From: Gammaproteobacteria bacterium
GTDB lineage: Bacteria > Pseudomonadota > Gammaproteobacteria > Pseudomonadales > Halieaceae
Direction: 5' to 3'
NCBI GenBank assembly: GCA_030428835.1
Contig: JAUIEP010000036.1
Coordinates: forward strand, 1 to 35,660
DNA: 35,660 nucleotides
A model generated the notes under the pieces. It had not been told where the DNA came from. It worked only from the letters and a program-made list of their open reading frames with translations, and did no database searches. Positions 1-35,660 of the stretch are shown piece by piece. Every line of letters starts with the position of its first letter. The first letter of the stretch is position 1. Both the position numbers and the translations under genes were made by a program.

Positions 1-258
1 TCAGGGAGGCACCGAGGGAATGGCGCGAGACCCCGCAGGGGGCTCGCAACTGACCGAGGGCACCGCGGAGCGGGGCCGACAGCGAGCGAAGAGATATCGC
101 GGGCCGGGGCCTGGGTGGGCCTAAAGACTTCAAAGCCAGCTCGATAATCAATGCCACTGGGCCCCGAGACGTCGGACCGCCGCCTGCGCGGGGGCGACGA
201 TAGTTGGGTTTCAAACGGCAAGGAATGGTGATTTTTGTGCGGTGAGCGGCTCGTTCTG
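1..258. other. Gene-free left edge, no recognised feature
   Basis: These bases lie downstream of msrA, which is read leftward. A short plus-strand frame is open from base 2 to a TAA at 122-124. It could be the tail of a gene that starts outside the window, but the predicted residues are low-complexity Gly/Arg-rich and I recognise nothing in them. I see no hairpin with a T-run and no RNA gene. Confidence 0.3.
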
Positions 259-900
<642 letters not shown>

Positions 901-963
901 AGGCTGCAAGTATAACCGCACTGGGCTACATTAAGCAGCCAGTCAGCCCAGCCCGGAGCCACC

Positions 964-2946
964 ATGCCCATTACCCGCCGCGAACTCGTAGGCCTGCTGT
1001 CGAGCAGCACGTTTTTCCTGACGGTCAGCCCGCACCTGGCGGCGGACAACCCTGGTCCGCCGCGCACGCCCCTGCGCTTTGCCCAGGGCGTGGCCTCCGG
1101 CGACCCGCAACCGGACGCGGTGATGCTGTGGACGCGGGCGGAGCCGGAGACGGCAATGCCGGTCGAGGTGTTGCTGGAGGTGAGCAGCGACGAGGACTTC
1201 AGCGACATCATCCTGAGTTCGCAACTGGCGACCGGGCCGGAGTCTGACTACACGGTGCGCGCCTATGTCGACGGCCTCGCGCCAGAGCGTTACTACTACT
1301 ACCGCTTCCGCGGCGGCGCGGACACGGTGTCACGCACGGGCCGCACGCGGACGGCGCCGGATCCCGCGACGGGCCGCGCGGTCAATCTCGCATTCGTCAG
1401 TTGCCAGAGTTATGAACAGGGTTACTTCGGCGCCTGGGCGCGGATGATCGAGGAGGACCGCGCGAAGGCCGCCGGCGAAGAGATCGAGTTCGTGCTGCAC
1501 CTGGGCGACTTCATCTACGAGCGCTGCTGGAATTCCTTCGTCGACGGCAGTGAGCTGGCGCGTCGCGTCCCGGCGTTCCCGGACGGCATGACCACCGACA
1601 AAAACCGCTACGCGGTGTCGCTCGCCGACTACCGCCACCTGTACAAGGTCTACCTGTCGGACCCGCACCTGCAGGAGGCGCGGGCGCGCTGGCCGTTTAT
1701 CGTGACCTGGGACGACCACGAGTACTCCAACGACAACTACCAGAGCGTGAGCACCTACGACCACGCGTTCAAGACGGACCCGGTGCGCAAGATCGACGCC
1801 AACCAGGCCTGGTTCGAGTTCATCCCCGCGATCCTCGACGAACTGGCGGGCCAGCCCGGGCACGGTTTCCGGCGCCCCGCCGGCACATCCGACAATGACA
1901 GCGCGGTCGACAGCCTCTGCATCTACCGGCGCCTGCGCTGGGGCAGTTACCTCGACATCCTGTTGACCGACCTGCGAAGCTACCGCTCCGCGCCCTGCCT
2001 GGACAGCGACCTGGCGGAGCAGCTGGGACTGCCCCTGGAGACGGTCAGGTTGGTGGAAATCGCCGACGCCGGCAGCGCCTACGACGGCGGCAACCCACCG
2101 GCGACGCTGCCCTACGGCGACGGCACCGTGCCCAATCCCGGGCTCGGGCGCGAGCCCGGCACCATGCTCGGCCGGGGCCAGCGCGACTGGTTTCTCGATA
2201 CCCTCGAGTCCTCCACCGCGCGCTGGAAGTTGTGGGGCAACCCTATCCCGATCATGCCGCTGCGACTGGACATGTCAGACCTGCCGTTCACCGACTACGA
2301 GGACAGCATCTTCAATATCGACGGCTGGGAGGGCTTTCCCTACGAGTTGAACCTGTTGCTCGGGGAAATCGCCCGCCGCGAGGTCGGCGCCGTGGTGTCC
2401 CTGTCCGGGGACCACCACATGCACGGTGCAGCCACGGTCAGGCACAGGCAACGGCGGGACGCCGCGCCGGTAGCGGTCGATTTCGCGGTCGCCGGCATCA
2501 GTTCCTCCCCGGTCTACGGCGATATTCTCGCCGCCGCCCGCGGCAGCCACGGCGGCTTCGGCGACCTCGTGTACAAGGAGACTGACGACGGCCTGCTGCC
2601 CGTGTGGCACACCTCCATGGTCGACGGCGTGTTCGCGGCCTACGCCTACGCCAAGACCGGCTGGGACTCGCTCGCCTCCTGGCTCGGGCCGAACGAGGCC
2701 AACGAGGGCCTGAAATTCGTCGACACGACCGCCAACGGCTACGGCCTGGCCACGTTCGACGAGGCGGAGCTGCGGGTCAGCCTCGTGACCGTCCGGGACG
2801 TCCGCAACGCCCCCGAACCACCGGCAGTGGTGAAGTCGGTTGCCCGTTTCCGCGTGCCGCACTGGACGGCGGGAGAGGCCGCGAAGATGGAAGGCCCGGA
2901 ATTCGAGGGCCAGCCGCCCTTCCCCTGGGCCACTACCGTCGTGTAA
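964..2946 (+). CDS. PhoD-family alkaline phosphatase/phosphodiesterase, Tat-exported
   Basis: This is a PhoD-like metallophosphoesterase that releases phosphate from organic phosphate esters outside the cytoplasm. The 660-residue protein begins with a twin-arginine segment (TRRELVGLLSS) and a hydrophobic stretch, which implies Tat export. The PhoD N-terminal domain follows (FAQGVASGDP, VMLWTR). Metal-site motifs are visible: HLGDFIYE, WDDHEYSND and LSGDHHMHG. PhoD enzymes typically bind Ca2+ and Fe3+, but the metals here are not proved. The start at 964 follows a GGAG-like sequence. The protein is somewhat longer than Bacillus PhoD. The substrate (mono- or diester) cannot be told from sequence, and no Pho box was recognised. 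Confidence 0.92.
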   Translation: MPITRRELVGLLSSSTFFLTVSPHLAADNPGPPRTPLRFAQGVASGDPQPDAVMLWTRAEPETAMPVEVLLEVSSDEDFSDIILSSQLATGPESDYTVRAYVDGLAPERYYYYRFRGGADTVSRTGRTRTAPDPATGRAVNLAFVSCQSYEQGYFGAWARMIEEDRAKAAGEEIEFVLHLGDFIYERCWNSFVDGSELARRVPAFPDGMTTDKNRYAVSLADYRHLYKVYLSDPHLQEARARWPFIVTWDDHEYSNDNYQSVSTYDHAFKTDPVRKIDANQAWFEFIPAILDELAGQPGHGFRRPAGTSDNDSAVDSLCIYRRLRWGSYLDILLTDLRSYRSAPCLDSDLAEQLGLPLETVRLVEIADAGSAYDGGNPPATLPYGDGTVPNPGLGREPGTMLGRGQRDWFLDTLESSTARWKLWGNPIPIMPLRLDMSDLPFTDYEDSIFNIDGWEGFPYELNLLLGEIARREVGAVVSLSGDHHMHGAATVRHRQRRDAAPVAVDFAVAGISSSPVYGDILAAARGSHGGFGDLVYKETDDGLLPVWHTSMVDGVFAAYAYAKTGWDSLASWLGPNEANEGLKFVDTTANGYGLATFDEAELRVSLVTVRDVRNAPEPPAVVKSVARFRVPHWTAGEAAKMEGPEFEGQPPFPWATTVV

Positions 2947-3101
2947 GCTGGTCGGTCCGTCGCGGTCATCGCGGCGACCCGGGCAGATTCATCTGCCTGT
3001 CACATCAGGGGAAGACAATCCGTCCACAACTGTGACCAACAGTGGACGTGTTGAGCGGCGGTGCCGGTTAAGGGCCCGCCCAAAAAAAAGCGATTTGGAC
3101 A

Positions 3102-3290
3102 ATGACTAGCGTAGACTTCAAGCCAGAGGAGCTGTGCAGCCGCAAGTTGTGGCAGCTCATCAACGACCCCGCGCCCCGCGAGATCTCGGACAAGGAGCTG
3201 TCCCGGGCGATCGCCGAGCTGGCGCGGCGCCGGCACTATCTGGAGGAACTCACGGAAATGGGTAAACTGGGGGAACCCACCAACCACTGA
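3102..3290 (+). CDS. Small conserved-looking protein of unknown function (62 aa)
   Basis: I do not recognise a family. The 62-residue product is charged and predicted helical (KELSRAIAELARRRHYLEEL), with no signal peptide, membrane segment or cysteine motif beyond a single Cys. It starts at an ATG preceded by TTGGACA. It ends 18 bases before the VWA-like gene and probably forms one transcription unit with it and the J-domain gene, so it may be an accessory of that pair. The coding call rests on codon use, position and direction. Confidence 0.65.
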   Translation: MTSVDFKPEELCSRKLWQLINDPAPREISDKELSRAIAELARRRHYLEELTEMGKLGEPTNH

Positions 3291-3308
3291 GGGCCGCTCC
3301 TCCCGCCC

Positions 3309-3995
3309 ATGGCCAAGACCCCCTCGCGTCGCTCCTCTTCCCGGGACGTCGCCCGGTTCCTCGAAAAATCCCGGGCAATCGCCCAGTTCGTCGACCGCCA
3401 ACCGCGCCTGCTGTTCGCCATCGACGCCACCGCCAGCCGCCAACCCACCTGGGATCGCGCCTGCCACCTGCAACAGGAAATGTTCCTCGCCACGGCGCAG
3501 GTGGCACCCCTGTCGGTACAACTGTGCTTCTACCGCGGTTTTAACGAACTGCGCGCCAGTCCCTGGCTGCGCGACAGCGAGGAACTGGCCCGGCGCATGG
3601 GCGGCGTACGCTGCGAGGGCGGCCACACCCAGATCCGCCGCCTGCTGCGCCACGCGTTGAAGGAGCACGCGGCGACGCCGGTCCGCGCCGTGGCCTTCAT
3701 CGGTGATGCCATGGAAGAGGCACCGGACACGCTGTGCGACCTGGCCGGCCAATGCGGGCTGCGCGGCCTGCCGCTGTTCCTGTTCCAGGAAGGCGGCGAC
3801 GCCGTCACACAGCGGACGTTCAAGACAATGGCGAAGGTGTCCGGGGGCGCCTGGGCACGCTTCGACAGCCACAGTCCCGACACGCTGGCGAGCCTTCTGG
3901 GAGCGGTGGCAGCCTACGCGGCGGGCGGGCGGCAGGCCCTTTCGATACAGGCCGGCAAGGGTGCTAAACTCCTGCTTCAACAATTGCCAGACTGA
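3309..3995 (+). CDS. VWA-like protein of unknown function
   Basis: The 228-residue product resembles a von Willebrand factor A fold. A hydrophobic strand ends in LLFAIDATAS, a MIDAS-like D-x-T/S-x-S element, at about residues 37-46. Later alternating strands and helices include AVAFIGDAMEE and GLPLFLFQEGGD. No signal peptide is visible, so a cytoplasmic location is likely. It lies 6 bases before a membrane J-domain protein and 18 bases after a small protein. VWA proteins often assemble partner proteins in a metal-dependent way, so a chaperone-linked role with the next gene is possible but inferred. The substrate is unknown. Confidence 0.75.
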   Translation: MAKTPSRRSSSRDVARFLEKSRAIAQFVDRQPRLLFAIDATASRQPTWDRACHLQQEMFLATAQVAPLSVQLCFYRGFNELRASPWLRDSEELARRMGGVRCEGGHTQIRRLLRHALKEHAATPVRAVAFIGDAMEEAPDTLCDLAGQCGLRGLPLFLFQEGGDAVTQRTFKTMAKVSGGAWARFDSHSPDTLASLLGAVAAYAAGGRQALSIQAGKGAKLLLQQLPD

Positions 3996-4001
3996 CTCTG
4001 C

Positions 4002-4715
4002 GTGCCCCGAATACTGCTCCTGCTGGCAATCGCCGGCGTCATTTATATCCTCTTCCTGCGCGCTCGCGGCATGCCGCCCCACAAACGACGCGGCGAGTAC
4101 ATCAAACTCGCGCTGGGTGTGGCGGTCGTGGTGGTTGTCATGCTCACCCTCACGGGCCGCATGCACTGGATCGGGGCGGCCATTACCGGCCTGCTGGTGG
4201 CCCTGCGCCAGGCGCTGCCGCTGCTCATCCGCTACTTCCCGATGCTCGCCAGCCTGCGCGGCCAGGCGGCGCCGGGCGGCGGCCAGACGTCCACCGTGGA
4301 ATCGGCGATCCTGCGCATGCAACTGGACCACGACAGCGGCGCTCTCAACGGCGAGGTGCTGCAGGGGCGTTTCGAGGGCTGGCGGCTCGCGGACATGGAC
4401 CGAGCGCAGCTCGAGGAACTCCTGGCCTACTGCGCGCGTGAAGACAATGACTCCGTGCAACTGCTGGAGAGTTACCTGCGCCAGCGCTTCCCGGGCGAGA
4501 CCGACTTCGGCGGGCAGCAGAGCGGGCCCGGCCCCGCGCCCGGCGACATGACCCGGGCCGAGGCGCTCGCGGTGCTCGGTCTCGGCGACGATGCCACGAA
4601 GGAGGACATCGTCGCCGCGCACCGCAGCCTGATGCAGAAGCTGCACCCGGACCGCGGCGGCAACGACTACCTGGCATCGAAGATCAACCAGGCCAAGGAT
4701 TTCCTGTTGGGCTGA
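4002..4715 (+). CDS. Membrane-anchored J-domain (DnaJ-like) protein
   Basis: The 237-residue product starts at a GTG. It has an N-terminal membrane segment (ILLLLAIAGVIYILFL), a second hydrophobic helix (GVAVVVVVMLTL) and a third near residues 60-75. A variable middle and a C-terminal J domain follow. The J domain contains the HPD tripeptide (KLHPDRGGND) needed to stimulate DnaK ATPase. The layout resembles the Tim14/PAM18-type or DjlA-like J proteins. Its role would be to recruit Hsp70 to the inner membrane. It is translationally close to the VWA-like gene upstream. The client is unknown. Confidence 0.88.
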   Translation: MPRILLLLAIAGVIYILFLRARGMPPHKRRGEYIKLALGVAVVVVVMLTLTGRMHWIGAAITGLLVALRQALPLLIRYFPMLASLRGQAAPGGGQTSTVESAILRMQLDHDSGALNGEVLQGRFEGWRLADMDRAQLEELLAYCAREDNDSVQLLESYLRQRFPGETDFGGQQSGPGPAPGDMTRAEALAVLGLGDDATKEDIVAAHRSLMQKLHPDRGGNDYLASKINQAKDFLLG

Positions 4716-4779
4716 CGCTGGCGCGGCGCCGGGCAAATGCTTACACTGCGCGCAACCATTGGGAGGGACACCGCAAGCC

Positions 4780-5136
4780 ATGACTGATGTGTACGTCATC
4801 CGCAACCAACTCGGGCACTACTGGGGCAAGAACAAGACCTGGGCGGACGGGCACGACCCGCATGCCGTGCAGCGCAGCAAGCACGAGGACGAGGCCGTCA
4901 ACACCCTGTTCGAGTTGAGCTCCAAGGACTTCGAGCTGCGCGGCGAAGTCCTGAAGGTGCCGCTGTCGGAACGCGGCGAACCCGTGGTCGAACCCAGCGC
5001 GAACCCGCTGCCGGCTGAGCCCGGGGCGGAGCCAGCGGCGGCGAGCGACGCGGCGGCGCAAGATGACGCGGCGGACGATACAGGGGACATGCCGGTGCCC
5101 GCGGCGGCGCCCGAGCGGACCGCGCCGACGGCTTGA
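4780..5136 (+). CDS. Hypothetical protein with disordered acidic Ala/Pro-rich tail
   Basis: Function is not recognised. The 118-residue protein has an ordered N-terminal half (MTDVYVIRNQLGHYWGKNKTW, ALNTLFEL-like, SSKDFELRGEVL). The C-terminal half is rich in Ala, Pro, Glu and Asp and is probably disordered. No signal peptide is seen. ATG at 4780 is chosen over a TTG at 4759 because GGGAGGGA at 4761-4768 is well placed as its ribosome binding site. It is probably a cytoplasmic accessory protein. Confidence 0.72.
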   Translation: MTDVYVIRNQLGHYWGKNKTWADGHDPHAVQRSKHEDEAVNTLFELSSKDFELRGEVLKVPLSERGEPVVEPSANPLPAEPGAEPAAASDAAAQDDAADDTGDMPVPAAAPERTAPTA

Positions 5137-5248
5137 ATTGCGCCCTGCCACCCCCATAGACTTGACCGGGCTCTAAGCGCCGCGACGCCACCGGCATCGC
5201 GCCGCGAGCCGCTGTATGCAATTGCCGAACCGGGAGAGGTACTGACCC

Positions 5249-6133
5249 ATGCGCATCCTGTTGTTTCTCGCCACCAACATCGCCGTCGTGGCCCTTATCG
5301 GCGTGGTCTTCAGCCTGCTGGGGCTCGAGGGGATCCTCGCCGCCAACGGCGTGGACCTCAACCTGCCCGCGCTGCTGGTCATGTCCGCACTGTTCGGGTT
5401 CGGGGGTGCGCTGATCTCACTGTTCATGTCCAAGTGGCTGGCCAAGCGCGGCACGGGCACCTACGTCATTGAACAGCCGCGCAATCGCGATGAGCAGTGG
5501 CTGGTGGACACCGTCGCCGAACTGGCGGACAAGGCGGGCGTCGGCATGCCGGAAGTGGGCATCTTTGCATCGGAGGCGCCCAACGCCTTCGCGACCGGCT
5601 GGAACAGGAACGCGGCGCTCGTCGCGGTGAGTTCCGGCATGCTGCAGCGCTTCCCGCGCGAGGAAGTGCGCGCCGTCATGGCCCACGAGATCGGCCACGT
5701 CGCCAATGGCGACATGGTCACGCTGACCCTCATCCAGGGAGTGGTAAACACCTTCGTGATTTTCTTCGCCCGCATCATCGGCCACACCGTGGACAGGGTG
5801 GTGTTCAAGACGGAACGCGGTTACGGCATCGGCTACTACGTCGTATCGATCGTGGCCCAGATCGTGCTCGGCATCCTGGCCAGCATGATCGTGTTCTGGT
5901 TCTCACGCCGCCGGGAATACCGCGCCGACGAGGCGGGCGGCAGGCTCGCGGGGGACCGCCACATGATCGCGGCCCTGCAGCGCCTGCAGATGGAACAGGG
6001 CATTCCCCAGGACCTGCCTGGAGAGCTGACTGCATTCGGCATCAGCGAGGGCCTGAAAGAGGGCCTGGCGGGACTGTTTTCCTCGCACCCGCCGCTCGCC
6101 GACCGGATCAGCGCGTTGCAACGGGCGCGATAA
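5249..6133 (+). CDS. htpX: HtpX, inner-membrane zinc metalloprotease (M48)
   Basis: HtpX degrades misfolded membrane proteins together with FtsH and is usually part of the envelope stress response. The 294-residue product has two N-terminal membrane helices and the M48 zinc motif HEIGH at residues 146-150. A further hydrophobic pair follows, then the third-ligand region (YRADEAGG). The C-terminus ends with the SSHPPLADRI motif typical of the family. Length matches E. coli HtpX (293 aa). A GGGAGAGG sequence precedes the ATG. Its last 26 bases overlap the end of the convergent EthD-domain gene. Confidence 0.97.
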   Translation: MRILLFLATNIAVVALIGVVFSLLGLEGILAANGVDLNLPALLVMSALFGFGGALISLFMSKWLAKRGTGTYVIEQPRNRDEQWLVDTVAELADKAGVGMPEVGIFASEAPNAFATGWNRNAALVAVSSGMLQRFPREEVRAVMAHEIGHVANGDMVTLTLIQGVVNTFVIFFARIIGHTVDRVVFKTERGYGIGYYVVSIVAQIVLGILASMIVFWFSRRREYRADEAGGRLAGDRHMIAALQRLQMEQGIPQDLPGELTAFGISEGLKEGLAGLFSSHPPLADRISALQRAR

Positions 6134-6827
6134 GGTACTCGCTCATCGGGATCACATCGATGTGGGCGAAGTCGATGAACCGCGAACAGCTCGCCATCAT
6201 GGCTTCCATATGCTCCTTGAGCAGCGCCTCGTCACCACCGGTGGCGTAAAACGCATGGTCTGACGCCATCGCCTCCGGGGGGAAGTTCTCCTCGACGATG
6301 GCGTCGCTCGCCAGCGCGCCGTCCGTCAACACACGCACCACCACGTTCTGCCGGTAGCCGAAGGTCGACTGCGTCTCGATCGCCACCTGCGTGTGGCTGT
6401 CTTTCCAGACACTGAACCACTCCTGCCGCGACAGGCTTTCTGGCGGCGACATGAACACCACGTGACACATGCCGTACTGGCGTTCAAACGGTTTGCTGGG
6501 GTGCGCCTCGCGCGCGACCAGCGGTTCCGCCTCGGCCACGAGGTAACCCGCAAAGCGCTGCGCGGCAGCCGCGAGGAGTGGCTCCCACTGCGCCTTCGCG
6601 CCGCCGTCGTCCACCCAGATCGACACCATGGCGTCCGGCAGCGGCGCGTGGCTCTCCATGCGCCGGCCCTGCGCCGCGGCCACCGCGCTGTCGGCGACAC
6701 ACAGGCGCAGGCCCTGCACGCAGGGCAGTGCCTGCAGCGCAGGCGCGAGCGTGCCCAGCAACTCGTCGCGGAAGCCGTCGCTCTCTGTTGCGTCGGGCTT
6801 CCACAGCGCGTACATCACCTTTTCCAC
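6108..6827 (-). CDS. EthD-domain-containing protein
   Basis: The 239-residue product looks like two ferredoxin-like alpha+beta barrel halves of the EthD/dimeric-barrel type. The first half begins EKVMYALWKPD. The second begins near CHVVFMSPPESLSRQEWFSVWKDSHTQVA, the EthD signature of a Trp-rich helix followed by HT/HT-like residues. EthD-like proteins are small accessory or lyase proteins in ring-compound and ether catabolism, and the substrate here is unknown. The start is a GTG at 6827 with GGGAG eight bases upstream. It lies 14 bases after the SDR gene and is likely co-transcribed with it. Confidence 0.8.
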   Translation of the reverse strand: MEKVMYALWKPDATESDGFRDELLGTLAPALQALPCVQGLRLCVADSAVAAAQGRRMESHAPLPDAMVSIWVDDGGAKAQWEPLLAAAAQRFAGYLVAEAEPLVAREAHPSKPFERQYGMCHVVFMSPPESLSRQEWFSVWKDSHTQVAIETQSTFGYRQNVVVRVLTDGALASDAIVEENFPPEAMASDHAFYATGGDEALLKEHMEAMMASCSRFIDFAHIDVIPMSEYLIAPVATR

Positions 6828-6841
6828 GACGGCGCTCCCCG

Positions 6842-7612
6842 TTACATGCTGATTGGCGGGGTGATCGTGGAGGCGTTGTCGATCAGCATCTCCGCGCCCG
6901 TGATGAACCGCGATTCATCCGAGGCGAGAAACAACACGAGATTCGCCACATCCTCGGGGTCGCACATGTTGCCGGCCTTGCCGACCATGTCGATGTCTTC
7001 CTGCGTTGCCGTCTCCTTGCCCAGGGCGACCTTGACCACCATCGGTGTCTTGACGCCGTCGGGGTGTACGGAATTACAGCGCACTCCGTTCTTCTGCTCC
7101 TTGCAGAACATCGCGACGCTCTTCGTGAATGACCGAACGGCGCCCTTGCTCGCCGTATAGGCCGCGACGAAGGACTGGCCCGAAATCGCGGCGACCGACG
7201 ACATATTGACGATCGAGCCGCCGCCCGACGCCGCCATGGCCGGTATCGCGTGCTTGCAGCCAAGGAACACGCCGTCGCTGTTCACCGCGTTGACTTTGCG
7301 CCAGTCCTCCAGCGAGGTGTCGAGCACGTTGCCCATGATCATCATGCCGGCATTGTTCACCAGGATATCCAGTGCGCCGAAGGTCTCGACCGTGGTGGCG
7401 ATGACGCTCTTCCAGTTGTCCTCGTCTGTCACATTGAGCGGCAGGAAGATCGCATCGCCGCCGATCTGGTCCGCCACCGCCTGGCCGTCCTGCACGTTGA
7501 AGTCCGTGACCACGACCTTCGCGCCCTCGGCGGCCAGGAGCAGCGCATCCGCCCGCCCCATGCCGCTGGCGCCGCCGGTTACCAGGGCCACCTTGCCTGC
7601 CACTCTTCCCAT
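6842..7612 (-). CDS. SDR-family NAD(P)-dependent oxidoreductase
   Basis: This is a classical short-chain dehydrogenase/reductase of 256 residues. The cofactor motif TGGASGMG lies near the N-terminus. NNAG is present, the catalytic Ser lies in NMSSVAA, and the catalytic YTASKGA follows. Asp in VVVTDF after the second beta strand suggests a preference for NAD(H). The substrate is likely a hydroxy- or ketoacyl, steroid or similar alcohol, but it is not determined. ATG at 7612 is chosen over an upstream GTG at 7630 because AAGGA lies at a good distance. It leads an operon with the EthD-domain gene. Confidence 0.92.
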   Translation of the reverse strand: MGRVAGKVALVTGGASGMGRADALLLAAEGAKVVVTDFNVQDGQAVADQIGGDAIFLPLNVTDEDNWKSVIATTVETFGALDILVNNAGMMIMGNVLDTSLEDWRKVNAVNSDGVFLGCKHAIPAMAASGGGSIVNMSSVAAISGQSFVAAYTASKGAVRSFTKSVAMFCKEQKNGVRCNSVHPDGVKTPMVVKVALGKETATQEDIDMVGKAGNMCDPEDVANLVLFLASDESRFITGAEMLIDNASTITPPISM

Positions 7613-7807
7613 ACTGTGTTTCCTTCCCACACCTGACCAACGCTGCGCAAGTTAAGCAGATGCCCGTGGGCAGCACAAACCGGGCACGACCAAAACAGAA
7701 CCGGGGCTACGCATTTGAACCGCGACACTGGGCCCTCGCCAGCACCGGGCGCCGATAGTATTCTTGTGGCTGCAACACCACCCGTTAGCAGGCAACCGGA
7801 GCGCTCC

Positions 7808-8524
7808 ATGAACCAGGCCACCCCCGTACCGGGATTCATCCGCTGGGCGGGCTATATCGCCCTGACACTGCTGCTTGCCATTCCGCTCGCCGTTCTCACC
7901 GTGCGCTCCGGCGCCTGGCAGCAGGGCCTCGGGCTCTACGCCCTGGCCTGCCTGGGCAGCACACTGCTCGCCATCATTTTTATTGTCCTGCTGATGCTGC
8001 CGCGTTTCGCGGACGTGCGCGTCGAGACCGGCAAGCGGCTACTGTTCGCAGTGCCCGGCACCCTTCTGTTGCTCGCCCTGACGGCCGGTGGCGGGGCTCC
8101 GCCGATACACGACATCACCACCGACACGGACGACCCGCCGGTGTTCGTCACCGCCGCACAGCAGCGCGGGGAAGGCGCGAACTCCCTGGCAATCAAGCCG
8201 GACTTTATCGCCGAGCAGAAAAAGGCGTACCCCGACATAGCGACCCTGAAAACCGGCCTGGCCGCCGCCGCGGCGTTCGATCGCGCCGTGCAGGTGGCGA
8301 CCGAGCTCGGCTGGGACATCTATTACCAGGACCGCGAGAAGGGCGTCATCGAGGCGGTCGTGACGACCACCGTCATGGCGTTCAAGGACGACGTGGTCAT
8401 TCGCGTGCGCGCGGGCGCTGACGGCACGCGCGTGGACCTGCGCTCGGTTTCCCGCGTGGGGCTGGGCGATCTCGGCGCCAACGCCGCGCGTATCCGCGCC
8501 TTCGCCGCGGCATTCACGCAGTAA
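7808..8524 (+). CDS. DUF1499-domain membrane protein
   Basis: The 239-residue protein has three hydrophobic helices in its first about 100 residues (YIALTLLLAIPLAVL, LLAIIFIVLLMLP, LLFAVPGTLLLLAL). A soluble DUF1499 domain follows (YPDIATLKTG, GVIEAVVTTTVMAFKDDVVIRV, VDLRSVSRVGLGDLGANAARIR). The domain is of unknown function and is probably periplasmic. ATG at 7808 with GGAG upstream is preferred to a start at 7715. It is followed 10 bases later by a DegS-like protease and probably shares its transcript. Confidence 0.88.
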   Translation: MNQATPVPGFIRWAGYIALTLLLAIPLAVLTVRSGAWQQGLGLYALACLGSTLLAIIFIVLLMLPRFADVRVETGKRLLFAVPGTLLLLALTAGGGAPPIHDITTDTDDPPVFVTAAQQRGEGANSLAIKPDFIAEQKKAYPDIATLKTGLAAAAAFDRAVQVATELGWDIYYQDREKGVIEAVVTTTVMAFKDDVVIRVRAGADGTRVDLRSVSRVGLGDLGANAARIRAFAAAFTQ

Positions 8525-8534
8525 CACGCGCCCG

Positions 8535-9587
8535 ATGTTGCGCCGACTCGTCTCGACCTGCTGCGCCCTCCTGGCGCTCGCCGTCCTCCCCGCCGCGGCC
8601 GAGGATTACCTGAGCTTCGCCACCGAGGATGAGAAGAACACCACCGAGATATTCAGCCGCGCCAGTCCCGCCGTGGTCTACGTCACCAACAAGGCGCTGC
8701 GCCGCAGTATCTTCAGCCTCGACGTACACGAGATCCCACGCGGCTCCGGCACGGGCTTCGTGTGGAATGAACAGGGCCTGATCGTCACGAACTTCCACGT
8801 CATCGCCGGCGCCCACAAGCTCACGGTCACGCTGGCAGATCGCACGGAACACGAGGCGCAGATCATCGGTGTTGCGCCGGAAAAGGACCTGGCCGTCCTG
8901 CGCATCGACCAGCCGCCGGGGGACCTCGCGACGCTGCCGCTGGGCGATTCCTCGGAGCTCACGGTGGGTCGCAAGGTACTCGCCATCGGCAATCCCTTCG
9001 GCCTGGATACCACGCTGACCACCGGAATCGTGAGCGCGCTGGGGCGCGAGATACAGGCGCCGGGAAATCGCAAGATTCGCGGCGTCATCCAGACGGACGC
9101 TGCCATCAACCCGGGCAACTCGGGTGGTCCGCTGCTCAATTCACTGGGCCAGCTCATCGGCGTGAACACCGCTATTTACAGCCCCTCGGGGGCGAGCGCG
9201 GGCATCGGTTTCGCCATACCGGTGAACACGGTCAAGGATGTCGTGCCGCAACTCATCGCCTACGGCCGCGTGCTGCGCCCGATCATCGGCGTGGAACTCG
9301 CGTCGGATCGCTGGGTGCGGCGCAACCGCATCGAGGGGCTGCCCGTGGTGCAGGTGTTCCCCGGGCTGCCGGCGGCCGACGCCGGGTTGACCGGCGCGTA
9401 CCGCAATACCCGTGGCGAAATCGTGCTGGGTGACATCATCACCCACATCGAGGACCGGGAAATTCGCAGCAACGACGACTACTTCAGCGCGCTGGAAGCG
9501 CACAAGCCGGGTGACAGGATCACCGTCCGGACCCGGTTGGGCCAGCAGGAAAAGCGCTACCGGATAAAGCTGATCGAGTCGCAGTAA
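8535..9587 (+). CDS. Periplasmic trypsin-like serine protease, DegS/HtrA type
   Basis: An S1C-family protease of 350 residues that acts in the periplasm. It has an N-terminal signal peptide or anchor ending near AAAED. The catalytic triad is visible as His88 (TNFHV), Asp118 (EKDLAVL) and Ser196 (GNSGGP). A single C-terminal PDZ domain follows (about residues 245-345). The length and single PDZ match DegS rather than DegP. DegS cleaves the anti-sigma factor RseA in envelope stress, but no rseA is nearby, so a general HtrA-like quality-control role is equally possible. It follows the DUF1499 gene closely. Confidence 0.92.
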   Translation: MLRRLVSTCCALLALAVLPAAAEDYLSFATEDEKNTTEIFSRASPAVVYVTNKALRRSIFSLDVHEIPRGSGTGFVWNEQGLIVTNFHVIAGAHKLTVTLADRTEHEAQIIGVAPEKDLAVLRIDQPPGDLATLPLGDSSELTVGRKVLAIGNPFGLDTTLTTGIVSALGREIQAPGNRKIRGVIQTDAAINPGNSGGPLLNSLGQLIGVNTAIYSPSGASAGIGFAIPVNTVKDVVPQLIAYGRVLRPIIGVELASDRWVRRNRIEGLPVVQVFPGLPAADAGLTGAYRNTRGEIVLGDIITHIEDREIRSNDDYFSALEAHKPGDRITVRTRLGQQEKRYRIKLIESQ

Positions 9588-9602
9588 GCTGCCGCGGACG
9601 CG

Positions 9603-10355
9603 TCAGGCCAGTGTGCCGCCGTCGACGCGGATGTCCTCGCCCGTGATGTGGATGCCGTCCTCTGAGGCGAGCATGGCGATCAGGCTCGCCACCACCTCGG
9701 GACCCTTCACCCCGGTCAGGGACATGATGCGCGGCATGAGCTCGAAATCCATGGTTTTGGGAAACTGGATGCCGTCAGTCATGCCGGTGCCGATATCCCC
9801 CGGGCAGACACAGTTGGCGCGCACACCGCGCTTGGCGTACTCCACCGCGATGCTGCGCGTCATGGCCAGCACGCCGCCCTTGCTGGCCGAGTAGGCCACG
9901 CCGCAGGGCAGGCCCGCCAGCGCGGCTGTCGAAGCCGCGTTGACAATGCTGCCCTTCGCTTCAACCAGGTGCGGCAGCGCGGCGCGGCACAGGTACATCG
10001 TGCCGGTCAGGTTGACGTCGATGATCTTCTGCCAGTCGCTTGTGACCAGCTCGGCCGTATCGTCGAAACGCAGGATGCCCGCCATGTTGACGAGCGCGTA
10101 GAGGCTGCCGTAAGTATCGATACAGGCGGACACGCAGGCGTTCACGCTGGCCTCGTCGCCGATGTTGCAGGCGTGGGCCGCGGCGGTACCACCCGCTGCA
10201 ACGATCGCCCCGACCGTGGCGGTGAGGGCCTCCTCATTGAGATCAACGCAGAATACCTTGCCGCCCTCGGCGGCGATGCGCTCGGCGCTCGCCCTGCCGA
10301 TACCGCTGCCGGCGCCCGTGACCAGTGCCACCCGGTGTTCAAATCGCTGCATCAT
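9603..10355 (-). CDS. SDR-family oxidoreductase
   Basis: A classical SDR of about 250 residues. The cofactor motif TGAGSGIG is near the start, followed by NMAG. The active-site Ser is in NAASTAA, and the YSASKGGV segment holds the catalytic Tyr and Lys. The Asp in VFCVDLN suggests NAD(H) preference. Two adjacent ATG codons (10355 and 10352) follow GGAGGG at a good distance; the first is used here. Earlier in-frame starts lack a ribosome binding site. It is divergent from the acyl-CoA dehydrogenase operon and may belong to the same catabolic pathway, but the substrate is unknown. Confidence 0.92.
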   Translation of the reverse strand: MMQRFEHRVALVTGAGSGIGRASAERIAAEGGKVFCVDLNEEALTATVGAIVAAGGTAAAHACNIGDEASVNACVSACIDTYGSLYALVNMAGILRFDDTAELVTSDWQKIIDVNLTGTMYLCRAALPHLVEAKGSIVNAASTAALAGLPCGVAYSASKGGVLAMTRSIAVEYAKRGVRANCVCPGDIGTGMTDGIQFPKTMDFELMPRIMSLTGVKGPEVVASLIAMLASEDGIHITGEDIRVDGGTLA

Positions 10356-10551
10356 CGAGACCCTCCAAAAGCGAGCCCGAAGCATGCCGGGAGGAAAAAA
10401 AAGGGTCAATCGGTGCGGTACGGGGCGCTAAACCGCTACGCTCTGTCGTGCACCTGTGAACGCGCGCTGGCCGAAATCGTCACTCCGGACTGATATTTTA
10501 AGCCATTGTACGATAACGCTTTTCCGGTACCTTTTATCGCCTGATTCGCCC

Positions 10552-10564
10552 CCGTATCATACGG
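10552..10564. promoter_or_regulatory. Palindrome overlapping a candidate -10 box before the acyl-CoA dehydrogenase operon
   Basis: CCGTAT-C-ATACGG is a perfect 6+1+6 inverted repeat. It contains TATCAT, a good -10 match, with a weak TTTTAT 17 bases upstream. It lies 46 bases before the GTG start at 10611. This is the expected place for a TetR-type repressor site of a fatty-acid or steroid catabolic operon. The regulator identity is inferred. The rest of the 255-base divergent gap holds AT-rich stretches near 10490-10540 but no other clear element. Confidence 0.35.
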
Positions 10565-10610
10565 CTTCCGCGGCGAACCACACGTTGCACGAGGACCACA
10601 GGAGAGCGCC

Positions 10611-11825
10611 GTGACGGCACCCATCGGGAGTGACATGTTGGACGATCTGGAGCAGTTTCGCAGCGAGGTCCGGCAGTGGCTGGAAGCCAACTGCCCGGAA
10701 TCACAGCGGCAGCCCGTCGTCCCCGAGGAACAGTACTGGGGTGGCCGGCGCGGCACATTTGCCAGCGAGGACGCAAGGATCTGGTTCGAGCGCATGCGCG
10801 ACAAGGGCTGGACAGCCCCGGAGTGGCCGACGGAGTACGGCGGTGGCGGCCTCACGCCGCACCAGGCGCGCATCCTGAAGGAAGAGATGAAGGCCATCAG
10901 GGCGCGCCCGCCGATCTACGGCCTGGGCCTGTGGATGCTAGGCCCCGCCCTGCTGGAATACGGCAGCGAGGAACAGAAACAGCAGCACATCCGCGCCATC
11001 GTCAACGGCGAGCTGCGCTGGTGCCAGGGCTATTCCGAGCCGGGCTCCGGTTCCGACCTCGCGAGCCTGCAGTGCAAGGCCGAGGACAAGGGCGACCACT
11101 TCCTGGTCAACGGCAGCAAGATCTGGACGACCAAGGCGGACGAGTGCGACTGGATCTTCTGCCTCGTGCGTACCGACCCCGCCGCCAAGAAGCAGGAGGG
11201 CATCAGCTTCCTGCTGATCGACATGGACGACCCGGGAGTCAGCACCACCCCGATCGAGTTGATCAGCGGCGAGTCGGAGTTCTGCCAGACGTTCTTCGAC
11301 AACGTGAAAGTGCCGAAGGAAAACCTCGTCCATGAACTGAACAAGGGCTGGTCGGTCGCCAAGGCGCTGCTGGTGCACGAGCGCAAGCTGATGGCCGAGA
11401 TGGGGGCCGATTCGCCCCGAGAGGCGCTGGTGCCCAGTGTCGCCGCCCACGAATACCTGGAGTTCGTCGATGGCAGGATTGCCGACGCCGAGATGCGCAG
11501 CAGCCTGGTCGAGTACGACATGCTGATGCACGCCATAGGGCTCACGCATTTCCGTACCTTCGAGGAGAAGGCCGCGGGCGTGCGCAGTGCGGCGCCGCTG
11601 GTGATGAAGTACGTCGGCACGGAAGCGGACCAACAAAAGAGCGAACTGCTGCTCGCCATGCTGGGCAGCCGCGGCCTCGGCTGGGAGGGTGAGGGTTTCT
11701 CCAAGGCCGAACTGGACACCGTGCGGCTGTGGGCCATGTCCAAGGCGATGACGATAGCCGGCGGCACCTCGGAGGTGCAACTGAACGTGATCGCCAAGAA
11801 CGTCCTCGAACTTCCCCAGTCCTGA
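10611..11825 (+). CDS. Acyl-CoA dehydrogenase, first of a pair
   Basis: A FAD-dependent acyl-CoA dehydrogenase of 404 residues that introduces an alpha,beta double bond into an acyl-CoA. Visible family motifs are the FAD-contact segment WCQGYSEPGSGSDLASL, the central WTTKAD region and a C-terminal GGTSEVQLNVIAKNVL (usual form GGTSEIQ..NIIA). The GTG start has AGGAGA six bases upstream. It is 13 bases before a second, different acyl-CoA dehydrogenase. Such adjacent pairs often form heteromeric enzymes in side-chain breakdown of steroids or branched acids; this is family knowledge, not shown here. Substrate unknown. Confidence 0.93.
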   Translation: MTAPIGSDMLDDLEQFRSEVRQWLEANCPESQRQPVVPEEQYWGGRRGTFASEDARIWFERMRDKGWTAPEWPTEYGGGGLTPHQARILKEEMKAIRARPPIYGLGLWMLGPALLEYGSEEQKQQHIRAIVNGELRWCQGYSEPGSGSDLASLQCKAEDKGDHFLVNGSKIWTTKADECDWIFCLVRTDPAAKKQEGISFLLIDMDDPGVSTTPIELISGESEFCQTFFDNVKVPKENLVHELNKGWSVAKALLVHERKLMAEMGADSPREALVPSVAAHEYLEFVDGRIADAEMRSSLVEYDMLMHAIGLTHFRTFEEKAAGVRSAAPLVMKYVGTEADQQKSELLLAMLGSRGLGWEGEGFSKAELDTVRLWAMSKAMTIAGGTSEVQLNVIAKNVLELPQS

Positions 11826-11838
11826 GAGAGGCTACCCC

Positions 11839-12978
11839 ATGGCATTGGTACTGAACGAAGACCAGCGCATGCTGCAGGACTCCGCCCGGGAATTGCTAGG
11901 CAGCGAGGCGCCCGTCGAGGCACTGCGCAAACTGCGCGACGAACGGGACGAGCTGGGCTACTCGCCGGAACTCTGGCAGAAGATGGTCGAGATGGGCTGG
12001 GCCAGCATTATCCTGCCCGAGCAATACGGCGGGCTGGCGTTCGGTTTCCTGGGCCTCGGCGTCGTCCTGGAGGAAGCGGGTCGCACGCTGGCCGCCTCGC
12101 CGCTGTTCTCCTCTGCCGTGGTCGGCGCCTCGGCGCTGCTGCTCGGCGGCAGCGAGGCGCAGAAGGAATCCCTGCTGCCCGCCGTTGCCGGCGGCGAACT
12201 GACCCTCGCCCTCGCGCTGGAGGAGAGCCACCACCACCGACCGACCCGGATCGCCACAACCGCTACCGCCGAAGGCGACGGCTACGTTATCAACGGCAAC
12301 AAATGTTTCGTGCTGGACGGCCACAGCGCCGACAAGCTGATCGTCGTCGCCCGCGTGAGCGGCGAAGAGAATGCCGCCGACGGCCTCGGCCTGTTCCTGG
12401 TGGACCGCGCAGCAGCGGGCGTGACCAGCCTGCGCACGATCATGCTCGACAGCCGCAACGCGGCCAACATCACCTTCGACAAGGTACGCGTGAGCGCCGG
12501 CGACGTCATCGGCGAAGCGGGCGCGGCCTGGCCGGTGCTCGAGCAAGTGCTGGACCGCGGGCGCGTGGCGCTCGCCGCGGAGATGATGGGCTACGCGCTG
12601 GAGTGTTTCGAACGCACGGTGCAATACCTGAAGGAGCGCGAGCAGTTCGGTGCGCTCATCGGCTCTTTCCAGGCGCTGCAGCACCGCGCCGCCCACATGC
12701 AGTCGGAACTGGAACTCAGCCGCTCCGTGCTGCTGCAGGCCCTGTCCACGGTCGATGAGGAGCCGGCCCAGCTACCGCTGATGGCCAGCCTCGCCAAGGC
12801 GCGCCTCAACGATATGGTGAAACTGTTCACCAACGAGGCAGTACAGATGCACGGCGGCATCGGCGTAACGGATGAACTCGAAATCGGCTTCTTCCTGAAA
12901 CGCGCCCGGGTCGCGATGCAGATTTTCGGTGACACGGGTTATCACAAGGACCGCTACGCCACGCTCTGTGGCTACTGA
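11839..12978 (+). CDS. Acyl-CoA dehydrogenase, second of a pair
   Basis: The 379-residue protein shows the acyl-CoA dehydrogenase layout: an N-terminal helical domain (EDQRMLQDSARELL), a central beta domain and a C-terminal helical domain with REQFGALIGSFQALQHRAA and the MHGGIGVTDE motif. The segment TLALALEESHHHRP replaces the usual SEP-G-SD FAD-contact motif, so FAD binding at this site looks degenerate. That is consistent with a heteromeric pairing with the preceding gene. Start at 11839 follows GAGAGAGG. It is followed by the ketosteroid-isomerase-like gene in the same operon. Confidence 0.92.
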   Translation: MALVLNEDQRMLQDSARELLGSEAPVEALRKLRDERDELGYSPELWQKMVEMGWASIILPEQYGGLAFGFLGLGVVLEEAGRTLAASPLFSSAVVGASALLLGGSEAQKESLLPAVAGGELTLALALEESHHHRPTRIATTATAEGDGYVINGNKCFVLDGHSADKLIVVARVSGEENAADGLGLFLVDRAAAGVTSLRTIMLDSRNAANITFDKVRVSAGDVIGEAGAAWPVLEQVLDRGRVALAAEMMGYALECFERTVQYLKEREQFGALIGSFQALQHRAAHMQSELELSRSVLLQALSTVDEEPAQLPLMASLAKARLNDMVKLFTNEAVQMHGGIGVTDELEIGFFLKRARVAMQIFGDTGYHKDRYATLCGY

Positions 12979-13000
12979 TCCAACCAACGGAGAGAGAGCA

Positions 13001-13357
13001 ATGGACGCCAGCGCCAAGACAGCCACCGTGGAAAAATACGTGGAGGCCTTCGACAAGCAGAGCATGGACCTCATCCGCGAGATCTACGCGGACGACGCGG
13101 TGGTCGAGGACCCGGTGGGCACCGACCCATACCGCGGCATCGATGCCATCTGCAGCTTCTACGAGCGCGGCCTCGGCGCGGGCGCCAAACTGCGCCTCAC
13201 CGGGCCGGTGCGCTGTGCCGGCAACGCCGCCGCATTCCCCTTCCAGGTAGTGATGGGCGACATGGTCATCAACATCATCGACGTCTTCGAGTTCAACGAC
13301 TCCGGCAAGGTGACCAGCATGAAAGCCTACTGGGGCCCGGAGAGCATGGAATCCTGA
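13001..13357 (+). CDS. NTF2-like protein of the ketosteroid isomerase type
   Basis: A small SnoaL/NTF2-fold protein of 118 residues. It resembles bacterial steroid delta-isomerase closely in its key positions. The Tyr in VEKYVEAF aligns with catalytic Tyr14, the Asp in VEDPVG with the base Asp38, and the Asp in IIDVFEF with Asp99 of the Comamonas enzyme. It could therefore isomerise a 3-oxo double bond or act as a hydratase-like lyase on a related acyl-CoA. ATG at 13001 is chosen because it has GGAGAGAG upstream, unlike an in-frame start at 12929. It is fourth-family member of a catabolic operon with two acyl-CoA dehydrogenases upstream. Confidence 0.85.
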   Translation: MDASAKTATVEKYVEAFDKQSMDLIREIYADDAVVEDPVGTDPYRGIDAICSFYERGLGAGAKLRLTGPVRCAGNAAAFPFQVVMGDMVINIIDVFEFNDSGKVTSMKAYWGPESMES

Positions 13358-13375
13358 TCACGCGGGGGAACCGCC

Positions 13376-13789
13376 ATGGAAATCAACGGTATCGCGCATA
13401 CCTTTATCACCTCGGGCAATTTTCCCGCCGCGCAGGCGTTTTACCGCCAACTCCTGCCTAAGCTCGGCATGACGCCCGTGATGGACGAACCTACCATCCT
13501 GTATTGCGTGGGAGGCCGGACGGCCTTCGGCGTGCAGGCGAGCGAACGACAGGACGACAGCAACCGTTTCGACCAGCAACACAGCGGCCTGCACCACATC
13601 TGTTTCCGCATGCGGGAGCGCGAGGACATCGACGCGTTGCACGACTTCCTGCTGGAGTTGGGCGCCCATATCGTTCATCCGCCACAGGAGGACGGCTGGG
13701 CGCCCGGTTACTACTCGGTGTTGTTCGAGGACCCGGACGGCATTCGCCTCGAGGCCAACCACGTGCCCGGCAAGGGCCTGTTGCAGTGA
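13376..13789 (+). CDS. VOC-family (glyoxalase/dioxygenase-fold) protein
   Basis: The 137-residue product has the vicinal oxygen chelate fold of paired beta-alpha-beta-beta-beta modules. It starts INGIAHTFITSGNF, contains GLHHICFRM and ends FEDPDGIRLEANHVPG. The His in IAHTF and HHIC and the Glu in RLEAN are plausible metal ligands. Members include glyoxalase I, extradiol dioxygenases and epimerases, so the reaction cannot be named. It is the last gene of the acyl-CoA dehydrogenase operon and ends before the terminator at 13844. Confidence 0.85.
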   Translation: MEINGIAHTFITSGNFPAAQAFYRQLLPKLGMTPVMDEPTILYCVGGRTAFGVQASERQDDSNRFDQQHSGLHHICFRMREREDIDALHDFLLELGAHIVHPPQEDGWAPGYYSVLFEDPDGIRLEANHVPGKGLLQ

Positions 13790-13843
13790 ACCGTTCCCGG
13801 CGCCGTTTCGCGAGCGCCGGCCGGACACAGCGGGTATCAAAGA

Positions 13844-13865
13844 AAGGGGGCCATCAGGCCCCCTT
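13844..13865. terminator. Bidirectional rho-independent terminator
   Basis: AAGGGGGCC-ATCA-GGCCCCCTT forms a strong nine-pair stem with a four-base loop. On the minus strand it is followed by a T-rich tail (TTTCTTTG), and on the plus strand by a weaker TCGTGTTGT tail. It lies between the convergent VOC gene (ends 13789) and the secreted-protein gene (ends 13890), where it can end both transcripts. Confidence 0.85.
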
Positions 13866-13889
13866 CGTGTTGTAACTGCGGATGCCCGT

Positions 13890-14639
13890 TTAGGGGTACC
13901 CCGTCTCCTCCGGATCGATGATCACTTCCTGCACCCGTGATACGGAAGAATAGGCATCGTGGCTGCAGATCACGCGACCCTGGCCCTTGTACAGCAGGTG
14001 CGTGCGCGCCAGATCCTTGCCGCCGTAATTGAAGGGAATCCACGCTTTGCCCGTCTGGTGCGTCGTGGTAGCTGTAGGCTGGCCGACCAGGTCGTACACC
14101 TCCTGCATGGACATGCCGACCTTGATCGCTTCGAGGCCCGCGCCGCGACCGGTACTCGCCGGCGCCGGGGCCGCGGCGGGTGCGGCGGCAGCGGAAGAGG
14201 AAGCGGAGGACCCACTGTTGCGCAGGGCGGCGAGGTTGACAGTGCCCTTGCGGTACTGGGTGCCGCCATCGCCTACCTGTGACAACGCCTGGCTGGCGTA
14301 CTTGCGCAGTTTCTTGTCCGGCGAACCCTCGGACACCTCGCGCAGCGCGGAGGAGTAGCGCGGGTTGCGGCTGTTGCCGATGGCGCGGCATACCCACGCC
14401 AGGGTGTCGATCTCGTTCCTGGCCGCGGTCGGGTAGCGGGAGAGCAGCACTTCGGCCGCCACATCGAGCACCTCGGTGTCCATTTCACCGGTGTTGTAGA
14501 TACTCTGCGCCGCCTGCTTGATGCTGCTCAGGCCGCCTTTGGATAACTGGTCGATGTAGCGCTGGTCGACGACATCGACGGCGGCCATCGCCGAGGTTGA
14601 AATTAAGCCCAGAATGGCTACGACGAATAGTGCTCGCAT
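13890..14639 (-). CDS. Secreted HEAT-like protein with BamE/SmpA-like C-terminus
   Basis: The 249-residue protein has a signal peptide (MRALFVVAILGLISTSAMA). A helical segment of short repeats (residues about 25-125) could be a HEAT-like scaffold. A low-complexity Ala/Ser/Pro linker follows. The C-terminal domain begins IKVGMSMQEVYDLVGQPT, which matches the SmpA/OmlA/BamE beta-lactamase-inhibitor-like fold in its GMSxxEVxxLLGxP start. No lipobox is seen, so it is probably periplasmic. ATG at 14639 has AGGACA upstream. I cannot give a function. It is read leftward toward the terminator. Confidence 0.75.
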   Translation of the reverse strand: MRALFVVAILGLISTSAMAAVDVVDQRYIDQLSKGGLSSIKQAAQSIYNTGEMDTEVLDVAAEVLLSRYPTAARNEIDTLAWVCRAIGNSRNPRYSSALREVSEGSPDKKLRKYASQALSQVGDGGTQYRKGTVNLAALRNSGSSASSSAAAAPAAAPAPASTGRGAGLEAIKVGMSMQEVYDLVGQPTATTTHQTGKAWIPFNYGGKDLARTHLLYKGQGRVICSHDAYSSVSRVQEVIIDPEETGYP

Positions 14640-14750
14640 TGTCCTGTCTCCCTGTCGCTGTTCGGGCGCGGCCCGCGGCAGGCGCGCCATGTGAAGCACC
14701 ATTAAACTGTTTTCAGCGCCCGAGGGAAAGCCCCGGGAGCTTACAGCGCA

Positions 14751-15995
14751 TTACACCGCCGCGGCGGACCGGCAGACCTGGGCCAGGACGTCCAGCCTGC
14801 GCTCGCTGGCGGCGACATAGGGATTGGTCTCGTCCCAGGCATAGCCGGCCAGGATGGACGCGATCATCGCCCTGATCTCGGCGCGCTGGTTCTTGTGGAA
14901 AATCACATCCTGGAGCCGCTGATCGTACCAGGCCGTGACGAAGGTGCGGAAACTGTCGACCCCGACCATGAGCGGTTCGGCGAAGTCCCGCTGCCAGTCC
15001 ACGGTCTCACCCCGCAGCTGGCGATCGACCAGGTCGGCGGCCATGCTGGCGGAACGCATGGCGATGGTGACACCGGACGAGAAAACCGGGTCGAGAAACT
15101 CCCCGGCGTTGCCCAACAAGGCGAAGTTCGGCCCATGCAGGGTGCTGACCTTGGCGGAATACCCGGTGATCTCACGCACGGGGAAGTCGTACTCGGCGTT
15201 CGCGAGCAATTCCGCAAGGTCCGGCTCGTCGGCAATGATGGCCCGCAACCGGTCGACCAGTTCGCCCGTGTAGCGGGACACGAACGACTGCTCCGCCACC
15301 ACGCCGATGGATGCGCGGCCGCCGCCGAAGGGAATGAGCCAGAACCAGACATCACGGTCCGTTGGGTGCACGGTGATGAGAATCTTGTTGCGATCGAACC
15401 AGTGCGCATCGATATGGTCGACCACGTGGGTAAAAATGGCCTGGCGCACCGGGAAGTTCGAGGGCTTGTGCAGGTCGAGCAACCTCGGCAAGACCCGCCC
15501 GAAACCACTGCCGTCGAGCAGGAAATCGGCCTCAACCGCGCCCTCCTCGCCCGCCGCGTCCCGGAAGGTGACACGGGCCCGGGGGCCGCCTACATCGACA
15601 GCCGTGATTTCATGCTCGTAGCGCACGTCGGCGCCCATGCGCGCGGCCTCGTCCGCGAGTATCTTGTCGAAGGTGGCGCGCTCCACCTGGTAGGTGGTAC
15701 CCCAACCCGGGGAGAATTTCTCGCGAAAGTCGATCTCGGTGTAGTCGCCCTTGTGCAGGAAAGCCGCGCCGTTCTTGTACTGGAAGCCGGCGGCATGCAC
15801 GGCGGCCAGCATGCCGGCTTCCTCGATGTACTGCATACACTGGGGAAGCAGGCTCTCGCCAATGGAGAAGCGGGGGAATGTTTCCTTCTCGAGGACACGC
15901 ACGCTATAGCCGCGACGCACCAACAGGGCCGCGGCGATGGCGCCGCTCGGCCCGGCACCGATTACAAGTACGTCGACCGAATCTGTCGCGGTCAT
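14751..15995 (-). CDS. Flavin-dependent halogenase-like FAD oxidoreductase of the pigment cluster
   Basis: The 414-residue FAD enzyme has GAGPSG at residues 13-18 and a PRFSIGESLLP segment. The four marks of flavin halogenases are present: a Lys at residue 74 in FQYKNG, WFWLIP (217-222, the WxWxIP motif) and FLDPVFSSG (300-308, the FxxPxxSxG motif), with the dinucleotide motif making the fourth. It could halogenate the aryl or resorcinol ring of the pigment. Related cluster proteins are often called simply FAD-dependent oxidoreductases, so an oxidation or reduction of the polyene is the alternative. It is shorter than most halogenases (about 500 aa). ATG at 15995 has GGGGAG five bases upstream. 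It has its own promoter region with a palindrome. Confidence 0.85.
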   Translation of the reverse strand: MTATDSVDVLVIGAGPSGAIAAALLVRRGYSVRVLEKETFPRFSIGESLLPQCMQYIEEAGMLAAVHAAGFQYKNGAAFLHKGDYTEIDFREKFSPGWGTTYQVERATFDKILADEAARMGADVRYEHEITAVDVGGPRARVTFRDAAGEEGAVEADFLLDGSGFGRVLPRLLDLHKPSNFPVRQAIFTHVVDHIDAHWFDRNKILITVHPTDRDVWFWLIPFGGGRASIGVVAEQSFVSRYTGELVDRLRAIIADEPDLAELLANAEYDFPVREITGYSAKVSTLHGPNFALLGNAGEFLDPVFSSGVTIAMRSASMAADLVDRQLRGETVDWQRDFAEPLMVGVDSFRTFVTAWYDQRLQDVIFHKNQRAEIRAMIASILAGYAWDETNPYVAASERRLDVLAQVCRSAAAV

Positions 15996-16034
15996 AAGTC
16001 TCCCCGGTTCAGGCAAGAGTCGTCTGGAAATAGA

Positions 16035-16053
16035 ATGATGACACGTTCATCAT
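16035..16053. promoter_or_regulatory. Inverted repeat operator candidate before the halogenase-like gene
   Basis: ATGATGA-CACGT-TCATCAT is a perfect 7+5+7 inverted repeat. It covers most of the candidate -10 box on the minus strand, so a protein bound here would block or position RNA polymerase. It lies 40 bases upstream of the ATG at 15995. No regulator gene is evident next to it except the small HTH-like protein at 20848. Confidence 0.5.
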
Positions 16054-16076
16054 ATAAGCAGCGTGATTATAATCAA
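16049..16076 (-). promoter_or_regulatory. Candidate promoter for the halogenase-like gene
   Basis: Read on the minus strand, TTGATT (16076-16071) and TATGAT (16054-16049) are separated by 16 bases. The region is AT-rich against a GC-rich background. The -35 box lies within the end of the upstream GT2-acyltransferase gene. Transcription would start near 16042. The promoter suggests that the FAD enzyme can be expressed apart from the genes above it. Confidence 0.45.
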
Positions 16077-17824
16077 TCGATCCGCGTTTCCGCCAAACTG
16101 CCGGCACCTGCCCCCGAGGTATCCGAACCGGGCGGCGGCGCCCAGAAATCGTAAAAGTTGAACCACTGCTCCGGCGCCATCTGCGCATAATGCTGCAGGC
16201 GCAGGGCATAGCGGGTAATGTGCTCGCGCAGCAACCGGGCGCGCCGCGCCCGCGGCATGGCCATGTTGTCGGAGAATTGTTCAATAAAAAAATGGTACTT
16301 GCCGCGCCGCAGGCAGAACACCAGCAGCACCGGGCACTGCAGCAGGCCCGCAAGCACGAACGCGCCCTGCGGGAACGAGGCGTCGTGGCCCAGGAACGGC
16401 ACGCGCACCGATTTTTCCGGCGCCGTGGGCGAGGTCCTGTCGGCGGCGATGACGACGAATTCCCCGGCCGCCACTTTTTCCTTGAGCAGGATGGCCGTGC
16501 CCGGATCCACCGCGGTGATCGGTATCAACTCGATATCCGAATCCGGGTTGATCTTCTTCATGACGCGGTTGATGCTCTGCGCGTTCGCGGCGAACACCAG
16601 CACATTGATTTTGATACCCGGTGAGCTTCCCGCCATCGCGCGCAGCAGCTCAATATTACCCAGGTGAGAGCTCAGCAGCACCGCGCCCTGCTGCCGCTCC
16701 ATCAGCTCGAGCAGGTGTTCGCGACCGTTGTAGATGATTTGCTCGCGGTTGATATCGCCCTTCCACGAACCCACCCGGTCGACAATCGAGCGCCCAAAGC
16801 TCATGAAATGGTCGAAGCAGTCTTTCAGCCCCGGCGCCGGTGCCCCTGCCCCTTGCTCAAAAGCGCGCACGCGGGAGAGGAACTGGCGCGAGGCGGCCCG
16901 CGCCTGGCCGTTGCGCAGGAAAAAATAGCCTATGACGGGGTAGAGCAACAGGTAGAGTCCACGGCGGCCGATCAGGCGATAGGCGACGGCCATCAGCCAC
17001 ATACCGACATAGGCGCCGCTTTCACGTATCTGGGACCAGTGGGCCGCTGACCCGGCGTCCTCGCGATGGGCGCGCCGCTGTCGCAACAACATTGGAATCC
17101 GCAGCGGCATACCCAGTACCAGTTTCGTGTGCATGAGGGTGATACGCGCGTTGTCGGCCAGCGGCGCAAAATTCGAGATGCCGTTTTCCGGGTAGGACAC
17201 ACGGCTGCGCAGGAAGCGCACCGGCACACCTCGCCAGTACAGCCGCACCATGATGTCCGTGTCGAAGTCCATGCGGCGCCCGATCGGGTGCTCGCGGGCG
17301 AGATCGTCGCTGGCCGCCACCGGGTAGACGCGGAACCCGCACATGGAATCGACGATCGCGGTGGACAGCGTTTCAACCCAGACCCAGAAATGCGTGATAT
17401 AGCGCCCGTACAGGCGCGATCTCGGCACGCTGTCATCGTAGATCGGCGCCGCGCTCACCAGGGCCCCGGGCTCCGCGCGGGATAGCTCGAGCAGCGCCGG
17501 TATGTCTTCCAGCGCGTGTTGGCCGTCGGCGTCCACCTGTACCGCATGGCTGTAGCCGAGCTCGCGCGCCCAGGCGATGCCGGTCAGTGCCGCCACCCCC
17601 TTGCCGCGATTTTCCGGCAGCCGGCGCAACGCAAGCCACGGTTCACGCGCGACCAGGGCGTCAAGCACCTCGGCGGTGGCAGCGTCGCTACCGTCGTCGA
17701 CTATCAGGCAGGGCAAACCGAGGTCGCGCAGGCGCTCGATCGTGGCGCCTATCAGGGGTCCCTGGTTATAGATTGGAATCAGCAGGCATGGCTTGTGCGC
17801 AGCGGGCTCGGCGTGACCTTCCAT
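16073..17824 (-). CDS. Glycosyltransferase family 2-lysophospholipid acyltransferase fusion
   Basis: The 583-residue protein joins two domains. Residues about 10-250 are a GT2 nucleotide-sugar transferase with LLIPIYNQ, IVDDGSD and the metal-binding VDADGQH. A hydrophobic stretch (MWLMAVAYRLIGRRGLYLLLYPVIGYFF) leads into a LpxL/HtrB-like acyltransferase, with the catalytic pattern H-x4-E in SSHLGNIE and RVPFLGHDASFPQG further on. Such fusions are a regular member of aryl polyene clusters. The role is probably to attach a sugar or acyl group to the pigment lipid at the inner membrane. It lies nine bases after the ApeP-like gene and is its operon partner. Confidence 0.9.
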   Translation of the reverse strand: MEGHAEPAAHKPCLLIPIYNQGPLIGATIERLRDLGLPCLIVDDGSDAATAEVLDALVAREPWLALRRLPENRGKGVAALTGIAWARELGYSHAVQVDADGQHALEDIPALLELSRAEPGALVSAAPIYDDSVPRSRLYGRYITHFWVWVETLSTAIVDSMCGFRVYPVAASDDLAREHPIGRRMDFDTDIMVRLYWRGVPVRFLRSRVSYPENGISNFAPLADNARITLMHTKLVLGMPLRIPMLLRQRRAHREDAGSAAHWSQIRESGAYVGMWLMAVAYRLIGRRGLYLLLYPVIGYFFLRNGQARAASRQFLSRVRAFEQGAGAPAPGLKDCFDHFMSFGRSIVDRVGSWKGDINREQIIYNGREHLLELMERQQGAVLLSSHLGNIELLRAMAGSSPGIKINVLVFAANAQSINRVMKKINPDSDIELIPITAVDPGTAILLKEKVAAGEFVVIAADRTSPTAPEKSVRVPFLGHDASFPQGAFVLAGLLQCPVLLVFCLRRGKYHFFIEQFSDNMAMPRARRARLLREHITRYALRLQHYAQMAPEQWFNFYDFWAPPPGSDTSGAGAGSLAETRID

Positions 17825-17833
17825 GAGTGGACG

Positions 17834-18271
17834 CTAGGCCTGCAGTGCCACCAGTGCCTGGCCGGCCACGACAGTCTCGCCGTCGTGGCTGACGTCGAAG
17901 GCGTAGCTCGACCCGGAGTCACTCACAGCCAGCCGGGTGGCAATCACCTGCAGCTCACCCGGCAGGTCATCCAGCCGGGCGCGATGCCACCGCACCCGGG
18001 ACAGGACCGCTATGTAGCCGACCCTCGGACTGCCCTCTGCGGTAGCGCACAGCGCGCCGTGCAGGGCCATCGCCTGGGCGGCGTACTCGATCCCGGCAGA
18101 AGCCGGCAGCCCGGTGGTATTGCGCAGTGGATTGTCAGGAGCGGTGTGGCTGACGGCGCGGCAGGTTATCTCCCCGTCGCTCCATGTCGCGACGCGGTCC
18201 AACAGGCACATCGCGCCGCTGTGGGGAATCAACTGCGCGATTTCCTCGCGCGCAGTGGTGGGCACTGCCAC
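17834..18271 (-). CDS. ApeP-like 3-hydroxyacyl-ACP dehydratase
   Basis: A small hotdog-fold protein of 145 residues of the ApeP/FabZ-like group. The pattern LIPHSGAMCLLDRV near the N-terminus is the family's active-site region with its His. GIEYAAQAMALHG marks the central hotdog helix. It should remove water from a beta-hydroxyacyl-ACP during polyene chain growth. GTG at 18271 is chosen because GGAG lies seven bases before it. An open frame continues upstream to 18547 but would run antisense through the divergent ApeI-like gene. The locus has a second ApeP-like gene at 32146-32601. Confidence 0.85.
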   Translation of the reverse strand: MAVPTTAREEIAQLIPHSGAMCLLDRVATWSDGEITCRAVSHTAPDNPLRNTTGLPASAGIEYAAQAMALHGALCATAEGSPRVGYIAVLSRVRWHRARLDDLPGELQVIATRLAVSDSGSSYAFDVSHDGETVVAGQALVALQA

Positions 18272-18335
18272 TCGATCGCTCCGGCTGACAAATAAGGCCG
18301 GTAGTGTAAAGGATGGCGACAGGCAAGGCGACGTA

Positions 18336-18341
18336 TATAAT
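18336..18341 (+). promoter_or_regulatory. Candidate -10 box of the DAR operon
   Basis: A perfect TATAAT lies 27 bases before the ApeI-like start at 18368, in the 96-base divergent gap. No good -35 match is 16-18 bases upstream, so activation by a protein would be needed. A similar TATAAATGGC sequence occurs at 28566 in front of the radical SAM gene. Confidence 0.3.
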
Positions 18342-18367
18342 GGCCTCCCCACAGCGCGAACCTCCCC

Positions 18368-18679
18368 ATGAGCCTCACCCCCATCGAGCTTTGCATCGAC
18401 GCCGCGCACCCGGCGCTGCCCGGCCATTTTCCCGGTCACCCCGTTGTGCCGGGTGTGGTGCTGCTCGACCGCGTGGTCACGGCCCTGGCCGAGCGCGATA
18501 TTGCCGTGACGGGAGTGCGCAAGCTCAAATTTCTCGTGCCCGTGCAACCCGGGCAGGCGCTGCAGCTACAGCTCGGCGAACCCGGGGGCGACAGCCTGCG
18601 TTTCAAGCTGGTCGAGCCGGTGTCACAGGCCGTGCTCGCGGAGGGCAACCTCGACCTGACGCCGCGTGGCGAGGCCTGA
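18368..18679 (+). CDS. ApeI-like hotdog dehydratase
   Basis: The 103-residue protein has the FabA/FabZ-type active-site motif HFPGHPVVPGVVLLD near residues 20-34. This loop holds the catalytic His of hotdog dehydratases. Length is close to the short ApeI proteins, which are known to pair with ApeP as a heterodimeric dehydratase. Here the ApeI-like and ApeP-like genes are divergent neighbours, so co-expression and pairing are likely. It is the first gene of the rightward dar unit, and DarA follows after 61 bases. Confidence 0.85.
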   Translation: MSLTPIELCIDAAHPALPGHFPGHPVVPGVVLLDRVVTALAERDIAVTGVRKLKFLVPVQPGQALQLQLGEPGGDSLRFKLVEPVSQAVLAEGNLDLTPRGEA

Positions 18680-18740
18680 TGACGCGTGGCATAATCGCCC
18701 CACCCGGCGCGCCGGGACCATCGGGAAAGAATTGATTTTA

Positions 18741-19694
18741 ATGGAAAAACGCGTACTCATTGTCCACTTCAGCCAGTCCGGCCAGCTGCATGACGTGGTG
18801 CGCTCCGTGGCCGCTGCACTGGAGGCGAGCGACGCGATCGAGGTCACCCACGAACTGCTCAGGCCACAGTCCGACTACCCCTTCCCCTGGCCGTTTTTCC
18901 GCTTCTTCGACACCTTTCCCGAGACGGTGCACGCCGATCCGGAGCCCATCCTGCCCCTCTCGGACGCCTGCCGCGCGCGCTACGACCTCGTCATCCTCGC
19001 CTACCAGGTGTGGTTCCTGTCGCCCGCCCAGCCGATCACCGCGTTCCTGGATTCACCCGAGGCGCCGGGACTGCTGCGCGACACCCCGGTGATCACGCTG
19101 ATCGCCTGCCGCAACATGTGGCTCATGGCGCAGGAGACAATGAAGCAGCGACTGGAGGCACTGGGCGCACGACTGATCGACAACATCGTGCTGACTGACC
19201 CCGCGCTGAGCGGCCTCACATTCTTCTCCACACCCATGTGGGTGCTGACCGGAAACAAGGGTCCATGGCTGGGCGGCCTCATACCGGAGGCTGGGGTAAC
19301 TCCCACGGATATCGCGCGCGCGAGCCGCTTCGGCGACGCGATTGCGCGACAACTGCCGCACCGGGAGGCCGGTGACTCCGGCCCCATGCTGGCCGGCCTC
19401 GGTGCGGTCACCGTCAACGAAAAACTCATCGCCTCGGAACGCATCGCCATTCGCAGCTTCCGCATCTGGGGCAGCCTGCTGCGCCTGCTCGGCAAGCCGG
19501 GGAGCCCCCTGCGCCGCCTCGTGCTGGTTGTGTATATCCTGTTCCTTGTAACGATGATCCTCACCGTCGTACCGGTCACGGCCCTGCTCAAGGCACTGTT
19601 CAAGCCGCTGCTGCGCGAGCGCATCGCCGCGCAGCGCCGCTATTACTCCGCGCCCTCGGGCGAGGATTTTTCCCTGGCTGCGGCGGCAAAATGA
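18741..19694 (+). CDS. darA: DarA-like dialkylresorcinol-forming enzyme (flavodoxin fold)
   Basis: The 317-residue protein starts with a flavodoxin-like strand and loop (VLIVHFSQSGQ) that would bind FMN phosphate. The middle holds LVILAYQVWFLSPAQPITAFL, and the C-terminus has one membrane helix (LVLVVYILFLVTMILTVVP). This is the architecture of DarA, which oxidises the cyclohexanedione made by DarB to an aromatic dialkylresorcinol. The stop codon overlaps the DarB start by four bases (19691-19694), as expected for partners. ATG at 18741 is used; an in-frame start at 18666 would overlap the preceding gene. Confidence 0.88.
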   Translation: MEKRVLIVHFSQSGQLHDVVRSVAAALEASDAIEVTHELLRPQSDYPFPWPFFRFFDTFPETVHADPEPILPLSDACRARYDLVILAYQVWFLSPAQPITAFLDSPEAPGLLRDTPVITLIACRNMWLMAQETMKQRLEALGARLIDNIVLTDPALSGLTFFSTPMWVLTGNKGPWLGGLIPEAGVTPTDIARASRFGDAIARQLPHREAGDSGPMLAGLGAVTVNEKLIASERIAIRSFRIWGSLLRLLGKPGSPLRRLVLVVYILFLVTMILTVVPVTALLKALFKPLLRERIAAQRRYYSAPSGEDFSLAAAAK

Positions 19695-20842
19695 GCAACA
19701 GGCCGGTCTACATAACGGACGTCACCGCGTTCCTGCCGGGCGCGCCCGTCGACAACGACGACATGGAGCGCCTGCTCGGCCAGGTGGGCGAGCGCCCCTC
19801 GCGCGCCCGGCGCGCCATCCTGCGCTCCAACGGCATCACGAGCAGGCACTACGCCGTCGACCCCCGGACCCTGCAACCCACGCACAACAACGCGCAGATG
19901 ACCGCCGAGGCGGTGCGCAAGCTGGACGGCCGCAGGATCGCGCTGGCCGACATCGAGTGCCTTGCCTGCGGCACCTCCATGCCGGACCAGCTGCTACCCA
20001 ACCACGCGTCCATGGTGCAGGGCGAGTTGGGCCTGCCGCACCTCGAGGCGGTGGCGACCTCGGGCGTCTGCGCGAGCAGCATGGCGGCACTGAAGTACGC
20101 GTATATGGCGGTGCGTTCCGGACTGCACGGCACCGCGGTGGCCACGGGCTCGGACCGCTCCTCCGCGATCATGCACGCACGCCACTTCAGTGGCGAGCTG
20201 GAGGGCGCCGCCGAGCAGCTCGATAAACGCCCCGAACTCGCCTTCGAGAAAGACTTCCTGCGCTGGATGCTGTCGGACGGCGCCGGGGCGATGCTGCTAC
20301 AGGACACGCAGGCGGACAACGGGCTGTCCCTGGAGATCGACTGGCTCGAGATGCGCTCCTACGCGGGCGAAATGGAAGCGTGCATGTACGCCGGCGCGCA
20401 GAAGCGGGACAACGGCACGCTGCGCGGCTGGCAGGACTTCGCCGTGGGGGAGCTCGCCGCCGACTCGGTCATGGCGATCAAGCAGGACGTCAAGCTGCTG
20501 AACGAGAACATCGTGCGTTACACCGTGGAGCGGCCGCTCGCGGATATCAGCGCGCGGCACGCTCTCGACGCGCGCGACATCGACTGGTTCCTGCCGCACT
20601 ATTCCTCCGAATTCTTCCGCGACAAACTCGCCGCGGGACTGTCGGCCGTCGGCCTCGACATTCCCATGGAGCGCTGGTTCACCAACCTCACCTACCGAGG
20701 CAACACCGGGGCCGCGTCGATGTACCTGATGCTGGAGGAGCTGTTTCACTCCGGCCGGCTCAAGCCCGGTGAGCGACTGCTGTGCTACGTACCCGAGAGC
20801 GGGCGCTTCTCCACGGCCTTCCTTCACCTGACGGTCAGGTAA
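19691..20842 (+). CDS. darB: DarB-like ketosynthase III (dialkylresorcinol cyclase)
   Basis: A thiolase-fold KAS III-type protein of 383 residues. The catalytic triad is readable: Cys127 in TSGVCASS, His303 in LPHYSSEFF and Asn338 in YRGNTGAAS. DarB joins two beta-ketoacyl thioesters and closes the ring to a dialkyl cyclohexanedione, which DarA then aromatises. The gene begins within the last bases of darA and is followed by the small HTH-like gene five bases later. A KAS III starting fatty-acid chains is the alternative, but the DarA partner makes DarB strongly favoured. Confidence 0.92.
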   Translation: MSNRPVYITDVTAFLPGAPVDNDDMERLLGQVGERPSRARRAILRSNGITSRHYAVDPRTLQPTHNNAQMTAEAVRKLDGRRIALADIECLACGTSMPDQLLPNHASMVQGELGLPHLEAVATSGVCASSMAALKYAYMAVRSGLHGTAVATGSDRSSAIMHARHFSGELEGAAEQLDKRPELAFEKDFLRWMLSDGAGAMLLQDTQADNGLSLEIDWLEMRSYAGEMEACMYAGAQKRDNGTLRGWQDFAVGELAADSVMAIKQDVKLLNENIVRYTVERPLADISARHALDARDIDWFLPHYSSEFFRDKLAAGLSAVGLDIPMERWFTNLTYRGNTGAASMYLMLEELFHSGRLKPGERLLCYVPESGRFSTAFLHLTVR

Positions 20843-20847
20843 AGCGC

Positions 20848-21261
20848 GTGCGCGAGGACGAGGTCCCCCAGGACGCGGATAACAGCACCTACGGCGGCAG
20901 CCGCAAATTGCTCTACGCCCAGTCCGGCGACGGCAATTTCGTTGGCGTGAAGTCCGCGGGGTGGGACGTCGAGGCCGAGGCCACCCGCATGGCACTGGAG
21001 TTGCTGGAACGCCAGTGCGAGCAGAGCTGGGACCGCGCCACGCGCGGCGTCAGCGCGCCGCTGGAGTACTACATGGCCTATCGCCGCATGGACGTCGCAC
21101 TGCTCGCGCAGACGGCCGGCATGGCCCGGTGGCGCGTGCGCCGGCACCTGCGGCCACGGGTCTTCGCGAAACTGCCGCAGCGCATCCTCGCCCGCTACGC
21201 GCAGGCACTGGAGCTGCCCGTGGAGCAACTGCGCACACTGCCCGAAGCGCCACTGACGTGA
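20848..21261 (+). CDS. Small HTH-like protein of the DAR operon
   Basis: The 137-residue protein has no family I can name. Residues about 79-131 resemble a Xre/Cro-type helix-turn-helix (RMDVALLAQTAGMARWRV, then ILARYAQALELPVEQLRTLP), a pattern of two helices, turn, recognition helix and scaffold helices. The N-terminal half (STYGGSRKLLYAQSGDGNFVGVKSAGWDVE) is of unknown role. Start GTG at 20848 has AGGT upstream. The stop overlaps the next gene's GTG start (GTGA), so it is translationally coupled to the BtrH-like gene. It could regulate the cluster or be a structural accessory; neither is shown. Confidence 0.7.
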   Translation: MREDEVPQDADNSTYGGSRKLLYAQSGDGNFVGVKSAGWDVEAEATRMALELLERQCEQSWDRATRGVSAPLEYYMAYRRMDVALLAQTAGMARWRVRRHLRPRVFAKLPQRILARYAQALELPVEQLRTLPEAPLT

Positions 21262-22250
21262 CCGGCTTCGAACACCGCCAGTCGGCACACTGCGAAAGCG
21301 GTGTCATGTCCTCGCTGCTGACACACCACGGATTGCCCACCACCGAGCCGATGGCATTCGGCCTCGGCGCGGCGCTCGCGTTTGCCTACGTGCCTTTCAT
21401 CAAGCTGTCGGGTATGCCCCTCATCGGCTATCGGATGCCGCCGCGCCATATCATCAGGGGCCTGTCCAAGCGCCTCGCCATCAGGATGAAAACGCAGACC
21501 TTCCGCGACGCCGACGCGGGGATGGCCACGCTGGACCGCCTGCTGGACGAGGGAAGAGTGGTGGGCCTGCAGACCTCCGTCTACTGGCTGCCCTATTTCC
21601 CCGAGACCATGCGCTTTCACTTCAACGCGCACAACCTCATCGTCTACGGTCGCGAGGGGGGCGAGTACCTGGTGAGCGACCCGGTCTTCGAGGAACCCGT
21701 GCGCTGCGACGCCGCCGCATTGAAGAAGGCGCGCTTCGCCAAGGGTGCACTCGCCGCCCGCGGCCTGCTGTACTACCCGACGCAGGTTCCCGCGACGTTC
21801 GATCTCGAGCGCGCGGCGCGCGGCGCCATCCGGGCCAATGATCGCTACATGACCGGCGCACCACTTCCGGTCATCGGTATTCGAGGTATCCGTTACCTGG
21901 GCAAGACCATCAGGAAGCTGGCGGCGAACGACAGCCGGCGCGAGACCTACCTGCCGCACTACCTGAGCCATATCGTGCGGATGCAGGAGGAGATCGGCAC
22001 AGGCGGGGCGGGCTTCCGCTTCATGTACGCCTCCTTCCTGCGCGAAACGGCAAACACGATCCGCAGCGACCTGCTGGCCGAGGCTGCCGAACTGCTGGCC
22101 GAGGCCGGCGATCACTGGCGCATGTTCGCACTGACCAGCAGCAAGATGTGCAAGGGGCGCAGGCCGCTGGACGGCGACGAACTCGCGCGCCAACTCAACG
22201 TCTGTGCCGACCAGGAGGCCGCCACCTGGCGACTGTTACAACGGTTCTAG
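21258..22250 (+). CDS. BtrH-like acyltransferase with Cys-His-Asp triad
   Basis: The 330-residue protein has a BtrH N-terminal domain. It begins FEHRQSAHCESG, which places a Cys nucleophile at residue 12. His125 in FNAHNLIVYG and Asp141 in VSDPVF complete a papain-like triad. BtrH in butirosin synthesis transfers an acyl group from an ACP onto an amino-sugar. By analogy this protein could move the aryl polyene acyl chain from ACP to the dialkylresorcinol hydroxyl, making the ester of flexirubin-like pigments. That role is inference. The GTG start overlaps the preceding gene by four bases. The 3' end overlaps the convergent gene at 22247 by four bases. Confidence 0.82.
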   Translation: MTGFEHRQSAHCESGVMSSLLTHHGLPTTEPMAFGLGAALAFAYVPFIKLSGMPLIGYRMPPRHIIRGLSKRLAIRMKTQTFRDADAGMATLDRLLDEGRVVGLQTSVYWLPYFPETMRFHFNAHNLIVYGREGGEYLVSDPVFEEPVRCDAAALKKARFAKGALAARGLLYYPTQVPATFDLERAARGAIRANDRYMTGAPLPVIGIRGIRYLGKTIRKLAANDSRRETYLPHYLSHIVRMQEEIGTGGAGFRFMYASFLRETANTIRSDLLAEAAELLAEAGDHWRMFALTSSKMCKGRRPLDGDELARQLNVCADQEAATWRLLQRF

Positions 22251-23104
22251 CGGCGCAACAGGACCGCGCAGTGACGACCGAGCGGGTCGCGGTTGAGGTA
22301 CAGCAGCCGGCCGCTGCCGCGGGAGAGGAAATCACAGAACAGGCGCCCCGACCAACTGTCGAAGTACCCGGACGGCGGGACCGACCACGCCGCCAGTCCC
22401 AGCTGCTCGCACCAGCGCCCGGCCTCGTCACCGAGGAACTGGCCGGCGCCGAGCACGGCGTCACCGAGATCCTGCCGCGCCAACCACGCCTCGAGGGACT
22501 GCGCGTCCGGGAAGTCGTACACATCCTCGATGGCACCCTGCACTTCCTTCGCTCCGGGCTCGCGCACTAGATGCAGCCAGTGACTGGCCTCGGCCAACTC
22601 GCTGCCGGGTGCCAGGCCGAGGCGCTCCGCGTGTTCGCCGGCCGGCTCGACCACCATGTCGACCACACCCACGAGCGCACTGCTGACCCCGTGGTAACGC
22701 ATGTCGAGGGCGGCACTGGCGAGCGCGTTTTCCAGCGCGAAATAGCGACTGCCGATAAAAGCGCTGGCCGCCTCGATGCCCAGCGCCTGCGCGACGTAGA
22801 AACAGGCGGCGTTGCTGACCGTGTTGATAAAGTTGAGCGGCCGCGGCGAACGCCCCTCCGCACAGATCGCCTCGAGCACACCGACCATGGCACCCATATC
22901 GCCACGCCCGGAACTCAGGTAAAGCGCGGTTTCCCGCGGCAGTTCACCGGCAGCGCGACCGGCACCGATCAGGGCGAGCTGGATAAAGCGACCGACACGG
23001 CGCACATCGACGCCGATGCTCTCGCGCACAAGCTGCTTGAGTGGAGGCAATTCATCGCCCGCGGTCTCGCAGTAGGACCCCTGCCCGACAACGTAGAGCG
23101 TCAC
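22247..23104 (-). CDS. Ketosynthase-like chain-length-factor protein without active Cys
   Basis: The 285-residue product is related to the beta-ketoacyl synthase N-terminal domain and the Ketoacyl-synt_2 chain-length-factor group. The position of the ketosynthase nucleophile reads NTVSNAA near residue 97, so the Cys is replaced by Ser. No HGT or GHTLG motif is present. It should therefore not condense but pair with the active KS that overlaps it (GTGA overlap at 23101-23104), as ApeO pairs with the ApeC CLF in known systems. ATG is absent; GTG at 23104 is used because a longer frame would overlap the KS. Confidence 0.75.
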   Translation of the reverse strand: MTLYVVGQGSYCETAGDELPPLKQLVRESIGVDVRRVGRFIQLALIGAGRAAGELPRETALYLSSGRGDMGAMVGVLEAICAEGRSPRPLNFINTVSNAACFYVAQALGIEAASAFIGSRYFALENALASAALDMRYHGVSSALVGVVDMVVEPAGEHAERLGLAPGSELAEASHWLHLVREPGAKEVQGAIEDVYDFPDAQSLEAWLARQDLGDAVLGAGQFLGDEAGRWCEQLGLAAWSVPPSGYFDSWSGRLFCDFLSRGSGRLLYLNRDPLGRHCAVLLRR

Positions 23105-24264
23105 GAGCGCCTCCCGCCGCCGATCACGAGCGAGGTGTTGTTCCCGCCGAAGCCGAAGTAGTTGAGCATGAACACGCCCGCGCGCATGGGCGTGGGCGCC
23201 TGCGTGAGGGTCACGCCGAGGTCGCCGGCAGAACTGCTGATGCCCGGCGTCCCGACCAGGAACCCCGCCTGCAGGGCGCGGTAGAACAACACCAGCTCTG
23301 CCAGGCCGCAGGCACCCAGGGTGTGTCCGAGATAGGGTTTCAGCGCGCACACGGGCGGCAGCTCGTCGAAGACCTGGTGCATGCCCGCCGCCTCGGCCTC
23401 GTCGTTGGAGAGGCTGGCCGTGCCGTGCACCTTGATCGCATCGATGTCCGCGGGCGCCAGGCCGGCATCGGCGAGGGCCTCGCGCATCACGCGGGCGATG
23501 GTATCGCCCGCGGGCTGCGATGCCGTGATGCTGTGTGTGTCGCTGATGCTGGCGGAGCCGCGCAACTCGAAGTGGCCTTCGCTACCGGCGGGAGCACGGC
23601 CAATCACCAGCGCGGCGACCGCCTCTCCCAGCACGAGTCCGTCACGCGCGCCGTCGAAGGGCTTCATCACGGAACCGGTCAACAGCCCGAGACCCTGGAA
23701 GCCGAGCGCGCTGACGTCGTTGTACAACTCGACCCCCAGCACGAGCGCGTGCTGCAACCGGCCCGCCGCAACCTGCGTGACCGCCGCTGCGAGGGCATTG
23801 GCGCTTGCGGTACAGGCGGTATTGAAACTGTAGTCCGGCCCGCGCATACCCAGGCGCCCTGCAAGTTCATACGCGAGCTGCCCGATACTGGAACCGCGCA
23901 GGGCCAGCGCCCCGTCACCTGCCGCAAGCTCGGCGTGATACGCGTCTTCGAGCGCGCAGATGTCGAAGGAGGAAGAGCCGAGAAACAGGCCGGCGCGCTG
24001 CCGCGCCCCCGCCTCCAACCCGGCTTCGGAAAGGGCCTGTTCCGCTACACGAATAGCCACCCGGTACAGGCGCTCCTGCGGTGTGTGTACCGGCTCGTCG
24101 CAGAGCAACTTGTAGGGGATCGACAAGGGCTCCCCGGTCAGGTTGTTTTCGATGACCTCGGGTGCGGCCGGCGCATCGCGCAGGGCATCTACGCACGCCG
24201 TGACGTCCCTGCCTAGAACGCAGTGCAGGCCGGCGCCGAGGAACGCAACGGGGCCCTGGCTCAT
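23101..24264 (-). CDS. Beta-ketoacyl-ACP synthase (KAS II type)
   Basis: A 387-residue decarboxylating ketosynthase. Active-site residues are the Cys151 in NTACTAS, the His in KVHGTAS and the His in YLGHTLGACG. It elongates an ACP-bound chain with malonyl-ACP. The preceding ACP gene overlaps its start (ATGA at 24261-24264), and the CLF-like gene overlaps its end, so ACP, KS and CLF form a translationally coupled minimal synthase. The locus also holds KS genes at 30172 and 32594. Which chain each KS serves cannot be told from sequence. Confidence 0.92.
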   Translation of the reverse strand: MSQGPVAFLGAGLHCVLGRDVTACVDALRDAPAAPEVIENNLTGEPLSIPYKLLCDEPVHTPQERLYRVAIRVAEQALSEAGLEAGARQRAGLFLGSSSFDICALEDAYHAELAAGDGALALRGSSIGQLAYELAGRLGMRGPDYSFNTACTASANALAAAVTQVAAGRLQHALVLGVELYNDVSALGFQGLGLLTGSVMKPFDGARDGLVLGEAVAALVIGRAPAGSEGHFELRGSASISDTHSITASQPAGDTIARVMREALADAGLAPADIDAIKVHGTASLSNDEAEAAGMHQVFDELPPVCALKPYLGHTLGACGLAELVLFYRALQAGFLVGTPGISSSAGDLGVTLTQAPTPMRAGVFMLNYFGFGGNNTSLVIGGGRRS

Positions 24265-24530
24265 GCGCCGGAGTCTTCTACGATCGTCTCCGCGAGCGCA
24301 CGCACGGAGGCGAGCGCCCTGCGCGCTTCCGGGCCGCCCTCGATACGCACGCCGTAGGTTTCCTTCACCGCCATACAGATCTGCAGTGCGTCGAGGGAGT
24401 CGAGGTCCAGGGGACCGCCGATAAGCGCTTCATCGGTTTCGATAGCATCCGGCGAGCAATCCTTGTCGCACTCCGCGATGATCATTTCTTTCAGGGCCGG
24501 GATCAGCTCGTCCACCGCGGCAGCGCTCAT
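24261..24530 (-). CDS. Acyl carrier protein
   Basis: An 89-residue ACP. The phosphopantetheine attachment serine is Ser45 in LDLDSLDA, the usual DSL motif. The flanking four-helix pattern and net negative charge fit. It carries growing acyl chains for the adjacent KS and CLF-like proteins. It is 12 bases after the ABC permease gene and overlaps the KS start, so all are read together. Confidence 0.94.
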   Translation of the reverse strand: MSAAAVDELIPALKEMIIAECDKDCSPDAIETDEALIGGPLDLDSLDALQICMAVKETYGVRIEGGPEARRALASVRALAETIVEDSGA

Positions 24531-24542
24531 GTGGCGTTCTCC

Positions 24543-25748
24543 TTAAACCGTCTGCCGGCGCATCGCGAGAAGCGCGACGGCAAGTGCTATGACACCCAGC
24601 AATAGAAGCGAGGCCACCTCGGGCAGGACGTCCGCCACACCGCCGCCGCGCAGGAAGATGTCCAGGAAACCCTGCAGGCCCCAGGACATGGGGGACACCA
24701 CGGTAACGGACTGCATGAACTCCGGCATCACGTGAGTCGGCACCATGATTCCGCCGAGCGCGGCCAGGATGATATTGCCGGCGCCACCGAGCGTCGTTGC
24801 CTGCTCCGTGCTGCGGCAGATGACGGCGATGAGAATAGCATACCCCAGGGCCGCGGCGCTGAGCGCACTGGAGATGAGCGCAAGCCCGCCGAAGGAGTCA
24901 CCCAGCGTCAGGCGATCACCTCCCAGCAGCGGTACAACCCAGACACCCACCATCAGCATGAGCACGACCTGTACCTGGTTGATGAAGTAGTACGGCACGA
25001 TCTTGCCGAGGATCAGTTTCCAGCCCGGCACGGCGATGGTGCGAATGCGCCGCAGCGTACCGACCTGGCGCTCATTGATCATGGTATTGGCCAGCGGCAC
25101 GACGACGAAGAACATCGAGAACACCAGCCAGGCGGGCACGTTCTGTTGCACGGAGGTCGGCGCCTCGGACACTGTATTCGCCTGGAAGCCGTAGCTGATA
25201 TCGATCAACTCATCGTCCTCGGCGCCGCTCACTTCCAGGAAGTCGTACGCCTCGGCCTCCGGAATCTCTTCCTTGATCTCTTTTTCCATGAGCAGGATGC
25301 GCTGCTTCGCCATGGCCCGGCGCAGGCTGGCGACAAACAACTGGGTCACCTCGCGGCTCGTGCCCGGCGCCACCGTGATCTCCGCCACCTTCGCGTCGAG
25401 GGACGTGAAAGCACCCGGCAGTATCCGCAACAGGAAGCTGTACTCGTCGGCGCCGACTGCCGCCGCCGCGTCGGCGAGGGAGCCGCCCGGATACACCGAG
25501 CCAACCTCCACGAGGTTGAACAGGTCGTTGTCCGCGACATCGCTGAGCATCGCGTCAGTCACCTCGATGCCCGCCTCGTCGGTGTACAGTACATCGAGGG
25601 CGACACCGGAGCGGCGGTCGAAATCGTCTTTCATCGCCATCGACATGATGAGAATAAACACCAACGGCATCACGAACAGCAGGGCGAGGCCGTGCACGTC
25701 ACGCGACAGCAGTTGCAGTTCCTTCCTGATAATGGCGGCGAGCTGCAT
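24543..25748 (-). CDS. ABC-2 type transporter permease
   Basis: The 401-residue membrane protein has a first membrane helix (GLALLFVMPLVFILIMSM), a large outside domain (about residues 40-200) and five to six further helices in the C-terminal half. This is the ABC-2 half-transporter layout (YhhJ-like) used for lipids, polysaccharides and drugs. It is one base after the ATPase gene and 12 bases before the ACP gene. Export of the pigment or its precursor is the likely job, from context only. Confidence 0.93.
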   Translation of the reverse strand: MQLAAIIRKELQLLSRDVHGLALLFVMPLVFILIMSMAMKDDFDRRSGVALDVLYTDEAGIEVTDAMLSDVADNDLFNLVEVGSVYPGGSLADAAAAVGADEYSFLLRILPGAFTSLDAKVAEITVAPGTSREVTQLFVASLRRAMAKQRILLMEKEIKEEIPEAEAYDFLEVSGAEDDELIDISYGFQANTVSEAPTSVQQNVPAWLVFSMFFVVVPLANTMINERQVGTLRRIRTIAVPGWKLILGKIVPYYFINQVQVVLMLMVGVWVVPLLGGDRLTLGDSFGGLALISSALSAAALGYAILIAVICRSTEQATTLGGAGNIILAALGGIMVPTHVMPEFMQSVTVVSPMSWGLQGFLDIFLRGGGVADVLPEVASLLLLGVIALAVALLAMRRQTV

Positions 25749-25749
25749 A

Positions 25750-26712
25750 TCAGGCCCGCAGGTCCGTACGGGTAACGCCGAGGTATATCTCCTCGAGGCG
25801 GTGGCCGCCCATCTGCATGCGCTCGATACCGATCGCGTGTTGTTCGAGGCGCTGTAGCAGGGAGGACACCGTGTGCTCTCCCCCGGGAGTGAGGATCAGG
25901 CGAGCGCCGTCCCACTGTGCGGGCAACTCGCGCGCGAGGCGCTCCAGCAGTGCCGGCTCCGGCGCGCCGGACGGTGTGACATAGACCTGGCTCCCGCCCT
26001 GCAGGAGCGTGCTGGTGGGCTCCTGCAACACGACACGGCCATCGTCGATGATCGCCACGTCATCGCAGAGCTGTTCCACTTCCTCCATGTAGTGGGAGGT
26101 GTAGATGATCGTCATGCCGCGCTCCTGCAGTCGCTCGATGGCGGCGAGGATGAAGTGCCGCGACTGCGCGTCAATTCCGACGGTAGGCTCGTCGAGGTAC
26201 AGCAGGCGCGGTGAGGTCAGCAGGCCGATCGCCAGGTTGAGGCGGCGCTTGATGCCACCGGAATAGCTCTGGGATCGCTTGTCGAGCACCTGTTCGAGGC
26301 TGCACACGGCGATGCACTCCTCCATGCGCGCCGACCGCTCCGCCGCGGGAATGCCGTAGAGGCCCGCGAAGAATTCCAGGTTCTCCCGCGCGGTGAGGGT
26401 CGGGTAGAAGGCGTATTCCTGGGGCACAAGCGCCGACATGCGCTTGATCGCCGCGGCATCTCGCGGGAAGGTGTAGTCACCGATGCGGATACTGCCGTCC
26501 TGCACGCGCAGCAGGCCGGTGAGCAGGGAAATCAGCGTTGTCTTGCCCGCGCCGTTGGGGCCGAGCAAGCCGAAACAACTCCCCTGCGCAACGCGGATAT
26601 TGATGTCGTGCAACGAGGGCGACTCCGCCCCGTCGTAGCGGTAGGCGACGCCCTCGGCTGCAACGAGTGCGCGCGGCTCGCCGCCGTCGACCCCGCGGGC
26701 GTCGTCAGTCAT
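25750..26712 (-). CDS. ABC transporter ATP-binding protein
   Basis: The 320-residue protein has a Walker A motif (GPNGAGKTT), Q-loop, the signature YSGGIKRR (a variant of LSGGQ), Walker B (LLYLDEPTVGID) and an H-loop in YTSHYMEE. A C-terminal extension of about 90 residues after the nucleotide-binding domain is typical of lipid and drug exporters. ATG at 26712 is used and overlaps the methyltransferase stop by eight bases. With the following permease it forms an exporter. Confidence 0.94.
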   Translation of the reverse strand: MTDDARGVDGGEPRALVAAEGVAYRYDGAESPSLHDINIRVAQGSCFGLLGPNGAGKTTLISLLTGLLRVQDGSIRIGDYTFPRDAAAIKRMSALVPQEYAFYPTLTARENLEFFAGLYGIPAAERSARMEECIAVCSLEQVLDKRSQSYSGGIKRRLNLAIGLLTSPRLLYLDEPTVGIDAQSRHFILAAIERLQERGMTIIYTSHYMEEVEQLCDDVAIIDDGRVVLQEPTSTLLQGGSQVYVTPSGAPEPALLERLARELPAQWDGARLILTPGGEHTVSSLLQRLEQHAIGIERMQMGGHRLEEIYLGVTRTDLRA

Positions 26713-27628
26713 CCGCCAGCCTGGTGGCCAGGATTTGCCGGATGGGCAGTTCGTCCCTGTCCTCGTCGAGGCGGAATCCGAATTCCGCCAGTTTGCTCGC
26801 GACATGTTGCTGCTGCCAGGCGCGCACGAAGGGCTCGTGCATGCGCCGGGCCAGCAGGCCGAAATACAGCCCGCGCCAACCGTGGCGCAGGAGCAGCCGG
26901 GAAAGGGGCTCGGTTATCTGTTCGGGTGACGGCTCGATGACGGCAAGCACGCCTCCCGGGCGGATAACGCGGCGCAGCTCAGCCAGGGACGCGTCGAGAT
27001 AACGCGGCGGAATCTCGTGCATCACGAAACACGCCGTCACCGCGTCGAAGCGACCGTCCCTGAAGCCGGTATCCTCGGCAATCCCCTGCACGAACTTGAC
27101 GCGGGGATAGCGCGCCGCCGCGTGCTGCAGGAGATAGGGCGAGGGGTCGAGCCCCCACACGTCCGACGCACCCGCGTCCAACACGGCCTGCGCCATATGA
27201 CCACCCGCGCAGCCGATGTCCAGGATACTGTCGAGATGCCCCAACCGTTGCGCGACCGCCGTGCGGGCACGCTGCATGGAACCGAGCATTACCCGGTCGA
27301 ACCAGGTGACGTAGCCACGGGTGATGCTCTTCGAGTAATTGCCGTTTGGCAGGTTGTGGAATTCCTGCAGGATGTAGCGTGGAATCGCGTTACCGCCGGG
27401 CAGATCCGCCGGCAGGTCTACCAGGGGGCGCCGCGACCGCGCGGCGCTGAAGACGAGCCGGGCAATCTGCCCGGGGCTGGAGTAATCCAGCCGGTCCGGC
27501 CAGGCGTCGGGGAGAGTGACGGCACTCCAGTCCGGCACCAGGGGGTCGCCGGCCGAGTTGGCGGAAAAACTCTGTCCCATCGCCTGTTGCTGTCCTGCTA
27601 AAACCATATAAAAAGCCAGATTTTTCAT
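26705..27628 (-). CDS. SAM-dependent methyltransferase
   Basis: A class I methyltransferase of up to 307 residues with motif I ILDIGCAGGHMA and the acidic end of strand 2 in VWGLDPS. Later motifs are FDAVTACFVMHEI and RVIRPGGVLAVIEPS. It has an N-terminal region of about 120 residues before the SAM domain (NLPNGNYSKSITRGYVTWFDR). In pigment clusters such enzymes methylate the aryl ring, a hydroxyl or the polyene head. The target here is unknown. The start is uncertain: ATG at 27628 gives the full frame, while in-frame ATG codons at 27607 and 27580 are possible. The region around 27600-27635 is AT-rich and probably holds the promoter of this operon. Confidence 0.88.
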   Translation of the reverse strand: MKNLAFYMVLAGQQQAMGQSFSANSAGDPLVPDWSAVTLPDAWPDRLDYSSPGQIARLVFSAARSRRPLVDLPADLPGGNAIPRYILQEFHNLPNGNYSKSITRGYVTWFDRVMLGSMQRARTAVAQRLGHLDSILDIGCAGGHMAQAVLDAGASDVWGLDPSPYLLQHAAARYPRVKFVQGIAEDTGFRDGRFDAVTACFVMHEIPPRYLDASLAELRRVIRPGGVLAVIEPSPEQITEPLSRLLLRHGWRGLYFGLLARRMHEPFVRAWQQQHVASKLAEFGFRLDEDRDELPIRQILATRLADD

Positions 27629-27733
27629 TGTATTACATCCACTTGGACCTGCCTAGATTGTGCGGCGGCGCGTGCTGGCCCTCGCGGGTCCCCTTCAGTA
27701 AGCTCACGCCGTGGTTTCTCGCAGGATGCGACT

Positions 27734-28546
27734 ATGAATCCTTACGCGGCCTGGCTGCGGCGCCACTGGCTGATGACGCTTGCCTGGGTGTTTTTCATCC
27801 TGCCGACGCTGTTGTTCCTGCTCGCCTCGCTGGCGCTGCTGCTGTACACGTGGTGGCCGCGCGAGTACGGCGCGATCGCGAGGCCAGTGATCGCGCAGGA
27901 CACGCGGCGCGTCACGGTCATCGCCCACGGTCTGCGGGACCGCCTGGAGCACTGGGCCGCCCCCCTGCGCTCGGACCTCGAAGCCGCGGGCTACCAGGGG
28001 AGCGTCCTCGCCCTCGACTGGCGGCCGTTCTCGCACTCTACCCTGCGCTGCTCGGTGGACGGGCTGCGCATCGGCCGCGAGTTGGGCAGGCACCTCGCGG
28101 CGCGAACCGACGTGGAGTTCGTCCACGCCGTCGGCCACAGCTGCGGCTCCTTCGTCGTGCTGGGTATCTGCCGCGGCGTGCGCGAGGCGCGCCCGTCACT
28201 CACCGTGCAGACCACCTATCTCGACCCGGTGAGCATCTACGGCGGGTTGTTCTGGCGCTGGGGTGTGCGCCGCTTCGGCGAGTGCGCCGACTTCAGCGAG
28301 GCCTACATCGATACGGAAGACACGATTCCCGGCAGTGGCGAGCCGCTGCCCAACGCCTACACGGTGGACGTGACCGCAGCACGCATTGCGAGCGGCAGCG
28401 ACGTCCTGCCCCACGTGTGGCCGACCGCCTACTACCGGCGTCTCGTCGCCGCGGGACTCCAGCCCGACCTGGAGGCGGACAAAACCCTGACGGCGCAGCG
28501 CCCACGCGGCGGCTTCACAGCGGTCGACACAGCGCCCGGCGGATGA
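27734..28546 (+). CDS. Membrane-anchored alpha/beta hydrolase (lipase/esterase-like)
   Basis: The 270-residue protein starts with one long membrane segment (LAWVFFILPTLLFLLASLALLLY). The alpha/beta hydrolase fold has IAHGLRDR as the oxyanion region. The nucleophile elbow is GHSCGS with Ser136. An Asp in TYLDPVS and a His in VLPHVWP are candidate members of the triad. It could hydrolyse an ester or thioester or act as an editing enzyme for stalled chains. The membrane anchor suggests work at the inner membrane, periplasmic side. It starts a short rightward unit divergent from the methyltransferase operon. Cluster membership is by position only. Confidence 0.78.
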   Translation: MNPYAAWLRRHWLMTLAWVFFILPTLLFLLASLALLLYTWWPREYGAIARPVIAQDTRRVTVIAHGLRDRLEHWAAPLRSDLEAAGYQGSVLALDWRPFSHSTLRCSVDGLRIGRELGRHLAARTDVEFVHAVGHSCGSFVVLGICRGVREARPSLTVQTTYLDPVSIYGGLFWRWGVRRFGECADFSEAYIDTEDTIPGSGEPLPNAYTVDVTAARIASGSDVLPHVWPTAYYRRLVAAGLQPDLEADKTLTAQRPRGGFTAVDTAPGG

Positions 28547-28565
28547 AAACCCGGGGGTGTTCGTG

Positions 28566-28571
28566 TATAAA
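28566..28571 (+). promoter_or_regulatory. Candidate -10 box of the radical SAM gene
   Basis: TATAAA, followed by TGGC, lies 94 bases before the ATG at 28660 within the 113-base gap. It resembles the TATAATGGC before the ApeI-like gene. No -35 match was found, so the call is weak. Confidence 0.22.
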
Positions 28572-28659
28572 TGGCAGTCATCTCACGCGAAAAACGAGGC
28601 CCCGGCAGCTACCGCAGGATGCGGCGCCCCTGCCGGGACGGCCGTCACAGGATTAACGG

Positions 28660-30150
28660 ATGGATGATCGGCGCATAGTACTTGTCACCCCCCCTTACGA
28701 GCGCATCGCGAAGGGCTACGAGTACGTCAAGCACATTACCAACGCCTCGCCGTCGCTCGGTCTCCTGCACCTGGCGGCCGAGGTGCGCGAGTTCGGCTAT
28801 GAGCCGTCGATCATCGAGAGCGATATCTTCGACATGACCATCGACGAGGTGGTGGACGACATCGCAAACGCGCGACCGGCCTACGTCGGTATCACGTTGT
28901 TCACCGTCGGCGTCTGGTGCGCCGCCGAGATGGCGCGCAAGATCAAGCTGCGCCTGCCTGGCACCACCGTCATCGTCGGCGGCCCGCATATCTCCTCCAT
29001 GGGCAAGGAAACGATGGAACGCTTCCGCGAGTTCGACTTCGCCATCAACGGCGAGGGCGAGGAAGCGCTGGTGGCCCTGCTCGACTGCCTGCGCACCGGC
29101 GGCGACCTGGCGACGGTCCCGGCACTGCTGTATCGCGACGACACGGACATCACGCCGCGCATCCTCGAAACACCGAAGCTCGCGATCAACAAGGACCTCG
29201 ACCGGCTGCCGATACCCGCCTGGGACCTGTTGCCTGACTTCCCGAATGCCTATCGCCCCGCGGTGTACGACTTCCCGCGCCAGCCGGTGGCCTCCATCGC
29301 CGTGTCCCGCGGCTGTCCGTTCCACTGCAAGTTCTGCGACACCTCCACGTTCGGCGCCAGCGTGCGCGCCTACAGCCCGGCTCGCGTCGTGGAGATCATC
29401 GAGCACCTGCAGGAGACCTACGGCATCAAGCACATCCTGTTCGTCGACGACCTGTTCACCGCGAGCAGGAAACGCACGACGGAAATGTGCAACCTGATCA
29501 TCGAGAAGAAGCTCGACATCACCTGGAGCTGCGCCAGCCGCGTCGACGTGGTGAAACCGGACACCCTGGAGCTGATGAAAAAGGCGGGGTGCTGGGAAAT
29601 CAGCTTCGGGCTCGAGTCGGGTTCGGACGACCTGCTGCGACAAATGGACAAGTCGGCATCGATCGAGAAGTCACGCCAGGCGCTGGAGTGGACCCACGCC
29701 GCCGGCATTCGCAGCAAGGGCCTGTTCATGCTCGGCTACCCCGGTGAAAACCTCGACACGATCGAACAGACCAAGCGCTTCCTGAAGCAGGTGCCGCTCA
29801 CCATCATGCACCTGACCAAGTTCACGCCCTACCCCGGCTCGCCGATCTACCGCGATCTCTACGGCACCAACATACGCGACGATCACTGGGAAAAAATGAA
29901 CGGCATGAACTTCCTGTGGACCCCGGAAGACCTGACACAGGAACAGCTCGACAGCAATTACCGCAAGGTGTTGATGAGCTTCTACCAGACGCCGCGCATA
30001 ACGTGGTACTACACCAAGTTCACGCTGCGCCACCCGCGACACTTCCTGAGACTGTTGGCGTTCTTCGGCCTGTTCCTGCGCGCGAAGCTGCGTGAGCGTC
30101 TCCAGGTCGCCACCGGCGTCGCGCCGCAGGCGTCCCCCACACTCGACTAA
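28660..30150 (+). CDS. B12-binding domain radical SAM protein
   Basis: The 496-residue protein has an N-terminal cobalamin-binding-like Rossmann domain (IVLVTPPYE, then VGITLFTVG, IVGGPHIS and INGEGEEAL). A radical SAM core follows, with the iron-sulfur triad Cys219, Cys223 and Cys226 in CPFHCKFC. The Gly-rich HLTKFTPYPGSPIY and FMLGYPGE segments fit the barrel. The last about 60 residues are basic and hydrophobic. Such enzymes often methylate unactivated carbons or rearrange rings, using cobalamin and SAM. The substrate is unknown; a tailoring role on the polyene or resorcinol is inferred from location. The start ATG has AGGA upstream. Confidence 0.9.
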   Translation: MDDRRIVLVTPPYERIAKGYEYVKHITNASPSLGLLHLAAEVREFGYEPSIIESDIFDMTIDEVVDDIANARPAYVGITLFTVGVWCAAEMARKIKLRLPGTTVIVGGPHISSMGKETMERFREFDFAINGEGEEALVALLDCLRTGGDLATVPALLYRDDTDITPRILETPKLAINKDLDRLPIPAWDLLPDFPNAYRPAVYDFPRQPVASIAVSRGCPFHCKFCDTSTFGASVRAYSPARVVEIIEHLQETYGIKHILFVDDLFTASRKRTTEMCNLIIEKKLDITWSCASRVDVVKPDTLELMKKAGCWEISFGLESGSDDLLRQMDKSASIEKSRQALEWTHAAGIRSKGLFMLGYPGENLDTIEQTKRFLKQVPLTIMHLTKFTPYPGSPIYRDLYGTNIRDDHWEKMNGMNFLWTPEDLTQEQLDSNYRKVLMSFYQTPRITWYYTKFTLRHPRHFLRLLAFFGLFLRAKLRERLQVATGVAPQASPTLD

Positions 30151-30171
30151 CAGGTCGGCGTTTGGGCGGCG

Positions 30172-31395
30172 CTAGCAGCGCCGGAAGACCAGTGACGTGT
30201 TGATCCCGCCGAAGGCGAAGTTGTTCGACATCGCGATTTCGATGTCCAGTTCGCGGCCGTTGCCGGTGATGTAGTCGAGGTCGGCGCACGCCGGGTCCAG
30301 GTTGTCGAGGTTCAGTGTCGGGTGGAACCAGCCCTCGCGCATCATGTTGATCGTTGCCATCGCCTCGAGCGCGCCGCACGCGCCCAGCGTGTGGCCTATG
30401 TAGCTCTTCATCGCACTGATCGGCATGGCGTCGCCCAGCATGCGCGCGGTGGCGTGGCTCTCCGCGATGTCGCCGCGATCGGTCGCCGTGCCGTGCGCGC
30501 TCACATAGCCGATGTCGGGGGCCGCCACCCCGGCGCCCTCCAGCGACATCTGCAGCAGTCGGCATATCGACTCGAGGTCGGGCTGCGTCACGTGCATACC
30601 GTCAGAGTTGGTGGCGTACCCCAGCACTTCCGCGTAAATCGTGGCCCCGCGCGCCTTCGCATGCTCCATGTCCTCGAGGATCAGGGTGCCGGCTCCCTCG
30701 CCGATGACCAGGCCGTCGCGATCCTTGTCGAACGGTCGCGGCGTCGACGAGGGCGCATCGTTCCTGGTCGACGTGGCGTACAGGGTGTCGAACACCGCGG
30801 CTTCGGTGGGGCACAATTCCTCGGCGCCGCCGCAGATCATCACCGTCTGCAGGCCGTGATGGATGGCGTCGTAGCCGTAACCGATGCCCTGGCTGGACGA
30901 GGTGCAGGCGCTTGACGTCGTGTAGACGCGCCCCTTGACGCCGAAGAACACGCCGATGTTCACGGGCGCGGTGTGGCTCATCATGCGGATGTAGCTCGAG
31001 GCGTTCAGGCCGTCGGTACGCTTGTTGATCAGCATGTTGCCGAAATCGGCGACAGCGGAGGTGCTGCCCGCGGAACTGCCGTAGGAGATGCCGGTAGCGC
31101 CGCTGCCGAGTACGGGATCGCCCAACAGGCCCGCATCTTCCAGCGCCAGTTCCGTCGCGCGGGTCGACATCAGGGCGACACGGCCCATTGTGCGGACCTG
31201 CTTGCGGCCGTAGTGGGCGGGCTTCTCGAAATCGTTGATGGGTCCGGCAAGCCTGGTGAACAGACCCTCGTACTCGCCCCACTCGTCCATGCGCACGATG
31301 GCGTTTTCCGTCCGCCTCAGCCGCGCGCTGATGGCCTCCCAGTCGTGTCCGAGGGCGGAGATCGCCCCCATACCGGTAACAACGACACGCCGCAT
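30172..31395 (-). CDS. apeR: ApeR-like beta-ketoacyl-ACP synthase
   Basis: A 407-residue KAS II-type condensing enzyme. The nucleophile is Cys164 in SSACTSSS. The two His sit in SAHGTATD and YIGHTLGAC. It elongates acyl-ACP chains. It is the last gene of the leftward KS-DH-KR-KS run, the arrangement of apeO-P-Q-R in known aryl polyene clusters; there ApeR is a separate KS important for starting the chain. ATG at 31395 is used; its first base abuts the ketoreductase stop (TGATG arrangement). A hairpin GGCGCT-AGC-AGCGCC overlaps the stop codon. Confidence 0.9.
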   Translation of the reverse strand: MRRVVVTGMGAISALGHDWEAISARLRRTENAIVRMDEWGEYEGLFTRLAGPINDFEKPAHYGRKQVRTMGRVALMSTRATELALEDAGLLGDPVLGSGATGISYGSSAGSTSAVADFGNMLINKRTDGLNASSYIRMMSHTAPVNIGVFFGVKGRVYTTSSACTSSSQGIGYGYDAIHHGLQTVMICGGAEELCPTEAAVFDTLYATSTRNDAPSSTPRPFDKDRDGLVIGEGAGTLILEDMEHAKARGATIYAEVLGYATNSDGMHVTQPDLESICRLLQMSLEGAGVAAPDIGYVSAHGTATDRGDIAESHATARMLGDAMPISAMKSYIGHTLGACGALEAMATINMMREGWFHPTLNLDNLDPACADLDYITGNGRELDIEIAMSNNFAFGGINTSLVFRRC

Positions 31396-32120
31396 CAGCA
31401 CAGTCCGCCGTTGACGGAAATCACCTGGCGCGTAATGTAACCGGCCTCGTCGCTGAGGAGGAAGCGCACGACGGCGGCCACCTCCTCGGGTTGGCCGAGG
31501 CGCTGCATGGGAATGGACTTGGTGATCATGTCGACCGGGGCATCCTCGAGCATCTCGGTTTCTATCAGCCCCGGCGCCACGCAATTGACGGTGATCCTGC
31601 GCTTGGCGAGCTCTATGGACAGGGCTTTCGTAGCGCCAATGATACCAGCCTTGGCCGCGGAATAATTGACCTGGCCACGGTTGCCGATGAGGCCGGAGAC
31701 AGAGGCCATGGTGACGATACGGCCGCCGGTCCGGCGCCGCACCATCGGCATGATGATCGGGTTGAGCACGTTGTAGAAGCCGTCGAGGTTGCTGTGCACC
31801 ACGGCATCCCAGTCGTCGCCGCTCATGGCGGGAAAGGCATTGTCGCGAGCGAGCCCGGCATTGCAGACCACGCCGTAGTAGGCCCCGTGCGCGTCCATGT
31901 CCTGGGTAACGGCCGCTGCCGCCGCCGACCGGTCGGCGATATCGAACTGCAGGATGCGCGCACTGCCGCCGGCCGCCTCGACAGTGGACTGCACCTCCTG
32001 TGCCCGCTCCATGCCCGAGCGACAGTGCAATACGACAGGGTAGCCCGCGGCGGCGAGGTCGAGCGCGACTGCGCGCCCGATGCCCCGGCTGGAGCCCGTC
32101 ACCAAAACCGTCTTATCCAT
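31395..32120 (-). CDS. apeQ: ApeQ-like 3-oxoacyl-ACP reductase (FabG type)
   Basis: A 241-residue SDR with the cofactor motif TGSSRGIG, CNAG, catalytic Ser in MASVSG and YSAAKAG, and a C-terminal VNGGLC close to FabG. The Arg in CRSG after the second strand suggests NADPH. It reduces the beta-keto group on ACP in each polyene cycle before dehydration. It lies 25 bases after the ApeP-like dehydratase and abuts the KS downstream. Confidence 0.92.
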   Translation of the reverse strand: MDKTVLVTGSSRGIGRAVALDLAAAGYPVVLHCRSGMERAQEVQSTVEAAGGSARILQFDIADRSAAAAAVTQDMDAHGAYYGVVCNAGLARDNAFPAMSGDDWDAVVHSNLDGFYNVLNPIIMPMVRRRTGGRIVTMASVSGLIGNRGQVNYSAAKAGIIGATKALSIELAKRRITVNCVAPGLIETEMLEDAPVDMITKSIPMQRLGQPEEVAAVVRFLLSDEAGYITRQVISVNGGLC

Positions 32121-32145
32121 GGCGCGCCATCACCCGCTTCGCGTT

Positions 32146-32601
32146 CTACCCGGCCTGCCAACCGGTCGTTTTCAGGTAGGCCGCGAAGTCCTCCGGCTCA
32201 TAGGCCTTGACCCTCGCGGACTGCTTAATGCCGGGGCCCTCGACGGCGCAGTCAAACACCACCACGCTGTCCTTGCCCTGCACCAGCGGGTGCACGGTGA
32301 CCCTCAGGGAGGTGCCACAGGGAAAACTTGAGACGTTGGTCTGGAACTTGCGGGTTCCCAGCAGGAGGCCGATTTTAATGTCCCGGCCTGCGCGCTGCAA
32401 ACCGGAAAAGGCGGAGACCGCCTGCGCCATGTACTCGATACCGAGCATGGCGGAGACACTTCCCGCCTCGTCGAACAGCCCGTCGTCCCGCACCGTCAAC
32501 TCGCATACCAGCTCATCGGCGCCGGCGCTGACGATCCTGTCCAGCAGCGACAGGTCGCCCCGGTGCGGCACGACGTCCGCGATCGCCAGGCCGTCAGTCA
32601 C
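32146..32601 (-). CDS. apeP: ApeP-like 3-hydroxyacyl-ACP dehydratase (second copy)
   Basis: A 151-residue hotdog protein with VVPHRGDLSLLDRI as its active-site region and MLGIEYMAQAVSAFSG as the central helix. It matches the ApeP type and removes water from the beta-hydroxyacyl-ACP. GTG at 32601 with GGAG upstream is chosen over an ATG at 32628, which lacks support and would enlarge the overlap with the KS. The overlap with the upstream KS is eight bases. A second ApeP-like protein is encoded at 17834-18271. Confidence 0.87.
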   Translation of the reverse strand: MTDGLAIADVVPHRGDLSLLDRIVSAGADELVCELTVRDDGLFDEAGSVSAMLGIEYMAQAVSAFSGLQRAGRDIKIGLLLGTRKFQTNVSSFPCGTSLRVTVHPLVQGKDSVVVFDCAVEGPGIKQSARVKAYEPEDFAAYLKTTGWQAG

Positions 32602-33781
32602 GCGCGCGCTCCAGGACCAGCGCGACATTGCTGCCGCCGAACGCGAAGGAATTGCTCATGCAGTAGTCCGGGCGGCTGTCGCGGTAGTCGTTGTCGCCCG
32701 CCAGGTGAATCGCGGGCAGGTCGGGGTCGCGCTCATCGAGGTACAGCGAGGGCGGCAGGCGCCAGCGATAGTCCTCGCCCGCCAGCAGCAGCCAGCAGAA
32801 CGCGAGTTCGAGCGCCCCGGACGCCCCCAGGGTGTGGCCGGTGAGCGGTTTCGTCGTACTCACGGGCGTGGCGCCGCCGAACAGCCGGAAAATCGCCTTG
32901 CTCTCCATGGCGTCGTTGTGCGGCGTGCCGGTGCCGTGGGCATTCAGGTAGTCGATCGCCGCGGGCTCCAGCCCTGCGTCCTCCAGGGCGCCCGCCATCG
33001 CCCGGAACGCCCCCTCGCCCTCGGGGTGGGGGGCCGAGATGTGATGGGCGTCGGAGCTGGCGCTCCCGCCCGCCAGGCGCGCACCGCCCGGTTCGCGGGT
33101 CAGCAGGAAAACCGCGGCCGCCTCGCCGATATTGATGCCGTCGCGCCTTCCCGTGAACGGCGCGCTGTAGTCCGCGGCCAGCGCTTCCAGCGCGCCAAAA
33201 CCCTCCAGCGTCATGCCGCACAGCGTGTCCACGCCGCCGACCACGACCGCATCGGCCAGGTCCAGCTCGAGTAACCGCCGGGCACTCAACAGCGCTGCCG
33301 CACTCGAGGAGCAGGCCGTCGATACGGTAGATACCGGGCCGGCCGTACCCAGGTAGGCCGCCACAAACTCGCCGAGTCCGCCCAGGGTGGCCTGCGCCAT
33401 GGCGTAGCCGGGAGGGTGCGCGCCCGATTCGTTGAACGTGCGCACCGCACGCTCCGAGGCATTGATGCCGGTCGTACTGGTGCCCATCACCACCGCCACA
33501 CGGCGGCGCCCGTAACGGGCCAGCGCGCCGTCGACAGACGCGCGAATCTGCTCCAGCGCCAGCGCGCCCAGGCGATTGTTCTCGCAATCATAGGCGGCAA
33601 GCTGGGCGGGCAGTTCCGGCAGTGCGCAGTGCAGCGCGCCGACATACCTGTTGCCGCGCCGGGTCAGCAGCTGGCGTGGATCCGGCACCGCCGCATCGCG
33701 GGTCAGCAGGTTGGCCCGCACCTGGGCGGCGTTGGCGCCGAGCGTGCAGAGGATGCCCAGGTCATTGAGGTAGTAGGTCAT
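32594..33781 (-). CDS. apeO: ApeO-like beta-ketoacyl-ACP synthase
   Basis: A 395-residue KAS II-type synthase with Cys157 in VSTACSSSA, His in LNAHGTGTP and His in LTGHTLGASG. In known aryl polyene systems the KS at this position (ApeO) works with a chain-length-factor partner to extend the polyene. The start at 33781 overlaps the upstream DUF3261 gene by 20 bases; an earlier start at 33826 would deepen the overlap. It is followed by the ApeP-like gene in the same run. Confidence 0.91.
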   Translation of the reverse strand: MTYYLNDLGILCTLGANAAQVRANLLTRDAAVPDPRQLLTRRGNRYVGALHCALPELPAQLAAYDCENNRLGALALEQIRASVDGALARYGRRRVAVVMGTSTTGINASERAVRTFNESGAHPPGYAMAQATLGGLGEFVAAYLGTAGPVSTVSTACSSSAAALLSARRLLELDLADAVVVGGVDTLCGMTLEGFGALEALAADYSAPFTGRRDGINIGEAAAVFLLTREPGGARLAGGSASSDAHHISAPHPEGEGAFRAMAGALEDAGLEPAAIDYLNAHGTGTPHNDAMESKAIFRLFGGATPVSTTKPLTGHTLGASGALELAFCWLLLAGEDYRWRLPPSLYLDERDPDLPAIHLAGDNDYRDSRPDYCMSNSFAFGGSNVALVLERARD

Positions 33782-34319
33782 GCTGCTCCAGCCATTGGAC
33801 CGACAGGATAGTGCCGGCACCGGCATCGTTCAATCGCGCCTCGCGGTACCAGGGCGGCTCGCCCTCGTATTCGATGGCAATGACTGGTTCACCCTCGTCC
33901 CGGTGGAACGAGCGACCGCTGTCAGTGACGCGCAGCGACCAACCCGGGTTCAACTGGCGCTCCAGTTCCGCGGGTGTGCCGTACATCAACAGCAGCGCGC
34001 GGACCAGTTCATCGGCGCCCGGTTCGCCCTGCCCCGCCAGTTTGTTGGCCACGGTACGTGCCCCGCCCTGCACCAGGACGCGATACAGCGGCACGGCCTG
34101 TGGCGTCACCACGGCCAGCTCGAGGACAGCGCCGTCTGTGCGCAGCGCCAGCAGGAATGTCCGCGCCGGGGAGCCGGGGCTCCGATAGTGCAGCACACCG
34201 CTGCGCTCGGTGGCCGAACCCAGCCCCAGGTAGGCATCGTCGTCCAGCGGCAGCGGGCGCAACGCCGCACAGGCGCTGCAACACAGCACGAGCAGCACTG
34301 CCGGGAACAGCCTGCTCAT
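33762..34319 (-). CDS. DUF3261-domain lipoprotein of the aryl polyene cluster
   Basis: The 185-residue protein has a short hydrophobic N-terminus with a Cys at the end (VLLVLCCSACAALRP), close to a lipobox although the residue at -3 is not typical. The mature part resembles the DUF3261 lipoproteins that accompany aryl polyene genes. It begins in a four-base overlap with the MMPL gene. A role in delivering the pigment lipid to the outer membrane is plausible by analogy with LolB-like carriers. It ends inside the start of the KS gene. Confidence 0.82.
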   Translation of the reverse strand: MSRLFPAVLLVLCCSACAALRPLPLDDDAYLGLGSATERSGVLHYRSPGSPARTFLLALRTDGAVLELAVVTPQAVPLYRVLVQGGARTVANKLAGQGEPGADELVRALLLMYGTPAELERQLNPGWSLRVTDSGRSFHRDEGEPVIAIEYEGEPPWYREARLNDAGAGTILSVQWLEQHDLLPQ

Positions 34320-35660
34320 GTCGCGGTCTCCCGTTGCCAGTCGAGCCAGGACAGCGCGTAAGCCAGCGTCAGGCCGAGCGCGATGGATTTGCCGAACAGG
34401 CTGATCACCGGCGTGGAAGAAAAAGACAACATGCCGAACGCCAGGATGCTCGTGATCGCGGACAGCGCGATGGCAAGCGTGGTCGCGGCCTGCTCGCCGT
34501 CGGGCGTCAGGGCGCGGAACACCCCGTAGTCGAGACCGACACCGAACACCAGCAACAGGGCCATCAGGTTTACCAGCGAATACGCGCCCTGCCAGGCCAC
34601 GAGCAGCGCCAGGGATGTCACACAGGCGAGTAGCGGAACCACCAGGATGCGCAGGCCGACGGCGCTGCCCGCCAGCAACAGCAGCAGCACGGCGGCCGCC
34701 GCACCGGCCAGCAACAGCGTCCAGCCGACGGCGCCGCGGTAGGACGCGATATCGCGATTGATGCTCGCGATCGGGTCGGCAAGCTGTACGCCGCTGTGCG
34801 CGGCCACCACCCGCTCGAGCGCGGCGGCATCCGCTACCCCCGACAACCGCACCCAACTCGCGCACTCGCGCGCTTCACATCCGAGGAATCCCTCCACACC
34901 CAGCGGTAACTCGAGGTCGGCGAGCACCGACCAGTCCGCCGCGCCGGGCTCCGCCGCGATGGCCGCCAACACGCTCGCGCTGGACTGTGCGTCGAAACCG
35001 AGCGCATCCAGGTGTGCCGGTAACGTACCGTCGGCGACCAGCCCGCGCCACACGGCGCGGTTGGCGTCCTGCTGCCGGGCCGACGGCAGCACCTGCGCGA
35101 TCGCGCTGTAGCGTTCCAGTGCGCCGCGCGCGGACAGCGTCGCGAGGTCGGCAAGTAATGCCTCCTCGCGCGCGAGCAGCGCCTGCTCATCCCCCGCGCG
35201 CACCAACAGGAAGCGGCTGTCGGGACCACTGCCGGTGACGGCGCGGATGTGTTCCTCCGCCCGCGTCAGATCCTCCGGCGCGGCCGAAAACGCGCGCACA
35301 TCGTCCTCGGCGGGCGCCAACGCCAGCGCGGCGATCAACAACAGGGCGGCTCCGAGCAGGTAGCGCACCGGAAACGGCGAGCGCGGACGCGCGAGCGCGA
35401 ACAGCCCGGCGAGTGGTCGCGCCGCGGGCGCGCTGCGGTACAGCGCGGGAAACAGCAGGCACACGGTGGCGAAGCTCGCGAGCAGCCCGCTGGCCATGAA
35501 CACCCCCATCTGGCGGATACCCGGGAACGGCAGCAGCGCCAGCGCCGCAAAGGCCAGCGCGCTGCTCGCCACACCCAGGGCCAGTCCGCGCAGGACCTTG
35601 CCGAGTGCGGCGTCCGGCGTCCAGCCAGGCAGGCGCGAATGGGCCAGGTAGTGCAGCGCG
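34316..35660 (-). CDS. MMPL/RND-type exporter of the aryl polyene cluster (partial)
   Basis: The open frame runs off the right edge, so the 5' part is missing. The available 448 residues include two groups of membrane helices (for example VASSALAFAALALLPF, AVGWTLLLAGAAAAVLLLLLAG, ILVVPLLACVTSLALLVAW) separated by a large outside loop. VNLMALLLVFGVGLDYGVF is the DY-containing helix that carries the proton relay in MMPL proteins. Typical full length is 750-800 residues, so about half is present. It is the first visible gene of the leftward run and overlaps the DUF3261 start. Export of the pigment lipid is the usual proposal. Confidence 0.9.
   Translation of the reverse strand, partial: ALHYLAHSRLPGWTPDAALGKVLRGLALGVASSALAFAALALLPFPGIRQMGVFMASGLLASFATVCLLFPALYRSAPAARPLAGLFALARPRSPFPVRYLLGAALLLIAALALAPAEDDVRAFSAAPEDLTRAEEHIRAVTGSGPDSRFLLVRAGDEQALLAREEALLADLATLSARGALERYSAIAQVLPSARQQDANRAVWRGLVADGTLPAHLDALGFDAQSSASVLAAIAAEPGAADWSVLADLELPLGVEGFLGCEARECASWVRLSGVADAAALERVVAAHSGVQLADPIASINRDIASYRGAVGWTLLLAGAAAAVLLLLLAGSAVGLRILVVPLLACVTSLALLVAWQGAYSLVNLMALLLVFGVGLDYGVFRALTPDGEQAATTLAIALSAITSILAFGMLSFSSTPVISLFGKSIALGLTLAYALSWLDWQRETAT

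Follow-up and report, generated by a model that had tools for sequence, protein, structure and literature searches.

A Predicted Aryl Polyene-Dialkylresorcinol Pigment Cluster with a Cobalamin-Binding Radical SAM Protein, Probably Split over Two Contigs of a Gammaproteobacterial Genome

Aryl polyene (APE) pigments are secondary metabolites found widely in bacteria. They have also been called widespread among ocean bacteria in a passage of PMC9259500, and flexirubin is described in parts of PMC3992019 as a polyene ester of a dialkylresorcinol (DAR). The window analyzed here, one whole contig of 35,660 bp, carries genes for both moieties from 14.75 kb through its right end. Do these genes form a single pathway to such an ester, and what might the radical SAM protein encoded among them contribute?

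Gene content of the locus

Gene-by-gene family searches, a second contig of the same genome (C295), and the loci of relatives bear out most of what the initial annotation had claimed for this DNA: positions 14751 to 35660 together with C295 are, with high probability, a combined APE-DAR pigment cluster that the assembly has split over two contigs. The predicted product is most likely a yellow-orange outer-membrane pigment in which an aryl polyene acid is joined to a dialkylresorcinol. The five units described earlier match the five strand blocks of the cluster, and its source, called a likely gammaproteobacterium, is one in the sense of GTDB, where Gammaproteobacteria take in the betaproteobacteria. 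The features are as follows (a second number is the family cut-off).

14751..16016, minus: flavin-dependent halogenase-like protein (ArcA-like); PF04820 86.6 vs 21; motifs; best solved relatives 3nix, then CmlS
16073..17824, minus: GT2 glycosyltransferase fused with LpxL-type acyltransferase; PF00535 59.6, PF03279 44.9, both over cut-off
17834..~18280, minus: ApeP-like hot-dog dehydratase, weak match, start uncertain; PF22817 24.1 vs 27
18368..18679, plus: short ApeI/FabA-like dehydratase; PF07977 24.5 vs 23; PF22818 (ApeI) 19.5 vs 28.5
18741..19694, plus: DarA, flavodoxin-like DAR-forming partner of DarB
19691..20842, plus: DarB ketosynthase; NF005293 584.9 bits vs 450; StlD structures 5gk0/5gk2
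20839..21261, plus: DarD-like conserved protein, start uncertain
21258..22250, plus: DarH, BtrH-type acyltransferase, thought to link polyene acid and DAR; PF14399 171.6, PF16169 169.3, NF053550 468.1 vs 300
22247..23104, minus: ketosynthase (KS)-like protein without catalytic Cys (DarK position); alignment to other KSs; homologues near DarH in 12/17 loci
23101..24264, minus: KAS II-type ketosynthase (DarJ position); PF00109 77.3, PF02801 81.3, both over cut-off
24261..24530, minus: acyl carrier protein (ACP; DarC position); NF006617 43.8 vs 70; PF00550 19.1 vs 20.8; DSL site
24543..25748, minus: ABC-2 transporter permease (DarI position); PF12698 93.7
25750..26712, minus: ABC transporter ATPase (DarF position), start uncertain; PF00005 97.9
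26705..27628, minus: class I SAM-dependent methyltransferase; PF13649 74.2
27734..28546, plus: membrane-anchored alpha/beta-hydrolase-like protein, GHSCG motif; translation; sub-threshold Lipase match only
28660..30150, plus: cobalamin-binding radical SAM protein; PF02310 65.4, PF04055 99.5; CxxxCxxC at 219
30172..31395, minus: KAS II-type ketosynthase, APE core; NF006587 694.3 vs 470
31395..32120, minus: FabG-type ketoreductase; NF004200 391 vs 273
32146..32628, minus: ApeP-like dehydratase; PF22817 56.3 vs 27
32594..33781, minus: KAS II-type ketosynthase, APE core; NF006618 470.9 vs 407
33762..34319, minus: DUF3261 protein; PF11659 35.6 vs 22.3
34316..35660, minus: MMPL-type exporter, C-terminal part, cut by contig end; 17.9 vs 20.5; alignment to 808-aa relative

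All 22 genes are free of internal stops and have a higher GC content at the third codon position than at the other two, the ApeI-like frame only barely. Homologues of these genes also cluster in relatives; by both observations, the arrangement goes beyond chance.

DarB passed the StlD/DarB family model, and its best solved structure is StlD (447.8 bits). It stayed below the narrower NCBIfam DarB model NF053539 (492.7 bits against a cut-off of 550); since this model is of the type "exception," we take the shortfall to bar that name only and to leave membership of the StlD/DarB family intact. For DarA, the profile search gave a weak flavodoxin match and no curated model over cut-off, so that this putative name follows from gene position and homologues, one of which adjoins DarB in 16 of the 17 DarH loci of relatives, the 17th being cut by a contig end. 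A DarA structure model built from two sequences was too poor for use (pLDDT of 52.1), and a search of plasmid records gave only three Streptomyces matches at 33%, named hypothetical protein, which were of no help in naming. The DarD-like protein passed no Pfam cut-off, and DarB, DarD, and DarH occur together in all 17 loci.

The three ketosynthases annotated as active (23101 to 24264, 30172 to 31395, and 32594 to 33781) each retain the active-site Cys and both His regions. The KS-like protein matched no Pfam family; as annotated, it lacks a Cys at the corresponding position, where the alignment is unsure, and a Cys lies close by in NTVSNAACF. The ACP has a DSL site and a PF00550 score just below the cut-off. 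All of this KS-like/KS/ACP/ABC part is present in 11 of the 17 relatives; among the others, L028, L031, and L037 are cut by contig ends, and L038, L042, and L043 do not have it in the stretch read.

The GT2-acyltransferase fusion, the FabG-type ketoreductase, and the DUF3261 protein were all recovered over their cut-offs. For the dehydratases, the annotation held in part: the ApeP-like protein at 32146 to 32628 passed and that at 17834 did not, and the ApeI-like protein passed as FabA-like but fell short of ApeI. Of the MMPL exporter, the window holds the C-terminal part only, with a family score below the cut-off. A motif scan of the halogenase-like protein found the GxGxxG, WxWxIP, and loop Lys of flavin-dependent halogenases, along with FPRxxIGES and FxxKxGAxF; it is a predicted halogenase.

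Contig C295 and its relation to the window

An aryl ligase, ACPs, and an ammonia-lyase had been expected beyond the right end of the window, and all were found on C295, which holds a ligase, two ACPs, an ammonia-lyase, a thioesterase, LolA, and a CLF. A search of the genome (E of 0.001 or better) reported no aromatic lyase and no ApeI-like domain outside this contig. The lyase carries Gln in NQDKVSM, which by our own reading may be the TAL/PAL-type motif 2 residue described in parts of PMC3992019. Provided that the contigs are linked, the window and C295 give an APE gene set of aryl ligase, ACPs, KS with CLF, ketoreductase (KR), and ApeI/ApeP dehydratases (DHs).

The two contigs very likely adjoin, since the MMPL gene appears to be split between them: against one 808-aa relative, the window part corresponds to residues 354 to 780 and the C295 part to residues 33 to 204. 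The two aligned segments lie some 150 residues apart on that protein, one relative among those tried, with which the C295 piece agrees at only 29% (E of 9e-8); no overlap was found between the contig ends. In the relative L031, a single contig carries HAL-TE-LolA-MMPL-halogenase-DH-KR-KS in that order beside the DAR genes.

Proposed pathway and predicted role of DarH

From the gene content, the gene order within each contig, and the co-occurrence across genomes, all of which were observed, we infer the join of the contigs and every reaction that follows. The aromatic ammonia-lyase would provide a (hydroxy)cinnamate starter, which the AMP ligase fused to an ApeI-type dehydratase would load onto an ACP, and FabF-type KSs with the CLF, FabG, and hot-dog dehydratases would extend it to the aryl polyene. 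In parallel, the KS and ACP proteins of the DAR block may supply a beta-ketoacyl unit to be converted by DarB and DarA to a 2,5-dialkylresorcinol, and DarH would acylate a hydroxyl of the resorcinol with the polyene moiety. The halogenase-like flavoprotein, the methyltransferase, and the cobalamin radical SAM enzyme may tailor the product, and MMPL, LolA, DUF3261, the GT2-acyltransferase, and the ABC pair may place it in the outer membrane.

The distribution of DarH was surveyed in 369 genomes of the class, whose descent is not independent. DarH exceeded the cut-off in 18 of them, including the genome under study, with weak matches in 3 more, and the APE-type ligase was present in 85. All 18 DarH genomes contain both DarB and the ligase (Fisher p = 7e-13; 3e-12 without the own genome). 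DarB was matched in 25 genomes, 21 with the ligase (18 of those with DarH) and 4 without it, none of which has DarH (p = 0.003). This co-occurrence fits DarH as the esterifying enzyme. DarH is not universal in genomes with DarB and the ligase, as G140, G234, and G257 lack it, and the cluster is patchy, because DarH was not found in the 17 other genomes of the same genus that were searched. As a statistical marker of APE-DAR ester pigments, DarH could make such pigments predictable from genomes.

The genes might instead serve two side-by-side pathways, one to an APE lipid whose acid is placed on a sugar-lipid by the GT2-acyltransferase and one to a free dialkylresorcinol, the two never being joined. 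Homologues of GT2/acyltransferase and LolA/MMPL do occur in APE stretches in which no DAR gene was seen, and the products of StlD, a DarB relative, are free. However, the confinement of DarH to genomes with both DarB and the ligase speaks against this, as do two described pigments: the flexirubin gene set is similar and gives an ester (parts of PMC3992019), and arcuflavin is proposed, from its fragmentation, to be an ester. We regard separate pathways as improbable. It is less probable still that the cluster is decayed or silent and has no product; its patchiness in the genus would agree with decay, but none of the 22 genes has an internal stop, all show the codon-position GC bias, and conservation extends to the catalytic residues of three KSs, to the serine of the ACP, and to the radical SAM motif. 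A joined ester pigment is the preferred reading.

Cobalamin-binding radical SAM protein

The structure model of the radical SAM protein (pLDDT of 89.7) found its best folds in OxsB, MgmA, TsrM, AprD4, CysS, and TokK. A B12-binding domain, CxxxCxxC, and the TsrM/CysS/TokK fold are as in C-methylases, but AprD4 and OxsB, neither of them a methylase, fit equally well. No named NCBIfam subfamily was over its cut-off among the best 25 of 37 families (ApyD, 192.8 against 750; BchE, 178.8 against 481). Against plasmid records, all 265 matches were below 60% identity. We propose that the enzyme takes part in APE tailoring, with C-methylation as the probable reaction.

Among 76 radical SAM loci, 65 (L065 to L129) entered the neighborhood count, and L130 to L140, at 29% identity or less, were left out. 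Two or more APE gene kinds lie nearby in 15 of the 54 loci with at least 54% identity, and fewer than two APE/DAR gene kinds in 31 that are 9 kb or longer; 8 loci shorter than 9 kb with fewer than two APE gene kinds were placed in neither group. L116, just below the 54% line, was counted as distant, though it bears APE and DAR genes. Most of the radical SAM genes have no adjoining APE genes, yet the APE-type ligase is present in 32 of the 41 genomes checked (27/30 in the first set and 5/11 in a further set). Five of the radical SAM genomes come from Thiodiazotropha or comparable symbionts (L088, L089, L090, L092, and L129). The nine ligase-less genomes include all six Planctomycetota and one Nitrospinota MAG. 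Six of the nine come from the further set, in which four Planctomycetota, the Nitrospinota MAG, and the gammaproteobacterial MAG L084 lack the ligase. Four or more APE gene kinds were found in 18 of the 20 ligase regions read (out of 27, own genome and four controls aside, regions from the further 11 genomes excluded).

In the 369 class genomes, the ligase occurs in 7/8 genomes with the radical SAM protein and 78/361 others (p = 2e-4), the ApeP marker in 4/8 and 40/361 (p = 0.009; 0.04 without the own genome), and DarH in 4/8 and 14/361 (p = 2e-4; 0.003 without the own genome). Among ligase-positive genomes, the DarH association weakens (4/7 against 14/78; p = 0.03, or 0.09 without the own genome), suggesting that the radical SAM protein is tied to APE more than to DAR.

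A general enzyme was our first view, given the few adjoining APE genes and the presence of DUF3261 in only 4 of 30 radical SAM genomes. It was dropped because DUF3261 also went unfound in G107, where the radical SAM gene lies beside APE and DAR genes, and because of the ligase profile in the first set. That the protein is a mere neighbor, general or acting on a different substrate, nevertheless keeps a chance somewhat short of even. The 31 APE-poor loci, the ligase-less genomes, and the scarcity of DUF3261 favor it, as does the finding that no family appeared more than twice among 72 (of 110) neighbor proteins taken from APE-poor loci; the ligase counts, in the genomes checked and across the class, and the APE gene kinds of the ligase regions oppose it. 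With a chance just under even, we tentatively suggest that the family comprises APE tailoring enzymes, found in Gammaproteobacteria as well as some Campylobacterota and often encoded apart from the APE cluster served, which would add a carbon substituent, most likely methyl, or make another O2-independent change to the aryl polyene, and that Planctomycetota members have another substrate. If true, a radical SAM family whose members accompany APE genes in proteobacterial genomes would point to a new chemical modification of APE pigments, and its genes, often unlinked to APE clusters, would be easily missed by cluster-based mining. The open-licence literature, searched partly in passages, yielded no paper tying aryl polyenes or flexirubin to radical SAM enzymes, which does not prove that there is none.

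Comparison with known systems

The initial annotation had considered the arrangement and the extra enzymes to differ from known clusters. This applies to the B12 radical SAM protein, which is unusual; the DAR block has a composition that is not new, being close to the dar genes of Azoarcus. Xanthomonadin/APE clusters without DAR genes have KS, CLF, KR, DH, ligase, ACP, MMPL, LolA, and GT2/acyltransferase in common with the cluster, whereas xanthomonadins have no DAR moiety, unlike the product proposed here.

The arc/dar genes of Azoarcus sp. BH72, as described in parts of PMC3949708, likewise include one DAR group with DarA, DarB, DarD, a BtrH-like protein, an ABC pair, ACP, KS, and a further hypothetical protein, and both systems have halogenase, exporter, LolA, KS, KR, DH, ligase, ACP, and methyltransferase. 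The genes of Azoarcus are divided among three groups (azo3910-3921, azo0253-0264, and azo0283-0293), whereas DAR and APE genes are contiguous here, and the starter enzyme is a XanB2-type chorismatase instead of an aromatic ammonia-lyase. The B12 radical SAM protein is an addition of the present cluster; "radical SAM," "cobalamin," and "B12" are absent from the main text of PMC3949708. The flexirubin flx/dar systems belong to Bacteroidetes, and the main text of PMC3992019 has "radical" once, for a radical cation. In the parts of that paper on Chitinophaga pinensis and Flavobacterium johnsoniae, the pathway starts, like the one proposed here, with an ammonia-lyase (FlxA, a TAL) and a ligase (FlxY) and is accompanied by an exporter set.

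Organization of the pigment cluster

The window corresponds to contig C32 in full; the genome comprises 5.23 Mb in 319 contigs. Left of 14.75 kb it carries ordinary genes (for MsrA, PhoD, M48 and trypsin-like proteases, SDRs, and acyl-CoA dehydrogenases). At 10611-13789, two acyl-CoA dehydrogenase genes, a SnoaL-like gene, and a glyoxalase-like gene are arranged in tandem with SDR genes close by; this group resembles a small catabolic operon and, as far as can be told, lies outside the pigment cluster. The initial annotation placed a combined aryl polyene (APE)-dialkylresorcinol (DAR) cluster at 14751-35660, and this observation was confirmed. From 14751 onward the genes form five blocks on alternating strands; several of their family matches are weak.

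Gene blocks of the cluster
Block 1, from 14751, minus strand: halogenase-like flavoprotein, GT2-acyltransferase, weak ApeP-like dehydratase (DH)
Block 2, plus strand: ApeI/FabA-like DH, DarA, DarB, DarD-like protein, DarH
Block 3, minus strand: Cys-less ketosynthase (KS)-like protein, KS, ACP, ABC permease, ABC ATPase, methyltransferase
Block 4, plus strand: hydrolase-like protein, B12 radical SAM protein
Block 5, minus strand: KS, FabG, ApeP-like DH, KS, DUF3261, MMPL

None of the 22 cluster genes has an internal stop, and GC is highest at the third codon position in all 22. Several start codons are uncertain, and the start of the MMPL gene lies off the contig.

A second contig with the proposed remainder of the cluster

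The genome-wide search for an aromatic lyase gave a single match, on contig C295 (7,950 bp), whose genes are all on the same strand.

Genes of C295
Hydrolase-like ORF, end only (from reading of the translation)
KS N-terminal-type CLF (PF13723)
Acyltransferase (PF01553)
Two ACPs (PF00550)
Membrane protein (from reading of the sequence; IspA match of 23.3, below the cut-off of 28.7)
AMP ligase fused to an ApeI-like domain (PF00501, PF13193, PF22818)
Lyase (PF00221, 535 bits)
4HBT thioesterase
LolA-like protein
ORF cut by the right contig end (no Pfam match)

The ORF at the right end of C295 aligned to residues 33-204 of an 808-residue protein from L031, a locus in another genome, with 29% identity, and the MMPL fragment of the window aligned to residues 354-780 of the same protein with 39% identity. 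No sequence overlap was found between the ends of C295 and the window, so that an estimated 450 bp or so would separate them. On the single contig of L031, the genes for lyase, thioesterase, LolA, MMPL, halogenase-like protein, DH, KR, and KS are consecutive and stand beside DAR genes. With the ligase, ACPs, and lyase on C295, the interpretation of the cluster as an APE-DAR pathway is supported.

Gene content and co-occurrence are the direct observations here, and each reaction is predicted from the protein families. The starter would be made by the lyase and ligase and extended iteratively by KS-CLF/KR/DH to the aryl polyene, while the DAR would be formed by DarB/DarA from a ketoacyl-ACP supplied by block 3; DarH would then catalyze the esterification, followed by tailoring and export.

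Distribution of DarH and the DAR genes

DarH (NF053550), a BtrH-type acyltransferase, was above the cut-off in 18 of the 369 genomes of the class sample, own genome included, with three further weaker matches. DarB and DarD were present at all 17 DarH loci in other genomes of the class and DarA at 16, the exception (L035) being cut by a contig end. At two loci (L028 and L029) the DarA-DarB pair is oriented away from DarD-DarH, and the KS-like/KS/ACP/ABC part is complete at 11 loci, cut off at three, and not seen at three. At E <= 1e-60, DarB (NF005293) was found in 25 of the 369 genomes, in 21 of them above the cut-off, and the APE-type ligase profile A2, made from C295 and five relatives, in 85. 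Both were present in all 18 DarH genomes; the ligase was found in 21/21 genomes with DarB above the cut-off and in 0/4 with DarB below it. Three genomes (G140, G234, and G257; completeness 85%, 96%, and 82%) carry DarB above the cut-off and the ligase without DarH, which could reflect either a different joining enzyme or genome incompleteness. DarH was absent from the 17 other same-genus genomes searched, some of them incomplete, and the distribution of the cluster is therefore patchy. The BtrH-type proteins at L044 and L045, the loci surrounding matches L024 and L025, score far under the DarH cut-off, and the 20 kb read there gave no match to DarA/DarB.

The radical SAM protein and its link to APE genes

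The family of the radical SAM protein (28660-30150, plus strand) is the part of the cluster most deserving specialist attention. The protein has B12-binding and radical SAM domains and carries CxxxCxxC; among the best 25 of 37 families, no named subfamily was above its cut-off. The structure model is confident (pLDDT 89.7, pTM 0.88), and its Foldseek neighbors are OxsB, MgmA, TsrM, AprD4, CysS, and TokK, several of which are methylases. From these folds, our guess would be C-methylation of the aryl polyene. The ORF directly 5' of the gene (27734-28546) is alpha/beta-hydrolase-like and membrane-anchored, with no family above cut-off.

Relatives were found at 76 loci in the genome contigs searched, and 65 were examined. 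At least two kinds of APE-type genes lie near 15 of the 54 loci with at least 54% identity, one of which (L095) also has DAR genes, and near two (L116 and L119) of the 11 more distant ones. Of the 54 loci, 31 span at least 9 kb and show at most one kind of APE or DAR gene; in a set of 72 neighboring proteins from these, each Pfam family is represented at most twice. Among genomes with the radical SAM protein, 27 of 30 carried the APE-type ligase, as did five of 11 examined subsequently, giving a total of 32/41 that leaves out the own genome and four positive controls, all ligase-positive; most of the 41 were chosen for having no adjacent APE genes in the DNA read, which was partly on short contigs. 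Ligase regions were read in 20 of the 27 and contain at least four kinds of APE genes in 18 and three kinds in two. Within the class sample, the ligase is present in 7/8 genomes with the radical SAM protein versus 78/361 others (p = 2e-4; 7e-4 without the own genome).

Of the nine ligase-negative genomes, six belong to Planctomycetota and one to Nitrospinota. The remaining two are the gammaproteobacterial MAG carrying L084 and G047, whose radical SAM gene is incomplete and sits at the end of a contig. L084, L100, and L103 are ligase-negative yet have KS or other APE-type matches near the radical SAM gene, L103 being among the 15 loci with at least two kinds of APE genes; nearby matches and the ligase test therefore sometimes disagree. 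The ligase was found in none of the six Planctomycetota genomes, whose radical SAM proteins (L078, L093, L094, L097, L103, and L114) are close relatives (60-65%), and these members raise the possibility of a second substrate for the family.

In several genomes (L054, 4631-7302; L065, 6561-9349; L069; L076; L083; L087), the radical SAM protein has as its immediate neighbor an FAD-dependent protein with about 31-35% identity to the halogenase-like one of the window, and because of this adjacency the two may act together.

Comparison with known systems

An Epsilonproteobacteria MAG contig (L116) holds APE genes, DarB/DarD/DarH, the KS-ACP-ABC block, and the radical SAM gene all together, so that the gene combination of the window recurs in another phylum. 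As listed in Table 1 of PMC3949708, the dar group of the arcuflavin producer Azoarcus BH72 comprises darA, darB, darD, a BtrH-like protein, an ABC pair, an ACP, a KS, and a hypothetical protein; the darH of that paper is a PilT-domain protein and not the DarH of NCBI, the BtrH-like protein there being darE. The flexirubin genes of Chitinophaga pinensis and Flavobacterium johnsoniae include an ammonia-lyase (FlxA, a TAL) and a ligase (FlxY) for initiation (PMC3992019). PMC3992019 states that the substrate of lyases of this type is not predictable from sequence alone, and tyrosine is therefore only a guess for the C295 lyase. Together, the window and C295 combine an arcuflavin-like DAR block with a flexirubin-like initiation.
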